This document shows positions 1 through 64,000 of a stretch of 64,000 bases of DNA, piece by piece. The position numbers were made by a program, and so were the translations under genes. Position 1 is the stretch's first letter; every line of letters starts with the position of its first letter. This DNA is from Comamonas sp. lk (GTDB taxonomy: Bacteria > Pseudomonadota > Gammaproteobacteria > Burkholderiales > Burkholderiaceae_C): NCBI RefSeq assembly GCF_900564145.1, contig NZ_UOOB01000001.1, forward strand, positions 1,614,754 through 1,678,753, in the 5' to 3' direction. The notes under the pieces were generated by a model. The model worked only from the letters and a program-made list of their open reading frames with translations. It did no database searches and was not told where the DNA came from.

Positions 1-183
1 TGGGCCAAAGATGAGGTCCGCCTCAAGATGGAGCTGGGCCAATGGTTGCCGAAAGCATGTTTGACCATTCCGTCTCTGGCGCGAGTGCGCAAGGACACGG
101 GAGTGCAGGGCGGGCAGGACGACCTGTTCGGCGCACTCGTCGGGCACGCTACCGCCTCACCAGGAAGCATACCGACGCACTGA
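1..183 (+). CDS. Phage terminase small subunit, C-terminal fragment (partial)
   Basis: The first frame is open from the window edge to a TGA at 181-183 and encodes 60 residues (WAKDEVRLKMELGQW at the start). It lies directly upstream of, and overlaps, the large terminase gene, which is where a P27-type small terminase ends in HK97-like phages. Small terminase subunits recognise phage DNA and start packaging. Only the tail is visible, so the family is inferred from position. The alternative is that this frame is only the shadow of an N-terminally extended large subunit. Confidence 0.5.
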   Translation, partial: WAKDEVRLKMELGQWLPKACLTIPSLARVRKDTGVQGGQDDLFGALVGHATASPGSIPTH

Positions 184-1886
184 TACCAGCCCAGCTGCAG
201 CAGTGGGATGTTGAGTACGGCTTGCCCGTGCTGCGCAACGAGATCAGCACAGGGCGTTATACGTACCTGGCAGTCGTGCGCCACTACCGGGACCTGCAGG
301 AGGCCGGTGCCCGTGGCCTGGTGTTCATGCCCAGCTACAGCTGGCACATGATCCAGTTCATTGAGCAGTTCTTTGTGCACATCAAAGGTCCGCTGGCTGG
401 CAAGCCCATCTTGCTGGACCCCTGGCAGAAGTTCTGGACAGCCGTGAAGTACGGCTGGCGTCATGCGGACGACCAGCGTAGGCGCTTCACACGGGCATAT
501 GAGGAGGTCGCGCGCAAGAACGGCAAGAGCACGTGGACTGGGCCGCAGGGCGCCTATCTGTTCTCCATGGACGGCGAGGCCGGCGCCGAGGTGTACGCGG
601 TGGCGACCACCCGCAAACAGGCCATGTCGGTTTTCAAGCCGGCATTCGACAACATCAAGCGTTGGGCGCGTCGTTCTCCAGGCGTGAAACGCAGCTTCAA
701 GATCCATGAGGGCTTGAACCAGGAGAGCGTCCAGATGGACGCCAGCGTGTTTGCTCCGCTGCCAGCCAATGCCGATAGCCTGGACGGCTTGAATCCTTCC
801 GCTGTTCTCTTTGACGAACTGCATGCCCAGGCTGACCGGGACGTGTGGGACGTTATGGAGTCAGCCCTTGGCGCTCGGCGGCATCCGTTGTTGTCGGCCA
901 TCACCACGGCAGGCTTCATCCTCAATGGCATTTGTGTTGAGGTGCGCGGCTACCTGGTCAGTGTGTTGGACGGCAAGCGCCTGGATGATGACCTGTTTGG
1001 CTACATCTACACGCCGGATGTGGGCGATGACCCCTACGACGAGCGCAACTGGATCAAAGCCAATCCTGGTCTGGGTCGCAGCAAGACATGGGACTACATG
1101 CGCGCCCAGGCCCGCAAGGCCAAGGCTTTGCCAGGCGCGCGGGCCAACTTCCTGACCAAGGACCTGAACATCTGGTGCAACAACGCCGAAGGCTGGTTTG
1201 ACATCCAGGTATGGGACAAGGGCGGCAAGCCATTCAACCGCGACAAGCTCAAGGGCCGGCGCTGTTTCGGCGGCCTGGACCTGGCCAGCGTGCGCGACTT
1301 GACGGCGTTCGTGCTGGTGTTCCCGCCGCTTGAGGGAGAAACCACGGTCCACATCCTGGCGTGGTTTTGGGCGCCCGAGTCCAAGCAGGATGAGGAGTCA
1401 GATGATGAGGCCAACTATCGGCAGTGGGCCGAGGAAGGCTGGCTCACCCTCACGCCCGGCAACGTTACTGACTACGGTGCGGTGTATGACGTGGTCGTTC
1501 AGGCCGGCAAGGACTACGAGATTGAGCAGTTGGGCTTTGACGATTGGAACGCCCAGCAGCTGGTCAACGATCTGCTGGCTGCGGATCTGCCCATGGTCAA
1601 CATCCCGCAGAACACGGGCGGCATGGGGCCAGGCAGCAAAGAGCTGGAACGCATCGTATATGGAGGCCTGCTAGCTCATGGCGGCAATCCGGTGCTGCGC
1701 TACTGCGCGGGCAACGTCTCGCTGCTGTTCGATACCAACGGCAATTACCGGCCCAACAAAAAGGCCAGCAAGGAAAACGGCCGCATAGACGGCATCGTGG
1801 CCGCAGTGATGGCCCTTGGGCGCATGGCTGCACCTGACGACAGCGGGGATGAGGACGGCTTCTTCTGCAGCCCAACAACGAAATGA
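42..1886 (+). CDS. Phage terminase large subunit (TerL)
   Basis: This is the ATPase/nuclease motor that fills proheads with DNA. A Walker A-like motif (ARKNGKS) lies near residues 157-163, and a Walker B motif with its catalytic Glu (AVLFDE) near 254-259. The nuclease domain begins around GGLDLASVRD (Asp413), and a conserved RIDGIVAAVMAL segment near the C-terminus supplies a late Asp. The 614-residue reading uses the ATG at 42, which overlaps the presumed small-subunit frame by about 140 nt. The first 45 residues are Arg/Gly-rich and unlike the family, so the true start may be a non-ATG codon near 180. The portal gene follows after 7 nt, the standard packaging order. Confidence 0.92.
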   Translation: MVAESMFDHSVSGASAQGHGSAGRAGRPVRRTRRARYRLTRKHTDALIPAQLQQWDVEYGLPVLRNEISTGRYTYLAVVRHYRDLQEAGARGLVFMPSYSWHMIQFIEQFFVHIKGPLAGKPILLDPWQKFWTAVKYGWRHADDQRRRFTRAYEEVARKNGKSTWTGPQGAYLFSMDGEAGAEVYAVATTRKQAMSVFKPAFDNIKRWARRSPGVKRSFKIHEGLNQESVQMDASVFAPLPANADSLDGLNPSAVLFDELHAQADRDVWDVMESALGARRHPLLSAITTAGFILNGICVEVRGYLVSVLDGKRLDDDLFGYIYTPDVGDDPYDERNWIKANPGLGRSKTWDYMRAQARKAKALPGARANFLTKDLNIWCNNAEGWFDIQVWDKGGKPFNRDKLKGRRCFGGLDLASVRDLTAFVLVFPPLEGETTVHILAWFWAPESKQDEESDDEANYRQWAEEGWLTLTPGNVTDYGAVYDVVVQAGKDYEIEQLGFDDWNAQQLVNDLLAADLPMVNIPQNTGGMGPGSKELERIVYGGLLAHGGNPVLRYCAGNVSLLFDTNGNYRPNKKASKENGRIDGIVAAVMALGRMAAPDDSGDEDGFFCSPTTK

Positions 1887-1893
1887 GCGATCA

Positions 1894-3189
1894 ATGAAAT
1901 CACAACTGCATCAGCGGCGGCATGGCCGCGTTCGCGCTGCTGTCGATGCGCTGCTGGGCAAGTCCGTGAGCATCAGCGACGCACCAGGCACGGCGGCCAT
2001 CTTCGGCGTGGATCTCGATACGGGCATGACAGTCAGCCCGCGCACGATGCTGCAGCTCTCGGCTGTTTGGTCGTGCGTGAGGCTGATTGCCGAGACGATT
2101 GCCACGCTGCCACTCAGCATCTATGAGAAGGACAGCAAGGGAAAGCGTGTCGCTCCCCAGCATCCGCTGCACCTGATCGTGCACGACATGCCGAACCCGG
2201 ACGCGACGGCGGCCGTTTTCTGGGAAGCCATGGTGGCCGCCATGCTGCTGCGCGGAGCTGGTCGGGCCGAGCGCCTGGAGTTCAACGGCCGCCTGGTCGG
2301 CCTGGTGTACCTTGACCCTGACCGCCTGGCGCCAAACCGAAAGGACGGCAGCGTTGTCACCGAATGGCGCTACAGGGACAAGAGGAACCGGCAGCGGCTG
2401 ATTCCGGCCAGCAAGGTGTGGACGGTGCCTGGCTTCTCGCTGGACGGTGAGAACGGCGTCAGCGTAGTGCACTACGGCTCGGCAGTGTTTGGCCAGGCAG
2501 GCGCTGCAGAGCGCGCGGCAGGCCGCGCGTTCCGCAATGGTGCCCTGCAGAACCTTTACTACACCTTCAAGGATTGGCTCAAAGAAGATCGGCGCAAGGA
2601 ATTCCGAGAAAACGTCATGGGTCTGATAGACCAGGGCAAAACGCCGCTTCTGGAGGGCGGCATCGAAGCCAAGACGTTGAGCATCAATCCCAAGGATGTG
2701 CAGCTGCTGGAGTCTCGGGGCTGGAGCGTGGAGGAAATCTGCCGCTGGTTCCGCGTGCCCCCCTGGATGGTCGGTCATACCGAGAAGACCACCAGCTGGG
2801 GCAGCGGCATCGAGCAGCAAATGATTGCTTTCCTGGTCTTCACGCTGGCGCCCTGGTTGCGCCGCATTGAGCAGTCGATTAGCAAGGACCTACTCAACCC
2901 CGCTGAGCGCTTGCGCTACTACGCCAAGTTTGCCGTGGAGGGCCTGTTGCGCGGCGACAGTGCGGCGCGTGCAGCCTTCTACACGGCCATGGTCAACAAC
3001 GGCATCCTGACCCGCGATGAGGTCCGGGCGCTTGAAGACCGTGAGCCCATGGGCGGCAATGCTGCCGTGCTGACCGTGCAGTCAGCCATGACGACCCTGG
3101 ACGGCCTCGGCCAAGTCAACCCTGATGCGCAGGCGGTGGCTCTGCTACGGCAGCTGCTGGCTGCTGAACCTGAGCCCCTGAAAGGCTAA
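1894..3189 (+). CDS. HK97-family portal protein
   Basis: The portal forms the dodecameric ring at the capsid vertex through which DNA is pumped, and it docks the terminase and connector. The 431-residue product shows the HK97 portal signature: an N-terminal LSAVWSCVRLIAETIATLPL segment, and later GWSVEEICRWFRVPPWMVG and TTSWGSGIEQQ motifs. An ATG at 1894 was preferred over the longer frame starting at 1816, because the longer start would overlap the terminase by 70 nt. The product length is typical. It sits between TerL and the prohead protease, as in HK97-like phages. Confidence 0.93.
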   Translation: MKSQLHQRRHGRVRAAVDALLGKSVSISDAPGTAAIFGVDLDTGMTVSPRTMLQLSAVWSCVRLIAETIATLPLSIYEKDSKGKRVAPQHPLHLIVHDMPNPDATAAVFWEAMVAAMLLRGAGRAERLEFNGRLVGLVYLDPDRLAPNRKDGSVVTEWRYRDKRNRQRLIPASKVWTVPGFSLDGENGVSVVHYGSAVFGQAGAAERAAGRAFRNGALQNLYYTFKDWLKEDRRKEFRENVMGLIDQGKTPLLEGGIEAKTLSINPKDVQLLESRGWSVEEICRWFRVPPWMVGHTEKTTSWGSGIEQQMIAFLVFTLAPWLRRIEQSISKDLLNPAERLRYYAKFAVEGLLRGDSAARAAFYTAMVNNGILTRDEVRALEDREPMGGNAAVLTVQSAMTTLDGLGQVNPDAQAVALLRQLLAAEPEPLKG

Positions 3190-3194
3190 ACACC

Positions 3195-4073
3195 ATGAGT
3201 ATGAAATCCCTTCCGGGCGCCCCAACGGGCCGCCCGAGCGCCGGCGTGCGCAGCGAAATTCTTCCCCGTGCATTCGACCGCTGGAATCCTGGCGTGCAGG
3301 CAGCGGTTGATGAAGGTGAGGATCGCAGCATCAGCATCTATGACGTCATCGGCTACGACTACTGGACGGGCGATGGCGTGACAGCACGGCGAATCGCCGG
3401 GGCGCTCCGCTCCCTTGGTGCTGGCCCTGTCACCGTGAACGTCAACAGCCCCGGCGGCGATGTCTTCGAGGGTTTGGCCATATACAACCTGCTGCGCGAG
3501 CACCAGGGCGAAGTGACGGTCAAGGTGCTGGGCCTGGCCGCGTCGGCCGCCAGCATCATCGCCATGGCCGGCGACACCGTGCAGATTGCGCGGGCCGGCT
3601 TCTTCATGGTGCACAACGTCTGGACCGTCGCTGCAGGCAATCGCAACGATTACCGCGAGCTGGCCGACTGGCTGGAGCCATTCGATTCAGCCCTGGCCGA
3701 TATCTATGCGGCGCGCACCGGCGCTGACGTGAAAGCCATGGGCAAGCTCATGGACGCGGAGTCCTGGATCGGTGGCAGCAGCGCCATAGACCAGGGCTTT
3801 GCTGATGAGCTGCTGCCATCCGACCAGGTCAGCCAGGGCGGTGCCAAGGCACAAGCCAATGCCGCCCGCCGGCTGGAGGCAGCTCTGCGCGCCAGCGGCC
3901 TGCCCAAGTCCGAGGCTATGCGCCTCATCAGCGAGTTCAAGTCCGGCGTGGGTGACCCCGCCGGCAGCGGTGAGGGAGATCCCACCGAGCGCAGCTCTCC
4001 AACAGCTGCTTTTGCCACCGGTGGAGCGTCCGCACTGTCGGGTTCTCTTGCCAATTGCTTCGCTTCACTCTGA
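3195..4073 (+). CDS. ClpP-like prohead maturation protease
   Basis: This S14-type serine protease cleaves the capsid scaffolding domain during head maturation. The ClpP fold is clear from residues about 45-205. NSPGGDV lies at residues 84-90, the nucleophile Ser117 is in GLAASAAS, His140 is in FFMVHN and Asp169 is in LADIYAARTG, giving a complete triad. The C-terminal 80 residues are Ala/Gly/Ser-rich and probably act as a flexible or scaffold-like tail. Its start has an AAAGG about 9 nt upstream. The stop lies 11 nt before the capsid start, so the two genes are likely co-translated. Confidence 0.92.
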   Translation: MSMKSLPGAPTGRPSAGVRSEILPRAFDRWNPGVQAAVDEGEDRSISIYDVIGYDYWTGDGVTARRIAGALRSLGAGPVTVNVNSPGGDVFEGLAIYNLLREHQGEVTVKVLGLAASAASIIAMAGDTVQIARAGFFMVHNVWTVAAGNRNDYRELADWLEPFDSALADIYAARTGADVKAMGKLMDAESWIGGSSAIDQGFADELLPSDQVSQGGAKAQANAARRLEAALRASGLPKSEAMRLISEFKSGVGDPAGSGEGDPTERSSPTAAFATGGASALSGSLANCFASL

Positions 4074-4084
4074 AAGGTACTACC

Positions 4085-5449
4085 GTGAAAAAGTCTCGTT
4101 TTATCTCCGTCGTGGTCCTCGCCGCACTCGCCGTCGCATCTGTGGCTGCTCAGGCTGCTGGTGTGGATGTTCCCGGCTTCATCGCTGCCCACCCCGATGT
4201 CTTCGCAGGCCTGTCGATGCTCGGCTTTGCCGGCTCGGTCAGCGTGGAACAAGAATACAAGCAGGTCCAGGCGGACCTGAAAAGCGTGGGCGACCAGCTC
4301 AAAGCCTACGCGGAAACAACCCAGAAGGAGCTGAAAAATCACGGCTCCATGACGGCCGAGACCAAGGCCAGCGTGGACAAAATGCTGGTGGAGCAAGGCT
4401 CTTTGCAGGCGCGACTGCAAGCTGCTGAGCAGGCGCTTGCCGGCCTGCAAAACGGCGGTGGCGGTGCTGGGCGCCCTCAGACGCTGGGCGAGAAGGTCAT
4501 CAGCAATGAAGCGCTGATGGGCTTCAACCCCAGCCTGCGCGGCTCTGTCTCGGTCAAGATCGGATCTATCCATAACGCAGTGTCCGGTGCCCCGGATTCT
4601 GCAGGTAGCCTGATTCAGCCCACTCGCCTGCCTGGCATCGTGGCTCCCCCGCAGCAGCGACTGTTTGTGCGTGATCTTTTGAACTGGGGTCCTACGTCCT
4701 CGCCCGATATCGAATACGTTCGTGAAACGGGTTTCACGAACAACGCCGATGTCGTTGCCGAGAACCCGAGCAATCCGAAGCCCCAGTCCGATATCGCATT
4801 CGAGCTGGACTCTGCCAAGGCGGCAACCATCGCTCACTGGGTCAAGGCTTCCAAGCAGGTTTTGTCTGATGTGCCCATGCTCCAGGCCTATATCGATGGG
4901 CGCCTGATCTACGGCCTGAAGCTGAAAGAAGAGGCTCAGCTGCTCAAGGGATCCGGCGTAGGCGTGAACATCAACGGCATCTGGACCCAGGCTTCGCCTT
5001 ACTCGAATCCGGGCGTCATCGTGCAGGATGAAACCATGCTGGACCGTCTGCGCATCGCGATGCTGCAGGCTGAGCTGGCCGAGTACACCGCCGACGGTCT
5101 CGTGCTCAACCCCATTGACTGGACCCAGATCGAGCTGACCAAGACCAAGGACAACGCCTACCTGTTTGCTACGCCGCATGGTCTGGCCGTGCCTGGTCTG
5201 TGGGGACGCCCTGTGGTGTCTTCGCAGAGCATGACCAAGAACGAGTTCCTGGCCGGCGCCTTTGCACTGGGAGCTCAGGGATGGGACCGTGAAGACGCGA
5301 ACGTCTCTGTGAGCAACCAGGACGGCGACAACTTCGTCAAGAACATGGTCACCATCCTGGCGGAAGAGCGCATCGGCCTGACGGTCTTCCGCCCCGAGGC
5401 ATTCGTCAAGGGCGACTTCACGGGCGTCGGCCCCACTCCCACCCCCTGA
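4085..5449 (+). CDS. HK97-fold major capsid protein
   Basis: This builds the icosahedral shell. From a GTG at 4085 (AAAGG 7 nt upstream) the product is 454 residues. A coiled-coil delta (scaffold) domain lies at about residues 45-130 and ends in a Gly-rich linker (GGGGAG). The HK97 capsid fold follows (SLIQPTRLPGIV, then the E-loop and P-domain region). The upstream ClpP-like protease should remove the delta domain. The first 27 residues look like a Sec signal peptide (KKSR, a hydrophobic core, then AQAAG), which is odd for a cytoplasmic capsid protein. The ATG at 4055 is less likely because it overlaps the protease gene. Confidence 0.93.
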   Translation: MKKSRFISVVVLAALAVASVAAQAAGVDVPGFIAAHPDVFAGLSMLGFAGSVSVEQEYKQVQADLKSVGDQLKAYAETTQKELKNHGSMTAETKASVDKMLVEQGSLQARLQAAEQALAGLQNGGGGAGRPQTLGEKVISNEALMGFNPSLRGSVSVKIGSIHNAVSGAPDSAGSLIQPTRLPGIVAPPQQRLFVRDLLNWGPTSSPDIEYVRETGFTNNADVVAENPSNPKPQSDIAFELDSAKAATIAHWVKASKQVLSDVPMLQAYIDGRLIYGLKLKEEAQLLKGSGVGVNINGIWTQASPYSNPGVIVQDETMLDRLRIAMLQAELAEYTADGLVLNPIDWTQIELTKTKDNAYLFATPHGLAVPGLWGRPVVSSQSMTKNEFLAGAFALGAQGWDREDANVSVSNQDGDNFVKNMVTILAEERIGLTVFRPEAFVKGDFTGVGPTPTP

Positions 5450-5460
5450 TTGAAACGGTA

Positions 5461-5486
5461 GAGCAGTGCACACGTGTGCACTGCTC
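5461..5486. repeat. 26-bp perfect palindrome
   Basis: GAGCAGTGCACAC is followed immediately by its exact reverse complement, centred between 5473 and 5474. It lies 11 bp after the capsid stop codon and 19 bp before the next start. No T-run follows, so it is not an ordinary terminator. The central 14-mer TGCACACGTGTGCA recurs at 12316-12329 inside a tail gene. Confidence 0.9.
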
Positions 5487-5505
5487 GCAAATACAGGAGA
5501 GTTTC

Positions 5506-5841
5506 ATGAAACAAGTAACTGTGAAGGCCGTGGCGGGGTTTGAGCACAACGGCAGCAAAAAGCCCGGCGATGTTTTTTCGGTCAGCGAAATGCATGCCGC
5601 TCAGCTCAAGGCCAAGGGCTTGATCGAGATTGAAGATGAGGGCGGCACAGGCCAATCTGCAGATACGCTGAAGCCCGAAGCGCCCGAAGCGCCCGAAGCG
5701 CCCGAAGCGCCCGAAGCGCCCGAAGCGCCCGAAGCGCCCGAAGCGCCCGAAGCGCCCGAAGCGCCCGAAGCGCCCGAAGCGCCCGCCGCCCCCGCTGTCC
5801 AGGCCGAGAAGCCTGCAGGCGGCAAGAGAGGCGGTAAGTAA
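5506..5841 (+). CDS. Small phage protein with (EAP)12 repeat, between capsid and connector
   Basis: The 111-residue product starts at an ATG with AGGAGAG upstream. Residues 1-45 form a compact domain (VTVKAVAGFEHNGSKKPGDV, then VSEMHAAQLKAKGLIE) like the short capsid-adjacent proteins of other siphophages, which are sometimes head-decoration or head-fibre candidates. The rest is a 12-copy Glu-Ala-Pro repeat and a Lys/Gly-rich tail. Its position, directly after the capsid gene and abutting the connector gene, suggests a virion role. The function is not known. The EAP tract should be an extended, acidic, proline-rich rod. Confidence 0.8.
   Translation: MKQVTVKAVAGFEHNGSKKPGDVFSVSEMHAAQLKAKGLIEIEDEGGTGQSADTLKPEAPEAPEAPEAPEAPEAPEAPEAPEAPEAPEAPEAPAAPAVQAEKPAGGKRGGK
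5677..5784 (+). repeat. Tandem repeat, 12 exact copies of a 9-bp unit (GAAGCGCCC)
   Basis: Twelve identical 9-bp units encode Glu-Ala-Pro. Perfect identity at the DNA level points to recent expansion by slippage, so copy number may vary between strains. The repeat length is a multiple of three, so gain or loss of units keeps the frame. Confidence 0.95.
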
Positions 5842-6201
5842 ATGGCCATTGAGCTTGTCACTCTGGCGCAGGCAAAGGCCCATCTGCGTGTCACTCATGT
5901 CCACGAAGACAGCGATATCCAGCTCAAGCTCAACGCCGCCACTCGGATGGCCTTGGCATTCCTGGATCGCGATGTCTTCGCCACTCAGGCCGAGCTGGAC
6001 GCTGCTGTATCCGCTGGCACAGCGCGGCCATGCCCGCTCCTGGCAACGGATGACGACATGGACATGGTCCGGGCCGGCATTCTTTTAACGCTGGGCGACC
6101 TGTTCGCCAACCGCGAAGAGGTTGTGACTGGGACTATCACTTCGCAGTTGCCTACGGGTGCCAAAGCCTGTTTGCTGCCTCTGCGCCGCTTGGGAGCTTG
6201 A
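5842..6201 (+). CDS. Phage head-tail connector (gp6-like)
   Basis: The 119-residue protein has the gp6-like connector pattern: an N-terminal TLAQAKAHLRV, a helical middle, then DDDMDMVRAGILLTLGDLFANREEV. These proteins bind under the portal and extend the DNA channel. The start codon directly follows the TAA of the EAP gene, so translation is probably coupled. Length and position (after capsid, before closure protein) match HK97-type gene order. Confidence 0.85.
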   Translation: MAIELVTLAQAKAHLRVTHVHEDSDIQLKLNAATRMALAFLDRDVFATQAELDAAVSAGTARPCPLLATDDDMDMVRAGILLTLGDLFANREEVVTGTITSQLPTGAKACLLPLRRLGA

Positions 6202-6203
6202 TC

Positions 6204-6386
6204 ATGGCTTGTGCTGATTGCGAAGCCCGCCGGCAGTGGATGCTGAAGTGGGGGAAGGAGAGTTTGAATCGTGCGAAACAAATCCTCGGCATTGCAGACG
6301 CGCCAGTTGCTGCAGAGCCAGCAGCAGCTGGTGATGGAGATGCGGGCTCAGACGCAAGCCTTCAACCGCCTGGCCCAGTCGATTGA
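6204..6386 (+). CDS. Small hypothetical phage protein with CxxC
   Basis: The 60-residue product starts MACADCEARRQWM, so a Cys-x-x-Cys pair lies near the N-terminus. The C-terminal half is low-complexity Ala/Gly/Asp/Pro. The ATG lies 2 nt after the connector stop with GGAG upstream. It overlaps the next frame (6271-6471) by 116 nt, so either one of the two is spurious or this is an overlapping pair. The CxxC head resembles small proteins found at this place in other siphoprophages; no function is known. Confidence 0.5.
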   Translation: MACADCEARRQWMLKWGKESLNRAKQILGIADAPVAAEPAAAGDGDAGSDASLQPPGPVD

Positions 6387-6471
6387 GGAACTGGCCGAAG
6401 CCATTGCGCTGGACTACGTAGAGCAGGAACTGCCCCCCAATGTGGGCCTTGATGGGAGGACGCTGGGATGA
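6271..6471 (+). CDS. Small hypothetical coiled-coil phage protein
   Basis: The 66-residue GTG-started frame is preceded by AAGGAG about 12 nt upstream. It is Gln/Glu-rich and predicted helical (TRQLLQSQQQLVMEM, then FNRLAQSIEELAEAIAL). Its TGA overlaps the ATG of the closure protein (ATGA at 6468), a coupling typical of real phage genes. It may be a small head-tail joining factor, but nothing identifies it. Confidence 0.5.
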   Translation: MRNKSSALQTRQLLQSQQQLVMEMRAQTQAFNRLAQSIEELAEAIALDYVEQELPPNVGLDGRTLG

Positions 6472-6812
6472 TTCGCGCTGGCTCTCTCAATCATCCGCTC
6501 AGTCTGCAGCAGCGGCAGACCGGCCGGGACCCGGACACGGGTGCGGTCATCAATGAGGCCTGGATCGAGATCGGAAAGCTCTGGGCCCGCATTGAGCCGT
6601 TGAGTGTTCGGGCATTCATAGCCGCTGCTGCAGCGCAGAGCGAAATATCGGCCCACATCGTCACGTACCGAGATCCGCGTGTGAAACGTGGCATGCGCTT
6701 TGTCAGCGATGACGGCACCATCTACCGCATCGCGGACGCTCTTCCTGATAAGAAGAATGGCCGCGAGTATCAGACCCACCCAGTCAGCGAGGGCGTGAAC
6801 GATGGCAAATGA
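6468..6812 (+). CDS. Phage head closure (head-tail adaptor) protein
   Basis: The 114-residue protein matches the SPP1 gp16-like head closure family: the opening MIRAGSLNHPLSLQQRQ, then IGKLWARIEPL, then the C-terminal GMRFVSDDGTIYRI beta segment. It plugs the connector after packaging until the tail joins. It overlaps both its neighbours by a few bases, consistent with a tightly packed morphogenesis operon. Confidence 0.88.
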   Translation: MIRAGSLNHPLSLQQRQTGRDPDTGAVINEAWIEIGKLWARIEPLSVRAFIAAAAAQSEISAHIVTYRDPRVKRGMRFVSDDGTIYRIADALPDKKNGREYQTHPVSEGVNDGK

Positions 6813-7275
6813 CGTCAAATTCACACTGAGCGGCGCGGAAGAGTTGCGCAAGCGCTTGCTTGCATTGCCGCGCGAGCTGCAACTCAAGCCTGGTCGGTCT
6901 GCGCTGGGTAAGGCTGCAAGCCTGGTGCGCAGGCAAGCCAAGATCAATGCAGAGAGCATTGATGATGCTGAAACGGGCCGCAAGATCTCGGACAACATCA
7001 TTCAGCGATTTCGCAGCCGCCACTACAAGCGCACAGGCGACCTGATGATCAGCGTGGGCGTCGGCACTGAAAAGGGCCGCATCCCGAAGGGGAACCCAGA
7101 CACTGGCCCCAAGGGCAACACCCCGCACTGGCATTTGATTGAGCTGGGCACTGAGGTGGCAAAGCCTCAGCCGTTTCTTGTGCCGGCAGCGCAGGCCACG
7201 GCTGAGCAGGCAATCAATTTGTTCGGCACCGAGCTGGACAAGCAGATCACCAAGATCGTGAGCAAGCTGAAATGA
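6802..7275 (+). CDS. HK97 gp10-like tail-joining protein
   Basis: The 157-residue protein begins with the family pattern FTLSGAEELRKRLLALP and a Leu/Lys-rich helix. It ends with the typical HWHLIELGTE-type segment (here THWHLIELGTEVAKPQPFL without the first Thr) and a basic tail. HK97 gp10 family proteins help assemble the tail terminator and head-tail interface. The gene overlaps the closure gene by 11 nt and the next gene by 4 nt (ATGA). Confidence 0.87.
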   Translation: MANDVKFTLSGAEELRKRLLALPRELQLKPGRSALGKAASLVRRQAKINAESIDDAETGRKISDNIIQRFRSRHYKRTGDLMISVGVGTEKGRIPKGNPDTGPKGNTPHWHLIELGTEVAKPQPFLVPAAQATAEQAINLFGTELDKQITKIVSKLK

Positions 7276-7640
7276 CTGTGCCTTTTTACCGTGTGGCGAA
7301 GGCGTCGCCTGCAGTGCTTGCCGAGCTGGGTGACCCGGAGCCTCGTATCTACCCCTGGGGCGAAAACGACGATGCAGAGCGTGTCTACCCCTATGTGACG
7401 TACCGCACCGACTTGCTACCCGACAACGTGCTGGCCGGTCGCGCATGCGCCGATGAGGGGCAGCTCTCAGTTGACATCTGGGCAGAGTCTGACCAGTCAG
7501 CCAAGGCGGTGCGGGATGCCCTGCGCAACGCGATTGAGCTGAACTGTTACATCAACACCATTCGCGACATGGGGCGTGACCCCTCAACGCGTACCTACCG
7601 CATCAGCCTGGACGTGAGCTGGTGGGTTCGCCGTACTTGA
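7272..7640 (+). CDS. DUF3168-type tail completion protein
   Basis: The 122-residue protein has the DUF3168 / gp17-like layout: an initial PAVLAELGDPEPRIYPWG, then PYVTYRTD, an internal VDIWAESDQSAKAVRDAL helix, and the final RISLDVSWWV strand. Family members are tail completion (terminator) proteins that cap the tail tube on the head-proximal side. It lies exactly where that function is expected, just before the tail tube gene. Confidence 0.85.
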   Translation: MTVPFYRVAKASPAVLAELGDPEPRIYPWGENDDAERVYPYVTYRTDLLPDNVLAGRACADEGQLSVDIWAESDQSAKAVRDALRNAIELNCYINTIRDMGRDPSTRTYRISLDVSWWVRRT

Positions 7641-7688
7641 TTTTTTCACTCATCCCGCCACGCGCGGAAACCACCGAAAGGAACCGCC

Positions 7689-8189
7689 ATGCCTATGTTG
7701 CCCCAAGGCACGCAGCTCTATGCGCTCATGCCAAAAGACGCAGGCGCTGCTGAAGTTATCAAAGTCGCTTGCGCGCTGACCGTCGATACCGGCGAGGACG
7801 AGCGTGACGAGCACGATGACACTTGCCTGGAAGAGATGGAGTCGAAATCCACCTTTCCCGGGTTGATCACCCCTGGCGATGCCACGTTCACGGTGCGCAT
7901 CGATCCCGCTGATCCGGGCCATGTCAAGCTCTGGTCCCTGTACAAGGCGCGCACCAAAGTGCTCTGGGCCATGGGCTGGGGCGACGGCGTGGACATCGAT
8001 CCCACCGCCCCTGCAGCTGCTAATGAAGACTGGGAGCTGCCTGAGACGCGTACCTGGAGTACCTGGCGCGGCCATATCTCGGGCATGAACTTCGCGGGCT
8101 TTGAAGCGGGCGGGGCGCCCGTGCAGGGCTCTGTCAAGATCAAGCGCTCCACTGCGGCTGAATGGCTGGTGAAGGGCCGCGCACCATGA
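7689..8189 (+). CDS. Major tail tube protein (lambda gpV-like)
   Basis: The 166-residue protein polymerises around the tape measure to form the tail tube. Evidence includes [38 protein letters not shown] and the C-terminal [18 protein letters not shown], the beta-sandwich pattern of siphophage tube proteins. AAAGGA lies 8 nt upstream of its ATG. Its stop overlaps the next start (ATGA at 8186). Confidence 0.88.
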
Positions 8190-8644
8190 ATATTCAGGAC
8201 TTGATGAACCGTGGTGGCTTTGTCGATTCTGCGCCCGTCCACAAGGAAATCAAGTGGCTGGATAAGGACGGCACGATCCACATCGACCATATTTGGGTCG
8301 TGCGTCAGCCCTTCGGCGTGATGGAAAGTTTCTCAGGCAAAGGGGAGCCTGACCGCAGTCAGGGGGCCAAGATGATCAGCCTCTCTGTCCGCTTGGGCAT
8401 TGAAAAGCCCTCTGAGCAGCTGACCTATGACCAGGCATACAACCTTTGGCCATCGCTGGCTTGGGCCATGGTGATCGCCATTAATGAGGTCAATGCCCCA
8501 AAAAACTCTCAGCCGCCGATGAATTCCTCCACGAGCTCGTCCTCGCAGGCATCGGCGGCTGGACAGTTGCGCAAGCCAAGGCGAACCTCAGCTACGAAGA
8601 AGTCCTCGCGTGGCAAGAGTACCGGCGGCTCCACGGCCCCTTGA
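8186..8644 (+). CDS. Tail assembly chaperone (gpG-like), zero-frame product
   Basis: The 152-residue zero-frame product is the equivalent of lambda gpG, which coats the tape measure during tail assembly. The ATG at 8186 (ATGA overlap with the tube gene) is preferred over 8162. Residues 1-107 look like a folded helical chaperone ([19 protein letters not shown], then [19 protein letters not shown]). After the slippery site at 8500-8506 the zero frame becomes low-complexity Ser/Lys. This is what a reading frame looks like when selection acts on the overlapping -1 frame. Confidence 0.85.
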
Positions 8645-8820
8645 CTCTTGCCAAGCACATTGCCAATGCAGGGGCCACGGTGTCGCTCACTGTCAGCAGC
8701 ACCGTGCCCCGCAAGCGGGGCAGCAAGGCGCCCCGATTCGCTGACTTCCTGCCTCAATGGGGTCAGAGATCAGCGAATGACGCGGTGCTTACCCTTGAGG
8801 AGGCCATGCGCATGTTGTGA
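8186..8820 (+). CDS. Tail assembly chaperone fusion (gpGT-like), via -1 ribosomal frameshift at 8500-8506
   Basis: After slipping back one base at 8500-8506, ribosomes read a second open frame to TGA at 8818-8820, giving 211 residues. The added 104 residues ([20 protein letters not shown], then [19 protein letters not shown]) match the gpT-type pattern of siphophage tail chaperones, and have no start codon or ribosome-binding site of their own. The T part recruits tail tube protein to the tape-measure complex. The arrangement, G then GT then tape measure, is the conserved one; only the intervening lipoprotein gene is unusual. Confidence 0.88.
8500..8506 (+). promoter_or_regulatory. Programmed -1 frameshift heptamer A_AAA_AAC
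   Basis: In the zero frame the codons are CCA AAA AAC. The heptamer AAAAAAC fits the canonical X XXY YYZ slippery form, allowing both tRNAs to re-pair one base back. It lies precisely where the zero frame turns low-complexity and the -1 frame becomes gpT-like. Confidence 0.87.
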
Positions 8821-8849
8821 AGTAGGATTAGCCGTTTCGAGGAGGGGCT

Positions 8850-9482
8850 ATGAGACTGATAGCATGTGCTGGCTTACTAGCATTGGCGCTGGCAGGTTGT
8901 GCCACGACAGAAGGTGTAGGCTTTTCTGGGCCGCAGTGGGTCGTGACTCAGCAGCGTGACGCGTTCAATGACTCCATCACAAAGATGGTGACCTTTGGTG
9001 ACTACAGCACCAGCAGCGGAATCATCACGCGCAATTTTCGCTACTACCCGTTTGTAGGCACCTACAACGGGGAGTTGTTTGTCGGCCTTCGTTCTGGTGG
9101 CAGGCAGCCAATCCCGACAGGAACGGTTCAGATCCGTGTGGACGATCAGCCAGCGTGGACCATTACCCCGAGTGATACACCTCTCTATCTCCTGCCGCCG
9201 GCAAATCAGGCGGCTGGAGCTTCCGTTCCTGGCGTATCCCCAGAGCTGAATGCTCAGGTCAAGGCTTTGACTGAGCAGTCCATGCAGCAGGTTGCTCGCT
9301 CAATGTCGCCGTTCACTGCTGTGACTGGAGACAAAGCCAAGCAACTGGTTGGTCAGATGCTGGCGGGTAAGCGCATCATTTTCCGAGTTGTTGGCATCAA
9401 TCAGAGTGCTTCCACTGCTGGTCAGGCTGAAATTGACCAGTCATTCATCAATGGCGTTCAATCGTTGGGACTGAACATTTAA
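8850..9482 (+). CDS. Putative phage-encoded lipoprotein (moron candidate)
   Basis: The 210-residue protein has a lipoprotein signal: MRL, a hydrophobic stretch and the lipobox LALAGC (Cys17). After processing it would be an envelope lipoprotein with a mainly beta N-terminal part and a helical stretch near residues 130-170. No family is recognised. It has a strong GAGGAGGGG ribosome-binding site and is followed by an intrinsic terminator. It separates the tail chaperone from the tape measure, genes that are adjacent in nearly all siphophages. That suggests acquired cargo, perhaps a superinfection-exclusion or host-surface function (inference). Confidence 0.82.
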   Translation: MRLIACAGLLALALAGCATTEGVGFSGPQWVVTQQRDAFNDSITKMVTFGDYSTSSGIITRNFRYYPFVGTYNGELFVGLRSGGRQPIPTGTVQIRVDDQPAWTITPSDTPLYLLPPANQAAGASVPGVSPELNAQVKALTEQSMQQVARSMSPFTAVTGDKAKQLVGQMLAGKRIIFRVVGINQSASTAGQAEIDQSFINGVQSLGLNI

Positions 9483-9506
9483 CTATCCATTGCACTGATC
9501 GTGCTG

Positions 9507-9527
9507 CCGCCTTCGGGCGGTTTTTTT
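9507..9527 (+). terminator. Intrinsic terminator after the lipoprotein gene
   Basis: CCGCC-TTCG-GGCGG stem-loop followed by seven T residues, 25 bp after the lipoprotein stop and 16 bp before the tape measure start. Confidence 0.85.
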
Positions 9528-9542
9528 ATGGGCGCTTGAAAC

Positions 9543-12164
9543 ATGGCACGGCAACTTGGCACACTGACAATCGATCTGATCGCCAAAATCGGTGGCTTTG
9601 TCAAAGGCATGACCGATGCTGAGCGCGCCGCAGATCGCAAGTCCCGAGAGATGGAGCAAAAGCTCAAGGCTCGGGCGCAAAGCGTGGAAAAGGCTTGGAC
9701 CGGTATCGGCACGGTACTCACTGCAACCATCGCGGGAATCAGCGTGACGGGGGCGGTGCAAGGGGTAGTCAACCTGGCCAAGGAAACGGCCAATGCTGCC
9801 AAAGAAGTCGAGACGCTGTCACGTATCTCTGGAACGTCTACCACTCGCTTTCAAGAGTTGGCTTATGGTGCCCAGCAGGTTGGCGTTAGCGGCGAGAAAA
9901 TGGCCGACATCTTCAAGGATGTGCAGGACAAGTTTGGCGATTTTGCACAGACCGGCGGCGGCGAGATGAAAGACTTCTTCGAGAAGATCGCTCCCAAGGT
10001 CGGTGTGACTATCGACCAGTTCCGCAAACTCTCCGGTGCTGATGCCTTGCAGCTGTACTACAACAGTTTGTCCAAGGCCAATCTGTCCCAGCAGGACATG
10101 GTTTTCTACCTGGAGGCTGTGGCGAATGATGCAACGGCCTTGCAGCCTTTGCTGCAAAACAACGGCAAGGCCTGGAATGAGTTAGCAGCCGAAGCGCAGA
10201 AATATGGCCTCGTACTCGATAAGGACGCGCTGAAGGCCAGTGCTGCATATCGTGATGAAACGCGAAAGCTTGAAGCCAATCTGCAGGGGATCAAAAATGC
10301 GGTGGCTGTGGAGGTGCTTCCCTCCCTTACTCAGCTAAATAGTCAGCTGGCCGATGAAAACACGCGGCAAGCCTTTGCAACGCTTATGAGCTGGGTTGTT
10401 GATCTGACCAGCGTGCTTGTGAAGGCTTCCGCCAACATCGTTGCTTTCATCAACACGAAGAACAAGCTTGGTGCATTTCTCGGGACGGATGACTTCGGCA
10501 AGATGAAGGCTTCCGCATCGGAGGCCTCAGCCCATGTCGAACGTTTGACCGGGACACTGGAGCGTCACCAGGAAGCTCTCAGCAGAGATCCGGGGAATGC
10601 GCGGCTTCAGCGTAATGTAAGCAAGACGCGCGATCTGCTTTTTCAGGCGCAGAACGCGGCAGTGGATGCATCGGATGCCCTAAAGAACTGGGCAAATCAA
10701 AAGGATGTTCAAGTCCCTAAGGTTGAGCTCCCGGAGCCTCCGAAGCCCAAAGGGCCCTACTCCCCGGTAACGCCGCCGAAACCTGATGGAGGCAAAGGCA
10801 AGTCCCAAGCCGAAAAAGATCAGGAGGCCGCAGACAAGTTCTTGCAGTCCTTGCGAGATCAGGCTTTCAAGATTGAGGAGAGATCGGCATACGAGCAGCT
10901 CTTCTACGATATCCAAAGCAAAAGCTTGAAGCTCTCAGAGTCTCAGCTCAACAAAGCGACTGGCCTTGCAACGGCCATCGATATGTCCAAGGAGGCAGAG
11001 CGCCAGCGTGCGGTCGAAGTGGAGCGCAGCAATGTGCTCTATGAGGCGCAGAACCGTCTGATCGCCAAAGAGCAGCAACTGCAGTTGGAGCTTCTGACCT
11101 ACGGGATGGGCGATAAGTCTGCCGCAGAGCTGCGCGAAAAGATCTCGCTGATGCAGCAGCACCAGGCTGAGCTGAGAAAGCTGCAGCAGGATCAGGCCAG
11201 CGCAGTCATCGGTGCAGACACTGAGAAAGAGCGTCAACGCATCCAGGCAGCGTTTGCTGAGCGCATTCGGATCACGCAGACCGCCCAGCAGCAGGAGCTG
11301 CAGCTGTATGACGACTTTCTGCAGCAAAAGCGCGAGCGCGAAGGCAATTGGCTGCTCGGCGCTCAGTCGGGCCTGGCGACGTATCTGGAAAACGCCCGCG
11401 ACATGTACTCGCAGGCGCAGGGCATCGCGTCCAGGGCCTTCACTGGCATGGAGGACATGCTGGTCAACTTCGTTAAGACCGGCAAGATGGATGTGGGGAG
11501 CTTGTTCGCTTCTATTGGCGAAGAAGTGCTGCGCATGCTGATCCGCATGGGTATCCAGATGGTGGCCAATAAGCTGCTTGGCGATACGTTGCAGGCGGCC
11601 GGCGTAGCCACTTCTGTGGCAGCTGGTGCTGCGACTGCTGCAGCTTGGGCGCCTGCTGCTGCCATGGCTTCGCTCGCATCGTTTGGAGCAAATGCGGCGC
11701 CTGCCAGTGCGGGCATTGCCAGTACGGTGGCCCTGAGCCAAGGTCTGGCAATGATCCCCGGCTTTGACCAGGGTGGCTATACCGGCCCTGGTGCACGGCT
11801 GCAGATCGCGGGCTGGGTGCATGCGGGCGAGGGCGTCCTTAACCAGGACGACATGGCCGCGCTTGGTGGGCCTGCAGCGTTCGAGGCATTCCGGCGGGGC
11901 CTGCACAGCATGCCGGGCTATGCCAATGGGGGCGTTGTCGGTGCGCCGCGTATAGCAACGCGTGCTGACTATGCCGCACAGCTTGCAGGCAGCGCACCCA
12001 TCGTCAATGTCATCGAGGACGCCAGCAAGGCCGGCCAGATCGAGCAGACGCAAAACGCTGATGGCAGCTACACCACGAACGTGTTTGTTCGCAATATCCG
12101 CAACGGCGGCGAGGAAGCGCTTGCGCTGGAGACAACTTACGGGCTGACGCGCCGAGGACGATAG
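9543..12164 (+). CDS. Tail tape measure protein
   Basis: The 873-residue protein sets tail length and passes through the tube during DNA injection. The N-terminus is typical (LGTLTIDLIAKIGGFVKGM, then a long coiled coil with AERAADRKSREMEQKLKARA). The middle is rich in heptad Gln/Glu/Leu helices (residues about 400-620). A hydrophobic Ala/Gly segment follows (about 680-740), probably membrane-interacting. The C-terminus has the usual GFDQGGYTGPGARLQIAGWVHAGE-type motif (split here: GFDQGGYTGPG, then VHAGEGVLNQDD). It is the longest tail gene, as expected. Confidence 0.93.
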   Translation: MARQLGTLTIDLIAKIGGFVKGMTDAERAADRKSREMEQKLKARAQSVEKAWTGIGTVLTATIAGISVTGAVQGVVNLAKETANAAKEVETLSRISGTSTTRFQELAYGAQQVGVSGEKMADIFKDVQDKFGDFAQTGGGEMKDFFEKIAPKVGVTIDQFRKLSGADALQLYYNSLSKANLSQQDMVFYLEAVANDATALQPLLQNNGKAWNELAAEAQKYGLVLDKDALKASAAYRDETRKLEANLQGIKNAVAVEVLPSLTQLNSQLADENTRQAFATLMSWVVDLTSVLVKASANIVAFINTKNKLGAFLGTDDFGKMKASASEASAHVERLTGTLERHQEALSRDPGNARLQRNVSKTRDLLFQAQNAAVDASDALKNWANQKDVQVPKVELPEPPKPKGPYSPVTPPKPDGGKGKSQAEKDQEAADKFLQSLRDQAFKIEERSAYEQLFYDIQSKSLKLSESQLNKATGLATAIDMSKEAERQRAVEVERSNVLYEAQNRLIAKEQQLQLELLTYGMGDKSAAELREKISLMQQHQAELRKLQQDQASAVIGADTEKERQRIQAAFAERIRITQTAQQQELQLYDDFLQQKREREGNWLLGAQSGLATYLENARDMYSQAQGIASRAFTGMEDMLVNFVKTGKMDVGSLFASIGEEVLRMLIRMGIQMVANKLLGDTLQAAGVATSVAAGAATAAAWAPAAAMASLASFGANAAPASAGIASTVALSQGLAMIPGFDQGGYTGPGARLQIAGWVHAGEGVLNQDDMAALGGPAAFEAFRRGLHSMPGYANGGVVGAPRIATRADYAAQLAGSAPIVNVIEDASKAGQIEQTQNADGSYTTNVFVRNIRNGGEEALALETTYGLTRRGR

Positions 12165-12632
12165 ATGGCACTCACTTCAAACATTGACTGGCCGCAGGGG
12201 TTCCCCTGCGTGCTGCGTGAAGGGCATACGACTCGGCACGCCAGCCCCTTGTTGCGCACCAGCATGGCCTCGGGCAGGGCGCGTCAGCGCCGCAAATTCA
12301 CCAGCGTGCCCAGTGTGCACACGTGTGCATGGCTGATGACGCAGGCGCAAGCGCAGGCTTTCGAGGCATGGTTTGCCGAGAAGCTGGTCGATGGCGTGGA
12401 GTGGTTCAACATGCCGCTCAGGACTCCCATGGGTTCGGGAAAGCTGCTTTGCCGATTCATGGACATCTATGAGGGCCCTGACCTGGTAGGGATCGGCCGC
12501 TGGCAGATCTCCGCTTCGATTGAGGTGTGGGCGCGGCCGCTGCTGCCGCCTGGCTGGGGTTTGCTGCCGGAGCTGGTGATCGGCTCCAGCGTCATCGACC
12601 GGGCGGTGAATCAAGAATGGCCGGAGGGGTAG
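12165..12632 (+). CDS. Phage minor tail protein (uncharacterised)
   Basis: The 155-residue product starts immediately after the tape measure stop. It resembles the small tail-tip proteins found at this position in betaproteobacterial and Pseudomonas siphophages: WPQGFPCVLREGH, then AQAFEAWFAEKLVDGVEWF and LLCRFMDIYEGPDLVG. It probably forms part of the distal tail or hub, comparable in place to lambda gpM. The function is inferred from position only. Its coding sequence contains the 14-bp palindrome also seen at 5467-5480. Confidence 0.7.
   Translation: MALTSNIDWPQGFPCVLREGHTTRHASPLLRTSMASGRARQRRKFTSVPSVHTCAWLMTQAQAQAFEAWFAEKLVDGVEWFNMPLRTPMGSGKLLCRFMDIYEGPDLVGIGRWQISASIEVWARPLLPPGWGLLPELVIGSSVIDRAVNQEWPEG
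12316..12329. repeat. Second copy of 14-bp palindrome TGCACACGTGTGCA
   Basis: Identical to the centre of the 26-bp palindrome at 5461-5486, here inside the minor tail gene (encoding residues around VHTCA). No other full copy was noticed in the window; an incomplete one (ACGTGTGCAC) is at about 20818. Confidence 0.8.
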
Positions 12633-12634
12633 AC

Positions 12635-13126
12635 ATGGCAACCAGTACAGCCTTGAAGCTGCTCTATGCCGGCGACGATGTGACGACCGTGCGCATCTGT
12701 ACGCTGGACATCGAGCTGCCGGGTGGCGAGCACATACGCCTTGCCCACAGCTATGAAGACCTCACGCTGGGGGTGGACGGTGTGCCGCAGCTCTTCGAGG
12801 CCTGCGGCCTGGAGATCTCCCTGCCGGAGCGCAGCACCGTCGGAAACCAGTCCCTGCGCTTTGGTCTGGGGGTGGTCGATGGTCGGGCGCATCGCCTGAT
12901 CAGCGACGCGCTCGACTCTGGCCAGCCTTCGTATGTGGTCTACCGCGAGTATGTGTCGGACGACACGTCGGCGCCGGCGGCCGCACCGAAGCGCATGCTG
13001 ATCCAGGGGGGCGATCTGAATAGCAACGTCCTGCAGGTCGAGGGCAGTTACTTCGATCTGCTCAATCTGGCCTGGCCGCGTGATCGCTACACGGCGGACA
13101 AGGCCCCTGGGGTCAAGTACCAATGA
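12635..13126 (+). CDS. DUF1833-type phage tail protein
   Basis: The 163-residue protein (ATG at 12635, GGAGGGG upstream) fits the DUF1833 pattern: LDIELPGGEHIRLAHSYEDL, then GLEISLPERSTVGNQSLRFG and a closing LNLAWPRDRYT. Such proteins sit between the tape measure and the NlpC/P60 gene and are thought to belong to the tail tip (lambda gpL-like place). It overlaps the next gene by 4 nt. The longer frame from 12527 would overlap the preceding gene by about 100 nt and was rejected. Confidence 0.75.
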   Translation: MATSTALKLLYAGDDVTTVRICTLDIELPGGEHIRLAHSYEDLTLGVDGVPQLFEACGLEISLPERSTVGNQSLRFGLGVVDGRAHRLISDALDSGQPSYVVYREYVSDDTSAPAAAPKRMLIQGGDLNSNVLQVEGSYFDLLNLAWPRDRYTADKAPGVKYQ

Positions 13127-13518
13127 GGCAGTTCCTGCGGACGCGCTATGTGCGCGGCGGGCGCGGCCCTGTGGACTACGACTGCTGGGGCCTGGTGCGC
13201 GATGCGCGCTCGGCCCTGTTTGGCCGGGCCTTGCTGCCGACCCTTCAGGATGCCCGACCGGGTGAGCTGCGCAACATCACGCGGGCGGTCGACCAGGTCA
13301 TAGCCTTACATGGCTTCGCGCAGTGCAGCCCTCGGGTGGGCGCGGTTGCCACGGCCTGGAGGGCCAGTCTGTGCGTGCATGTGGGGCTGGTGGTCGAGGT
13401 GGACGGCCAGCTGCGAATACTCGAAACCGATGAGCCTGATGGGCCATGTCTGACTGCTCTCAACCGATTTCAGGCCCGCTACACGCGGGTTTTGTTTTAT
13501 GACCAAGCTGAACGCTAA
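13123..13518 (+). CDS. NlpC/P60-type tail-tip peptidase, C-terminus altered
   Basis: The 131-residue protein carries the NlpC/P60 pattern with the catalytic Cys in VDYDCWGLVRD and the His in CVHVGLVVEV. Family members (lambda gpK-like) cut peptidoglycan cross-links at the tail tip during injection. Its last codons lie in a 48-bp segment repeated at 14170-14215. In that second copy the same frame would end RVFL-stop, with TGA overlapping the J-type start (ATGA). So the present C-terminus (LFYDQAER) appears to be a by-product of the insertion that follows. Confidence 0.8.
   Translation: MRQFLRTRYVRGGRGPVDYDCWGLVRDARSALFGRALLPTLQDARPGELRNITRAVDQVIALHGFAQCSPRVGAVATAWRASLCVHVGLVVEVDGQLRILETDEPDGPCLTALNRFQARYTRVLFYDQAER
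13456..13503 (+). repeat. Left direct repeat flanking the minus-strand cargo gene
   Basis: It matches 14170-14215 with one substitution (GATTT versus GACTT) and a 2-nt difference in the T-run. It includes a hairpin (CCCGC-TACAC-GCGGG, 13475-13489) followed by a T-rich run. Weaker similarity extends about 10 nt further left. Confidence 0.9.
13475..13498 (+). terminator. Terminator-like hairpin inside the 3' end of the NlpC/P60 gene
   Basis: Five-bp stem CCCGC/GCGGG with a TACAC loop, then TTTTGTTTT. It lies within the coding sequence, so translation may disrupt it. Confidence 0.55.
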
Positions 13519-14051
13519 GTTCGAACGCTCGGGTTCTTGGGGCTTTCGGTTTGTTTAAGCTGGAGCGATCCGTTGCGGATCGCTTCTTCAACCGCATTCC
13601 GTAGAGATCGTTCAATCTGCTCAATTGTTATGTCGGGCTTCTTGATGTAAGGGTCTACAACAGAATCTAGCGCCTTATTTCCAGCATATTGAGTTAGCCA
13701 ACTGATCGCGAATATAACGACTGGTTGAGATAATTTACCGCGTAACCAAGGCAGAAACTCTGCTGCTCTTTCAACTGTCTGTTCTGGCGTTTCGCCAGCG
13801 GCAACCGATTCTCGGACCACTTGCAGCAATCTTGCCAAGAGTTCCCGGTCTTCGATTGACCCCTTGGTTACGGTCGCTACATCATTGTGAAAAACATACT
13901 CTTCATTGAGGACTACAAAATTTCCGCCGCATTGGCATTTGCCAACGATGCAGCCGGCCATGTTGATGACGCTGCCACCATCTCCTCCAAACGCATTGTT
14001 GGTTTCCATGATCGATGTGCATTGATTGCATTTGGCAAAAATTTGAGCCAT
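13515..14051 (-). CDS. Uncharacterised zinc-ribbon-like cargo (moron) protein
   Basis: This 178-residue protein is on the opposite strand to the whole late operon. The N-terminus has CNQC (Cys8, Cys11) and a later CIVGKCQC cluster (Cys34, Cys39, Cys41), a possible zinc ribbon. The middle is helical and acidic, followed by a hydrophobic stretch (QPVVIFAISWLTQYAG) that could be a membrane or buried helix. Its base composition is visibly more AT-rich than its neighbours. Its stop overlaps the NlpC/P60 stop tail to tail, and direct repeats flank it. It is likely to be expressed from the lysogen. The function is unknown. Confidence 0.78.
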   Translation of the reverse strand: MAQIFAKCNQCTSIMETNNAFGGDGGSVINMAGCIVGKCQCGGNFVVLNEEYVFHNDVATVTKGSIEDRELLARLLQVVRESVAAGETPEQTVERAAEFLPWLRGKLSQPVVIFAISWLTQYAGNKALDSVVDPYIKKPDITIEQIERSLRNAVEEAIRNGSLQLKQTESPKNPSVRT

Positions 14052-14169
14052 GTTCTTCAGTGGGAGGTGTGGTTAGAGCTACGTGCAGTTTGCCATCTTC
14101 ATATGAGTTCAGATACTCTTTTTGAGCACAGGAATTTCTAAAGGCTAATCCATTGCCATATGTTTAGCC

Positions 14170-14215
14170 GCTCTCAACCGACTTCAGGCCCGCTACACGC
14201 GGGTTTTTTTATGAC
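14170..14215 (+). repeat. Right direct repeat flanking the minus-strand cargo gene
   Basis: Second copy of the 13456-13503 segment. It ends in the ATG of the J-type gene, so this copy keeps the presumed ancestral gene junction. Confidence 0.9.
14189..14210 (+). terminator. Terminator-like hairpin abutting the J-type start codon
   Basis: CCCGC-TACAC-GCGGG followed by seven T and then directly the ATG at 14211. No Shine-Dalgarno sequence can fit between the hairpin and the start. Confidence 0.65.
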
Positions 14216-16895
14216 GATCAATATTTACCCCGGACAGATGCCGAGCCAGCCTGTGGAGTCCCACCCCTGGGCAGGCACGATTGCGGGCTGGTTTGCGGCG
14301 GTGGGCATTGACTATGCGGCGCGCGAGATCCAGCCCATCACGCTGCACCTCAATGGCGTGCTGCTGCCGGTGGATGCTTGGGCCGAGACGGTGATCAGCA
14401 ATGAAGACCAGGTGGATATCCGCCCCATCCCTCACGGCGGCGTCTTCAAGCTGGTTGGCAGCATTTTCAACTTCTTCTTTGGCTGGCTGCTCCCGTCCAC
14501 CAGCAATCAGCGCTACGACACGCCGCAGGGCAAGCAGCTGAGTTCGGCCGAGGGTAAGGCCAACACGGCAAAGCTCAATGGTGTGGTGCCCGAGCTGCTG
14601 GGCCAGTTCATCCGCTACCCCGACTATCTGACCCCGCCGCGCCGCTATTTCAGCACGCCGCGCGAGCAGTGGCTGGAGATGCTGCTATGTGTCGGCCCCG
14701 GCCAGTACCAGATCGACCCGGCCACGGTCAAGATTGGCAATACGCCGCTGAGCACGCTGGAGGGCGCTGAGTTCACCGTGCACGGTCCTGGCGCCGATAT
14801 CGGCGGCATCACCCAGCATGAAAACTGGTACAGCTGCCCGGAGGTGGGTGGCACCAGCGCCGGCACGGCGGGGCTTGAGCTGAGCGCCATTGACTCGGGC
14901 AACGTCAATCCCACGGCAGGGAGCTATGCGCTCAACGGCGCGCAGATCACTGCTGATGTGGATTGGCCCAATGCCTGGGGCTCTGGCACCGCCATGTCGC
15001 TGATGTTTGAGCAGGACGTGACGGTCGCCACGGTGCTGATGACGGGCGAGGAGGGCGGCTCCTACAATACCTTCACTGCTGACTGGCGAGAGATTGCGCC
15101 ATCTCTGTGGATGCTGCTCACGGCTTCGGGTGCGCTGACGGGCTCGCTGCGGGTGGAGTCCGTGGCCGGCAACATGATCACCCTGGCTGAGCCTGTCAGC
15201 GACGGTGACGGGGGCTTCACCTATAGGCTCATCAGCGGCCTGCCCGATGGGGTCATATCACTGGCCGTGTGCCGTGCGGGGCGTACCTACACGGCTTCGT
15301 CAGTGGCCGGCCAGGTGCTGACGGTGGCTCCCAGCGAGGGCGGCAGCTGGGCGGGCTTTGCGCCGCGCACCGTGTCGGCGGCTAAGGCCAGCTTTACCGT
15401 GCAGGCAGCTACCGTCTACGGTGAGCAGGCGGGCCCCTTTGTAAGCTGCCCGGCCGCCGAGGTCAGCAGCACGCTGGAGGTGGACATCTTCTTCAGCCAG
15501 GGCCTTTGCTATGTCTCCGACAAGGGGGAGGTGCAGGGCAGATCCGTGGGGGTGGAGATCCAGTACCGGGACTACGCCGCCGGCGGCGCCTGGCAGAGCG
15601 TGGTCAAGTGGTACACCGATGCCACCATGGATCAGATCGGTTTCACCGAGCGTATCGCCTTGCCCTATGCCATGCGGCCGCAGGTGCGGGTGCGACGCAG
15701 GGGGGCCAAGAGCACCAGCACGCAGGTGCACGATGAGGTGCAGTGGTACGCCATGCGCACGCGGCTGCCAACGCGCACCAGCTACCCGGACTGGACCACG
15801 CTGAGCGTGCGTGTGCGGGGCCTGGGGCAGATCGCAGCCAGGTCGGAGAACCAGGTCAACCTGGTGGCCACGCGCATGCTGCCCGTGCTGCAGGGCGATG
15901 GCTCCTGGAGCGCAGATCAGCCTACACGGGATATCTCGGCCGCTCTGCGGCACATCAGCAGCACGGTGGGCTATGGCCTGGACAGCATCGACATGGCCAA
16001 GCTGCAGCACCTGCATGGCATCTGGATGGCTCGTGGTGAAACGGCAGACCATGTGTTTGACGAAACCACGGTGCTCGCCGCCCTGCAGGCAGTGCTGGCC
16101 GCAGGCATGTCCGAGCTGACGATTGATGACGGCCTGCTGCGCTCTGTGCGCGCGGGTGTGCGTACGTTCGAAGACGGCCATGCCTACAGCGCGCAGAACA
16201 CCACGGAGGGCATTGCGCGGTCATTCAGCGGCATCCGGCCCGACGACAACGATGGCGTGGAGGTGGAGTTCAGCGACGCCGGCGACAACTGGAACACCAA
16301 GACGGTGAACTGTGTGCTGCCTGGCTCGCTGGGCATCAAGCTGGAAAAGCTCAAGGTACTGGGGGTGACAGACCGCACGCGCGCCTGGCGCATCGGCATG
16401 CGCCGTGCCCGGCAGCAGCGGTATGAGCGCTGGACGTACACCTTCACCACGGAGCTGGACGCGCTGAACAACAGCTACGGCGACTTTGTCAGCCTGGTGG
16501 ATGACATCCCTGGCTTCGGCCAATCGGCCCTGCTCACTGGCATCAGCAATGCCAGTGGCCAGGCCCGGCTGGAGGTGACAGAGCCGCTGCGCTGGGATGG
16601 TGCAGATCCGTATGTCGTGGCGTTTCGCAGGCCTGACGGCACGCTGGCCGGTCCATGGCCGGCAGCTCAAGGGGCAAGCGCCTATGAAGTGCTGGCCCCG
16701 ATCCCGGTTGGGGAGTGGCCGCAGATCAAGCTGCCGGAGCCGCCGCACGTGTATTTCGGGCCGGTCACCCGCTGGAGCTTCCCGGCCATCGTCAAGAAGG
16801 TCAGCCCCAGCGGTACCGATGGAGCCAGCGTGCAGTGCGTGAACTACGACGCACGCTTGTTCGATGACGACGACAACGCGCCACCGCCACTTTGA
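14211..16895 (+). CDS. Host-specificity / tail tip attachment protein (J / TipJ-like)
   Basis: The 894-residue product is the central tail-tip protein that contacts the host receptor. An N-terminal segment (IDYAAREIQPITLHLNGVLL, then VDIRPIPHGG) and FFFGWLLPS precede the TipJ core, with KLNGVVPELLGQFIRYPDYL. Fibronectin-like and beta-rich repeats follow, then late motifs such as LGQIAARSENQVNLVATRML and WTYTFTTELDAL. The ATG at 14211 corresponds to the presumed ancestral ATGA overlap with the NlpC/P60 gene. The frame can extend to 14160, but that would translate through the duplicated hairpin. The lambda gpI equivalent is absent or fused into its N-terminus. Confidence 0.88.
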   Translation: MTINIYPGQMPSQPVESHPWAGTIAGWFAAVGIDYAAREIQPITLHLNGVLLPVDAWAETVISNEDQVDIRPIPHGGVFKLVGSIFNFFFGWLLPSTSNQRYDTPQGKQLSSAEGKANTAKLNGVVPELLGQFIRYPDYLTPPRRYFSTPREQWLEMLLCVGPGQYQIDPATVKIGNTPLSTLEGAEFTVHGPGADIGGITQHENWYSCPEVGGTSAGTAGLELSAIDSGNVNPTAGSYALNGAQITADVDWPNAWGSGTAMSLMFEQDVTVATVLMTGEEGGSYNTFTADWREIAPSLWMLLTASGALTGSLRVESVAGNMITLAEPVSDGDGGFTYRLISGLPDGVISLAVCRAGRTYTASSVAGQVLTVAPSEGGSWAGFAPRTVSAAKASFTVQAATVYGEQAGPFVSCPAAEVSSTLEVDIFFSQGLCYVSDKGEVQGRSVGVEIQYRDYAAGGAWQSVVKWYTDATMDQIGFTERIALPYAMRPQVRVRRRGAKSTSTQVHDEVQWYAMRTRLPTRTSYPDWTTLSVRVRGLGQIAARSENQVNLVATRMLPVLQGDGSWSADQPTRDISAALRHISSTVGYGLDSIDMAKLQHLHGIWMARGETADHVFDETTVLAALQAVLAAGMSELTIDDGLLRSVRAGVRTFEDGHAYSAQNTTEGIARSFSGIRPDDNDGVEVEFSDAGDNWNTKTVNCVLPGSLGIKLEKLKVLGVTDRTRAWRIGMRRARQQRYERWTYTFTTELDALNNSYGDFVSLVDDIPGFGQSALLTGISNASGQARLEVTEPLRWDGADPYVVAFRRPDGTLAGPWPAAQGASAYEVLAPIPVGEWPQIKLPEPPHVYFGPVTRWSFPAIVKKVSPSGTDGASVQCVNYDARLFDDDDNAPPPL

Positions 16896-16932
16896 GTAGC
16901 CGGCCACCTGGCCTCAGAGATCTTTATCACCC

Positions 16933-16961
16933 GCCCGCATGGTTCGCCCAGCGGGCTTTTT
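16933..16961 (+). terminator. Intrinsic terminator between J-type gene and tail fibre
   Basis: Stem GCCCGC/GCGGGC with a 12-nt loop and five T residues, 37 bp after the J-type stop and 17 bp before the fibre start. Confidence 0.75.
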
Positions 16962-16977
16962 GTTTCTGTGAGGGCAC

Positions 16978-19437
16978 ATGACCACTTACAACACCCACAA
17001 TCCTCTGGGTAGCCAAGACCCACGCGACCTGTTCGATAACGCGCAGAACATGGACAGCGCGGCGAACTCTCAGACTGCGGAAGAATGGATCGACCGCCTC
17101 GGGAAGTCGCGTAAGACATGGCATGGGATTGAAAAGAAGGCGAATCTGGACATTGCAACGGCTGTGGCCGAGGCTGTAGACGTCGCAACTGCAGAGGCCG
17201 GGGGGTATCGCGACGAATCTCAACAGGCACGAGATGACGCCAAGGCTGCTGCAGGCGCCATCGGTCCCATCAAGTTCTATGACACCTATGCCAAAGCGCT
17301 GGCAGACATTGCGAACATCCCTGTTGATGGATTGATCGAAGTTTCCGATGACGAGACCCAAGAAGGAGCTCGGACACGCTATTTCAAAAGAACTGGAGAC
17401 TTGCTTGAGTTTGCAGTTAATTTGGATCAGCTACGCCTTGACTTGGAGGCGGCCTCAGGCACGGAGCGCGTTACCTACCAAGCGCCAGGTCCTGGCTCGG
17501 TTCAAATGCCTTTGAATAAAAAGCTTTCAGAGGTGCGGTCGGCGCGTGATAAAGGTGCAAGAGGCGACGGTGTAACCGAAGATACCGATGCCTTAAACAG
17601 CGCATTTCATGATCCAGTGACTCTTACACAAGGAGTCTATTTGGGAAATCCATCTTCAGTATCAAAACTTCGCCTCAGAGGAATCGATGCAGAAATAAAA
17701 AAATTGGATTCGTCTGGAAATATTATTCCTCTGATAAACGCAGATTACAGCAGCATTTCTGATATTCGCTTACGTGCAAACAAGGGCGGTAATGCTAATG
17801 CTAGCGGCCATCATATCGCCGTCGAAGACGGAATTGATATGACGTTCAGAGACATTGAGATACTTGGGGCCGAAGGTAAAGGCGCTGGTCTGATGTTCTA
17901 TCCAAGCTCCGCCCCTTTTCAAGAGAGGATAATTGTTTCAAATATTAGAGGGGCATACAACCGCGGTGCCGATGGCGATGGATGCCTTGTCTTGATGACG
18001 AAGGTCCGTAACTCTGTCGTTACCAACATTCTTGCAAAAGAATTTGGGAGGTTTGGTGCTTTGGAGTTGAAGGATTATGCGACTCACAATGTTGTCTCAT
18101 CAGTTATCGCTGATGGATGCGTCAACGGTGTTACTTTTGGATCAGAGACATCGAACAATCCGACACTCAATATACTTTCCAATATCATTGCAAAAAGCCC
18201 TTCGTCCTTCGGCCTCCACGCTGGAGATGGAGACAATAATTTGTTTAATGGGGCGATTGTTGATTGCTCCGGTTCTGAGGGTTCTCAAATCGGAGCAATT
18301 ACAAACAATGGCGAAAATAACGCATTTACTGATGTTTTGATTAGCGGGTTGTCAGGAACCTCCCCGGGAGGTTCGACGTATGTTCCGTACCCTGTCAGAT
18401 TTTTACCGTTGGCAAAGAATAATTACGCATCAACTTTCGCGCACTACGCTGCAGATAATCTCGTAACGTTTGCTGTGGGGGCTGTCCGTAACTTTGTCGA
18501 AATCAAACACCCAGGGAGTAGGGTTGATATATTTGAGAAGTCTTCCTATATAACTGGAAGAGAATCTATAGACGCATCCTCAAATAGCAATGTCTTGCAT
18601 GCTCCCGCGCTTGGAATGTATTTCGGGACGATGTCTGGGCGATTTGAATGGAGGTATAAGCATGCTGGAATGCCTGCCAGTACTCTTTTCTCCTCCGATA
18701 GATTCAGATTCACAGGAGATGGAGACATTTATCACGCAATTGGAGGTGGCTCCGCCGCTGGCGTGAAGCTGTTTAAATCGAACGGCGAGTACAGGACGCT
18801 TGCTTTTGATAGCAGCGATAGGTTGCGTTTGGGGCTGACAAAAACGGCATGGGTTCAATTTGGCACTGACAGCATTGTCACAAGCCTGGACAACACGGTG
18901 GCTTTGGGCCAACCAAGTCTGCGTTATTCGGTGCTGTACGCCGGCACGGGGACCATCAACACATCAGACAGTCGAGAAAAGACTGAGCCCGAGCAAATTT
19001 CTGATGGAGTCCTGGACGCTTGGGGCGATGTTCAGTTCATTGCCTACCGATGGCTGCACATGGTTGCGGAAAAGGGTGATTCTGCTCGCGTGCACTATGG
19101 CCTGATCGCACAGCAAGTGCGCGATGCTTTTATTGCCCGAGGGCTGGATGGAACGCGCTACGGGCTTCTCTGCTATGACTCATGGACTGATAAGTACGAG
19201 CCCGTTCTGGAGTCTCGCTTAAACCAGTCCGGAGAAGAAGAGCTGCATGAAACAGGTGAGCAGCGCTTGGTTCTTGCAGCAGGAGATCGCTGGGGTATCC
19301 GTCCGGATCAATGCCTTTTTCTGGAGGCTGCGTATCAGCGTCGCCGATGCAGCCGACTTGAAGCAGAGCATTTACGAATGGGTGACCGATTGAAGCGCCT
19401 GGAAGACCACGCTGGCCTTGAACCATTGCCTCAATAA
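16978..19437 (+). CDS. Tail fibre/spike with C-terminal S74 intramolecular chaperone
   Basis: The 819-residue protein has three parts. Residues 1-145 are a conserved virion-binding head (SQDPRDLFDNAQNMD, an AEEWIDRLGKSRKTW motif and an Ala-rich coiled coil). Residues about 170-640 look like a beta-helix receptor-binding or depolymerase region, with many short Asn/Ser/Gly strands (SSISDIRLRA, then VVSSVIADGCVNGVTFG). Residues from about 655 form a peptidase S74 chaperone: TINTSDSREKTEPEQI holds the candidate catalytic Ser of self-cleavage, followed by AYRWLHMV and HYGLIAQQVRDAF. The middle is clearly AT-richer than both ends, consistent with modular exchange of host-range determinants. Confidence 0.88.
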   Translation: MTTYNTHNPLGSQDPRDLFDNAQNMDSAANSQTAEEWIDRLGKSRKTWHGIEKKANLDIATAVAEAVDVATAEAGGYRDESQQARDDAKAAAGAIGPIKFYDTYAKALADIANIPVDGLIEVSDDETQEGARTRYFKRTGDLLEFAVNLDQLRLDLEAASGTERVTYQAPGPGSVQMPLNKKLSEVRSARDKGARGDGVTEDTDALNSAFHDPVTLTQGVYLGNPSSVSKLRLRGIDAEIKKLDSSGNIIPLINADYSSISDIRLRANKGGNANASGHHIAVEDGIDMTFRDIEILGAEGKGAGLMFYPSSAPFQERIIVSNIRGAYNRGADGDGCLVLMTKVRNSVVTNILAKEFGRFGALELKDYATHNVVSSVIADGCVNGVTFGSETSNNPTLNILSNIIAKSPSSFGLHAGDGDNNLFNGAIVDCSGSEGSQIGAITNNGENNAFTDVLISGLSGTSPGGSTYVPYPVRFLPLAKNNYASTFAHYAADNLVTFAVGAVRNFVEIKHPGSRVDIFEKSSYITGRESIDASSNSNVLHAPALGMYFGTMSGRFEWRYKHAGMPASTLFSSDRFRFTGDGDIYHAIGGGSAAGVKLFKSNGEYRTLAFDSSDRLRLGLTKTAWVQFGTDSIVTSLDNTVALGQPSLRYSVLYAGTGTINTSDSREKTEPEQISDGVLDAWGDVQFIAYRWLHMVAEKGDSARVHYGLIAQQVRDAFIARGLDGTRYGLLCYDSWTDKYEPVLESRLNQSGEEELHETGEQRLVLAAGDRWGIRPDQCLFLEAAYQRRRCSRLEAEHLRMGDRLKRLEDHAGLEPLPQ

Positions 19438-19448
19438 CTCAACCAGAT

Positions 19449-19471
19449 AGCCCGCTGTGCGGGCTTTTTTT
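19449..19471 (+). terminator. Intrinsic terminator after the tail fibre gene
   Basis: AGCCCGC-TGT-GCGGGCT perfect 7-bp stem followed by six T, 12 bp after the fibre stop and 22 bp before the lysis cassette. Confidence 0.88.
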
Positions 19472-19492
19472 CTGCCCGAGGGAGGGCAACAA

Positions 19493-19891
19493 ATGGCAGA
19501 ACCTGCATCGACCACGACGGCAGTGACCATCATCGGCGCCGCAGTCTCCACGCAAGTGCTCACGGCATTTGGGGTGCCGCTAGGGCTACGTGCTGACGTG
19601 CTGCTCGCCGGCTTTCTGGGCAGCCTGATCGCAATCATTTTGCTGAACACCGTGCCAGGCAGCAACGACACCTTGCGGGACATGGTGCGCTTGGCTTTTC
19701 GCCGCATGGCCGTGGCCGGAGCCAGCTCCCTGACGGCGGGTTATCTCACGCCGCTGGTGCTACTTGTGGCCAACGTGCCTGAGTCCGTCCTGCTGTCGAT
19801 GGCTTGCATTGTCGGGGCTGGCGCGCAGAGCTTTCTGCGGTCGTTCATTGGCAAGTACCTGCCCAAGCAGGGCCAAGCGGAAGGGGGCTGA
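19493..19891 (+). CDS. Small multi-pass membrane protein, holin candidate
   Basis: The 132-residue product has three or four hydrophobic segments (TIIGAAVSTQVLTAFGVPLG, then VLLAGFLGSLIAIILL, then LTAGYLTPLVLLVANV and LLSMACIVGAGAQSFL). It has charged loops and a basic C-terminus. GGAGGG lies 8 nt upstream of its ATG. It opens the lysis cassette, where a holin or antiholin is expected. No family was recognised, so holin is an inference from topology and position. Confidence 0.72.
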   Translation: MAEPASTTTAVTIIGAAVSTQVLTAFGVPLGLRADVLLAGFLGSLIAIILLNTVPGSNDTLRDMVRLAFRRMAVAGASSLTAGYLTPLVLLVANVPESVLLSMACIVGAGAQSFLRSFIGKYLPKQGQAEGG

Positions 19892-19893
19892 CC

Positions 19894-20187
19894 ATGTTCT
19901 ATCCCGTGATTACGTTGCTCAGCGTACTGCACTGGCTCTGCGGCCTGGTCGTCGTGGCCGAGGCGCTCAACAAGCTGGAGCGCACCGCGCCCTGTATGCC
20001 TGGGCTTGCTCCTCGCACTCGCCTGGTGGCCTGGCTCAAAGCCATCGCCTGGGCGCTGCTCGCTCTGGGCGGTGCCGGCGCCCTGGTGGCGCCATGGCTG
20101 CGGCCCACACCACCAACCCTTGCTGATGTCTGCGTCATCGCAGGCTTCACTTTTCTCATCATTCGCACCCGTTTTAAGGAGGGTTGA
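19894..20187 (+). CDS. Small membrane protein, second holin/antiholin candidate
   Basis: The 97-residue protein starts 2 nt after the preceding stop. Hydrophobic segments are near residues 3-23 (VITLLSVLHWLCGLVVVAEA), 45-65 (AIAWALLALGGAGALVAPWL) and 75-90. A two- or three-segment small membrane protein between another such protein and an endolysin suggests a holin-antiholin pair. Which of the two forms the lethal hole cannot be told from sequence. Confidence 0.68.
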   Translation: MFYPVITLLSVLHWLCGLVVVAEALNKLERTAPCMPGLAPRTRLVAWLKAIAWALLALGGAGALVAPWLRPTPPTLADVCVIAGFTFLIIRTRFKEG

Positions 20188-20190
20188 CCC

Positions 20191-20649
20191 ATGAAGTTGA
20201 CAGAACATTTCACCTTGGCCGAGCTGGTGGCCAGCAGCACCGCGCGCAAGCTCGGGCTGGACAACACCCCGACCGCTGATGCCCTGCAGCAACTGCACCG
20301 CACGGCCCAGATGCTGGAGCGCGTGCGCACATTCCTTGGCGGCAAGGCCGTCATCGTCACCAGTGGCTATCGCAATCGCCAAGTCAATGCGGCTGTCGGT
20401 GGTGTCACATCGAGCGACCACGCGCAGGGCATGGCAGCTGATGTGAAGATCCCGGCATACGGGACGCCCTATGAGGTGGCCAAGGCTCTGGCACCGCAGA
20501 TCAGTGCACTGGGCATTGGGCAGATCATCTATGAAAGCGTGGGCGGGGCGCAGTGGGTGCACCTGTCCACGCGCATCCCCCTGCAGGCGGTCAATCGTGT
20601 GATTACGGTCCACGGCAAAACCACCATGGTGGGGATTCAGTCGGTATGA
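20191..20649 (+). CDS. Peptidase M15-type endolysin
   Basis: The 152-residue protein is a zinc D-Ala-D-Ala-type peptidase of the M15A group used by many phages as an endolysin. The zinc ligands are visible in SDHAQGMAADVKI (His and Asp) and QWVHLS (His), with TSGYRN preceding. It lacks a signal peptide, so a holin is needed for release, matching the genes before it. Its stop overlaps the Rz-like start (ATGA at 20646). Confidence 0.9.
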   Translation: MKLTEHFTLAELVASSTARKLGLDNTPTADALQQLHRTAQMLERVRTFLGGKAVIVTSGYRNRQVNAAVGGVTSSDHAQGMAADVKIPAYGTPYEVAKALAPQISALGIGQIIYESVGGAQWVHLSTRIPLQAVNRVITVHGKTTMVGIQSV

Positions 20650-21041
20650 CGACCGCAGCAAAGATTGCTGCAGCGCTTGCCCTGGCGCTGCTGCTGAGCT
20701 TGGCGGGCAATTTGGGTCTGGCCTGGATGTACGTGGGGCAGCGTGATGCGGCAACCCTGGCCAGATCCGATGCCGATCACGCCGGCGAAAAGGAGTCGCT
20801 GGCGCGTGGGAGTGCAGACGTGTGCACAAAAGCCGTCGAGGCCTTGCAGCTGGTCGGTGAAGGTCTCAAGCGCGAGCGCGACCAAGCCCGCGCACAGGCG
20901 GCTGCGGTAGCAGCTGGGCATAAGGCCCGCGCGGACAAGATCCTCAGCACGCCGGCCGCAGTGCCTGGCGATGCATGCGCAAGCGCACAAGCCCGAGTGG
21001 CTGAGCTGCTGGCGTCCCGTCAGTCTGCAGGAGGTCAGTAA
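20646..21041 (+). CDS. Rz-like inner-membrane spanin
   Basis: The 131-residue protein has one N-terminal membrane anchor (IAAALALALLLSLAGNLGLA) and a periplasmic helical domain with many Ala/Arg/Gln, the i-spanin layout. Spanins fuse inner and outer membranes in the last lysis step. The ATG at 20646 overlaps the endolysin stop; the longer frame from 20553 would lie inside the endolysin and was rejected. Confidence 0.85.
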   Translation: MTTAAKIAAALALALLLSLAGNLGLAWMYVGQRDAATLARSDADHAGEKESLARGSADVCTKAVEALQLVGEGLKRERDQARAQAAAVAAGHKARADKILSTPAAVPGDACASAQARVAELLASRQSAGGQ

Positions 21042-21343
21042 TGCGCCGTCTACCCCTACTCTCAGCTGCGCTGGCGGCCGCTGTCCTCCTGGCTGGTTGC
21101 GGTGCTGCGCCGCCGGCGAGGGTTGAGATTCAGCAGGTCAAGGTCGCCATGCCGGTTCCTTGCGATGAGCCCGAACCTGAGCGACCCAATATGCCGACCG
21201 AGCAACTGCCTGGCGGCGCTGACGTGGACATGTACGTCCAGGCCGCCGGCGCCGAGCTGGAGCGCCGCGAGGGCTATGAGATCCTGCTGCGGACGGCCCT
21301 GGCCAACTGCAAGCGGCCGCTCAAAGTGGCCAATGAAAAATGA
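21041..21343 (+). CDS. Rz1-like outer-membrane spanin lipoprotein
   Basis: The 100-residue precursor has a lipobox VLLAGC (Cys20) and a Pro/Glu-rich mature part (PCDEPEPERPNMPTEQLPGG), as in Rz1. It overlaps the Rz-like stop by one base, so this is a separated rather than embedded Rz/Rz1 pair. It is the last late gene on the plus strand and is followed by a strong terminator. Confidence 0.85.
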   Translation: MRRLPLLSAALAAAVLLAGCGAAPPARVEIQQVKVAMPVPCDEPEPERPNMPTEQLPGGADVDMYVQAAGAELERREGYEILLRTALANCKRPLKVANEK

Positions 21344-21382
21344 AAGCCTCCCCGGTGCTTCGGCATCGGGGAGGCTTTTTTT
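21344..21382. terminator. Strong bidirectional terminator between late operon and SOS operon
   Basis: A 15-bp stem (one G-U pair) with a TTCG loop, then a seven-T run on the plus strand. Read on the minus strand it also ends in a T-rich run, so it can stop the convergent minus-strand operon. Confidence 0.9.
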
Positions 21383-21407
21383 GTTTATGCGCTGTGCGGC
21401 TGCTGTG

Positions 21408-21617
21408 TCAGGGCTCGCAGTCCTCGTAGATCCAGGCCTTCATTTCTGCGTACACGTCTGCACTGTGAAAGTCCAGGCATTGGGGGTGCTTGGACTGCAG
21501 ATACTCATAAAACAGGTGCATGGCCACGCCCATGGCCATATAGTCCGATTCGGCCATCAGATCGCTCCAGGCGTACCAATGGTCAATGATTGCGCTGCGC
21601 GCGTCTTCACGTCGCAT
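21408..21617 (-). CDS. Hypothetical protein, second gene of the LexA-box operon
   Basis: The 69-residue product starts at an ATG with GGGGAG 7 nt upstream, inside the last codons of the preceding gene (11-nt overlap), so translation is coupled. The longer frame from 21686 lacks such a site. It is acidic and aromatic-rich (IIDHWYAWSDLMAESDYMAM, then AEMKAWIYEDCEP), predicted helical, with no signal peptide. No family is recognised. Co-expression with an SOS-controlled partner suggests a role in prophage induction or its aftermath (inference). Confidence 0.65.
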   Translation of the reverse strand: MRREDARSAIIDHWYAWSDLMAESDYMAMGVAMHLFYEYLQSKHPQCLDFHSADVYAEMKAWIYEDCEP

Positions 21618-21924
21618 GACTTTTCTCCCCTGGGACGCATATCCATGCTTGCCTGATAAAACTCTGCGTGTACGTGCGACTGCCATTCAGTCTCATGCTG
21701 CCCTTGTCGATGGCCACGAGATTGCAACAGTTCAGTGCCTCGATGACGTCCTTAATGCCTGGAGGAGCGCCGGGTTCTGGAAGTAGGTGCGCCTGGTTCT
21801 TGGGCATGCCGGTGCCGGGCAGCTTTGAATGCATATACAGCCATCCATACGCGCCGTTCGCCTGCGCGATTTCAGGCGGCAGCCGCTGGCCGTCTTCGTA
21901 CAGTTGATAGATAGTGCACCACAT
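21607..21924 (-). CDS. Hypothetical protein directly behind a LexA box
   Basis: The 105-residue product begins MWCTIYQLYEDGQRLPPEIA, contains GIKDVIEALNCCNLVAI, and has no recognised domain. The ATG is flush against the LexA box, so there is no room for a ribosome-binding site. The transcript is probably leaderless, with a -10-like TATAAA inside the box. The place (right end of prophage, minus strand, LexA-controlled) is the same as that of tum, the coliphage 186 antirepressor. That makes an SOS-induced antirepressor a reasonable hypothesis. Sequence similarity to Tum was not seen. Confidence 0.7.
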   Translation of the reverse strand: MWCTIYQLYEDGQRLPPEIAQANGAYGWLYMHSKLPGTGMPKNQAHLLPEPGAPPGIKDVIEALNCCNLVAIDKGSMRLNGSRTYTQSFIRQAWICVPGEKSHAT

Positions 21925-21943
21925 ACTGTTAATTTATACAGTA
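21924..21943 (-). promoter_or_regulatory. LexA (SOS) box overlapping a promoter
   Basis: TACTGT-N8-ACAGTA, a perfect match to the CTGT-N8-ACAG LexA operator with the extended TA ends. It lies at the 5' end of the minus-strand two-gene operon. Within it, on the minus strand, TATAAA can serve as -10, with TTGGCG about 19 bp upstream as -35. LexA binding would block this promoter until DNA damage. Confidence 0.88.
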
Positions 21944-22076
21944 TTTGAAAAACCTTTCGCCAACCATGTGCTGCGATGGGTCTGCGAGTGCCGTGCAGTA
22001 GAGTAGGTTTGAGCGTGGATCTTTGTGTGGGTGTGCGCGGTTGCGCTATAACATATTGATTATTAAGGGAATTCAA

Positions 22077-22123
22077 GGATTGCAAATCCGGTTAGACCAG
22101 TTCGACTCTGGTTCGCGCCTCCA
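22077..22123 (+). other. attR: 3' fragment of tRNA-Cys (GCA), prophage right boundary
   Basis: The segment contains the anticodon loop TTGCAAA, a perfect T-arm (ACCAG-TTCGACT-CTGGT) and the acceptor 3' strand ending TCGCGCC-T-CCA, typical of bacterial tRNA-Cys. The matching 5' half (acceptor, D-arm) is absent upstream, so it is not a working tRNA. This is the duplicated core left when a phage integrates into the 3' half of a tRNA gene. The intact tRNA-Cys should be at the other prophage end, left of the window. Confidence 0.9.
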
Positions 22124-22128
22124 AAACA

Positions 22129-22159
22129 AGCCAGAACTCTTATGAGTTCTGGCTTTTTT
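22129..22159 (+). terminator. Original tRNA-Cys terminator, now stranded beside attR
   Basis: AGCCAGAACTC-TTAT-GAGTTCTGGCT perfect 11-bp stem with a T-run, 5 bp after the tRNA fragment. Confidence 0.9.
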
Positions 22160-22253
22160 CATTTCTGCATTGTTCGTTTGCAGAGTCTTTCTTGTTGCGA
22201 GTTCATGCGCGGGACCTGTGGCTGCAAATACATGTAGTGACAGATCACTTTGC

Positions 22254-22271
22254 TTAGTCTTATTGGACGAT
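22254..22271 (+). promoter_or_regulatory. Dyad site A, TTAGTC-N6-GACGAT (candidate TesR operator)
   Basis: TTAGTC TTATTG GACGAT ends 66 bp before the start of the first SDR gene. It shares GTC-N6-GACGAT with sites at 25846, 41475 and 60403, and its first seven bases (TTAGTCT) with site B. Confidence 0.7.
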
Positions 22272-22337
22272 GGGCATTCCTGCGTCTTTTCCTAAGCTGT
22301 CTCCATGCGTCGATCGCAAATCAACAAGGAGACATGT

Positions 22338-23072
22338 ATGCGTTTAGCTGGAAAAGTGGCCGTAGTCACAGGTGCAGGTCAAGGCATGGGCCGCGCAATT
22401 GCCCAACGTTTCGCTGACGAAGGTGCCACCGTGGTGGCGGTGGACCTGAACGAAGAGGCTGCAAAGCAGACGCTGGACGGCAAGAGCGGCAAGCATGCCG
22501 CCCGTTCGGTGAATGTGGCCGACAGCAGCGCAGTCGAAAAGCTGTTCGCCGAGATCAAAAAGGATTTTGGTCAGGTGGACGTGCTGGTGAACAACGCCGG
22601 TGTGGGCTCGGTAGACCAGTTTGCCGACATTCCTGATGAAACCTGGGCGCGAGTGATCGGCGTGAACCTCAACGGCGCTTTTTACTGCGCCCGCCAGGCC
22701 GTGAAGCTGATGCAGGAAACCCAAACCGGCGGCACCATCGTCAACATCTCCAGCACTTCGGCCATCAGCGGCGATGGCCCTGCGCACTACTGCGCATCCA
22801 AGGCAGCGCTGATGGGCTTGACGCGCGGCATGGCCAAGGAGCTGGCTCCCAAGGGTATCCGCGTGAACACGCTGGTTCCCGGCCCCACCAACACGCCCAT
22901 GATGCAAGGCATTCCTCAGGAATGGGCCGATGCCATCATCGCCGGCGTTCCCATGGGCCGCATGGCCGACCCAGACGATATCGCCAAAGTCGCAGTGTTC
23001 CTGGCCAGCGATGACAGCAGCTTTGTGACCGGTCAGAACGTGGCAGTCAACGGCGGCAGCGCCTTCCTGTAA
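22338..23072 (+). CDS. Short-chain dehydrogenase/reductase, steroid cluster
   Basis: The 244-residue classical SDR has cofactor motif TGAGQGMG (residues 11-18), NNAG (85-88) and catalytic Ser139, Tyr151, Lys155 (YCASK). Asp36 at the end of the second strand favours NAD over NADP. The ATG at 22338 has AAGGAG 11 nt upstream. It heads a four-gene unit behind dyad site A and directly follows the prophage boundary. Probable substrate is a hydroxysteroid or a hydroxyacyl-CoA intermediate of steroid breakdown. Sequence alone does not tell which position is oxidised. Confidence 0.85.
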   Translation: MRLAGKVAVVTGAGQGMGRAIAQRFADEGATVVAVDLNEEAAKQTLDGKSGKHAARSVNVADSSAVEKLFAEIKKDFGQVDVLVNNAGVGSVDQFADIPDETWARVIGVNLNGAFYCARQAVKLMQETQTGGTIVNISSTSAISGDGPAHYCASKAALMGLTRGMAKELAPKGIRVNTLVPGPTNTPMMQGIPQEWADAIIAGVPMGRMADPDDIAKVAVFLASDDSSFVTGQNVAVNGGSAFL

Positions 23073-23084
23073 GGAGAGATGAAG

Positions 23085-23852
23085 ATGAGCAAGCGTCTGG
23101 AAGGTAAGGTAGCTTTTGTGACGGGTGGCGGCTCCGGTATCGGTGCTGCAACCGCCGAGCGTTTCGCACAAGAGGGTGCAACCGTGGTGATCTGCGGTCG
23201 CCGCCAAGAACCGCTTGATGCTGTTGTGACCAAGATCAAGGCGGCTGGCGGCAAGGCTGAGGCCGTGGTCGCCGATGTGGGTCAGGAAGCTCAGATCGTG
23301 GGCGCACTGGAGCAAGCCGCCAGGAATCACGGCGGTCTGGACATTCTGGTGAACAACGCCATGGCCTATACCTGGGGTGCTATCGACTCTATGACGACTC
23401 AGGACTGGCAAGCCAACTTCGGCACGTCCGTGGACGGTACTTTCTGGGGTACGCGCACGGCATTGAAGCTGATGAAGGCCAAGGGCGGCTCCATCGTCAA
23501 TCTGAGCTCCATCTGCGGCACATTGGGCACGCCTTATATGTCCGGCTACTCGGCGGCCAAGGCTGCGGTCATCAATTTCTCGCGTGCTGCGGCCGCTGAG
23601 GGCGCGCCCGCCGGCGTGCGTGTGAATGTGGTGATTCCTGCCGTGGTGGAGACGCCAGCAACGGCAGGCATGCTGGCCGATGACGCATCGCGCAAGACCA
23701 CCGAAAAGCTCATTCCCATGGGCCGCGTGGGTCAGTCCCATGAGCTGGCCAATGCCATCTTGTTCCTGGCCAGCGATGAAGCCAGCTATGTGACGGGTGC
23801 TGCACTGCCTGTGGATGGCGGTCGCTCTGCCGTTCTGGTGACTGCGCTGTAA
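23085..23852 (+). CDS. Short-chain dehydrogenase/reductase, steroid cluster
   Basis: The 255-residue SDR shows TGGGSGIG (13-20), a CGRR segment after the second strand suggesting NADP, and catalytic Ser, Tyr155 and Lys159 (YSAAK). The usual NNAG reads NNAM, a small departure from the family. The ATG at 23085 is chosen over 23079 because AGGAG is 8 nt upstream of it; the previous gene's stop lies inside that ribosome-binding site. It is translated with the preceding SDR and likely acts on a neighbouring steroid hydroxyl or keto group. Confidence 0.83.
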   Translation: MSKRLEGKVAFVTGGGSGIGAATAERFAQEGATVVICGRRQEPLDAVVTKIKAAGGKAEAVVADVGQEAQIVGALEQAARNHGGLDILVNNAMAYTWGAIDSMTTQDWQANFGTSVDGTFWGTRTALKLMKAKGGSIVNLSSICGTLGTPYMSGYSAAKAAVINFSRAAAAEGAPAGVRVNVVIPAVVETPATAGMLADDASRKTTEKLIPMGRVGQSHELANAILFLASDEASYVTGAALPVDGGRSAVLVTAL

Positions 23853-23865
23853 GAGGATGGCCGAG

Positions 23866-24513
23866 ATGAGTGAATCCGTGAATCAATGGCCAAACACGCT
23901 GGACGAGCGCATCGACCGTCTGGAGTCGCTGGATGCCATCCGCCAGCTGGCGGGTAAATATTCTTTGTCGCTGGACATGCGCGACATGGAGGCCCACGTC
24001 AATCTTTTTGCTTCCGATATACGGGTGGGCAAGGAAAAAGTGGGGCGCGCGCACTTCATGGCCTGGCAGGACAGCACGCTGCGTGACCAGTTCACGGGCA
24101 CCTCCCATCACCTGGGCCAGCACATCATCGAGTTTGTGGACAAGGACCATGCCACGGGCGTCGTCTACTCCAAGAACGAGCATGAGTGCGGTGCCGAGTG
24201 GGTCATCATGCAGATGCTGTACTGGGATGACTATGAGCGCATGGATGGTCAGTGGTTCTTCCGCCGCCGCCTGCCCTGCTACTGGTATGCCACCGATCTG
24301 AACAAGCCGCCCATAGGCGACATGAAGATGCGCTGGCCAGGTCGCGAGCCTTATCACGGCGCTTTCCACGATCTGTTTCCCAGCTGGAAGGAGTTCTGGG
24401 CGAATCGTCCGGACAAGGATGTCCTGCCCCAGGTGGCAGCTCCCGCGCCGCTGGAACAGTTTCTCAAGACCATGCGCCGCGATACCCCCGCACCGCGCAT
24501 GCGTGTTCGCTAA
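23866..24513 (+). CDS. NTF2/SnoaL-like protein
   Basis: The 215-residue protein matches the SnoaL-4/NTF2-like type: an N-terminal RIDRLESLDAIRQLAGKYSL helix, AHVNLFASDI, a histidine-rich TSHHLGQHIIEF strand and DGQWFFRRRLPCYWY. This alpha+beta cone fold is used by ketosteroid isomerases, dehydratases and polyketide cyclases. In an SDR/flavoenzyme operon it may isomerise, dehydrate or simply bind a steroid intermediate. The Tyr/Asp pair of bacterial ketosteroid isomerase cannot be assigned from sequence alone. Start 23866 leaves 9 nt to the GAGG; 23857 would leave none. Confidence 0.75.
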   Translation: MSESVNQWPNTLDERIDRLESLDAIRQLAGKYSLSLDMRDMEAHVNLFASDIRVGKEKVGRAHFMAWQDSTLRDQFTGTSHHLGQHIIEFVDKDHATGVVYSKNEHECGAEWVIMQMLYWDDYERMDGQWFFRRRLPCYWYATDLNKPPIGDMKMRWPGREPYHGAFHDLFPSWKEFWANRPDKDVLPQVAAPAPLEQFLKTMRRDTPAPRMRVR

Positions 24514-24531
24514 GCAAAGTTAGGAGTGCGG

Positions 24532-25614
24532 ATGAGTACCACACTGTTTACACCCATCACGCTGGGCAAGATTGCGCTGCAAAACCGTATCGTCATGGCT
24601 CCCATGACGCGCAACCGCGCAACTCCGGACGGCGTGCCTACGCAAGCCATGGCAAAGCACTACGGTGCGCGTGGCGATGCGGGTCTGATCGTGGCGGAAG
24701 GCACCTGGCCTGAAGCCATCGGCCAGGCTTACTGCCGTCAGCCCGGGATTGAAACGGCAGCGCAGGTACAGGCCTGGCGCCGTGTGACGGATGCGGTGCA
24801 TGCGCGCGGCGGCTCCATCGTGTTGCAGATCATGCATTCCGGCCGTATTGGCAGCAGCCATATCAAGCCCCAAGGAGTGCGTACCGTATCGGCTTCGGCA
24901 CTCAAGGCCCAGGGCCAGGTCTGGACCGATGCGGCAGGCATGCAGGACTATGAGGTGCCCCATGCACTGACGACCGAAGAGGTGCGCCAGGCGGTCGCCG
25001 AGCATGCTGCTGCTGCCAAGCGCGCCATGGATGCCGGCTTTGATGGTGTGGAGTTGCACGGCACCAGCGGCTATCTGTGCATGCAGTTCCTGAGTTCCGC
25101 AACGAATCAGCGCACCGACGAGTACGGCGGCAATGCCGCCAGCCGCGCCCGCTTTGCTGTCGAGTGCCTGGCTGCAATGGCCGAGGCCATCGGTGTGGAC
25201 CGCGTGGGTTTGCGCCTGAATCCTGGCAATACCTTTAACGACACCTCGGACGAAAACTCGGCCGCCACGCATGGAGAATTGATGCGCCAGTCCGCCAAGC
25301 TGGGCATTGCCTACCTGCATGTGATGCGTGCGGTGTTTGACCCGAGCATTGATGCCTTTCAGCTGGCGCGCGAGAATTTTGGCCAGAACCTGATTCTCAA
25401 CGATGGTTTTGATGCCCAGAGTGCACAAGCGGCGCTCGATGCAGGCCAGGGTCAGGCGGTGTCTTTTGCCCGCCATTTCATCGGCAATCCCGATCTGGTG
25501 CAGCGCATGCGCCAGGGTCTGCCGCTGGCCAGGTTCGATCGCAAGACGCTCTATACCGCTGGTGACGAGGGTTACAACGACTATGCGTCGGCCGCCGAGA
25601 TGCAGGCCGCCTGA
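24532..25614 (+). CDS. Old-yellow-enzyme-family flavin oxidoreductase with altered HxxN motif
   Basis: The 360-residue protein is an FMN-dependent ene-reductase-type TIM barrel (FTPITLGKIALQNRIVMAPM, then TNQRTDEYGG and ARHFIGNPDLV). In the active site the usual His-x-x-Asn reads His176-Gly-Thr-Ser179, with Tyr181 kept. OYE enzymes reduce C=C conjugated to a carbonyl, so a steroid enone or dienone reductase is plausible. The Asn-to-Ser change may shift substrate orientation. The ATG at 24532 sits 6 nt after AGGAG. A strong terminator after it closes this unit. Confidence 0.87.
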   Translation: MSTTLFTPITLGKIALQNRIVMAPMTRNRATPDGVPTQAMAKHYGARGDAGLIVAEGTWPEAIGQAYCRQPGIETAAQVQAWRRVTDAVHARGGSIVLQIMHSGRIGSSHIKPQGVRTVSASALKAQGQVWTDAAGMQDYEVPHALTTEEVRQAVAEHAAAAKRAMDAGFDGVELHGTSGYLCMQFLSSATNQRTDEYGGNAASRARFAVECLAAMAEAIGVDRVGLRLNPGNTFNDTSDENSAATHGELMRQSAKLGIAYLHVMRAVFDPSIDAFQLARENFGQNLILNDGFDAQSAQAALDAGQGQAVSFARHFIGNPDLVQRMRQGLPLARFDRKTLYTAGDEGYNDYASAAEMQAA

Positions 25615-25671
25615 AGGCCGCCGGTATCCGTAGCCGTCAAGTTCAGTTACTTCAACGAGTTCATCGTGTTG

Positions 25672-25706
25672 CGCCGCATCTCCTTAGGGAGGTGCGGCGT
25701 TTTTTT
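25672..25706 (+). terminator. Intrinsic terminator closing the first steroid unit
   Basis: Perfect 12-bp stem CGCCGCATCTCC / GGAGGTGCGGCG with a TTAG loop and seven T, 57 bp after the OYE-type gene. Confidence 0.93.
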
Positions 25707-25934
25707 GCGTCCATCGCCGATGGGGTCGTGCTGCAGTTGCTACGAGCTACCTCAAGCGGCCGATTATTTTCGAGGGTAACTACCGATATCCCTTGTAGAT
25801 AAAGCGCATGCTGCTATCAAATCAGTTGCAAAAAGCAGATTCCCGTTAGTCTCAACGGACGATGTTTATACGGGGGTACATCACCAGAATCCATACATCA
25901 ATCTACAAAAGACTGGGTTGGAGGCCCCGACATC
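25707..25934 (+). promoter_or_regulatory. tesB control region
   Basis: This is a 228-bp region between the terminator and tesB; the whole gene-free stretch is 25615-25934. It holds dyad site B, a GCTATCAAA nonamer (25813-25821) also seen elsewhere in the host part, and an AT-rich stretch downstream of the dyad (TTTATA, CATACATCAAT) where a promoter -10 could lie. No open reading frame is convincing here. Confidence 0.6.
25846..25863 (+). promoter_or_regulatory. Dyad site B, TTAGTC-N6-GACGAT (candidate TesR operator)
   Basis: TTAGTC TCAACG GACGAT ends 71 bp before the tesB start. It shares both half-sites exactly with site A; only the spacer differs. Confidence 0.72.
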
Positions 25935-26849
25935 ATGATGAATATACGTGGACTGGCATACGTTGTTGCCGAGAGCTCGGATATGGATCGCTGGATCGGT
26001 TATGCCCGTGACGTGCTGGGCATGATGCCCAGCACCACGGCCGATGGCACCTTGTTGATCAAGATGGATGAGCGTCAGTTTCGCTTTCAGGTACAGCCCG
26101 GACGCAACGACAAATATCTGGCCTCTGGCTGGGAAGTCGCGAACCAGGAGGCTTTCGAGCAAGCCCTGAAGGTGCTGGATGCTGGCAAGGTCGGCTACGA
26201 ACTGGGTAGCGCAGAACTGTGTGCCAAGCGCCAGGTGCAGCAGCTGGCCGTGGTGAGGGATCCTTCGGGCAACCGCCATGAGATTGTCTGGGGCTTCAAG
26301 TCCGACTTCACCCACTTTGCCTCTCCCCAGGGTGTCTCCAAATTCATTACCGGCGATTACGGACTGGGTCATACCGTGTTGCCCGCTCCGGACTTCGAAA
26401 AGACCGTCGCCTTTGTGCGCGATGTACTGGGTTTTGGCCTGTCGGACATCTACAACTTCAAGCCTGCGGGAGATGCCGGCCCCACCATCCGCATCCATTT
26501 TTTCCACTGCGAAAACGCTCGCCACCACAGCCTGGCGCTGGCCGAGTTTCCTGCAGCTTCGGGTTGCGTACACGTGATGGTGGAAGTGGACAACATGCCT
26601 GAAGTGGGCCGCGCCATGGATCGCATGAAAGCCCAGCAGGTGGCGCTTTCGGCCACCTTGGGCCAGCACACCAACGACAAGATGATTTCCTTTTACATGA
26701 AGACGCCTTCCAACTTCGATCTGGAGTTTGGTTACGGCGGCGCCATCATCGATTGGGACCATCACATCACACACGAATTTACGACGGTCAGCCTCTGGGG
26801 GCACGACTTCAGCGTGGGACGCCCCGCGACTAACGATAAGGAGGCATGA
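25935..26849 (+). CDS. tesB: Extradiol dioxygenase TesB (3,4-DHSA 4,5-dioxygenase)
   Basis: The 304-residue type I extradiol dioxygenase has two vicinal-oxygen-chelate modules. The Fe(II) ligands are His146 (GLGHTVL), His213 (GCVHVMVEV) and Glu264 (DLEFGYG), with His198 (ARHHSLAL) as probable active-site acid/base. In C. testosteroni TesB, and in actinobacterial HsaC, this enzyme cleaves the aromatised A ring of the 9,10-seco steroid by meta-cleavage. The CoA-transferase-like pair, crotonases and regulator downstream match the known tesB-to-tesR arrangement. It is the first gene of a roughly 15-kb unit behind dyad site B. Confidence 0.93.
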   Translation: MMNIRGLAYVVAESSDMDRWIGYARDVLGMMPSTTADGTLLIKMDERQFRFQVQPGRNDKYLASGWEVANQEAFEQALKVLDAGKVGYELGSAELCAKRQVQQLAVVRDPSGNRHEIVWGFKSDFTHFASPQGVSKFITGDYGLGHTVLPAPDFEKTVAFVRDVLGFGLSDIYNFKPAGDAGPTIRIHFFHCENARHHSLALAEFPAASGCVHVMVEVDNMPEVGRAMDRMKAQQVALSATLGQHTNDKMISFYMKTPSNFDLEFGYGGAIIDWDHHITHEFTTVSLWGHDFSVGRPATNDKEA

Positions 26850-26852
26850 GAC

Positions 26853-27731
26853 ATGGCCAACAAATTGATGACGGCAAAAGACGTCGTGGCTTCCATCAAG
26901 GACGGCATGACGGTTGGTATTGGTGGCTGGGGCCCGCGCCGCAAGCCCATGGCCCTGGTGCGCGAGCTGCTGCGCAGCCCGGTCAAGGACTTGACGGTGG
27001 TGGCTTATGGCGGAGCCGATGTAGGCATGCTGTGCGCTGCAGGCAAGGTCAAGAAGCTGATCTTCGCCTTTGTCTCGCTGGACTTCATCCCGCTGGAACC
27101 TTACTTTCGCAAGGCCCGTCAGAGCGGCTCCATCGACGTGATGGAAATCGACGAAGGCCATATGGTGCTGGGCTTGAAGGCTGCCGGCATGCGCATTCCC
27201 TACATTCCCACCCGCGTGGGTCTGGGCACGGATGTGCTCAAGCAAAACAACGGCATCCAGCTGATCGAGTCGCCCTATGACGGCAAGGAATGGTTGGCCA
27301 TGCCCGCCATCAATCTGGATGTGGCCCTGCTGCACGTGGATCGCGCGGACTCGCGCGGTGTCTGCCAGATCAGCGGCCCCGACATCTATATGGACGACCT
27401 GTTTGCCCGCGCTGCCAAGAACACTTTCGTGAGCTGCGATGAGCTGGTGGAGTCCAGCAGCTTCGAATCGGCCGATGCCGCCCGTCTGGTGTTCTGGGAG
27501 CGTTCGGAAACCACAGGCGTGGTGCACCTGCCTGGTGGTGCGCACCCCACATCGTGTGCTCCCTTGTACGGCTTCGATGTCAAGCACCTCAAGGAATACA
27601 CGGGCAGCGCCAAGGAAGACGCAGGCTGGGACGAGTACGTGCAGAAGTACGTGCAGTGCAGCGAGCAGGAATATCAGGAAAAAGTCGGTGGCATGGACGC
27701 GATCAAGCGCTTGCCCTTGCCCGTGTTCTAA
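26853..27731 (+). CDS. ipdA: IpdA-type subunit of steroid ring-opening CoA hydrolase
   Basis: The 292-residue protein has the class I CoA-transferase alpha fold (DGMTVGIGGWGPRRKPMALV, then LAMPAINLDVALLHVDRAD). Its sequence and partners match IpdA of the cholesterol catabolic IpdAB complex, which opens the last steroid ring hydrolytically rather than transferring CoA. The likely C. testosteroni name is scdL1. It starts 3 nt after tesB and is followed by the beta subunit after 11 nt, so the complex is made stoichiometrically. Confidence 0.87.
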   Translation: MANKLMTAKDVVASIKDGMTVGIGGWGPRRKPMALVRELLRSPVKDLTVVAYGGADVGMLCAAGKVKKLIFAFVSLDFIPLEPYFRKARQSGSIDVMEIDEGHMVLGLKAAGMRIPYIPTRVGLGTDVLKQNNGIQLIESPYDGKEWLAMPAINLDVALLHVDRADSRGVCQISGPDIYMDDLFARAAKNTFVSCDELVESSSFESADAARLVFWERSETTGVVHLPGGAHPTSCAPLYGFDVKHLKEYTGSAKEDAGWDEYVQKYVQCSEQEYQEKVGGMDAIKRLPLPVF

Positions 27732-27742
27732 GGAAGCAGAAG

Positions 27743-28513
27743 ATGAGTGAAATTAATTTGGTGGATCGCGTCATCTGTGCTGCAGCACGAGCCTGGGAAA
27801 AAGATGGCGAAGTGCTGGCAACCGGCATCGGCCTGGTGCCGCGCCTGGCGGCCTCGCTGTGCATGAAGTCTATCAACACCGATTTGATGATGACGGATTC
27901 CGAAGCCTGGATGGTGAGCGAGCCCGTGCCCGTCGGCCCTCGTGGCGACTATCAGATCAAGCGTGAATCGTGGATGGGCTTCTCGCGCATTTTCGACAAT
28001 GTGTGGGGCGGCAAACGCCACGCCATGGTCGGCCCCATCCAGGTCGATCGTTTCGGGCAAGCCAATATCTCCATGGTGGGCGGTGACTATGCGCGCCCCA
28101 AATCCATGATGCTGGGTGTGCGCGGCTTTCCGGGCAACTCCATCAATCACGCCAATTCCTTTTTTGTTCCCAACCACAGCCCCAAGGTGTTCGTGGCGGG
28201 CGAGGTGGACATGGTCGGTTCGGTGGGCTACAACCGGGCACGTCTGGCCAAGGGCTGGACGCTGGAAGAAACCACGGATATCCGCTTCATCTTCACCAAT
28301 CTGTGCGTGATGGACTTCGGCGGCCCTGACTATCAGGTGCGTTTGCTGAGTCTGCATCCCGGCGTGACGGTGGCGCAGGTGGTGGAAGCTACGGGTTTTC
28401 CCATCCATGTGCCGGGAAACGTGGGCGTGACTGCCGACCCCACGCCAGAGCAACTGGCCTTGCTGGCCCAGATTGATCCGCACAATCTGCGCGCTACGGC
28501 CATGGGAGCCTGA
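27743..28513 (+). CDS. ipdB: IpdB-type subunit of steroid ring-opening CoA hydrolase
   Basis: The 256-residue protein is the beta partner, with a CoA-transferase fold: EVLATGIGLVPRLAASLCM, then GGDYARPKSMMLGVRG and FTNLCVMDF. In true class I transferases a catalytic Glu occupies the ENG-type motif of this subunit; here the region reads TDSEAWMVSEPVPVG, so the usual motif is not obvious. This agrees with IpdAB acting as a hydrolase. The likely C. testosteroni name is scdL2. The ATG at 27743 follows GGAAG; longer upstream frames overlap ipdA. Confidence 0.86.
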   Translation: MSEINLVDRVICAAARAWEKDGEVLATGIGLVPRLAASLCMKSINTDLMMTDSEAWMVSEPVPVGPRGDYQIKRESWMGFSRIFDNVWGGKRHAMVGPIQVDRFGQANISMVGGDYARPKSMMLGVRGFPGNSINHANSFFVPNHSPKVFVAGEVDMVGSVGYNRARLAKGWTLEETTDIRFIFTNLCVMDFGGPDYQVRLLSLHPGVTVAQVVEATGFPIHVPGNVGVTADPTPEQLALLAQIDPHNLRATAMGA

Positions 28514-28514
28514 T

Positions 28515-29420
28515 ATGGAAAACGCAGCTTCCAGCGAATTCGTGACACGGGAAGACCGGGCTGTCTATGAGACAGACGAACCCGTGCTCTACAGCGTGGA
28601 CAACGGCGTTGCCACGGTCACCATGAATCGGCCCACGTTCAACAACGTGCAGAACTCTCAGATGACCTATGCGCTGGATGCTGCTTTGCGCCAGGCCACC
28701 GATGACGATGAGGTCAAAGTCATCGTGCTGCGGGGTGTGGGCAAACATTTCAGCGCCGGCCATGACATAGGCACTCCAGGCCGTGACATCAACAAGTCTT
28801 TCGACCGGGTTCACCTGTGGTGGGACCACACCAACAAGCCCGGTGGCGAGCAGCTGTTCGCCCGCGAGCAGGAGGTGTATCTGGGCATGTGCCGCCGCTG
28901 GCGCGATATTCCTAAGCCCATGATTGCCATGGTGCAGGGCGCTTGCGTGGCCGGCGGTCTGATGTTGGCCTGGGTCTGCGATCTCATCGTGGCAAGCGAT
29001 GACGCTTTCTTCCAGGATCCCGTGGTGCGCATGGGCATTCCCGGCGTGGAGTATTTCGCCCACGCCCATGAGTTGCATCCACGCATTGCCAAGGAGTTTC
29101 TGCTTCTGGGTGATCGCATGGGGGCCGAGCGCGCCTATCAGATGGGCATGGTCAACCGGGTGGTGCCGCGTGCAGAGTTGGAAGATCAGGTGTACGCCAT
29201 CGCCCAACGTCTGGCCGCGCAGCCCCGCCTGGGAATGGCGCTGACCAAGTTGGTCGTCAACAAGGCTGAAGAGCTGCAAGGCCTGCGTTCCACCATGGAC
29301 ATGGCTTTTGGCTACCACCACTTTGCCCACGCCCATAGCCAATCCATGGGCATGGGGCAGCTGGGTGGCCAGGACGCCAAGTCCATGGTCAACGCCAACA
29401 AAAAGGAGGCAGCCCAATGA
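28515..29420 (+). CDS. Crotonase-superfamily (enoyl-CoA hydratase-like) protein
   Basis: The 301-residue crotonase is longer than the usual 260. The CoA-binding/oxyanion segments are GKHFSAGHDIG and MVQGACVAGGLMLAWVCDLI; the customary GxLGGG reads CVAGGLML. A C-terminal His-rich stretch (YHHFAHAHSQSMGMGQLGG) is characteristic of the enoyl-CoA hydratases found in steroid clusters. It could hydrate or cleave an intermediate of C/D-ring degradation. It probably corresponds to a TA441 scd gene next to scdL2, but the exact symbol is not certain. It lies 1 nt after the ipdB stop. Confidence 0.8.
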   Translation: MENAASSEFVTREDRAVYETDEPVLYSVDNGVATVTMNRPTFNNVQNSQMTYALDAALRQATDDDEVKVIVLRGVGKHFSAGHDIGTPGRDINKSFDRVHLWWDHTNKPGGEQLFAREQEVYLGMCRRWRDIPKPMIAMVQGACVAGGLMLAWVCDLIVASDDAFFQDPVVRMGIPGVEYFAHAHELHPRIAKEFLLLGDRMGAERAYQMGMVNRVVPRAELEDQVYAIAQRLAAQPRLGMALTKLVVNKAEELQGLRSTMDMAFGYHHFAHAHSQSMGMGQLGGQDAKSMVNANKKEAAQ

Positions 29421-30496
29421 GTGACGTCAATGCATTGCGCACACCGCTGTGCGATTTGCTGGGTTGCCGCTATCCCATCATCCAGACCGCCATGGGCTGG
29501 GTGGCGGGCGCGGATCTGGTGGTGGCCACCACCAATGCCGGAGGCTTCGGCTTTCTGGCCGGTGCCACGATTGCGGCCGACAGGATCGAAGACGAGATCC
29601 TCAAGGTCAAGCGCCTGACTGGCGATCAGCCGTTTGGCCTGAACTTTCACATGTTCCAGCCCAATGCCGATCAGCTGCTGGACCTGGCCGTGAAGTACAA
29701 GCTGCGCGCCGTCAGCTATGGCCGCGGTCCGGACAAGAAGGTGATCGGCCGTCTGCGCGATGCCGGCATCGTCTGCATGCCCACCGTGGGCGCCTTGAAG
29801 CACGCCCAGAAAGCCATAGAGATGGGCGCCAACGCCATCACGGTGCAAGGTGGTGAAGGTGGCGGTCATACCGGCAGCGTGCCCACCACGGTGCTGCTGC
29901 CCCAGGTGGTGGATGCGGTCAACGTGCCCGTGGTGGCCGCCGGCGGCTTTTATGACGGACGCGGCTTGCTGGCTGCTCTGGCATACGGTGCCTCCGGCAT
30001 TGCCATGGGGACGCGTTTTCTGATGACCAGCGATTCCAAGGTGCCCGAGGTCACGTTGCAGCGCTATGTGGCCACCAAGGATGCCGAGAAGATCGCCGTC
30101 TCGCATCTGGTCGACGGCATGCCGCAACGCATGATCCCCAACGAATACCTGTCCATGCTGGAAAAAGCCAGCCCCATGAAGCGCCTGCGCATTGCGCTGG
30201 ATCTGGCCTTGAAGTGGAAGGCCGAGACCGGCATGACCACAGGCCAGGCCTTGAGCATTTTCATGAAGGCCGTGCGCGAGGATTCCTCCTCCGTGGCCCA
30301 GACCGTGATGGCAGCCAATGCTCCCATGTTGCTGCAGCGCTCCATGGTGGACGGCAATCCTGCCGAAGGCGTGATGTCTGCCGGTCAGGTGGCAGCCCTG
30401 ATCGGCGGGCTGGACAGTTGCGAAGAGGTGATCGCCGGCATCGTGCGGCAAGCCATGGAGCGTCGCAGCGTTCTGAATCAATTGACCCTTGCTTAA
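29417..30496 (+). CDS. ipdC: IpdC-type nitronate-monooxygenase-family flavoprotein
   Basis: The 359-residue FMN TIM barrel is of the 2-nitropropane dioxygenase family: TNAGGFGFLAGATI, then VQGGEGGGHTGSVPTTVLLP and GASGIAMGTRFLMT. In actinobacterial steroid catabolism the family member encoded beside ipdA/ipdB is IpdC, an oxidoreductase that introduces a double bond into the C/D-ring intermediate before ring opening. The same neighbours occur here. It overlaps the preceding crotonase by 4 nt. A nitronate-detoxifying role is unlikely in this setting. Confidence 0.85.
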   Translation: MSDVNALRTPLCDLLGCRYPIIQTAMGWVAGADLVVATTNAGGFGFLAGATIAADRIEDEILKVKRLTGDQPFGLNFHMFQPNADQLLDLAVKYKLRAVSYGRGPDKKVIGRLRDAGIVCMPTVGALKHAQKAIEMGANAITVQGGEGGGHTGSVPTTVLLPQVVDAVNVPVVAAGGFYDGRGLLAALAYGASGIAMGTRFLMTSDSKVPEVTLQRYVATKDAEKIAVSHLVDGMPQRMIPNEYLSMLEKASPMKRLRIALDLALKWKAETGMTTGQALSIFMKAVREDSSSVAQTVMAANAPMLLQRSMVDGNPAEGVMSAGQVAALIGGLDSCEEVIAGIVRQAMERRSVLNQLTLA

Positions 30497-30518
30497 AGAA
30501 GTTCCCAAGAGCCCGGAT

Positions 30519-31277
30519 ATGTCCTCTCAACAATTTCACTCGAAGATTCATGACAACGGTGTGGCAGAGCTGGTGATTGACCGAGCCCCCGTGAACGCCC
30601 TGAACGCCGCTGGCTGGAACGGCCTGGCCAGGGAAATCCAGGCCCTGGGCGACAAGCCCGAAGTGCGCGTGATTGTGATCCGTGCCGAAAACCGCGGTTT
30701 TTGTGCCGGTGTGGACATCAAGGAACTGGCCAGCAACGACAAGCTCATCGTGGATGTGAATGCCGGCAACTACGCCACCTTCAAGGCGGTGCACCTGAAC
30801 AAGGTGCCAGTGATTGCGGCTGTGCACGGTTTTGTGCTTGGCGGCGGCATCGGTATCTGCGGTGCCTCCGACATCGTGATCGCTGCCGAAGATGCCACTT
30901 TCGGTTTGCCCGAGGTAGACCGTGGCGCCATGGGTGGTGCGGCGCATCTGCAGCGCATGTTTGGCGTGCAAAAGACCCGCTACCTGTTTTTCACGGGCGA
31001 AATGATTGGCGCGCAAGAAGCCTTGCGTCTGGGTGCCATCGAGCGCGTGGTGCCGCGCGAGCAACTGCGCGATGTGGCCCTGGAGATTGCGGGAAAGATC
31101 GCCGCCAAGAGCCCCGCCATGATCCGCATCGCCAAGGAAGCGCTGACCGGCATTGAAGACGGCAACCTCGAAGACAAATATCGCTGGGAGCAGGGCTTTA
31201 CCCTGCAGGCCTACATGAGCCCGGATTCCGCAGAGACACGCAGTGCGTTTGTGGATAAGCGGGACGCCAAGTTCTGA
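30519..31277 (+). CDS. echA20: EchA20-type crotonase (steroid D-ring cleavage)
   Basis: The 252-residue crotonase resembles mycobacterial EchA20 over its full length: VIRAENRGFCAGVDIKEL, then VPVIAAVHGFVLGGGIG and EDATFGLPEVDRGAMGGAAH. EchA20 hydrolyses the five-membered D ring of the steroid CoA ester. In C. testosteroni the same step is attributed to an Scd enzyme (scdY, less certain). The ATG at 30519 has only a weak upstream AAGAG. It precedes the acyl-CoA dehydrogenase pair in the same transcription unit. Confidence 0.84.
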   Translation: MSSQQFHSKIHDNGVAELVIDRAPVNALNAAGWNGLAREIQALGDKPEVRVIVIRAENRGFCAGVDIKELASNDKLIVDVNAGNYATFKAVHLNKVPVIAAVHGFVLGGGIGICGASDIVIAAEDATFGLPEVDRGAMGGAAHLQRMFGVQKTRYLFFTGEMIGAQEALRLGAIERVVPREQLRDVALEIAGKIAAKSPAMIRIAKEALTGIEDGNLEDKYRWEQGFTLQAYMSPDSAETRSAFVDKRDAKF

Positions 31278-31305
31278 CCCTGATTGCGCAACGAGGAGAA
31301 AACCA

Positions 31306-32460
31306 ATGGATTTGACATATACCCCTGCGCAGAAAGCCTTCCGTGCGCAAGTGCGGGCCTGGCTCAAGGACAACGTGCCCAAGGAGCGCCTGCAGAGCTA
31401 CGACACCCGTGAAGGCTTTGAGCAGCATCGTGTCTGGGAGGCCAAGCTGGCCGAAGCGGGCTATAGCGCCGTGATGTGGCCCAAGGACCTGGGCGGCTGC
31501 GGCTGCGATCTGACCGAATGGCTGATCTTTGAAGAGGAATACTGGGCTGCCGATGCGCCCCAGCGCGTGAACCAGAACGGCATCTTGCTGCTGGGCTCCA
31601 CCATCATGGAGTTCGGCACACCCGAGCAAAAAGCCCGTTTCCTGCCCCGCATGGCGCGTTGCGACGATATGTGGGCCCAGGGCTGGTCCGAGCCCAATGC
31701 CGGCTCCGACATGGCGGCCATCAGCAGCCGTGCCATTCGCAAGGATGACAAGTACATCCTCAACGGCCAGAAGATCTGGTCCACCCGCGCCATTTTTGCC
31801 GACTGGCTGTTTGGCCTGTTCCGCAGCGATCCCACTTCGAGCCGCCACCACGGCCTGAGCTACATCCTGGTGCCTTTGAACACGCCCGGCATCACCGTGC
31901 GCCCCATCAAGGCCTTGAACGGCAAGGACGCTTTCGCGGAAATCTTCTTTGATGATGTGGAAGTGCCAGCAGAAAACCTGATCGGTGCCGAAGGCCGGGG
32001 CTGGCATGTGGCCATGGCAACCGCCGGCTTCGAACGTGGCTTGCTGCTGCGCTCGCCGGCCCGCTATCAGCGCAGTGCCCAAAAGCTTGTGGAGCTGTAT
32101 CTGCGCAACCAGGTGGAAGCCGATCGCGATCACTCGATTCGCGATGCCGTGCTGCGCGCCTGGGAAGGCGCAGAAGCCTATACCCTGTCTTCCTATCACA
32201 CGGTGGGCCGCTTGAACAAAGGCGCCCAGATCGGTGCCGAAGCCAGTACCAACAAGATTGTCTGGTCCGAGCTGGACATTCTGATTCACGAGACTGCCAT
32301 GCGCATTCTCGGCCCTCGCGCCGAGCTGACGGATGACGTTGAAGCCAATGAATGGCTGGAAGGTTTCCTGTTTGCGCAGGCCGGCCCCATCTATGCGGGC
32401 AGCAACGAGATCCAGCGCAACATCATTGCCCAGCGCATGCTGGGTCTGCCCAAATCCTGA
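31306..32460 (+). CDS. Acyl-CoA dehydrogenase, alpha-type subunit of a heteromeric pair
   Basis: The 384-residue ACAD has the flavin/substrate motifs WAQGWSEPNAGSDMAAISSRA and LNGQKIWSTRA, and the C-terminal GPIYAGSNEIQRNIIAQRML. The Glu of the canonical YEG motif is replaced by Ala (YAG), as often in steroid-type ACADs, whose base sits elsewhere. The next gene encodes a shorter partner, so the enzyme is probably an alpha2-beta2 heterotetramer acting on ring-degradation CoA esters (similar to FadE31-33 or the scd-type ACADs). The start has GAGGAG 9 nt upstream. Confidence 0.86.
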   Translation: MDLTYTPAQKAFRAQVRAWLKDNVPKERLQSYDTREGFEQHRVWEAKLAEAGYSAVMWPKDLGGCGCDLTEWLIFEEEYWAADAPQRVNQNGILLLGSTIMEFGTPEQKARFLPRMARCDDMWAQGWSEPNAGSDMAAISSRAIRKDDKYILNGQKIWSTRAIFADWLFGLFRSDPTSSRHHGLSYILVPLNTPGITVRPIKALNGKDAFAEIFFDDVEVPAENLIGAEGRGWHVAMATAGFERGLLLRSPARYQRSAQKLVELYLRNQVEADRDHSIRDAVLRAWEGAEAYTLSSYHTVGRLNKGAQIGAEASTNKIVWSELDILIHETAMRILGPRAELTDDVEANEWLEGFLFAQAGPIYAGSNEIQRNIIAQRMLGLPKS

Positions 32461-32476
32461 TCGGTAGGAGACAAAC

Positions 32477-33616
32477 ATGGACTTCACCTTCTCCGAAGAA
32501 CAAATCGCTTTCCGTGATTCGGTCAGCCGTTTTCTGATGACCGAAGCCGCTCCCGAGCTGCTGCGCGAGATCTGGGAAACCGAATCGGGCCGCTCGCCCG
32601 AGCTGTGGACCAAGATTGCCGAGCAAGGCCTAATGGGCCTGTCCGTACCCGAGGCCGAAGGCGGCATGGGCATGAGCGATATCGACTGGGCCTTGCTGCA
32701 GCAGGAAGTGGGCTACTACTCCTTGCCCGACTCCCTGACCGACACGGCCTATGTGGCGGCAGGCATGCTGTCCGCATTGCCCCAAGACCATGTCTTGCGC
32801 AGCGAATGGTTGCCCAAGATTGCCGAGGGCAGCTGCCGTGTTGCCGTGGGTCACCCCGTCAATCTGCATGTGGCCGATGCGGCTTTGGCCGACCTGCTGC
32901 TGCTGCCCCATGTCACCAGCGCGGGCGTGGAGCTGCATGTGCTCAAGCCCGGCCAGTGCCAGATCACCGAACTCAAGAGCTTCGATACATCGCGTCGTCT
33001 CTGCCAGGTGCAGTGGACGGCGTCGGATGCGACCCGCGTGCTCGATGCCGTACAGGGCCAGAAAGTCTGGGACCTGGCCGGCGAGCGCGGTGCTCTGTGT
33101 GCCGCCGCCCAGTTGCTGGGCCTGGCTCAGCGCATGCTGGACTTGTCGGTGGACTATGTGGCCCAGCGCAAGCAGTTTGACAAGGCCATCGGCAGCTTCC
33201 AGGCGGTGCAACACCATCTGGCCGATATCGTGACCAAGATCGAGTTTGCCAAGCCGGTGCTGTACCGCGCTTTCTACGCGATCCAGCATGGCGAGGCCGA
33301 TCTGGCGGTGCGCATCTCGCACGCCAAGCTGCAATGCAGCGAGGCAGGCTGGTTTGCGGCCCGCAACAGCCTGCAGGTACATGGCGCCATGGGCTACACC
33401 TGGGAAGTGGACCTGCAGATGTTCATGAAGCGCGCCTGGACGCTGGACGCGGCCTGGGGCGACAAGGCCTATCACTCGGCCCGCCTGACCACGGGATTGC
33501 TGCGCAATCCCCATCCGCCCGTGGGCCCTGGTGCCACGTTCGATAGAGAAATCCATAGCGGCTGCGCATCGCAAACCACAGCCTGCAAACCCATTGCCGA
33601 GGAGATGGCTGCATGA
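32477..33616 (+). CDS. Acyl-CoA dehydrogenase, beta-type subunit of a heteromeric pair
   Basis: The 379-residue ACAD has a degenerate middle and conserved ends: MDFTFSEEQIAFRDSVSRFL, then YVAQRKQFDKAIGSFQAVQH and LQVHGAMGYTWEVDLQMF. The FAD/substrate motif seen in its partner is missing, as in the non-catalytic or half-site subunits of steroid ACADs. It follows the alpha gene by 16 nt and overlaps the thiolase start (ATGA). About 30 extra C-terminal residues (NPHPPVGPGATFD onward) are unusual. Confidence 0.84.
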   Translation: MDFTFSEEQIAFRDSVSRFLMTEAAPELLREIWETESGRSPELWTKIAEQGLMGLSVPEAEGGMGMSDIDWALLQQEVGYYSLPDSLTDTAYVAAGMLSALPQDHVLRSEWLPKIAEGSCRVAVGHPVNLHVADAALADLLLLPHVTSAGVELHVLKPGQCQITELKSFDTSRRLCQVQWTASDATRVLDAVQGQKVWDLAGERGALCAAAQLLGLAQRMLDLSVDYVAQRKQFDKAIGSFQAVQHHLADIVTKIEFAKPVLYRAFYAIQHGEADLAVRISHAKLQCSEAGWFAARNSLQVHGAMGYTWEVDLQMFMKRAWTLDAAWGDKAYHSARLTTGLLRNPHPPVGPGATFDREIHSGCASQTTACKPIAEEMAA

Positions 33617-34767
33617 GCGCCCAAGCCTATATTGTTGATGCCCTGCGCTCGCCCACAGGCAAGCGCAAAGGTTCTCTGGCCCAGGTTCACGGCGCCGATC
33701 TCGGCGCCCATGTGATCAAGGCCCTGGTGGAGCGCAACGAGATCCCGGCGGCTGACTATGACGATGTGATCTTCGGCTGTGTGGACACCATTGGTGCACT
33801 GGCCGGCGACATTGCCCGCACCTCCTGGCTGGCCGCCGGCATGCCTTTGAACGTGCCTGGCACCACCATCGACCGCCAGTGCGGCTCCTCTCAGCAGGCC
33901 ATTCATTTTGCGGCCCAGGCCGTGATGAGCGGCACGCAGGATGTGGTGCTGGCCGGCGGCGTGCAGACCATGACGGCCATCCCGATTTCCTCGGCCATGC
34001 TGGCCGGTCAGGCCCTGGGCTTTACCACGCCGTTTGCCGAGAGCAAGGGCTGGCAGGCGCGTTTTGGCAATGCTCCTGTCAACCAGTTCTACGCGGCGCA
34101 GCGCATTGCTGACCATTGGGGTGTAAGCCGTGCCGACATGGAAGTGTTTGCCAAGGAAAGCCATGACCGTGCCTTGCGGGCGATTGCCGAAGGCCGCTTC
34201 GATCGCGAAATCGTACCGTTTGGCGATTTCAAGATGGATGAAACCGCACGCCTGAGCACGCTGGAGAAAATGGCGACGCTGGAGCCCGTTGATCCTACTT
34301 ACCCCAAGATCACGGCTGCAGTTTCCAGCTCCACCTGCGATGCCGCAGCCGCTGTGCTGGTGGTCTCCGAAGCGGCGCTCAAGCGCTACAAGCTGACGCC
34401 CCGTGCCCGCATTCATCATATCAGCGTGCGTGCCGATGATCCCATCTGGCACCTGACGGCCCCGATCGCGGCCACGGAGTTCGCGCTCAAGAAATGCGGC
34501 ATGAGGCTGTCCGACATTGATCTGGTGGAGATCAACGAAGCGTTTGCTTCCGTGGTCATGGCCTGGCTCAAGGAAACCGGCTACGACCATGCCAGTACCA
34601 ATGTCAACGGCGGTGCGATTGCCCTGGGCCATCCTCTGGGTGCCTCGGGCGCCAAGCTGATGACCACGCTGCTGCACGAACTGGAGCGCACCGGCGGTCG
34701 CTACGGTCTGCAAACCATGTGCGAGGGCGGCGGTCAGGCCAATGTGACCATCATCGAACGCCTCTGA
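33613..34767 (+). CDS. Thiolase (acyl-CoA C-acyltransferase)
   Basis: The 384-residue thiolase has the nucleophile Cys90 ([12 protein letters not shown]), the His in [15 protein letters not shown] and the second Cys in TMCEGGGQ. It cleaves a 3-ketoacyl-CoA, releasing acetyl- or propionyl-CoA. Its place after an ACAD pair, in the ipdAB/echA20 unit, matches FadA6-type thiolases of the C/D-ring pathway. The Ser-Ser-Gln after Cys90 differs from the common ASG, a feature of steroid thiolases. A long hairpin follows it. Confidence 0.86.
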
Positions 34768-34773
34768 TGTAGG

Positions 34774-34805
34774 GCAATGCAGGCACCGCAAGGTGCCTGC
34801 ATTGC
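34774..34805 (+). repeat. Perfect 14-bp intercistronic hairpin (GCAA loop) before the amidase pair
   Basis: GCAATGCAGGCACC and its exact complement surround a GCAA tetraloop. There is no T-run, so it is more likely an RNA-processing or stability element than a terminator. Confidence 0.85.
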
Positions 34806-34867
34806 GTTCAGCCCAGAACGTTCGCAGTGCAGCAAGTCATTCTAAAAATACCAATGGAGACAAAGAC

Positions 34868-36445
34868 ATGCAAGACAAGGCGACAGGCACGGAGCGCCGC
34901 ATTTTCCTCAAGACGGCAGCCGCTGCCACGGCGGCAGCGGCCTTGCCCATAGCCGCCAGCCATGCCAAAAGCCTGGCTGGCAGCAGCGCAGCGGCTCCTG
35001 TCGATGCCGTGGCCACGGCCTTGCAGCTGCGCAAGGGCGACATCACGCCGCTGGAGGCACTGGACGCCGCCATTGCCCGCGTGCAGGCTCTGCCCAAGCT
35101 CAATGCCGTGGTGATCCGTGATTACGATCAGGCCCGCGCCAAGGCCAAAACGGATTCCGGTCTGAGCCGCGAAGCCCGCGCCCGGGCCACGGAACATGCG
35201 CCCTTGTGGGGCATGCCGTTTCTGCTCAAGGACCTGGGCGTCAGCATGGCCGGCACCGTCACTTCTAATGGCTGCGCCTTCTTCAAGGATGCCGTGGCCG
35301 AGCGTGATTCCACCCTGGTGCAGCGCTACAAGGCGGCCGGCCTGAACATCTTCGGCAAGACCGCCGCACCCGAGTTCGGCATGACGACGACCACGGAGTC
35401 CAGACTCTATGGCGTCACTCCCAATCCCTGGAACACCAAGCACACGACGGGCGGCTCATCGGGCGGTTCGGCTGCCGTGGTGGCCGCCGGCATTTTGCCC
35501 GTGGCCCATGCCAGCGATGGCGGCGGCTCCATCCGCATTCCTGCGGCGCACTGCGGGCTGTTCGGCCTCAAGCCCAGTCGCGGACGCGTGCCGGCCGGCC
35601 CCGATGCGCTGGATGGTGCGGTCGGGTTGTCGGTGCATCACGTCATCAGCCGCAGCGTGCGCGACAGCGCCTTGCTGCTGGATCTGACGGCAGGCCCCGA
35701 AGCCGGTTCGCGTGTGCGCCCGCCGTCGAATGCGCAGGGCAGCTATCTGCAGGCGCTGACCCGGCCCGAGCGCAAGCTGCGCATTGCTATTTGGCGCAAG
35801 AACTATTTTGGTGTGCCCGTGCATGCAGATTGCCTGGCAGCGGTGGACAAGGCGGCCAAGCTGTGCGAAGCCATGGGCCATGTGTTGGAAGAAAAAATGC
35901 CCGAGCTGCCGGTGGCCGAGATCTTCGGTGGCATGGGCCCTGGCATGTCTGCCGGCCTGCTCAATGCCATCGAAAATCGCGAAAAGCAGCTGGGCCGTGC
36001 CGTGCGTGAGGACGAGATGGAGCCGCTGGACTGGGCCATGCTGCAGGTCGCCAAAAAAGCCAGCGCTCTGGAGCTTTACCGCGCACGTGCCGGTTTTGAC
36101 AAGGCCGGCCAGCTGCTCGATGCCTTCTTGAGCCAATACGACCTGATTTTGACGCCGACCACCGCCGTGCCGGCACAGCTGCTGGGCGTGCTGCGCCTGG
36201 ATCTGCCGTACGAGAGCTATGCGGCCGAAGCCATGAAGTCCTCGGCCTTCACCTCGCTGTTCAACATCAGCGGTCATCCCGCCATGTCCGTGCCCCTGCA
36301 CTGGACTGCAGAGCAGATTCCGGTGGGATCGCACTTTGTAGCGCCTTTTGGCGGCGAGGCGCGCCTGCTGTCCCTGGCGGCGCAACTGGAGCAAGCCATG
36401 CCCTGGGCACATCGTTTTCCCGATCTTTCCGCTTTGAAAGCCTGA
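34868..36445 (+). CDS. Tat-exported amidase-signature hydrolase
   Basis: The 525-residue protein starts with a twin-arginine signal (ERRIFLKTAAAAT, then an Ala-rich core ending SHAK). The amidase-signature catalytic set is visible: Lys in PFLLKDLGV, cis-Ser in GGSSGGS (residues 195-201) and nucleophile Ser in SDGGGSIRIP. Family members hydrolyse amide bonds of small or hydrophobic substrates; export suggests an extracellular or periplasmic amide. In a steroid cluster, glycine- or taurine-conjugated bile salts are a possible substrate (inference). ATG 34868 has GGAGAC upstream; the frame from 34793 adds a non-signal leader and was rejected. Confidence 0.85.
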   Translation: MQDKATGTERRIFLKTAAAATAAAALPIAASHAKSLAGSSAAAPVDAVATALQLRKGDITPLEALDAAIARVQALPKLNAVVIRDYDQARAKAKTDSGLSREARARATEHAPLWGMPFLLKDLGVSMAGTVTSNGCAFFKDAVAERDSTLVQRYKAAGLNIFGKTAAPEFGMTTTTESRLYGVTPNPWNTKHTTGGSSGGSAAVVAAGILPVAHASDGGGSIRIPAAHCGLFGLKPSRGRVPAGPDALDGAVGLSVHHVISRSVRDSALLLDLTAGPEAGSRVRPPSNAQGSYLQALTRPERKLRIAIWRKNYFGVPVHADCLAAVDKAAKLCEAMGHVLEEKMPELPVAEIFGGMGPGMSAGLLNAIENREKQLGRAVREDEMEPLDWAMLQVAKKASALELYRARAGFDKAGQLLDAFLSQYDLILTPTTAVPAQLLGVLRLDLPYESYAAEAMKSSAFTSLFNISGHPAMSVPLHWTAEQIPVGSHFVAPFGGEARLLSLAAQLEQAMPWAHRFPDLSALKA

Positions 36446-36455
36446 AGGAGCCGCA

Positions 36456-38051
36456 ATGACTCATAACGCAAACACGGCGCCGAACGCGCAAGGTATGGAC
36501 AGACGCGCCTTCATGCAAGGCGCGGCGGCCATGGCGGCTGCGGCCAGTGTGCCGTCCATGGCCCATGCCAAGTCAGCCAGTACCGGTGCACAACAAGGAG
36601 CAGTCATGGATGGAATCGCCTGGGCCCAGCAGATTCGACGCGGCGATGTGACGCCTCTGGAGGCGCTGGAAGCGGCCATTGCCAGGGTGGAAGCGCTTCC
36701 CAAGCTGAATGTCGTGGTCATCAAGGACTATGAGCTGGCCCGCGGCCATGCCAGGCAAATGTCTGCGCTGGGCGCTGCAGCACGTGCCAGCGCTGCAGAA
36801 AAAGCACCGCTGTGGGGTGTGCCGTTTCTGCTCAAGGACTTGAACCAGTATGTGAAGGGAACCGTCACCACCAATGGCTGCGTGTTCTACAAGGGTGCAG
36901 TGGCGCAGTACACCAGCACCTTGGCCGAGCGCTACCAGCAGGCGGGGTTGAATATTTTCGGCAAGACGGCCTCGCCGGAGTTTGGCCAGACGCCCACCAC
37001 CGAGTCCAGGCTCTACGGCAAGACGCCCAATCCCTGGAATGCCGAGCACACCACGGGCGGATCGTCCGGTGGCGCGGCTGCCGTGGTGGCGGCCGGCATT
37101 TTGCCTGTGGCCCATGCCAGCGACGGCGGCGGCTCCATCCGTATTCCGGCCTCGCATTGCGGCATCTTCGGCCTCAAGCCCAGCCGTGGCCGTCTGCCCG
37201 CCGGGCCCATGGCCATGGAAGGTTGGATGGGCATGTCCATGAACCATGTGGTCAGCCGCACGGTTCGCGACAGCGCCCATGTTCTGGACCTCACTTCCGG
37301 CGCCGAGCCGGGCTCGCGCGTGTGGGCGCCCCGCGATGTGCAGGGCAGCTATGTGCAGGTCATGGAGCGGCCGCTCAAAAAGCTGCGCATTGCCGTATGG
37401 CGCAAGAACCACTTCAATCTGCCGGTGGACCCGCAATGCCTGATGGCGCTGGACAAGGCCATCAAGGCCTGTACCGCTTTGGGCCATGAGGTGGTGGAGG
37501 ACATGCCCGAGCTGCCCGTGATGGAAATGTTTACCGGCATGGGCGTGGTCACTGGCGTAGGCCTGATCACCTCGGTCAAGGCCAGGGAAAAGCAGCTGGG
37601 CCGCGAGGTGCGTGAAGCCGAACTGGAGCCGCTGGACTGGCTGGCCTACCAGAAGGCCAAGGGTTATAGCGCCGAGCAGATGTTCAATGCGTGCACTGTT
37701 TTTGATAGCGCCGGGCGCACGCTGGATGTGTTCTTCAAGCAGTACGACCTGATTCTGACGCCGGTGACGGCCGTGCCGCCCCAGCGCCTGGGGGTACTGG
37801 CCCTGGATCAGCCTTATGAGAGCTTTGCGGCAGCTGCCATTCATGCCGCGCCCTATACCGGCATATTCAATATGACCGGTCTGCCCGCCATGTCGGTGCC
37901 CATGCACCAAACGCCTGAGCGACTGCCCGTGGGCGCGCATTTTGCAGCGCCCTATGGCTACGAAGGGCGTTTGTTCAATCTGGCAGCGCAGCTGGAACAG
38001 GCCGTTCCCTGGGCGCACAAGCTGCCCGATCTATCGATTTTCAAAGCGTGA
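36456..38051 (+). CDS. Second Tat-exported amidase-signature hydrolase (tandem paralogue)
   Basis: The 531-residue protein closely resembles the preceding one (shared FGKTA-PEFG-TTESRLYG, GGSSGG-AAVVAAGILPVAHA and SDGGGSIRIPA motifs). It also has a Tat signal (MDRRAFMQGAAAMAAAA, then MAHAK). Lys, cis-Ser and Ser nucleophile are all present. AAGGAG is 6 nt before the ATG, 10 nt after the first amidase. The two look like a tandem duplication that has diverged, perhaps in substrate (for example different conjugates). The pair is bracketed by intercistronic hairpins. Confidence 0.85.
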   Translation: MTHNANTAPNAQGMDRRAFMQGAAAMAAAASVPSMAHAKSASTGAQQGAVMDGIAWAQQIRRGDVTPLEALEAAIARVEALPKLNVVVIKDYELARGHARQMSALGAAARASAAEKAPLWGVPFLLKDLNQYVKGTVTTNGCVFYKGAVAQYTSTLAERYQQAGLNIFGKTASPEFGQTPTTESRLYGKTPNPWNAEHTTGGSSGGAAAVVAAGILPVAHASDGGGSIRIPASHCGIFGLKPSRGRLPAGPMAMEGWMGMSMNHVVSRTVRDSAHVLDLTSGAEPGSRVWAPRDVQGSYVQVMERPLKKLRIAVWRKNHFNLPVDPQCLMALDKAIKACTALGHEVVEDMPELPVMEMFTGMGVVTGVGLITSVKAREKQLGREVREAELEPLDWLAYQKAKGYSAEQMFNACTVFDSAGRTLDVFFKQYDLILTPVTAVPPQRLGVLALDQPYESFAAAAIHAAPYTGIFNMTGLPAMSVPMHQTPERLPVGAHFAAPYGYEGRLFNLAAQLEQAVPWAHKLPDLSIFKA

Positions 38052-38059
38052 TTTTAATG

Positions 38060-38084
38060 CGCAGGCCCGTGGAACGGGCCTGCG
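38060..38084 (+). repeat. Perfect 11-bp intercistronic hairpin after the amidase pair
   Basis: CGCAGGCCCGT-GGA-ACGGGCCTGCG, without a T-run. Like the hairpin at 34774 it contains GCAGG...CCTGC, and the two lie on either side of the amidase pair. Confidence 0.85.
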
Positions 38085-38109
38085 ATGCAAGCCAAAAAAG
38101 GGGACTGAA

Positions 38110-38985
38110 ATGGGTATTTGCAACCAAAGAACCGTGGTCATCACCGGTGCCGGCGGCGGCCTGGGCCGCGCCTATGCGCTGGCTTTTGCGCAAGAAGGTG
38201 CCAATGTGGTGGTCAACGACATCCGTGCCGAAGCGGCCCAGGCCGTGGTCGATGAGGTGATTGCCGCTGGCGGCAAGGCGTTGGCCAACACTGGCGACAT
38301 CACCAGCGTGGCCGGTGCGCAATCAATTTTGGACGCCACGCTGGCGGCATTTGGCGAGGTGAACGTCATCGTCAACAACGCCGGCGTGTTGCGCGACCGC
38401 ATGTTTCTGAGCCTGTCCGAGGAAGACTGGGACATGGTGATGCGTGTGCATCTGCGCGGCCATTTCTGCATGGCCAAGGTCTTTGGCGGCTACTGGCGCG
38501 ATCAGAAAAAGGCCGGCAAGCAGGTGGACGCCCGCATCATCAACACCAGCTCAGGCGCCGGTCTCCAAGGCTCCATAGGCCAGAGCAACTATGCCGCCGC
38601 CAAGGCCGGTATTGCCGGCCTGACCCTGGTGCAGGCAGCCGAACTGGCCCGCTATGGCATCACCGCCAACTGCCTGGCTCCGGCAGCGCGTACCTCCATG
38701 ACCGAAGGCGCCATGCCCGAGATGGTGAAAAAGCCCGAGTCCGGTTTCGATGTCTGGGACCCTATGAACGTGGCCTCCATCGTGGTGTGGCTGGGCAGTG
38801 CCGAGTCCAAGCACGTGACGGGTCGCTGTTTCGAAGCCAAGGGCGGCGAGCTGTCCGTGGCCGACGGCTGGTTTACCGGCCAGATCCGCGACAAGCAAAA
38901 CCGCTGGGCGCCAGAGGAACTGACCGGCGTGGTCGATCAGCTGATTGCCGAAGGCAAGACCCCGCAAAAGGTCTACGGCAGCTGA
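38110..38985 (+). CDS. Short-chain dehydrogenase (hydroxyacyl-CoA / 17beta-HSD4-like)
   Basis: The 291-residue SDR has TGAGGGLG (12-19), NNAGVLRDRMFL and catalytic SNYAAAK. The LRDRMFLSLSEEDWDMVM stretch is typical of the peroxisomal-multifunctional-enzyme type of 3-hydroxyacyl-CoA dehydrogenase rather than sugar or ketone reductases. It likely oxidises a 3-hydroxyacyl-CoA of a ring-derived acid to the keto ester cleaved by a thiolase. The ATG at 38110 follows GGGACTGAA; the hairpin at 38060 separates it from the amidases. Confidence 0.85.
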   Translation: MGICNQRTVVITGAGGGLGRAYALAFAQEGANVVVNDIRAEAAQAVVDEVIAAGGKALANTGDITSVAGAQSILDATLAAFGEVNVIVNNAGVLRDRMFLSLSEEDWDMVMRVHLRGHFCMAKVFGGYWRDQKKAGKQVDARIINTSSGAGLQGSIGQSNYAAAKAGIAGLTLVQAAELARYGITANCLAPAARTSMTEGAMPEMVKKPESGFDVWDPMNVASIVVWLGSAESKHVTGRCFEAKGGELSVADGWFTGQIRDKQNRWAPEELTGVVDQLIAEGKTPQKVYGS

Positions 38986-39027
38986 TTTGCTTCTCCCCTG
39001 TCGTCATAACGGAGTACGCGAGCCATC

Positions 39028-40167
39028 ATGGATTTAAGTCTGAACGAAGAGCAGAGAATGATTGCCGAAAGCGCGGCAGTGTTTCTGCAGGAAAAAAGCA
39101 ACTCGGCCCAGCTGCGCAAAGTCATTGATGCCGGCGACGGCATGGACCGCGCGCTGTGGCAGGAGGCCGTGGAGCTGGGCTGGTGCGGCGTGGCCCTGCC
39201 AGAGAACGCCGGCGGCATGGGGCTGGGCTGGCGCGAGCTGACTTTGTTGCAGGAGCAGATGGGCTACCACCTGGCCTGCCTGCCGTTCTTTGATGCCGTG
39301 GTGGCGCTGACTCCGTTGTGGCAGCACCTGAGCCGGACCGGGCCGGGCCTGGTCGTGGTGGAGCGCCTGGTGCAATCGGGCCAGGTCTGCGTTCTGGGTA
39401 TGACGGTACGGGGCGAGCTGCCCGCTGCTGCGACCGTGACAGTGGAAGGCGATGCACTGGTGTTGAACGGCCTGTGGAACCAGGTGGGCTCCGGCACACA
39501 CGCCGATGTGTTTTTGCTGCCAGCCACCTTGCCTTTCGGATCGCTGGGTTTGCTGGAGGTGAGTGCCAAGACCGAAGGCCTGAGCGTGCAGGCGCTGCCT
39601 ACGGTGGACGCCACGCGTAGCAGCGCCCATGTGACGGCCGTGAATGTCAGGCTGAAGGGCTCTGCCGTGCTGGTGCATGGCGATGCCCTCAAAAAACTAT
39701 GGGAGCAGACCCGTAATCTGGCCGCCATTGGCTTGGCGGCAGAGCAAGTCGGCGTGGCCGAGCGAGCCCTGGATCTGGCGGTGGCGTACACCCAGGAGCG
39801 CCAGCAGTTTGGCAAACCCGTGGGCAGTTTTCAAGGCGTCAAGCACCGCGCCGCACAAATGCTGGTGGCTGTGGAGACCGCCCGTTCCGCCGTTTATGCA
39901 GCAGCTTTTGTAGCAGATACCGCTGGTGAATCAACGGATCTGGCATTGTTTGCGGCGCAAGCCCGTACAGAAGCTACGGAAGCCGCTCTCTTTTGCACGA
40001 GAGAAAGCCTTCAGCTGCACGGCGGCGTGGGCTTTACCTGGGAGTTCGATCCGCATCTGTTCCTGCGCCGCGCCCAGTCTGCCAGCCAGCGCCTGGGGAC
40101 GGTGGAACAATGGCGCGAAGTGGTTGCCCGTCAATTGTTGGATGAGCCTGAGCAGGAGCACGCATGA
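39028..40167 (+). CDS. Acyl-CoA dehydrogenase, beta-type subunit of second pair
   Basis: The 379-residue ACAD-like protein shows MDLSLNEEQRMIAESAAVFL, then YTQERQQFGKPVGSFQGVKH and LQLHGGVGFTWEFDPHLF. The flavin-binding middle is degenerate, as in the other short subunit at 32477. It overlaps the following ACAD by 4 nt (ATGA), so the two form one enzyme. Order here is beta then alpha, the reverse of the first pair but the same as in the fused ACAD at 56351. The substrate is probably a steroid-derived CoA ester. Confidence 0.84.
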   Translation: MDLSLNEEQRMIAESAAVFLQEKSNSAQLRKVIDAGDGMDRALWQEAVELGWCGVALPENAGGMGLGWRELTLLQEQMGYHLACLPFFDAVVALTPLWQHLSRTGPGLVVVERLVQSGQVCVLGMTVRGELPAAATVTVEGDALVLNGLWNQVGSGTHADVFLLPATLPFGSLGLLEVSAKTEGLSVQALPTVDATRSSAHVTAVNVRLKGSAVLVHGDALKKLWEQTRNLAAIGLAAEQVGVAERALDLAVAYTQERQQFGKPVGSFQGVKHRAAQMLVAVETARSAVYAAAFVADTAGESTDLALFAAQARTEATEAALFCTRESLQLHGGVGFTWEFDPHLFLRRAQSASQRLGTVEQWREVVARQLLDEPEQEHA

Positions 40168-41339
40168 AAATGCAGGAATCGGAAATCAACGAAGCTTTTC
40201 GCGCCGAGGTGCGTGAATGGATGGCTCAGCATCTGCAAGGCCGGTTTGCACCGCTCAAGCATGCCAGCGGCTTGGGGGCCGAGGGGTATGACGCCCTGCT
40301 GGCCAAGCAATGGGAGCAGGAGCTGGCACTGGGCGGCTGGACCGGCCTGGGCTGGGATGCGCAATACGGCGGCCGTGGCCTGTCGCTGGCCCAGCAAGTC
40401 ATTTTTCATGAAGAGTATGTGGGCTGCGGCGGCCCCGGCCGCATAGGCCATATCGGCGAGACGCTGCTGGCCCCCACGCTGATGGCCTATGGCACGCCTG
40501 AGCAAAAGCAGCGCTTTTTGCCCGGCATTCTGGCCGGCACCGACTACTGGGCTCAGGGATATTCCGAGCCCGGCGCAGGCTCGGATCTGGCGGCCATACG
40601 CACCAAGGCCTGTCTCGATGCGACCACGGGCGAGTGGGTGATCAACGGGCAAAAAGTCTGGACCTCCTGGGCCCATGAATCCGAGTGGATTTTCGTGCTG
40701 GCCCGTACCGACGAAGCGGGTGGGGCAGCAGGTGGTCGCCATGCTGGCATGGTGCTGCTGCTGGTGCCCCTCAAGCAAGCCGGCGTGGAAGTGCGGCCGA
40801 TCCGCCAGATCACCGGCACCTCGGAGTTCAACGAGGTCTTTTTCGACGGCGCCCGCACCGAAGCCAGTTTGCACCTGGGCCCTGTGGGCGATGGTTGGAA
40901 AGTGGCCATGTATCTGCTGGGCTGCGAGCGCGGTGCTTCCACGCTGGGCCAGCAGGCGCATTTCCGTTACGAGCTGGAGCTGATCGTGGCTCTGGCCAAG
41001 CGCAACGGCGCGGCCAGAGATCCCATGCTGCGCCAGCGCCTGGCCAAGGCGGCGCTTGGGCTGCAGACGCTGCGCAGCCATGCTTTGCGCTCTTCGGGCG
41101 AGGACACGCCGCAGCGTGTGGCTTCGGTCTCCAAGTACGCCTGGTCCAACTGGCATCGCGCCTTGGGCGAGCTGGCCATGGACGTGCTGGGTGAGCAAGG
41201 GGAGCTGGCGCTAGACGATCCGGATCTGGCTGCATTGCAGCAGCTATGGCTGGTCAGCCGCGCCGACACGATTTACGCGGGCACCAACGAGATCCAGCTT
41301 AACCTCATGGCCGAGCGCAGCCTGGGCATGCCGCGTTAG
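40164..41339 (+). CDS. Acyl-CoA dehydrogenase, alpha-type subunit of second pair
   Basis: The 391-residue ACAD contains YWAQGYSEPGAGSDLAAIRTKA, VINGQKVWTSWAHE and DTIYAGTNEIQLNLMAERSL. As in the alpha subunit at 31306, the YEG Glu is absent (YAG). It pairs with the overlapping upstream gene. It is the last gene of the long tesB unit; a hairpin without a T-run (41346-41367) follows. Confidence 0.85.
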   Translation: MKMQESEINEAFRAEVREWMAQHLQGRFAPLKHASGLGAEGYDALLAKQWEQELALGGWTGLGWDAQYGGRGLSLAQQVIFHEEYVGCGGPGRIGHIGETLLAPTLMAYGTPEQKQRFLPGILAGTDYWAQGYSEPGAGSDLAAIRTKACLDATTGEWVINGQKVWTSWAHESEWIFVLARTDEAGGAAGGRHAGMVLLLVPLKQAGVEVRPIRQITGTSEFNEVFFDGARTEASLHLGPVGDGWKVAMYLLGCERGASTLGQQAHFRYELELIVALAKRNGAARDPMLRQRLAKAALGLQTLRSHALRSSGEDTPQRVASVSKYAWSNWHRALGELAMDVLGEQGELALDDPDLAALQQLWLVSRADTIYAGTNEIQLNLMAERSLGMPR

Positions 41340-41345
41340 TCCTTG

Positions 41346-41367
41346 CGCCCGGATGCGAGTCCGGGCG
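41346..41367 (+). repeat. Hairpin after the tesB unit
   Basis: CGCCCGGA-TGCGAG-TCCGGGCG, a perfect 8-bp stem starting 7 bp after the stop. No T-run follows, so it may be a weak or Rho-assisted end of transcription. Confidence 0.7.
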
Positions 41368-41474
41368 TGCGCCATTCAGGCTGTCGCTCAGGGGTTACCC
41401 TTAATCTGAACGGTAGCTTTTTTTATTTGGGTTAACGCGTAAATTGTTTACAGGGCGACACTAGGGAATGACCT

Positions 41475-41492
41475 ATCGTCCAAAGTGACGAT
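41475..41492 (+). promoter_or_regulatory. Dyad site C, ATCGTC-N6-GACGAT (perfect inverted repeat; candidate TesR operator)
   Basis: ATCGTC CAAAGT GACGAT is a perfect 6+6 dyad. It ends 56 bp before the SDR start at 41549. It is the most symmetrical of the four sites and shows that the asymmetric ones are imperfect dyads. Confidence 0.75.
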
Positions 41493-41548
41493 GTTGCGAT
41501 GCAACGTAGGCGACATGATGAATGCAATCCATCTTCATCTGCCTTCAC

Positions 41549-42334
41549 ATGACTCGCGTTCCCTCTTACGTTGCTCCCCACGGTTTGCTCAAGGACAAGA
41601 CAGTGCTGGTCACTGCGGCAGCCGGCGCCGGGATTGGTTTTTCCGCTGCAAAGCGCGCTGCTGAAGAGGGCTGCAAGGCCTTGTTCATTTCCGACGTGCA
41701 TGAGCGCCGTCTGCAGGAAGCGGTAGAGCAGATCAAACAAGATACGGGTTTATCCCAGGTTCACGGTCTGCTGTGTGATGTGAGCAAGGAAGAGCAGGTT
41801 CAGGCCCTGATCCAGGCAGCCGATTCCACCATGGACGGCATCGATGTGCTGATCAACAACGCCGGTCTGGGCACCAGCTGCAAAGTGATCGACATGCCCG
41901 ATGAAGAGTGGAACAAGGTGCTGGATGTCACCCTGACCGGCACTTTCCGCATGACCCGCGCAGTGCTCAAGGTCATGCAGCCGCGCGGCAAGGGCGTGAT
42001 TGTGAACAACGCTTCCGTGCTGGGCTGGCGCGCTCAGACCGAGCAAGCCCACTATGCGGCGGCCAAGGCCGGCGTCATGGCTTTCACGCGCTGCTCGGCG
42101 CTGGAGGCGGCCGAATACGGCATCCGCATCAATGCCGTGGCGCCTTCCATCGCCATCCATGCCTTCCTCAAGAAATCGGCTTCCGAAGAGCTGCTGAGCA
42201 AGCTCTCCGAAAAAGAGGCGTTCGGCCGCGGTGCAGAGCCTTGGGAAGTGGCCAACGTCATGATTTTCTTGGCCAGCGATTACTCGTCGTACATGACGGG
42301 TGAGGTGGTGTCCGTCAGCTCGCAAAGGGCATAA
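41549..42334 (+). CDS. Short-chain dehydrogenase, steroid cluster
   Basis: The 261-residue SDR has NNAGLG and catalytic AHYAAAK. The nucleotide motif is atypical: TAAAGAGIG replaces TGxxxGxG in its first Gly, seen in some 17beta-HSD4-type and steroid-cluster SDRs. The second Met of the frame (41549) is chosen because the first (41522) adds an unlikely hydrophobic nonapeptide, though no strong ribosome-binding site is seen for either. It is the first gene behind dyad site C and is followed after 3 nt by a hydratase. So a hydratase/dehydrogenase couple in beta-oxidation is likely. Confidence 0.82.
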   Translation: MTRVPSYVAPHGLLKDKTVLVTAAAGAGIGFSAAKRAAEEGCKALFISDVHERRLQEAVEQIKQDTGLSQVHGLLCDVSKEEQVQALIQAADSTMDGIDVLINNAGLGTSCKVIDMPDEEWNKVLDVTLTGTFRMTRAVLKVMQPRGKGVIVNNASVLGWRAQTEQAHYAAAKAGVMAFTRCSALEAAEYGIRINAVAPSIAIHAFLKKSASEELLSKLSEKEAFGRGAEPWEVANVMIFLASDYSSYMTGEVVSVSSQRA

Positions 42335-42337
42335 GCC

Positions 42338-42823
42338 ATGAGCGAAGTTGCAGAAAAGACCTTGTTTGATTCGGCTGCCTCGGTGCTGGCCTCGGTAGGG
42401 CGCCAGCTGGGCGAGACCGAGTGGATGCAAATCACGCAAGAGCGCATCCATCAGTTTGCCGACGCCACGGGTGACCACCAGTGGATTCACGTAGACCCAG
42501 AGCAAGCCAAAAACGGCCCGTTTGGCGCCTGTGTGGCCCACGGCTATCTGACGCTGTCCCTGGCCAATCTCTTTTTGCCCCAGCTGGTCTCCTATGACGG
42601 ACTGACCATGGGCGTGAACTACGGCTGTGACAAGGTGCGTTTTCCGTCACCGGTGCTGGTGAACTCCTGGGTTCGGGGCAGTGGCGAAGTGATTGCTGCC
42701 TCTCCGATCGGTGAAGACGGGGTGCAGGTGACGGTGCGCATCACGGTGCAGGTCAAAGATCAGGACAAACCCGGCTGTGTGGTCGAAACCATCAGCAGGC
42801 TGTTCTTTTCAAGAAAGAATTGA
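42338..42823 (+). CDS. MaoC-like (R)-enoyl-CoA hydratase
   Basis: The 161-residue hot-dog-fold protein carries the MaoC/hydratase-2 motif FADATGDHQWIHVDPEQAK (catalytic Asp and His) followed by GPFGACVAHGYLTLSL. Such enzymes hydrate trans-2-enoyl-CoA to the (R)-3-hydroxy ester. In C. testosteroni an (R)-type hydratase (scdD family) serves C/D-ring beta-oxidation. Paired with the SDR just upstream it gives hydration then oxidation. A terminator follows 7 bp after its stop. Confidence 0.86.
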   Translation: MSEVAEKTLFDSAASVLASVGRQLGETEWMQITQERIHQFADATGDHQWIHVDPEQAKNGPFGACVAHGYLTLSLANLFLPQLVSYDGLTMGVNYGCDKVRFPSPVLVNSWVRGSGEVIAASPIGEDGVQVTVRITVQVKDQDKPGCVVETISRLFFSRKN

Positions 42824-42830
42824 GTGTGCA

Positions 42831-42860
42831 AAAACTGCATGCACATGGATGCAGTTTTTT
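42831..42860 (+). terminator. Intrinsic terminator after the MaoC-like gene
   Basis: AAAACTGCAT / ATGCAGTTTT 10-bp stem, 8-nt loop, T-run. The next 100 bp to the thiolase start hold no gene and no copy of the GTC-N6-GACGAT dyad. Confidence 0.87.
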
Positions 42861-42963
42861 CGCAAGCAAAAAAGGACGAGTTGCCGCAGAGCGACCGACC
42901 TCCAAAAAGGGCAGATTCCCACGCCCAAGGCGCGACGAACAGTTAGTTTAGGAGACAAAAGAC

Positions 42964-44166
42964 ATGAAAGACGCAGTCATCGTTTCGACGGCACGCACCC
43001 CCATCGGCAAGGCTTATCGCGGTGCCTTCAACGATACCGAAGCTCCGGTGCTGGGTGGCCATGTCATCCGTGCAGCCCTGAACAAGGCCGGTGTGGATGG
43101 AGCGGACGTGGGCGACGTCATTCTGGGCATTGCCGCACAGCAGGGCACTCAGGGCTACAACCTGGGTCGTCTGTGTGCTTATACCGCTGGCCTGCCCGAA
43201 TCCGTGGGCGGCATGGTGATTGACCGCATGTGCGCCTCCGGCCTGATGAGCATTGCCACTGCCGCCAAGAGCGTGATGACGGGCGAGCTGGACATTGCCG
43301 TGGCCGGCGGTTTGGAGTCCATCTCTCTGGTGCAGAACAAGTACAAGAATTCCTACCGTGCCCAGTCCAAGGCGGTGCTGGCTGCCGAGCCCACGGCCTA
43401 TATCCAGATGATTGAGACAGCCGAACTGGTGAGCCAGCGCTACGGCATCAGCCGCGAAGCCCAGGACGAATACGCGCTGCGCAGCCAGCAGCGCGTGGCT
43501 GCGGCCCAGGCCAAGGGCTTGTTCGACGACGAAATCGTGCCGCTGACCAGCGTCAAGCAGCTGTTTGACAAGGAAGGCAATGTCACCGGCACCGAGGAAG
43601 TCACGCTGACCCGCGACGAAGGCAACCGTGCCGACACCACGCTGGAAAGCCTGGCCAAGCTCAAGCCGGTGTGGAAGAACGGCCAGTGGGTGCCGGAAGG
43701 CCAGTTCATCACGGCCGGTAATGCTTCCCAGCTGTCCGACGGCGCCAGCGCCTGCGTGGTGATGAGCGCCGATGAGGCCCGCGCCCGAGGCCTGACTCCG
43801 TTGGGCACCTACCGTGGCGTGGCCGTGGCCGGTTGTCGCACCGATGAAATGGGCATTGGCCCGGTCTACGCGATCCCCAAACTGCTCAAGCAGCACGGCC
43901 TGAGCGTGAACGACATCGATCTGTGGGAAATCAATGAAGCTTTCGCCTGCCAGGTCATCTACAGCCGCGATACACTGGGAATTCCCGATGATCGCCTGAA
44001 CGTCAACGGTGGTGCCATTTCTATCGGTCACCCTTTCGGTATGTCCGGTGCGCGTCTGGCGGGCCATGCCCTGTTGGAAGGCCGCCGCCGCGGGGCCCGC
44101 TATGTGGTGGTAAGCATGTGTATAGGCGGTGGCATGGGTGCTGCCGGCCTGTTTGAGTTGAGCTGA
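42964..44166 (+). CDS. Thiolase (acetyl-CoA acyltransferase)
   Basis: The 400-residue thiolase has Cys90 ([12 protein letters not shown]), the His in [15 protein letters not shown] and the second Cys in [10 protein letters not shown], all canonical. AGGAGAC lies just before the ATG. It is followed closely by the regulator gene, so both may be read together. It should cleave a 3-ketoacyl-CoA from ring or side-chain beta-oxidation. Of the three thiolases in the window this one has the most conventional active-site sequence. Confidence 0.86.
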
Positions 44167-44197
44167 GCCATCCCTGACCACTTGCAAAGGGTTGAAC

Positions 44198-45445
44198 ATG
44201 ATGGACAGCGCTTACGCCAAGATGGGTTTTTCAACGTACATACCCCGCTCCCTGGAGTGTGTGCTGAAGGATGTACCAGTTTTTGACACCCCGGTGGTGA
44301 CTGCACGCGCCATGGACACTCCGTTCATCAGCGCCGAGCAGCTCAGCAACCTCGTCAGCCTGCTTTATGAAGCGGCTCTCGATCCCGAAGGCTGGAAGCC
44401 GTTTCTGGAGGCCTTGCGCCTTCAGCTGGGCGGCAACTACGCTTCGCTGATCGTGCGCCCTGGCAGTGCCGATGATGTGGGTCTGATCGTGTCTGCAGCG
44501 GGTGGCCGCACGGACCTGATGCCCAACTCCCCCAAGATCAGCATGAGTCCGTTTCGTGGCATGCCCACGGACCGCATTGTGACCGTGGGCGATGTGATGC
44601 CCGAGTCCGAGTGGCGCGCTTCGAGCTACTACAAGGACTGGTGCAAGCAGATGGAGGTCTTCCATGTGATGGCGGCCGACATCGTGACCAAGGATGGTTG
44701 CGTCTACGGCCTGCGCATCACGCGTCCGGAAACCGCTGCGGCATTCAACAAGCAGGAACGTGCATTCGGCAGCATGCTTCTGGGCCATATCAAGCGCGCA
44801 CTGAATCTGCATCTGTCCGTGAACCAGGATCGTCAGGTCATCTCGCTGTACAGCAAGGCCACGGCCCAGCTGATGGTGGGGGTGGTGATTCTGGATCAGA
44901 ACGGCTCGGTGCTGGAATGCAATCCGGCAGCGGCCAGCATTCTGGACATGCAGGACGGCCTGAAGATCTCCGGCGGCATGCTGGAGGCCAACTACGCCAA
45001 CGACAACCGCAAGATGCAGCGCCTGATCAAGGACGCCTTGCTGCATACCCAGGTTTCGCGTCTGTCCATGACCGAAGGCATGTCGGTCAGCCGCCAGTCG
45101 GGTCAGCTCAACTGGGGCGTGGTGGTGCAAAGCATCTCTCCCGATGAGTGGACCGAAGGTAAGCAGCGCCCCAGCGTGGCCGTGTTTGTGCGCGACACGG
45201 GCGGCAAGGCCGATCCACCGGTCAAGCTGGCCCAGCAGCTGTTCCAGCTGACACCGGCCGAAACCTCGCTGGCAATTCAGCTGGCCAACGGCCTGTCGCT
45301 GGAAGAGGCCGCCGAAGCGCTGAACATTCGTCGCAACACCGCGCGTGCCCATCTGCGCTCCATCTTCTCCAAGACCGGCGTGCGTCGCCAGACCGAGCTG
45401 GTGCGCATCTTCCTCAACAGCGTGGCCTGGCTGGGCAACAAGTAA
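44198..45445 (+). CDS. tesR: LuxR-type regulator of steroid degradation (TesR/TeiR)
   Basis: The 415-residue protein has a C-terminal LuxR-type helix-turn-helix (FQLTPAETSLAIQLANGLSL, then EAAEALNIRRNTARAHLRSI and TGVRRQTELVRI) and a central PAS-like segment (LMVGVVILDQNGSVLECNPA). Its place about 18 kb downstream of tesB, same strand, is that of TesR (also called TeiR), the positive regulator of steroid degradation genes in C. testosteroni. ATG 44198 has AAAGG 7 nt upstream. The PAS-like part may sense a steroid or redox signal. It is the best candidate to bind the GTC-N6-GACGAT sites. Confidence 0.88.
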   Translation: MMDSAYAKMGFSTYIPRSLECVLKDVPVFDTPVVTARAMDTPFISAEQLSNLVSLLYEAALDPEGWKPFLEALRLQLGGNYASLIVRPGSADDVGLIVSAAGGRTDLMPNSPKISMSPFRGMPTDRIVTVGDVMPESEWRASSYYKDWCKQMEVFHVMAADIVTKDGCVYGLRITRPETAAAFNKQERAFGSMLLGHIKRALNLHLSVNQDRQVISLYSKATAQLMVGVVILDQNGSVLECNPAAASILDMQDGLKISGGMLEANYANDNRKMQRLIKDALLHTQVSRLSMTEGMSVSRQSGQLNWGVVVQSISPDEWTEGKQRPSVAVFVRDTGGKADPPVKLAQQLFQLTPAETSLAIQLANGLSLEEAAEALNIRRNTARAHLRSIFSKTGVRRQTELVRIFLNSVAWLGNK

Positions 45446-45464
45446 GCGCTGGATGCCATGATCG

Positions 45465-45490
45465 AAAAAACGGGCTTCGGCCCGTTTTTT
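45465..45490. terminator. Bidirectional intrinsic terminator after tesR
   Basis: AAAAAACGGGC-TTCG-GCCCGTTTTTT, perfect 11-bp stem with T-runs on both strands, 19 bp after the tesR stop. The rest of the gap to 45842 (about 350 bp) holds no convincing gene; a promoter for the diguanylate cyclase must be there but no clear -35/-10 pair was seen. Confidence 0.92.
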
Positions 45491-45842
45491 GTTTGTGTGC
45501 TTCTGGCGGGCAAACCACCTGCCGCGCCCCGGTACCCGTTCTCACTCCATCCCGGCGCCTTTACGGCCATAGAAGCCCCTGCACAGGCGTATCGCGGTGA
45601 CGGATTTCGGTCGGCAACCAGCGGCAGTCGCTGGCGGTTCGAACGGTTTCGCAAATCTGCAATCAATTTTTAAAAAAGCTGCAGACACCGATGTCAGACC
45701 TTCCCACAGAGTCTCATCCTGCCCTATAAACGCCTTGGCACGGTCGAACTCTGCAAGCTTTTGCTTAACAGGTGTTTGGAGTTAGTGCCCAAACCCAGCG
45801 GTTTCTGACCCAGGTGTGCGTTCAAGGAAGTTGAGAATCAAG

Positions 45843-47669
45843 ATGGCCAGCCTTCACTCCCGCAAGCTTTTGCATCGCATCGTGCTCGGCAACCTGCTAG
45901 TGGCAGCTCTGCTGTGCTTTGCCACCTGGCTCAGCATGCATGCCAATTACCGCGCGGACATGGACCTGGGAGTGGCCGTCACCCAGCACCAGGCGCGCAG
46001 CCTGAGCCTGGAGCTGGATGCCGAGATGCGGTTGGTGGACAACGCTCTGTCGTCCATGGCCAGCCGCTATCGTACGCGCAGCTTCGATGGGCTGACAGCC
46101 GCAAACTTTGCCCTGTACGACATGCTGCAGGAGCAGCGTGCCCTCATCCCTTTTGTCACGGCCCTGCGCATCACGGACCGTAGCGGTGAAGTGCTCATCA
46201 CGCCCAGCGAAATCGATGTGCCATTTTCGGTGGCCGACCGCGCCTATTTCGCCCAGGCTCGCGAATCTGATCAGATGGTGGTGTCCGAACCTCTGGTCAG
46301 CAGGTCTTTCGGCAAATGGTCTATCGTGCTGGCTCGGCGCCTTCAGTCCGAGGACGGCAGCTTCCAGGGCATTGTTTATGCCATCGTCGCGGCGGAGCAT
46401 TTCCACCAGTTATTCCGGCGCCAGTCGTTTGGTGCGGACAGCGCTGTGGCTCTGCGCAACGATCAGGCAATGCTGGTGGCACGCTATTCGTCAGAAAATC
46501 GGGATGCCGAAGCCGGTATCGGCATGACCACCGTCTCGCCCGAATACTCTCAAGCCATGGGCCGCAGCCGCGAGCAAGGCAGCTACATCACACCCACCTT
46601 GCTCGACGGCGTAGAGCGCATCACGGCCTACCATCGCTTGCCGGGTTATCCACTCACGGTGTTCACCGGGCTGAGTACGCAAACCTATTTGGCCATGTGG
46701 CGTGCCTCGGCCCGGCGCGCATGGAGCCTCACCGGCTTGTGCATTGTGCTGATCGCCCTGGGCTCGGTGGCTTTGTTCCGAGTACAACAGCGCGAACGTC
46801 GCATTCGCAAAGAGCAGGAACTGGTGATCGACAATGACTTGATCGGCATGGCTCGCTTGCGCGATCGCAAGATCGTGTGGACCAACCCCGCCATGCGTCG
46901 CCTGCTCAAGCAGTCGGCCGAGGCTCTGCAGGGCGCGTCCACGCGCACCATCTACCCCGACGAGGCGACCTACCAGCGTATAGGCGAAAAAGCCTACGAA
47001 TCTTTGCGATCGCGTGGCAAATTTCACCTGCAATTCCAATTGCAAGCCGCCGACGGCAAGCTGCTTTGGGTAGATGCTTCCGGCACACTGTTAACTGCCG
47101 AGGAGTCTCTATGGATATTTGTGGACATTGACGCCCTCAAACGGGATGAACAAGCCGCCCATCATCTTGCCAACCACGATGCGCTTACCGGTCTGGCGAA
47201 CCGCCGCGCCCTGGAAGACGCACTGGAGCAAGAACTGATCTGCGGCCGCAGGGTTGCCGTGTGTTTCATGGACCTGGATGGTTTCAAGCAGGTCAACGAT
47301 ACCCAGGGCCACGATGCCGGCGACGAAGTTCTGCGAGTGGTCGCCGCCCGGCTTTTGGCTCAGGCCCGTACAGGCGACTGCGTTGCCCGCCTGGGCGGCG
47401 ATGAGTTTGTGGTGCTGCTATCAGGTTTGCGCACTCCCGAGGAAGCGGTGTCCGTCATGACACGCTGCATGAATGCCGTGAGCCAGCCGATTGCCCTGGA
47501 TGCGGGAATCATGGTTCAGGTCGGCTGCAGCATTGGTATCTCCATCAGCGCCGAGGGTTGCGCCGCTGCCAGCCTGCTGCAGAGCGCAGACGAGGCCATG
47601 TACGCAGCCAAGCATGCAGGCAAGGGGCGCATCGTTCAATATTCGGACCTGCAAGGCTCGGTCACCTGA
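45843..47669 (+). CDS. Membrane diguanylate cyclase with Cache, PAS and GGDEF domains
   Basis: The 608-residue sensor has TM1 near residues 12-32, a periplasmic sensor of dCache type (ALRITDRSGEVLIT, then DRAYFAQARESDQMVVSEPL) and TM2 near 287-309. A cytoplasmic PAS (about 325-430) follows, then a GGDEF domain with intact RLGGDEFVVLL. The inhibitory I-site RTGD lies five residues before the GGDEF-motif, so product inhibition by c-di-GMP is expected. It makes c-di-GMP in response to a periplasmic ligand. Lying inside the steroid region, it may couple substrate sensing to biofilm or motility (inference). Confidence 0.9.
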   Translation: MASLHSRKLLHRIVLGNLLVAALLCFATWLSMHANYRADMDLGVAVTQHQARSLSLELDAEMRLVDNALSSMASRYRTRSFDGLTAANFALYDMLQEQRALIPFVTALRITDRSGEVLITPSEIDVPFSVADRAYFAQARESDQMVVSEPLVSRSFGKWSIVLARRLQSEDGSFQGIVYAIVAAEHFHQLFRRQSFGADSAVALRNDQAMLVARYSSENRDAEAGIGMTTVSPEYSQAMGRSREQGSYITPTLLDGVERITAYHRLPGYPLTVFTGLSTQTYLAMWRASARRAWSLTGLCIVLIALGSVALFRVQQRERRIRKEQELVIDNDLIGMARLRDRKIVWTNPAMRRLLKQSAEALQGASTRTIYPDEATYQRIGEKAYESLRSRGKFHLQFQLQAADGKLLWVDASGTLLTAEESLWIFVDIDALKRDEQAAHHLANHDALTGLANRRALEDALEQELICGRRVAVCFMDLDGFKQVNDTQGHDAGDEVLRVVAARLLAQARTGDCVARLGGDEFVVLLSGLRTPEEAVSVMTRCMNAVSQPIALDAGIMVQVGCSIGISISAEGCAAASLLQSADEAMYAAKHAGKGRIVQYSDLQGSVT

Positions 47670-48045
47670 ATCCTGTCGCGAGCTTCATCGATGGGGGCTT
47701 GGAGCTCGGCTTGCCAAACGCGCGATGCGAGTCAAGTCGCCTTGCTGCCGAGCCCGCAGGAGCGACTTTCTGCCTTCTGTGGCGCCTTGTGTGCAGGGAG
47801 CATTTCACCCGGTGCTGGCCTCTCGAGTCCTGGGGTCGAGGAGCCCGCGCCTTTAGGTGGTTTCAGGTCTTTCAGTGGTCCGTCAAGGCTCTATGCAAGT
47901 GGAGAAGAAAGCAGATGAAGCTATAAAAAATATAGCTTTATGCGCCTGATGTGAGTTAACTTCAGAGCCAAAAGCATCTGAAGCCTCATGAAATACGGCG
48001 CTGAATGCTTTTAATTTGATAGCAAGATATCTCGGCTCTAAAGGC
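47670..48045. other. Gene-free interval with one A/T hairpin
   Basis: No supported gene in 376 bp. The only structure seen is AAGCTATA-AAAAA-TATAGCTT (47918-47938), a perfect 8-bp AT-rich hairpin that could end transcription from both converging genes, and the nonamer TTTGATAGC (48015-48023). Confidence 0.6.
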
Positions 48046-49227
48046 TCAGGCGCAGGCCCCAGCCTCGCGCAGCGCCGCAATGTCTGTGGCTCCATAGCCC
48101 ACAGATGCCAGCACGGCATCCGTGTCCTGACCGATCTTGGTGCCTTGTTCAGGCGTGCGTGCGCTCGTGCGTGAAAAGCGCGGTGCGGGTGCAGGCTGGC
48201 GTTGCGGCCTGCCATCCACTTCCAGATCCACAAACAGATGGCGCTGGGCGTTGTGGGGGTGGTTGGGGGCATCGGCAAGACTCAGAACGGGGGCGAAACA
48301 GACATCGCTGCCGTCCAGCTCGGCGCACCATTGGGCTTGGGTCTTGCTTTGCACAATGGCTGCAACCCGGGCCTTGAGTGCGGGCCAATCGGCGCTCTGG
48401 TACTGACGTTTGGGATCCACGTCGTGCAGGCCCAGCTTTTGCAGCAGCAGCGCATAGAACTGGGGCTCGATCGCACCCAATGTGATGTGCTTGCCGTCAG
48501 CGCATTCGAATACTTCGTAAAAAGGCGAGGTGTTGAGAAAGTGGTTCTGGCCCGGCTCGTCCTTCCAGTAACCCATGGCGCCGCGCATCTGGTGTATCAG
48601 CCCGCTCATGGCTGCAACGCCGTCAATCATGGCCGCATCAACTACCTGACCTTGGCCGGATTTCTGTGCCTCGAACAGGGCGCACATGATGCCGAACAGC
48701 AGGAACATGGCACCGCCCGCCATGTCGCCCACAATGGTGGGCGGCAGCAGCGGCGCCTGGCCGGGGCGCATGGCCGTGGCCATGACACCGGTGAGGGCCA
48801 CGTAATTGATGTCATGGCCCGCAGCATGGGCCAAGGGACCGCTCTGGCCCCAGCCGGTGACACGACCAAAGACCAGACGAGGCGCGCGCTTTGCAACTTC
48901 TTCGGGGCCCAGGCCCAGTCGCTCCATGACGCCGGGGCGAAAGCCTTCGATCAAAGCATCGGCAGACTCGATCAGCTTCCAGGCTGCGGCTTGTCCGGCC
49001 TCGGTCTTGAGGTTCAGTGCCACGGATTTCTTGCCCCGGTTCTGCGCCATGCGCGGATAGTGTGAGGCCGTGGCGAAGTCCGTGCTGCGCTCGATCAATA
49101 TGACTTCGGCTCCCATGTCGGCCAGCATCATGCCGGCAAACGGCCCCGGGCCTATGCCGGCAAATTCAATGATGCGAAGGCCGGTCAACGGGCCGTTGCT
49201 GCTGCCGGGGGCGCTTGTCTCACTCAT
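48046..49227 (-). CDS. Alpha-methylacyl-CoA racemase (CoA-transferase family III fold)
   Basis: The 393-residue protein has the CaiB/BaiF fold: GLRIIEFAGIGPGPFAGMML, then ADMGAEVILIER and GYWKDEPGQNHFLNTSPFYE. The racemase catalytic residues are recognisable as His in AAGHDINYVALTG and Asp in IVGDMAGGAM, which separates it from CoA transferases. It inverts the 2-methyl centre of branched acyl-CoAs, needed before ACAD attack on a sterol or bile-acid side chain. ATG at 49227. It is divergent from the thiolase-to-MFS unit, sharing a 252-bp control region. Confidence 0.9.
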   Translation of the reverse strand: MSETSAPGSSNGPLTGLRIIEFAGIGPGPFAGMMLADMGAEVILIERSTDFATASHYPRMAQNRGKKSVALNLKTEAGQAAAWKLIESADALIEGFRPGVMERLGLGPEEVAKRAPRLVFGRVTGWGQSGPLAHAAGHDINYVALTGVMATAMRPGQAPLLPPTIVGDMAGGAMFLLFGIMCALFEAQKSGQGQVVDAAMIDGVAAMSGLIHQMRGAMGYWKDEPGQNHFLNTSPFYEVFECADGKHITLGAIEPQFYALLLQKLGLHDVDPKRQYQSADWPALKARVAAIVQSKTQAQWCAELDGSDVCFAPVLSLADAPNHPHNAQRHLFVDLEVDGRPQRQPAPAPRFSRTSARTPEQGTKIGQDTDAVLASVGYGATDIAALREAGACA

Positions 49228-49391
49228 GGGTTTTCTCGTTTTCAGTAGGGCTCTGCCATGCGGCTGATGGGCTCGCGAACGGGGCTGCAAGAGGCCGGGG
49301 CAGTGAAAGATTGGTTGGAGCTGGGGCGAAATTCCTTGCTCGTGACGCCATTGTGTAGAGCTTGACCCCGGGTTTCACTCATAGTCTGTGC

Positions 49392-49409
49392 TTAGTCTGA
49401 ATCAGGTAG
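49392..49409 (+). promoter_or_regulatory. Degenerate dyad site E in a divergent control region
   Basis: TTAGTC TGAATC AGGTAG keeps the left half-site exactly (and GCTTAGTCT as in site A) but the right half matches only in part. It lies 70 bp upstream of the thiolase start, the same distance as the better sites. Treat as tentative. Confidence 0.35.
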
Positions 49410-49479
49410 GTTGCAGCCCAATGCGTATGGCAATCTGAAAAACAAGAAATAACCAGTCGATTCAGTGAGGTGGATGTTG

Positions 49480-50685
49480 ATGGATGCTTTGATTTTTGAC
49501 CATGTTCGAACGCCGCGGGGCAAGGGCAAGCCGGATGGCGCTTTGCACGAGGTCACGCCGGTTTGGCTGGCGGCCCAGCCGCTGTTGGCCCTGCGCGAGC
49601 GCAACCAGCTCGATACCTCGGCCGTCGATGATGTGATCATGGGCTGTGTGGTCCCGGTGGGGGAGCAGGGCGGCAACGTGGGCCGCATGGCCGTGCTGCA
49701 AGCCGACTATGCACAGAGCGTGGCCGGCGTTCAGCTCAACCGCTACTGTGGCTCGGGCCTGGAGGCCGTGAGTTTTGCTGCCGCCAAGGTAATGGCAGGC
49801 CAGGCCGATATGACCATTGGCGCGGGCGTGGAGATGATGTCTCGCGTGCCCATGGGCTCGGATGGCGGGGCCTGGGCGCAAGACCCGCAGCTGGCCAGCA
49901 AGACGCATTTTGTGATGCAAGGCATTTCGGCCGATCTGCTGGCCTCGCTGCGCGGTCACAGCCGCCGCGATCTGGATGCGTATTCGGCCCAAAGCCACAG
50001 CCGCGCAGCGTTGGCCTGGGCCGAGGGGCGCTTTGATCGTTCGGTGGTTCCCGTCAAGGACTTTCTGGGTCTCACGTTGTTGGAGCGCGATGAAACCATT
50101 CGCGCCGAGACTTCGGCGGACACGCTGGCTACGCTCAAGCCCGCGTTCACCGAAATGGGCCAGAAATACGGCTACGACAGCGTGGCTTTGCAGCGCTATC
50201 CGCAGGTGGAAAAAATCGAGCACGTTCACCATGCGGGCAATAGCTCCGGCATCGTGGACGGGGCGGCCGCCGTGTTGCTGGGTTCTGCCCAGGCCGGGGC
50301 GCAGCAAGGCCTCAAGGCCCGTGCCCGCATTCGCTCCTTTGCCAGCATCGGCTCGGAGCCCACGCTGATGCTGGATGGCCCCAGCCACGCGGCACGCAAG
50401 GCGCTGCAACGCGCCCGCATGCAGGCCAGCGACATCGATCTGTGGGAGCTCAACGAAGCGTTTGCCACTGTGGTGCTGACCATGATGGAGGAACTCAATA
50501 TCCCCCACGAACGCATGAATGTGAACGGCGGCGCCATTGCCATGGGCCATCCGCTGGGTGCTACCGGCGCCATGATTTTGGGCACCGTGCTCGACGAGCT
50601 GGAGCGCACGGGCAAGCAGACGGCTCTGATCAGTCTGTGTGTGGCCGCCGGCATGGGCTCGGCCATGATCATCGAGCGCGTTTGA
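49480..50685 (+). CDS. Thiolase (side-chain beta-oxidation)
   Basis: The 401-residue thiolase has Cys90 (QLNRYCGSGLEAV), His in GGAIAMGHPLGATGA and a late Cys in ISLCVAAGMGSA. The third in-frame Met (49480) is used because it is 9 nt after GAGG. It starts the unit that also holds a hydratase/dehydrogenase and the fused ACAD, so it probably performs the last step of one beta-oxidation cycle of a steroid side chain. Confidence 0.86.
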   Translation: MDALIFDHVRTPRGKGKPDGALHEVTPVWLAAQPLLALRERNQLDTSAVDDVIMGCVVPVGEQGGNVGRMAVLQADYAQSVAGVQLNRYCGSGLEAVSFAAAKVMAGQADMTIGAGVEMMSRVPMGSDGGAWAQDPQLASKTHFVMQGISADLLASLRGHSRRDLDAYSAQSHSRAALAWAEGRFDRSVVPVKDFLGLTLLERDETIRAETSADTLATLKPAFTEMGQKYGYDSVALQRYPQVEKIEHVHHAGNSSGIVDGAAAVLLGSAQAGAQQGLKARARIRSFASIGSEPTLMLDGPSHAARKALQRARMQASDIDLWELNEAFATVVLTMMEELNIPHERMNVNGGAIAMGHPLGATGAMILGTVLDELERTGKQTALISLCVAAGMGSAMIIERV

Positions 50686-50702
50686 AACGGGAAAGTACAG
50701 TC

Positions 50703-52862
50703 ATGAATCACCACATTATTCGTTATGAAGTCGATGCCCAGGGCATCGCCACGCTGACGCTGGACTATCCCGGCAAGACCATGAACGTGATCGACCAGGC
50801 CTTCATGAACGAGCTGTCCGCCTGTATCGAGCGCATGAAGAGTGACGCCAGCGTGCGCGGCGGCATCATCACTTCGGGCAAGGACAGCTTTGTGGCCGGT
50901 GCCGATCTGCTGTCCATGGAAAGCAATATCGATGCCATGGCCGAGATGTCCGTAGCCGAGCTGCTGACTTCCTGCGCTTCCCTGTCCCAGCTGCTGCGCC
51001 AGCTGGAGAGCTTTGGCAAGCCCATGGTCGCGGCCATCAACGGCATGGCCTTGGGGGGCGGCTACGAAATCTGTCTGGCCTGCCACCACCGCATTGCGGC
51101 GGATGCACCTGGCGTGCTGGTCGGCTTGCCCGAGGTGCAAGTGGGCTTGCTGGCCGGAGCCGGCGGAACGCAGCGCCTGCCGCGCATGATCGGCATTCAG
51201 GCGTCCATGCCTTTTCTCCTGGAAGGCAAGCAGCTGCAGGCCGTCAAGGCCAAGGAGGCCGGTCTGGTCGACGAAGTGGTGGCGCCGGATCAGCTGATGG
51301 CTGCTGCCCGCCAATGGCTGCTGGCCCACGACACGGCGGTACAGCCCTGGGATGTGAAAGGCTTTCGCATTCCTGGCGGCGGCCCGCTGGATCCGCGCGT
51401 GGCTCCCGGCTTTGTGGTCGGCAACACCTTGCTGCAGGCCAAGACTTTTCACAATCTGCCGGCGCCGCTGGCCATACAGAGCTGCCTGTACGAAGGCTGC
51501 CAGCTGCCCATAGACAAGGGCTTGCGTGTGGAGAGCAAGTACCTGGCCATGCTGTCACGCGATCCGGTGGCGCGCGGCATGATTCGTACCCTGTTTGTCA
51601 ACAAGGCCAAGGCGGAAAAAGGCATGCACCGCCCCGCTGGCATAGAGACTTTCAAATGCCGCAAGCTGGGTCTGATTGGTGCGGGCATGATGGGCGCAGG
51701 CATTGCCCTGGTGGCGGCCCAGCGCGGTATCGAGGTGGTGTTGATAGATCGTGATCAGGCGGCTGCCGACAAAGGCAAGGCTTACTCGGAAAAAGCGCTG
51801 ACCAAGCTGGTGGACAAGGGCCGCCAAAGCCGCGAAAAAGCCGATGCCATCCTGGCGCGCATCACTCCGTCCACCGATTACGAACTGCTGCGTGATGCCG
51901 ATATGGTGGTTGAAGCCGTATTCGAAGACCGTGCCGTCAAGGCCGATGTGACACGCCGACTGGACGCGGTGCTGGCGCCGGACTGCGTGCTGGCCAGCAA
52001 TACCTCGGCTTTGCCCATCAGCCTGCTGGCGCAGGCCAGCAGCCGCCCCGAGCGCTTTATTGGCCTGCACTTCTTCTCGCCTGCCGACAAGATGCCGCTG
52101 GTGGAAGTGATTCGCGGCAAGCAGACCTCAGATGTGGCGCTGGCCCGGGCACTGGATTTCGTGGCCCAGCTCAAGAAGACACCCATTGTCGTCAACGACA
52201 AGCGCGGCTTTTTCACCAGCCGCTTCATAGGCGCTTTTGTCGACGATGCCATAGGTATGGTGGCCGAAGGCATTGCCCCGGCATTGATCGAGAACTGCGC
52301 CAAGCATGCGGGCATGCCCGTGGGGCCGCTGGCCATAACCGACGAGCTGTCGATCGACCTGTCCAAGCATGCCGGTGAGGCCCAGGCCAGGGAGTTTGCT
52401 GCCGAATACAAACCTGGGCGCTCGGTGCCCGTGATCAACAAGCTGTTTGAACAGGGTCGTCTGGGGCGCAAGGCCGGCAAAGGCTTTTACGACTACGACG
52501 ACAGCGGCAAGCGCCTCTGGTCCGGCCTGGCCCAGCACTATCCGCTCAAGGAGTCGCAGCCCCTGGCCCATGACCTCAAACAGCGCATTCTGTATGTGCA
52601 GGCAGTAGAGGGCGCGCGCGCCATGGAAGAGGGCGTTTTGCTGGCCCCGGCAGATGGCGACATCGGGTCGATTCTGGGTGTGGGATTCCCGGCCTATACC
52701 GGTGGGCCGTTCTGCTTTATCGATGGCGTGGGCCTGCCCCGGTTCGTGGCCGAAGCCGACAGGCTGGCCGATCTGTTTGGCGAACAACTGCGTCCGCCGC
52801 AGCTGCTGCGCGATATGGCTGCCAACGGCCAGACTTTCTACGGCAAGACCGCCAGAGCCTGA
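50703..52862 (+). CDS. Bifunctional enoyl-CoA hydratase / 3-hydroxyacyl-CoA dehydrogenase (FadJ-like)
   Basis: The 719-residue protein is an alpha-type multifunctional enzyme. The crotonase domain (about 1-190) has GGIITSGKDSFVAGADL, NGMALGGGYEICLA and LPEVQVGLLAGAGGTQRLPR with both catalytic Glu. A linker is followed by a Rossmann dehydrogenase domain (LGLIGAGMMGAGIALVAAQR near 318; SNTSALPI; GLHFFSPADKMPLVEV with the catalytic His). Two C-terminal helical repeats complete it. It performs hydration and NAD-dependent oxidation and sits between the thiolase and the oxidoreductases, giving an almost complete beta-oxidation set. Confidence 0.92.
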   Translation: MNHHIIRYEVDAQGIATLTLDYPGKTMNVIDQAFMNELSACIERMKSDASVRGGIITSGKDSFVAGADLLSMESNIDAMAEMSVAELLTSCASLSQLLRQLESFGKPMVAAINGMALGGGYEICLACHHRIAADAPGVLVGLPEVQVGLLAGAGGTQRLPRMIGIQASMPFLLEGKQLQAVKAKEAGLVDEVVAPDQLMAAARQWLLAHDTAVQPWDVKGFRIPGGGPLDPRVAPGFVVGNTLLQAKTFHNLPAPLAIQSCLYEGCQLPIDKGLRVESKYLAMLSRDPVARGMIRTLFVNKAKAEKGMHRPAGIETFKCRKLGLIGAGMMGAGIALVAAQRGIEVVLIDRDQAAADKGKAYSEKALTKLVDKGRQSREKADAILARITPSTDYELLRDADMVVEAVFEDRAVKADVTRRLDAVLAPDCVLASNTSALPISLLAQASSRPERFIGLHFFSPADKMPLVEVIRGKQTSDVALARALDFVAQLKKTPIVVNDKRGFFTSRFIGAFVDDAIGMVAEGIAPALIENCAKHAGMPVGPLAITDELSIDLSKHAGEAQAREFAAEYKPGRSVPVINKLFEQGRLGRKAGKGFYDYDDSGKRLWSGLAQHYPLKESQPLAHDLKQRILYVQAVEGARAMEEGVLLAPADGDIGSILGVGFPAYTGGPFCFIDGVGLPRFVAEADRLADLFGEQLRPPQLLRDMAANGQTFYGKTARA

Positions 52863-52950
52863 AGCCCGTGCGCCCAGGGGGATGGCGTATGCGTCATCCT
52901 CCGATTCAGACATCCTCATCCGTACAAAAACACCAACGGAGACAAGACAT

Positions 52951-54663
52951 ATGAGCGAAGTCTTTGACTACATCATCATTGGCGCGGGTTCGGCGGGCGG
53001 AACGCTGGCGGCCAGATTGACCGAAAGCGGGCAACACAAGGTGCTGCTGCTGGAGGGAGGAGCAAGCCACAAGGATTTGCTGGTCAGCATGCCATCGGGC
53101 TGGGGGCAGATGGTCAACAGCCCCAAGTATTCATGGGGCCACGAAACCGAGCCTGAAAAATACGCGGCCAACCGCTGCATCAGCCTGCCGCGTGGCAAGC
53201 GCCTTGGTGGCTCATCCTCCATCAATGGCATGGTGTATGTGCGCGGCGATCAAAGCGATTTTGATAGCTGGTCAGCCATGGGGGCCAAGGGCTGGAGCCA
53301 TGATGAGCTTCTGCCTTACTTCACACGTACCGAGGGGCAGCAGCGCAACGAAGAGGTCTTCACCCGCCCCTGGCATGGGCGCGGCGGGCCGCTGACGGCC
53401 AATAATCTGCATTCTCCGCATCCAGTATCGCTGGCCATGGTCAAGGCTGCGGTTCAGGCGGGTATGCCTGCCTGCGCAGACTTCAACAACGGTCATCCCG
53501 ATGGGGCGGGTCTGTTTCAGGTCAATCTGAAAGATGGGCAGCGCTCATCCATTGCCCGCAACGCCATAGAGCCGGCAATGCAGCGCAAGAACCTCAAGGT
53601 GCTGATGCAGGTGCTTGTCACGCGCATAGGGCTGCAAGAGCAATGCGCTCGCACGGTGCACTGGCAGGACAGCTCGGGCGGCAGCCATAGCGCGCGTGCG
53701 GCCAGGGAGGTGCTGCTATGCGCCGGCGCTCTGCAGTCGCCTCAGCTGTTGATGCTCTCCGGCATAGGCCCGGCAGCGCATCTGCGCGAGATGGGGATTG
53801 AGGTGCAGATAGACCTGCCTGGCGTGGGCGCCAATTTGCAGGATCACGCCATTGTTCCCATGTCCTGGCGTATGAAGTCGGACACGCCCAGCCTCAACAA
53901 GTCCTTGCGTGGCCTGGGCATAGGCGCATCGGTACTCAAATATCTGCTGACCCGGCAAGGAGCCATGGCCATGCCCGCCGCCGAGTTTGCTGCATGGTTC
54001 AGCAGCGATCCCTCCCTGCCGTACAACGATATTCAGCTGCACGGTCTGCCGGTGACGGGGGATATCGAGGCCTATATGCGCGATGGCAAGGACTATCGCA
54101 CCGAAGCCTTTCCCGGCATGACCATGGCGCCCTATCAGGTGCGGCCTTTCTCGCGTGGTGAGCTCAAGCTCAAAAGCGCCAGGCCGCAGGAGCTGGCCAG
54201 CGTGCGCATGAACTATCTGCACGATGAGCGCGACCGCAAGGCCTTGCTTCACGGCATGCGCGTGGCCATGAATATTGCCCGCCAGCCGGCGCTGGCCGCC
54301 TTGGTGGACGTGCAGACCCGCCCTGGCCCCGATCTGCAGCGCGATGATGAGCTGCTGGACTGGGTCTCCATGTACATGGGTTCGGGTCACCATGCCTGCG
54401 GCAGCTGCCGCATGGGCAGCGAGTCCGATGCCATGGCGGTGGTGACGCCGGATCTCAAGGTGCGGGGCGTGAAGGGGCTGCGCGTGCTGGATGCTTCGGT
54501 AATGCCGCATCTGGTTTCGGGCAATACCAATGCGGCATCGGTGGTGATTGGCGACAAGGGGGGCGATCTGGTGCTGGGCCTGCCTGCGCTGGCGGCATTT
54601 TCATCGGTTTTCCCGGCCGGGGCCGGGGAGGCGCAGAGCCTCGAGCAGGGAGTGGCGGCATGA
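52951..54663 (+). CDS. GMC-family FAD oxidoreductase
   Basis: The 570-residue flavoprotein starts with the FAD-binding DYIIIGAGSAGGTLAARL. It contains the GMC signatures RGKRLGGSSSINGMVYVRG and GALQSPQLLMLSGIGPA. The C-terminal active site reads GSGHHACGSCRMG and SGNTNAASVVIG (the latter Asn conserved). The usual HPVGTCRMG is HACGSCRMG here. GMC enzymes of this type oxidise alcohols (choline-dehydrogenase-like); the substrate may be a steroid or side-chain alcohol. The ATG at 52951 follows GGAGACAAG; the longer frame from 52654 lies inside the previous gene. Confidence 0.88.
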   Translation: MSEVFDYIIIGAGSAGGTLAARLTESGQHKVLLLEGGASHKDLLVSMPSGWGQMVNSPKYSWGHETEPEKYAANRCISLPRGKRLGGSSSINGMVYVRGDQSDFDSWSAMGAKGWSHDELLPYFTRTEGQQRNEEVFTRPWHGRGGPLTANNLHSPHPVSLAMVKAAVQAGMPACADFNNGHPDGAGLFQVNLKDGQRSSIARNAIEPAMQRKNLKVLMQVLVTRIGLQEQCARTVHWQDSSGGSHSARAAREVLLCAGALQSPQLLMLSGIGPAAHLREMGIEVQIDLPGVGANLQDHAIVPMSWRMKSDTPSLNKSLRGLGIGASVLKYLLTRQGAMAMPAAEFAAWFSSDPSLPYNDIQLHGLPVTGDIEAYMRDGKDYRTEAFPGMTMAPYQVRPFSRGELKLKSARPQELASVRMNYLHDERDRKALLHGMRVAMNIARQPALAALVDVQTRPGPDLQRDDELLDWVSMYMGSGHHACGSCRMGSESDAMAVVTPDLKVRGVKGLRVLDASVMPHLVSGNTNAASVVIGDKGGDLVLGLPALAAFSSVFPAGAGEAQSLEQGVAA

Positions 54664-56312
54664 ATGGAGTTGCGCGCTATGACTATGTGATCGTGGGCGC
54701 AGGCTCGGCCGGCGGTACCCTGGCTGCTAGGCTGACCGAAGATGGCAGGCACAGCGTGTTGCTGCTGGAGGCCGGTGACAGCACGCACCGCTCCATGTTC
54801 ATCACCATGCCTGCGGGCTGGGCGGCCACCACCTACAACCCGCGTTATTCATGGATGCACGAGACCGAACCGGAGGCCTATGCCGGCGGGCGCTGCCTGA
54901 TGATGCCGCGCGGCAAACTGGTGGGGGGCTCCTCCTCCATCAACGGCATGATTTATATCCGGGGCCACAGACAGGATTACGACGACTGGGCCGCAGCCGG
55001 CGCCACGGGCTGGTCCTGGAAGGAAATGCTGCCTTACTTTGTGGCCACCGAAGATCAGCAGCACCCGGCCAGCGCTCTGCATGGCAAGGGCGGCGTGCTG
55101 CCGGCCTACGATCTGCCCCAACCTCATCCCACCACCCGGGCGCTGATGGAGGCCGCCGTGCAGGCGGGTCTGCCGCGTGTCCATGATTTCAACGACGGCA
55201 AGGCCGAAGGCGTGGGCCTGTTTCAGTTCAATATCCGCAAGGGTCGGCGCTCTTCGGTGGCGCACAACGCCATCGAGCCTGCGCTTGCACGCAGGAATTT
55301 CCGGCTGCAGTCGCGCTGCACGGTGCAGCGCATCGTGCTGGAGGATATGCGTGCCACGGGTGTGGAGTACCGCGACCACCGCGGCGGCCTGCATCTGGTC
55401 CATGCCAACAAGGAAGTGCTGCTGTGCGCCGGTGCCATACAGTCGCCGCAGCTGCTCATGGTTTCGGGCATAGGCCCGGCGCAGCAGTTGCAGCAACTGG
55501 GCATACCGGTGGCAAGCCATGCGCCCGGAGTTGGGGAGAACCTGCAGGATCACTGCACGGCGCCGCTGTCGTGGAAGCTGCGCAGCGCGGATCAGAGCAT
55601 GAACCAGTCGTTTACCGGCATGCGCATGCTGGGCTCGCTGCTGCGCTACGGTCTGGGCCGTCAAGGGCCGCTGACCACGCCGCCGGCAGAGTTCGGCATG
55701 TATCTCAAGACCGATACCTCGCTGCCCTATCAGGACGTGCAGGTGTTTGGCCTGCCCATGAGTGCGGACCCGGCCAGCCGCAAGCATACCGGTGCAGCCA
55801 TGAGGCCCGATGCCTTTGGCGGCATGACGCTGGCCCCCTACCAGGTGCGCCCCTACTCGCGCGGCAGCATACGCCTGAAGACACCTGACGCGGCCGATCA
55901 CCCGGCGATTCGGATGAACTATCTGCATGACGAGCGCGATCGCCGCACGCTGATTCAGGCCCTGAGCTTTCTGCGCCATATGTGCCAGCAGCCTGCACTG
56001 GCGACCTTGGTGGAGCAGGAGGTGCAGCCTGGTGCCGATGTGCAAAGCGACGCGCAGTGGCTGGACTGGATCGCGCCACAGCTGGCCACGGGCTACCACC
56101 CGGTGGGAAGCTGCCGCATGGGCGCGGCAGACGATGAGATGGCGGTTTGCACGCCGGATCTGAAAGTCAAAGGCGTACAGGGGCTGCGGGTGATCGATGC
56201 CTCCGTGATGCCCAACCTGATTTGCGGCAACACCAATGCGGCCGCAGTCGCAATAGGGGCCAAAGGCGCCGACCTGGTCCTGGGTCGGCCCGCCTTGCCG
56301 GTATCGGCCTGA
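54660..56312 (+). CDS. Second GMC-family FAD oxidoreductase (tandem paralogue)
   Basis: The 550-residue protein is a near neighbour in sequence of the preceding one: YDYVIVGAGSAGGTLAARLT, then GKLVGGSSSINGMIYIRGH and CAGAIQSPQLLMVSGIGPA. Here the active-site His is in the canonical TGYHPVGSCRMG, with Asn in CGNTNAAAVAIG. It overlaps the first GMC gene by 4 nt. Tandem GMC genes suggest successive oxidations or two stereoisomers; the substrates are unknown. Confidence 0.88.
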   Translation: MNGVARYDYVIVGAGSAGGTLAARLTEDGRHSVLLLEAGDSTHRSMFITMPAGWAATTYNPRYSWMHETEPEAYAGGRCLMMPRGKLVGGSSSINGMIYIRGHRQDYDDWAAAGATGWSWKEMLPYFVATEDQQHPASALHGKGGVLPAYDLPQPHPTTRALMEAAVQAGLPRVHDFNDGKAEGVGLFQFNIRKGRRSSVAHNAIEPALARRNFRLQSRCTVQRIVLEDMRATGVEYRDHRGGLHLVHANKEVLLCAGAIQSPQLLMVSGIGPAQQLQQLGIPVASHAPGVGENLQDHCTAPLSWKLRSADQSMNQSFTGMRMLGSLLRYGLGRQGPLTTPPAEFGMYLKTDTSLPYQDVQVFGLPMSADPASRKHTGAAMRPDAFGGMTLAPYQVRPYSRGSIRLKTPDAADHPAIRMNYLHDERDRRTLIQALSFLRHMCQQPALATLVEQEVQPGADVQSDAQWLDWIAPQLATGYHPVGSCRMGAADDEMAVCTPDLKVKGVQGLRVIDASVMPNLICGNTNAAAVAIGAKGADLVLGRPALPVSA

Positions 56313-56350
56313 GCGGCTTCAGAGACGAACACCAGAACGGAGACAGAAAA

Positions 56351-58762
56351 ATGAATTTTGATTTCAGCGATGACCAGAACAGCTTGCGCAACGAGATACG
56401 CAAATTCCTAAGCAAGGAGTCCCCGCTCACACAGGCTAGAGCCGTGCTGGAAGGGCAGGATTGCTATGCCCGCAGTGTCTGGAGCGGTATGGCGCAACTG
56501 GGCGTGACGGGGCTGATGCTGCCCGAGGACTGCGGCGGTATAGGACTCGGTGCCATGGAACTGTGTGTGGTGGCCGAGGAGGTGGGGCGGCAACTGAGCC
56601 CCGTGCCCCTGTCCTCCACCATGTATCTGGCGGTGCAGGCCGTGCTGCTGGGCACCCAGGCCGACTCGGCTCAGCGCCAGCGCTGGCTGCTGCCGGTTTC
56701 CGGCGGCGCCGTGGGCTGCCTGGCCGCTGCGACCGATGGTGAATTCACGCTGGAGGGCCTGCCGCAGTTTGACGGTCATTGCCTGTCGGGCAACTGCGCC
56801 TTGGTGGCCGATGGCCTGGCCGCGCAATGGGGCGTGGCTCTGGCACGCAATGCAGTGGGCCAGCCGGTGTTGGTGGCCTTCGATATCGATGGGAGCGTGG
56901 CGCGCAAAGCGCTCAAGACGCTGGATGCGTCCAAGCCTTTTGCTTCGCTGGAATTCAACAGCACAAAGGCCGAACTGCTGGATGGCGAACTGGACAGCCT
57001 GCAAGTGCTGCAACGCGTGCGCAAGCGCGCGGCGGTGCTGCAGGCCTTCGAGCAACTGGGCGCGGCAGATGCGGCACTGGAGATGGCCAGCAGCTACGCC
57101 AAGGAGCGCAAGGCCTTCGGCCGTCCGATTGGTTCCTACCAGGGCATCAAGCACAAGCTGGCCAATCTCTATACCCAGAATCAGATGGCCCGCGCCCATT
57201 GCTACTACGGCGCCTGGGCGCTGGATGCCGACATGGCCCAGCCGCAGCCAGCTGCCGAGCTGGCTGCGGCAGCGGCGGCCGCGCGGGTGAGCGCGACTCA
57301 GGCCCTGTCCGATTCGGCGCAGGAGAATCTGCATACCCACGGCGGCATGGGCTACACCTGGGAGCTTGATTGCCATCTGTTTTATCGCCGTGCACGCCAG
57401 CAGGCCGTAGAGCTGGGCAGCATCCATGCCTGGCGCGAACAACTGGCCCAGGCGCTGGAGCAGCGCATGAGCCATGCGCCGAAGGTCAATCGTCTGTCCA
57501 AGCCAGGTAGCGAAGACTCCCAGTCCATGGACTTTGACGATACGGCCGAGGAAGCCGATTTCCGCGCCGAATGCCGGGCCTGGCTGCAAGCCCAGGCGCA
57601 GCCCAAGCTGAGCGCCGATGACTTCTTTGGTCGCGGCATGACGGCGCAGCAGCGCATGGACGCCGCCCGTGAATGGCAGGGCAAGAAGGCGGCTGCCGGC
57701 CTGGGGGCGATTACCTGGCCCAAGGCCCTGGGTGGCCGTGGCGGCACGCCCATGCAGGAGCTGATCTGGCGTCAGGAGGAGGGCCAGTTTCTGGTACCCA
57801 CCGGCATGTTCAATGTCAGCATCGGCATGGTGCTGCCATCGGTGATGGCCCACGCCAGCCCCGAGGTGCTGGGTCTGCATGTGGCTCCAGCCCTGGCCGG
57901 CAAGAATCTGTGGTGCCAGTTGCTGAGTGAGCCCGGTGCGGGCTCCGATCTGGGCATGGTGCGCACCCGCGCCGAGCGCTGCACGGACGGGCGAGAAGGC
58001 TGGCTCATCAATGGCCAGAAGGTCTGGACTTCGCTGGCGCAGTTTGCCCAGTTCGGACTGGTGCTGACGCGCACCAATCCGCAGGCTTCCAAGTTCGAAG
58101 GACTGTCCACGTTTTTCCTGGACATGCAATCGCCGGGTATCAGCGTGCGCCCTATTCGGCAGGCCGGTGGCGAGTCGGAGTTCAACGAGGTGTTCTTCGA
58201 AGACGTGTTTGTGCCCGATAGCCAACGGGTGGGCAAGCTGGGCGGCGGCTGGAGGGTGACCTTGACCGGTTTGATGTCGGAGCGCCTGGCCATAGGCGGC
58301 GTCATGCCTGCCGACCTGTGGCGCACCATGGGCGGGATGCTGCGCGATGCACGCTTTCTGGGAGACAGCGCTCTCAAGGATGGACGGCTGCGCGAACGCT
58401 GGGCCGATCTCTACCTCAAGGAGCAGGCGCTGTGGCTGTTGCAATGCCGTGCGCTGACGGCCTTGAGCAAGGGGCGTCAGCCGGGCCCGGAAATGAGCGG
58501 TGCCAAAAACGTGGCGGCCAGCGCCTTGCAGGCTTTCAGCTACTTTGCGATGGATTTGCTGGGCGAGCGCGGGGTGCTGGCCGCCAGTGAACTCGGTGAG
58601 CGTTTTGACATCGTCGAGCGTCTGTGGTTTGGCTCGGCCGGCATGCGCATTGCCGGCGGCACCGACGAAGTGGTGCTCAACAGCATTGGCGAGCGCGTCC
58701 TGGGTCTGGCCGCCGAACCCAAAGCCGACAAGGATCTGCCGTTTTGCGAACTGGTGGCATAG
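56351..58762 (+). CDS. Fused two-domain acyl-CoA dehydrogenase
   Basis: The 803-residue protein joins two ACAD units in one chain. Residues 1-372 are beta-type (MNFDFSDDQNSLRNEIRKFL, then RKAFGRPIGSYQGIKH and LHTHGGMGYTWELD). After a linker with KPGSEDSQS, an alpha-type unit runs from about 393 (WCQLLSEPGAGSDLGMVRTR, then INGQKVWTSLAQ and IAGGTDEVVLNSIGERVLGL). Mycobacterial FadE34-type ACADs of cholesterol side-chain degradation have the same fused layout. The alpha part has AGGTDEV in place of YEGT. It likely oxidises a bulky steroid side-chain CoA ester in this unit. Confidence 0.9.
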   Translation: MNFDFSDDQNSLRNEIRKFLSKESPLTQARAVLEGQDCYARSVWSGMAQLGVTGLMLPEDCGGIGLGAMELCVVAEEVGRQLSPVPLSSTMYLAVQAVLLGTQADSAQRQRWLLPVSGGAVGCLAAATDGEFTLEGLPQFDGHCLSGNCALVADGLAAQWGVALARNAVGQPVLVAFDIDGSVARKALKTLDASKPFASLEFNSTKAELLDGELDSLQVLQRVRKRAAVLQAFEQLGAADAALEMASSYAKERKAFGRPIGSYQGIKHKLANLYTQNQMARAHCYYGAWALDADMAQPQPAAELAAAAAAARVSATQALSDSAQENLHTHGGMGYTWELDCHLFYRRARQQAVELGSIHAWREQLAQALEQRMSHAPKVNRLSKPGSEDSQSMDFDDTAEEADFRAECRAWLQAQAQPKLSADDFFGRGMTAQQRMDAAREWQGKKAAAGLGAITWPKALGGRGGTPMQELIWRQEEGQFLVPTGMFNVSIGMVLPSVMAHASPEVLGLHVAPALAGKNLWCQLLSEPGAGSDLGMVRTRAERCTDGREGWLINGQKVWTSLAQFAQFGLVLTRTNPQASKFEGLSTFFLDMQSPGISVRPIRQAGGESEFNEVFFEDVFVPDSQRVGKLGGGWRVTLTGLMSERLAIGGVMPADLWRTMGGMLRDARFLGDSALKDGRLRERWADLYLKEQALWLLQCRALTALSKGRQPGPEMSGAKNVAASALQAFSYFAMDLLGERGVLAASELGERFDIVERLWFGSAGMRIAGGTDEVVLNSIGERVLGLAAEPKADKDLPFCELVA

Positions 58763-58868
58763 CGGTGCCGGTTTCCAGCTGTGCTGAATCGGCGGCGTAT
58801 ATTTCCGCAGCCCCGGCTTTACCAATCAAGCGCGACCCACTAGATCGCGCCCTCCAAGGAGACAGATC

Positions 58869-60230
58869 ATGAGTGCATCTGCAGCGGCATCCATGCCCCA
58901 GCCCGCCGCCACCAAGGCCCAACCCATCAGCAATGTGCAGGGCTGGCGGCGCCACTACCTCCTGCTGGTGCTGCTCTTCGTCTATGCCATGAGCATGATC
59001 GACCGGCAGATCATGGGCGTGCTGATCGAGCCTATCAAAAAGGAAATGGGCGTCTCCGACAGTGCCATGGGCTTGCTGACCGGGCTGGCGTTTGCGCTGT
59101 TCTACAGCATTCTGGCCGTGCCATTCGGGCGCTTTGCAGACCGTACCAATCGCCGCAATCTGATTGCCTGGTGCTGCGGTGCCTGGAGTATTGCCACGGG
59201 TCTGTGCGGCATGGCCGTCGGCTTTTGGTCGCTGACGGCGGCGCGCGTGGGCGTGGCCGTGGGCGAGGCCGGCAGCACCGCTGCATCGACCACCATGATT
59301 GCCGATGTCTACCCGCCAGAGCAGCGCAGCCGCGCCATGAGCGTGTTCAGTCTTGGCCCGCATCTGGGCTCTCTGGTGGGCCTGGGTGTGGGGGCCTGGA
59401 TTGCCCAGAACTATGGCTGGCGCACGGCTTTTCTGGCCTTGGCCGTGCCCGGAGTGCTGGCTGCCCTGATGCTGCGCCTGACTTGCCGCGAACCGGTGCG
59501 TGGCGCGCAAGATGCCAGGCCGGTGGTGCAGGCCGGCGTTGAAAAATTCTCGGAAGTGATGCTCTCCCTGCGCAGCAACAAGGCTTTTGTGGGCCTGGGG
59601 CTGGCGGGCATGCTGATGGCGTTTTCCGGCTACGCGATAGGCATGTGGAACACCGCCTTTCTGGTGCGCTCGCACGGTCTGCAACTCAAGGATGCCGGTG
59701 CCATCATGGGCTTTATCGGCGGACCGGCGGCGATTGTGGGCGCGCTGCTGAGCGGCTGGTTGACCGATGTGATGGCCAAGCGTGATGCGCGCTGGCAGAT
59801 CGGCATGCCGGTGCTGGGGATTTTGCTCTCCATCCCGCTGGGCCTGCTTTTCTATATCAACGATTCGCCGGCGCAGTGGCAGGTGGCGGGTTTGCAGATT
59901 CCACACTCCGTTGCCTACTACGGCGCCTTTGCCGTGTTCTCCAGCTTCTGGGCGGCACCGGTATTTGCCGCGCTGACGAATGTGATCGTCTCCACGCGGC
60001 TGGCGACGGCATTGTCTGTCTACAACCTGTTGTTGACTGCGGTGGGAGGCGGTTTGGGGCCGCTGGCCGTGGGCTTGCTCAGCGATGCTTTCATTGCCCG
60101 CGCAGGCAACGAATCCCTGCGCTGGGCACTGATCTGCATGCTTGGGTTTTACCTGCTGGGTGCGCTGATCTATGCCTTGAGCCTCAAGCCCTATGTGAGT
60201 CAGCTCAAAGCCAAAAAATCCATGGCGTGA
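58869..60230 (+). CDS. MFS transporter (spinster-like)
   Basis: The 453-residue protein has 12 predicted membrane spans and the MFS signature loop after TM2 (GRFADRTNRRNLIAW). An early MIDRQIMGVLIEPIKKEM segment is typical of the spinster-like MFS group found in aromatic and steroid catabolic operons. Its long hydrophilic N-terminus (Ala/Pro-rich) is cytoplasmic. It probably moves a steroid, bile acid or degradation product across the inner membrane; direction cannot be told. AAGGAGACAG precedes its ATG. A strong terminator follows. Confidence 0.87.
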   Translation: MSASAAASMPQPAATKAQPISNVQGWRRHYLLLVLLFVYAMSMIDRQIMGVLIEPIKKEMGVSDSAMGLLTGLAFALFYSILAVPFGRFADRTNRRNLIAWCCGAWSIATGLCGMAVGFWSLTAARVGVAVGEAGSTAASTTMIADVYPPEQRSRAMSVFSLGPHLGSLVGLGVGAWIAQNYGWRTAFLALAVPGVLAALMLRLTCREPVRGAQDARPVVQAGVEKFSEVMLSLRSNKAFVGLGLAGMLMAFSGYAIGMWNTAFLVRSHGLQLKDAGAIMGFIGGPAAIVGALLSGWLTDVMAKRDARWQIGMPVLGILLSIPLGLLFYINDSPAQWQVAGLQIPHSVAYYGAFAVFSSFWAAPVFAALTNVIVSTRLATALSVYNLLLTAVGGGLGPLAVGLLSDAFIARAGNESLRWALICMLGFYLLGALIYALSLKPYVSQLKAKKSMA

Positions 60231-60265
60231 TGCGCCTTTAAGCATTCGCCAAACCCACTGTCGAT

Positions 60266-60304
60266 GGCCAAGGCCCGCACCGGATGCGGGCTTTGGCCGT
60301 TTTC
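60266..60304 (+). terminator. Intrinsic terminator closing the thiolase-to-MFS unit
   Basis: GGCCAAGGCCCGCA / TGCGGGCTTTGGCC stem (14 bp, one G-U pair) and a TTTTC run, 36 bp after the transporter stop. Confidence 0.87.
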
Positions 60305-60402
60305 ATTTGTACCGGTGTTTTTCGCCCAGGCTTGGGGAATTTTCTGTAGGAACAGCGTCTGCGATCTGAGAGCATGGGCTAGCAAAAACTGAGGGTCTGT
60401 AC

Positions 60403-60420
60403 CCCGTCCAAGCGGACGAT
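60403..60420 (+). promoter_or_regulatory. Dyad site D, CCCGTC-N6-GACGAT (candidate TesR operator)
   Basis: CCCGTC CAAGCG GACGAT ends 74 bp before the acyl-CoA ligase start. The right half-site and the GTC core match sites A-C exactly. A GAATAT that could act as -10 lies about 20 bp downstream. Confidence 0.7.
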
Positions 60421-60494
60421 GAATGGGGGCTTGCGGCACCTGAATATGGCGGCAGCGGATAGCGAAGATTTCACAAGAACATGGAGACCTAGGA

Positions 60495-62132
60495 ATGAAG
60501 CGGACCTTCAATTTGGCAGACATTTTTGAGTTGGTGGTGCAGGCGGTGCCGGATCGCATTGCGTTCGGTTGCGGCGCGCAGCAGCTGACGTTTCGCCAGC
60601 TTGACGAGAGAGCCAATCAGTTGGGCAATGCCTTGCGTGCCCGCGGCATAGTGCGTGGCGACAACGTAGGCATTCAGCTCCACAACTGTGCCGAGTATCT
60701 GGAGACTTTTTTTGCCTGCACCAAGATTGGCGCCGTACCCGTCAACGTGAACTATCGCTACGTGGCCGATGAGCTGCAAGGCCTGTTCAACAGCCTGGAT
60801 CTGCGCGGTCTGGTCTATGGCGCAGACTTCGACGCTGCGGTGCTTGAGGTACTGCCCCAGGTGCCCACGCTGCGCCTAGTACTGCGCGTGTGCGACAACG
60901 CGGCAGAGCCGATGCTGGGCCTGCCCGCCAAGATGGTGGACTTTGAAGCCGTGCTGGCCCAGGGCTCCAGTCAACTGGTGGATGGCGAGCGCAGCGATGA
61001 CGATATCTTCATGCTGTGCACCGGCGGCACCACCGGTCTGCCCAAGGGCGTGATGTGGCCGCACAAGGCTTTGTTCATGGGTGCTCTGGGCGGTGGCGGC
61101 TACTACTTTCGCCGCCCGGCCATAGAGCAGCCCGAGGAACTGCTGGCCCTGGTGCCCAATGCCCCGGCGCTGGCCTATCTGGCAGCGGCCCCCCTCATGC
61201 ATGGTGCAGCCATGTGGGCCACGCTGATCAGCCTGTTCTCCGGTCATCCCGTGTATGTGAACGATCGCAAGAATTTCGATGCAGCCCATATGCTGGATCT
61301 GATCGAGCGGCACCAGATCAATGTGATCTCCGTGGTGGGCGATGCCATGGCCTTGCCCATCATCCAGGAACTGGAGGCCAACCCCGGCCGCTGGCAGCTC
61401 AAGTCGCTGATGATCTTCGGCAACGGCGGCGCGCTGTTCTCGCGCCATCTGCAGGAGCGTTTGCTGGTGCAGATGCCGCATCTACTGCTCAACAACGGCA
61501 TGGCCAGCTCGGAGTCCGGCGTGCTGGGCGGTGGCGAGAAATCGCCCGAAGGCGAAGGGCTGATGCGCATTGCTCCCCGACCCGATCTGAGCGTGATCTC
61601 CGAAGAGCTCAAGCTGCTGACGACGCCCGGTGCCGAAGGCACGCTGGCGCGCCGTGGTCACACGCCGCTTGGCTACTATGGCGATCCCAAGAAGACCGCC
61701 GAGACCTTTGTGAATATCGAGGGCAGCCGCTGGGTGTTGACGGGCGACAAGGCGCGCATCGATGCCTCGGGTGACTATCTGGTGCTGGGCCGTGGCTCGC
61801 AATGCATCAACACCGGAGGCGAAAAAGTCTACCCCGAAGAGGTGGAAGAGGCCGTGCGCCGCTACCTCGCCGTGCAGGACGTGATGGTAGTGGGGATTGC
61901 CGATGAGCGCTGGGGCAGCAAGGTGGCGGCCGTGATCCAGCTGCAACCGGGGCAGGCGTTCGATCTGCAGGAGATGGAGAAGGTCTGCCGCGCCAATCTG
62001 TCGGGCTACAAGCTGCCGCGCGCCGTCTTCATCGCCGGCGAACTCAAGCGCAGCCCGGCCGGCAAGGCCGATTACCGCTGGGCCAAGGGCTTTGCCGAAA
62101 CCCATGAGCCCGTGACGATGGCTGCCGCTTGA
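60495..62132 (+). CDS. Acyl-CoA synthetase (AMP-forming), steroid-acid CoA ligase candidate
   Basis: The 545-residue ANL-superfamily ligase has the P-loop MLCTGGTTGLPKGVMWPHKA, the A8 hinge region GDKARIDASGDYLVLGRGS, then INTGGEKVYPEEVEEAV. The A10 Lys is in RSPAGKADYRWAK. It activates a carboxylic acid as its CoA ester. The LPKGVMW variant and overall length resemble FadD19/FadD17-type steroid side-chain ligases. It stands alone between two terminators behind dyad site D, so it is probably co-regulated with the rest. ATG 60495 has GGAGACC upstream. Confidence 0.86.
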   Translation: MKRTFNLADIFELVVQAVPDRIAFGCGAQQLTFRQLDERANQLGNALRARGIVRGDNVGIQLHNCAEYLETFFACTKIGAVPVNVNYRYVADELQGLFNSLDLRGLVYGADFDAAVLEVLPQVPTLRLVLRVCDNAAEPMLGLPAKMVDFEAVLAQGSSQLVDGERSDDDIFMLCTGGTTGLPKGVMWPHKALFMGALGGGGYYFRRPAIEQPEELLALVPNAPALAYLAAAPLMHGAAMWATLISLFSGHPVYVNDRKNFDAAHMLDLIERHQINVISVVGDAMALPIIQELEANPGRWQLKSLMIFGNGGALFSRHLQERLLVQMPHLLLNNGMASSESGVLGGGEKSPEGEGLMRIAPRPDLSVISEELKLLTTPGAEGTLARRGHTPLGYYGDPKKTAETFVNIEGSRWVLTGDKARIDASGDYLVLGRGSQCINTGGEKVYPEEVEEAVRRYLAVQDVMVVGIADERWGSKVAAVIQLQPGQAFDLQEMEKVCRANLSGYKLPRAVFIAGELKRSPAGKADYRWAKGFAETHEPVTMAAA

Positions 62133-62185
62133 GCATCGGTAAGGTATAGAGATTTCCCACTCGTCGCGCCAGACGAAGGGTTTAC

Positions 62186-62209
62186 AGGAGGCTTAGGCCT
62201 CCTTTTTTT
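62186..62209 (+). terminator. Intrinsic terminator after the acyl-CoA ligase
   Basis: AGGAGGC-TTAG-GCCTCCT with a seven-T run, between the convergent ligase and amidohydrolase genes. Confidence 0.9.
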
Positions 62210-62253
62210 ATAGCTGCAACCCAATTCTATGAATGGGCTGCAGCCAGTTTTGA

Positions 62254-63972
62254 CTATGAAGCTGCGCCCAATTCGCTACGCTTGAGCAGGCGGCCGGGCA
62301 GGGCGGTGCTGGCCTGCCCATCCTGGTAGGTGATCTGACCGGACTTGATGGTGTAGCGGTAGCCGTCTGCGCCTTGCAGAAAACGGCGTCCGCCTGCGGG
62401 CAGATCCCTAACAATGGTGGGCGGCTGGATTTTCAAGGCCTGGAGGTCGATCACATTGAGATCGGCCAGCTTGCCTGTCTCCAGCGTTCCCCGGTCATGA
62501 AAGCCATAGAGTGAGGCCGGGCGTTGCGTCAGCCGCTGAATGGCATCTTCGATACTGAAGAGCTGGCTGTCGCGCACCCATTGTGTGAGAAGAAAGGTGG
62601 TGGCGCTGCCATCGCAGATCGTGCCTACGTGGGCACCGCCGTCACCCAGCGCCGGCACGGTATGCGGATGCTTGAGCAGCTCATGCAGGGCCGAGCAGTC
62701 GTTGTTGAGGTAGTTGGCCATGGGCAGGTAAACCAGGGCCTGGCCGTTCTGGCCCAGCATGAAGTCATACAGCCATTGCAGCGGCGGAACGCCCTGGGCC
62801 GCAGCCAGAGCTTGTACCGATTCCTCCGCCTTGGGCAGGTAGTTAGGCTGCTCGCCCTGCCAGGGATACATGGCCGCATAGTTGTGGCCGAAGTACTCCA
62901 TGAAGAGGTGGGGATTCCGATCTTGCTCGCCGAGTATGGCCTGGCGCACTTCGGGCCTGCTCAGGGCCTGCTGGCGCTGCGCGGGCGAGAGCTCGGCCAG
63001 GGCTGCATAGCTGGGGCGGCAGGAAAAAGGATTGAGCGTGCAGTCAAAGCCCATGAGCACGCCTACCGGGCGGTTGAGCACCTGGCCCATCACGGTCTGC
63101 CCTTGCCGGTTGGCTTGCTCTATCAGCTGCAGCAGCTGGCGGTGCAGTTCGGGCTTGTGCGGATACTGGATGACGCTCAACGTGCCTGCGCAGCCCGTGC
63201 TTTGGCAGACATCGGTGAGGATGGCGAACTCATCTTCGGTGTGGTCAAAGTCCGAAATCATCTGGAACACGCTGTTGGCATGGCCTTTGAGTGCCAGCCC
63301 CAGCTGGCGCAGCTCCTCGCCGGCCGCCTGGTACATGGGCGTGAACTCACCCGACTTGGAACGGTGCGCCATGGTGCGCGAGGTGGAAAGCCCTACGGCA
63401 CCGGCGGCAAGGCCCTGGCTTACCAGTTGCTGCATGGTGGCCAGGTCTTGTGCGCTGGCCGGTTCGCGGCGTACCGCGCGCTGGCCCATGGCATAGACGC
63501 GCAAGGGGCCGTGGGGTATGAGCGCAGCAATGTCCACGTCGTAGCTGCGCGCGGCCAGAGATTGCAGATACTGCGCAAAGCTCTCCCAGTTCCAGGGCAG
63601 GCCTTCGTGCAAGGCGGTGTCGGGTATGTCTTCCACGCCCTCCATCAGCTCGATCAGCACATCGCGGTCTGCCGGCCTGCAGGGTGCAAAGCCCACGCCA
63701 CAGTTGCCTATGACCGCCGTGGTCACCCCTTGCTGGGAGCTGGGCCAGAGCCGGTTGTCCCAGGTAGCCTGGCCGTCAAAGTGGGTGTGTACATCCACAA
63801 AGCCCGGTGTGACCAGCAGACCTGAGGCATCTATCTCCTGCTTGCCGGCCGGCAGCTGCGGGCCTATGGCGGCGATGTGCTCGCCGCGAATGCCTATGTC
63901 GGCGCAGAACGGCGGCCCGCCCGTGCCGTTGACTATGGTGCCGGAACGTATGACCAGGTCGAACTCTTGCAT
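62254..63972 (-). CDS. D-aminoacylase-family amidohydrolase
   Basis: The 572-residue metal-dependent amidohydrolase has the N-terminal urease-like sandwich (FDLVIRSGTIVNGTGGPPF), the HxH zinc motif PGFVDVHTHFDGQ, a later GHAN, and the late Asp/His segment ALGDGGAHVGTICDG. The C-terminal ADLNVIDL closes the sandwich. The family is annotated N-acyl-D-amino-acid deacylase, but many members act on other amides or cyclic imides. No signal peptide is visible, so it is cytoplasmic. ATG 63972 (AAGGAG upstream) is preferred to the longer frame at 63993. Near a steroid ligase it might cleave an amide-linked conjugate (inference). Confidence 0.84.
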   Translation of the reverse strand: MQEFDLVIRSGTIVNGTGGPPFCADIGIRGEHIAAIGPQLPAGKQEIDASGLLVTPGFVDVHTHFDGQATWDNRLWPSSQQGVTTAVIGNCGVGFAPCRPADRDVLIELMEGVEDIPDTALHEGLPWNWESFAQYLQSLAARSYDVDIAALIPHGPLRVYAMGQRAVRREPASAQDLATMQQLVSQGLAAGAVGLSTSRTMAHRSKSGEFTPMYQAAGEELRQLGLALKGHANSVFQMISDFDHTEDEFAILTDVCQSTGCAGTLSVIQYPHKPELHRQLLQLIEQANRQGQTVMGQVLNRPVGVLMGFDCTLNPFSCRPSYAALAELSPAQRQQALSRPEVRQAILGEQDRNPHLFMEYFGHNYAAMYPWQGEQPNYLPKAEESVQALAAAQGVPPLQWLYDFMLGQNGQALVYLPMANYLNNDCSALHELLKHPHTVPALGDGGAHVGTICDGSATTFLLTQWVRDSQLFSIEDAIQRLTQRPASLYGFHDRGTLETGKLADLNVIDLQALKIQPPTIVRDLPAGGRRFLQGADGYRYTIKSGQITYQDGQASTALPGRLLKRSELGAAS

Positions 63973-64000
63973 GACGCGATGTCTCCTTCGCAAAGCTTGC

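Follow-up and report, generated by a model that had tools for sequence, protein, structure and literature searches.

In the steroid clusters of actinobacteria, one palindromic operator, bound by the TetR-type repressors KstR and KstR2, is repeated before the transcription units, and the recurrence of a single operator before steroid catabolic units is what these operons share with the Comamonas locus described here, where the palindrome is a different one. No TetR match was found among 76 scanned cluster genes, and KstR-type operators were not supported: the window (the whole 64,000-nucleotide stretch of Comamonas sp. lk DNA that was analysed) holds a single match to a KstR pattern, at 4723, left of the steroid cluster, with 0.28 expected. 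In proteobacteria, EdcR of Caenibius tardaugens is, according to excerpts of PMC8700777, a repressor with a proposed operator of another sequence than the dyad reported here. This operator, likewise a palindrome in a cluster for steroid catabolism, overlaps the -10 box. The promoters of LuxR-type quorum regulators carry the lux-box, given in passages of PMC4471428 and PMC7585371 as a palindrome of ~20 bp centred near -42.5. The locus described below resembles them in its GerE-type helix-turn-helix (HTH) regulator and in a palindrome with a predicted centre near -42.5, but differs in the core of the dyad (GTC-N6-GAC, 18 bp), in serving steroid instead of quorum genes and in a sensor part that has no autoinducer-domain match and gives weak PAS matches in some members.

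The closest described system is the TesR/TeiR regulon of Comamonas testosteroni, with which our locus shares the regulator (91% identity to that of strain ATCC 11996) and the gene order through tesR. TesR is known as an activator of steroid breakdown: according to passages of PMC6895838 it is required to induce tesB-tesR and other tes units, with TesR-dependent expression of tesB-tesR, tesA1-tesG and tesA2-ORF18 in strain TA441, while excerpts of PMC6678751 and PMC8399759 report TeiR as a polar membrane protein with kinase activity. The passages on TesR/TeiR that we consulted, a set without the 2004 TeiR paper, contain no description of a TesR operator. Beyond the published regulon, we propose here the site, its promoter geometry and a target list, and we trace them in beta- and gammaproteobacteria as well as in genomes from a third class. 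The dyad C-(A/T)-T-(A/C)-GTC-C-N4-G-GAC-GATG is, with high probability, the operator of TesR (TeiR), a predicted class II site. The features are as follows, with C. testosteroni NFYY023 denoted G128.

22254..22271, + strand, predicted operator dyad 1, TTAGTC-TTATTG-GACGAT, ending 66 bp 5' of the SDR gene at 22338; with an orthologous counterpart in both G128 and G018
22293..22298, + strand, -10-like element TAAGCT at the canonical offset from the 22254 dyad
22338..25614, + strand, unit 1, putative operon: SDR, SDR, SnoaL-like, FMN oxidoreductase (Pfam, gene calls)
25846..25863, + strand, predicted operator dyad 2, TTAGTC-TCAACG-GACGAT, ending 71 bp 5' of the TesB/HsaC-like gene at 25935; kept in G128 and G018
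25885..25890, + strand, -10-like element CAGAAT at the offset from the 25846 dyad
25935..41339, + strand, unit 2, putative operon: extradiol dioxygenase (TesB/HsaC type), CoA transferase, enoyl-CoA hydratases, acyl-CoA dehydrogenases, thiolase, amidases, others (Pfam)
41475..41492, + strand, predicted operator dyad 3, ATCGTC-CAAAGT-GACGAT, perfect 6-bp arms, ending 56 bp 5' of the likely start 41549
41514..41519, + strand, -10-like element CATGAT at the offset from the 41475 dyad
41549..45445, + strand, unit 3: SDR, MaoC dehydratase, thiolase, tesR (Pfam)
44198..45445, + strand, tesR, LuxR-type regulator of 415 aa, weak PAS match at ~218-288, GerE HTH at ~351-404 (Pfam, alignment)
49392..49409, + strand, possible half-site TTAGTC with CAATCT at the canonical offset, uncertain; recurs in C. 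testosteroni NFYY023
60403..60420, + strand, predicted operator dyad 4, CCCGTC-CAAGCG-GACGAT, ending 74 bp 5' of the acyl-CoA synthetase gene at 60495
60442..60447, + strand, -10-like element GAATAT at the offset from the 60403 dyad
60495..62132, + strand, unit 4: acyl-CoA synthetase (Pfam)

On re-reading the sequence, the four dyads have the letters and coordinates given to them in the initial annotation, and that at 41475-41492 is the perfect inverted repeat it described, with pattern matches on both strands. As also claimed, all four are intergenic and end 56-74 bp upstream of the first genes (66, 71, 56 and 74 bp from starts 22338, 25935, 41549 and 60495); because a simple home-made gene caller was used, intergenic labels and gene starts hold only approximately and the operons are putative, and start 41549 was read from the sequence where the caller picked 41603. 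Longer ORFs, from 22305 and 41522, open no later than the predicted transcription start. The pattern GTC-N6-GACGAT has six strand matches in the window (41475-41492 counted twice) versus 0.26 expected and at most 2 in any of 100 dinucleotide shuffles of the window. The sixth match, at 16109, is absent from the initial list; it lies inside a long called ORF (14211-16895) and was not counted as an operator, nor was another coding match at 78699, which is in frame and encodes VCEDD.

The regulon first outlined is too small, since the window truncates it: seven further intergenic sites follow within 46 kb past its end, which brings the total to 11 cluster sites plus one unlinked candidate, C1:2430948. 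In its loose form the pattern is not specific in the organism's own genome (90 strand matches versus 25 for the reversed control), but an 87-kb stretch at the steroid cluster holds 14 of the 90 (binomial 8e-10, palindromes counted twice). The refined pattern THGTCYNNNNRGACGAT, which was derived in part from these same sites and misses four of the 11, has 10 physical matches in the genome by hand count, eight of them in the 87-kb cluster and one of these eight coding (binomial 4e-13). Another perfect-armed palindrome, C1:563368, falls within an ORF of 474 aa and was left out of the count.

The sites are also kept at the orthologous promoters of relatives: 10 of the 11 are strictly conserved in G128 and seven in G018. 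The G128 counterpart of the 25846 dyad was paired by position, as the caller missed the tesB counterpart there, and of the 60403 dyad G128 retains the right half alone. The 41475 dyad is kept in the C. testosteroni and C. suwonensis loci L066-L069 and L075, and also in G018. In beta- and gammaproteobacteria, 72 TesR-bearing loci together hold 197 occurrences of the pattern versus 9.0 in shuffles, with at least one match in 69 loci and an intergenic match in 59; a spacer of 6 gives 156 intergenic matches versus 0-8 for each other spacer from 0 to 14. TesR was the bait for these loci, so that these counts alone do not single it out. Among 299 genomes, the 11 with TesR have a mean of 9.4 matches (minimum 6) versus 1.39 for the 288 others (P 4e-9; counts were transcribed by hand, and 12 genomes with weak LuxR hits of ~24-29% identity were classed as TesR-negative). 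The genome-scan pattern also matches 6 or 7 times in five genomes that lack a convincing TesR. Of the kshA-bearing genomes, nine of 10 with TesR and none of six without it have a site within 20 kb of kshA (Fisher 0.0009), where distances were read by eye, the 20-kb limit was chosen after viewing, several genomes are fragmented, G426 has a weak kshA match, and the TesR-negative class includes G791 and G886, whose weak hits score 62 and 52 bits. The P value is 0.002 when G000 and G128 are left out, and 0.008 (6/7 vs 0/5) when G426 and G615 are removed as well. G592 has one motif match only, not close to kshA, despite a TesR-like protein, and G615, with four TesR relatives, has just five matches, the closest 19.6 kb from kshA. 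The TesR-like protein of G592 (32%) has the same HTH core.

A LuxR-type regulator is indeed encoded within the cluster at 44198, as the initial annotation had it: the protein has a C-terminal GerE HTH, is 91% identical to that of ATCC 11996 and lies within a tesB-tesR cluster syntenic with C. testosteroni loci L066 and L068. As tesR is the last gene of unit 3, this unit is probably autoregulated; its counterparts by gene order rise jointly under testosterone in JLU460ET (PMC10637631). GerE is matched by all 53 aligned TesR proteins (E 0.01), and the HTH is their best conserved part, with 37/61 positions invariant versus 22/348 upstream of it. The PAS fold is matched in 17 of the 53, the 12 Pfam families matched by these members include no autoinducer-binding domain, and a profile search found no relative of solved structure at E 0.01. 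TesR paralogues at six loci (59-65% identity) have a palindromic site 127-198 bp 5' of the called start, and the motif also occurs at paralogue loci away from the main cluster, with few or no cluster-like genes.

It is unlikely, in our view, that another transcription factor binds the dyad while TesR acts upstream, for example through a phosphorylation cascade as proposed for TeiR. Such an arrangement would suit the kinase-linked, polar or membrane protein of the excerpted reports (PMC6678751, PMC8399759), and LysR and XRE regulators are present in the JLU460ET cluster (PMC10637631). However, TesR alone matches a DNA-binding domain among the 76 called genes from 22338 to 117371, in a scan of called genes at Pfam cut-offs of E 1e-3 to 1e-10 that weak matches may escape and that left 3 of the 76 matchless. 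The motif moreover tracks TesR across genomes and adjoins its paralogues outside the main cluster, its geometry is LuxR-like, the HTH is conserved above the rest of TesR, and the top hydrophobic 19-residue stretch of TesR (mean 1.65, at 214-232) falls where the PAS match begins.

The initial annotation missed a -10-like element at a constant distance. Of 108 non-redundant sites, 60 have an A...T pair at one fixed offset from the dyad, as do 11 of the 13 own sites (median 4, maximum 16 in permutations), with a modest C/A preference at the predicted -1/+1. If the start deduced from these two features is right, the dyad centre falls near -42.5, where a lux-box lies. The -35 under the operator is poor: the hexamer 17 bp before the -10 has on average 2.6/6 matches to TTGACA, mostly the operator-end TG. 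The constant distance to a -10-like element would also fit an alternative sigma factor promoter with the conserved block as its -35-like element, but we consider this very improbable, as the left arm is conserved as well and the dyad symmetric (T at -1 in 100/108, A or C at 0 in 100/108), and a perfect-armed palindrome at 64094 sits between divergent genes. Chance or codon-driven matches, to which the 76 loose-pattern strand matches outside the cluster might point (of the first 24, 22 are in coding frames and the other 2 ambiguous), are in our view already refuted by the intergenic enrichment, the specific spacer, the conservation at orthologous promoters and the constant distance to the -10.

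Altogether, conservation at TesR loci, absence near kshA in the six TesR-less genomes and the class II geometry make a shared TesR operator the best explanation, on sequence grounds, of the dyads before the steroid units, as first suggested. TesR would carry the steroid signal as a dimer that binds the 18-bp palindrome, centred ~42.5 bp 5' of the transcription start, with its promoter-proximal end over the non-consensus -35 region and an xAxxxT-type -10 element 17 bp past that region. From there, in the manner of a class II activator, TesR may touch RNA polymerase and switch on at least 11 steroid-megacluster promoters, including that of its own unit, plus unlinked steroid-related genes. Against this stand the units at 48046 and 49480, which have no full site here and whose counterparts are testosterone-induced in JLU460ET, and the site-bearing tesR unit, which has no listed change under estradiol in that strain (PMC10637631); the polar-membrane and kinase nature of TeiR in the excerpts cited (PMC6678751, PMC8399759) is also a poor fit to direct DNA binding.

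A wider proposal seems to us evenly balanced: that one operator and one receptor family make up a steroid regulon across beta- and gammaproteobacteria and a third class, that TesR, as a soluble one-component steroid receptor of PAS-LuxR type, binds this operator directly, with no membrane-kinase cascade, and that the pairing of operator and -10 allows targets to be predicted at the level of single promoters, whether or not they are linked. A precise operator with fixed geometry makes the question of TesR action directly testable, and yields a target list, promoter-based finding of steroid genes and parts for steroid biosensors. Passages of PMC6895838 repeat the claim that tesR-like genes are confined to C. 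testosteroni, and later literature, as far as excerpted, already mentions TeiR-like genes elsewhere; in the loci examined here, both regulator and operator are found far outside this species.

The weaker match noted initially at 49392-49409 was rejected as a full operator, with a site matrix score of -3.1 bits, and its TTAGTC part was retained as a possible half-site. Both the TTAGTC half and CAATCT at the canonical offset are found again in C. testosteroni NFYY023, ahead of the orthologous gene (L068 15632).

We confirmed that the four dyads proposed by the initial annotation as a TesR/TeiR operator (loose pattern GTC-N6-GACGAT) occur exactly at 22254-22271, 25846-25863, 41475-41492 and 60403-60420 on the forward strand. 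All are intergenic and end 56-74 bp before the gene starts adopted here. The pattern is also above chance, as had been claimed, with six strand matches in the window versus 0.26 expected from dinucleotide shuffles; one of the six, at 16109, sits within a long called ORF. Genome-wide (4.9 Mb, 2 contigs, the window being C1:1614754-1678753) the loose pattern is not specific: it gives 90 strand matches versus 25 for a reversed control. The steroid cluster accounts for 14 of them within 87 kb; the other 76 lie outside, where 22 of the first 24 are in coding frames and 2 are unclear. Beyond the window, the following sites were found (continued coordinates, running on past the window end).

64094/64097, palindrome flanked by an amidohydrolase gene and an MFS gene that diverge from it
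70327, intergenic, at an MFS gene; a weaker site in reverse orientation faces a gene for an aldehyde dehydrogenase
79330, intergenic, at an enoyl-CoA hydratase gene
92296, intergenic, at a DUF1329-DUF1302 pair
100838 and 100896, intergenic, one per unit of two divergent units
109694, intergenic, at a gene for an acyl-CoA-dehydrogenase-like flavoprotein

In total, the cluster holds 11 intergenic sites versus one coding match (78699). With a matrix trained on 97 sites from other genomes, the cluster's intergenic sites rank on top, and further, weaker candidates appear (104452, 71857, 77067); a cut-off of 14 bits leaves 19 strand hits, reverse echoes included, versus 0.4 in simulated sequence. 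An unlinked site, C1:2430948, precedes an SDR gene. Its product shares 94.6% identity with an SDR of C. testosteroni ATCC 11996, whose gene adjoins a bile-salt-hydrolase-like gene and has the site too. The coding match (78699-78713; L031:14699-14713) lies in frame within an enoyl-CoA hydratase gene and encodes VCEDD; in C. testosteroni NFYY023 (G128) its arms are kept and its spacer is not.

Next, 72 loci from beta- and gammaproteobacteria, drawn by a TesR-protein scan, were searched. Their 1.30 Mb contain 197 pattern matches versus 9.0 in shuffles, with at least one match in 69 loci and at least one intergenic match in 59. Together with the own region they give 156 intergenic and 56 coding matches, and among spacers of 0-14 bp only that of 6 bp is enriched between genes (156 matches versus at most 8 for each other). 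Once redundancy is removed, the 156 leave 108 sites with the consensus C-(A/T)-T-(A/C)-GTC-C-N4-G-GAC-GAT-G, in which the columns other than GTC and GACGAT are the sole independent evidence, because the search fixed those two. Conservation at orthologous promoters, which the initial annotation had made a test of its proposal, was borne out: of the cluster's 11 intergenic sites, 10 have a strict counterpart in G128 (the tesB site paired by position, since the gene caller missed the gene there), while the eleventh, 60406, keeps its right half only. In a second genome, G018, 7 of the 11 are kept. Judged from sequence, the dyad is a real, conserved putative operator. In G128 and G018, DUF1329 genes far from the main cluster (L256 and L258; products 64 and 76% identical to that of 92437) have a site upstream and are candidate unlinked regulon members.

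The putative operator most likely belongs to TesR. A Pfam scan of all 76 called genes at 22338-117371 (two, spanning a fetch boundary, in part) found TesR as the sole DNA-binding domain match; three genes had no Pfam match of any kind. Among 299 genomes of the family, counted with TNGTCYNNNNRGACGATG, 11 have a clear TesR of 236 bits or more; these show a mean of 9.4 matches and a minimum of 6, versus a mean of 1.39 in the other 288, 12 of which have weak LuxR hits only. Six of the 288 reach at least 6 matches. Of these six, G104 has the most; its genome is 76% complete, and both pattern sites fetched from it lie amid steroid genes; a convincing TesR was looked for and not found in the other five, and three loci fetched from one of these (G016) had no match to cluster proteins. 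A KshA domain match occurs in 16 genomes, 10 of them with a full-length TesR relative and some of these from another class of the phylum. A site lies within 20 kb of kshA in 9 of the 10 with TesR versus none of the 6 without (Fisher 0.0009), G592 being the sole exception.

The DNA-binding domain (HTH) is the best conserved part of TesR, with 37 of 61 positions invariant versus 22 of 348 before it in 53 proteins (the own one plus 52 from the 72 loci). Relatives from a third class retain its NTARAHLR core, whereas the LuxR proteins of 24-29% identity that were compared lack it; it is not sufficient, because G592 carries it too. The genes of Comamonas TesR paralogues (59-65% identity) are themselves preceded by a palindromic site, in loci with few or no genes resembling cluster genes. 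Two TesR relatives (L160 in G359, L157 in G615) are each reported to have one stop inside the matched stretch.

The promoter geometry suggests how the site may work. Numbering the GTC as positions 1-3, one finds a fixed -10-like element made up of A38 and T42: among the 108 sites, A...T starts at position 38 in 60 and at 39 in 24, versus a median of 4 over offsets and a maximum of 16 in 500 permutations. The element is present in 11 of 13 cases in the own cluster. In 18 aligned pairs of orthologous promoters, the -10 block is 73% identical versus 34-48% for other flanks. The -35 region, 17 bp before the -10, lacks TTGACA and is overlapped by the proximal dyad end. A modest preference for C48/A49 (44 and 43%) would fit an initiator; taking A49 as +1 would place the centre of the dyad at -42.5, the position likewise given for lux boxes (PMC4471428, PMC7585371). 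The dyad most likely serves TesR as a class II activator site resembling a lux box.

Activation of the tes units by TesR/TeiR is known (PMC6895838, PMC6678751, PMC8399759, PMC8700777). In an RNA-seq study of C. testosteroni JLU460ET, whose genes we paired with own genes solely from their order and annotation, 3 h of testosterone jointly raises the tesR unit's SDR, dehydratase, thiolase and LuxR genes (log2 5.35, 5.57, 5.07 and 4.88), and the same table lists no change for these genes with estradiol or at 13 h (PMC10637631 Table 4). It gives no change for a regulator-like gene adjoining tesR, whose likely own counterpart has no site, and induction for counterparts of the 48046 and 49480 units, which here lack a full site (PMC10637631 Table 4). 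Neither the regulator nor the type of site is new; what appears to be new is the operator, with its geometry and the predicted regulon. No description of a TesR operator was found in the passages and search listings covered; an earlier one, for instance in the 2004 TeiR, 2004 TesR or 2008 kinase papers, is possible.

A c-di-GMP neighbourhood recurs beside TesR and its paralogues: the gene 3' of tesR (45843-47669), which has no site, encodes a GGDEF protein that also matches Cache and PAS, and the paralogues of L077, L081 and L082 come after GGDEF-EAL genes. To the left of the cluster, the gene block at 1-21617 gives a phage-like impression in its layout. ARAGORN found no complete tRNA at ~22090-22125, where a stretch resembles a tRNA 3' end by eye; lying immediately ahead of the first steroid operator, this stretch might be what is left of an attachment site.
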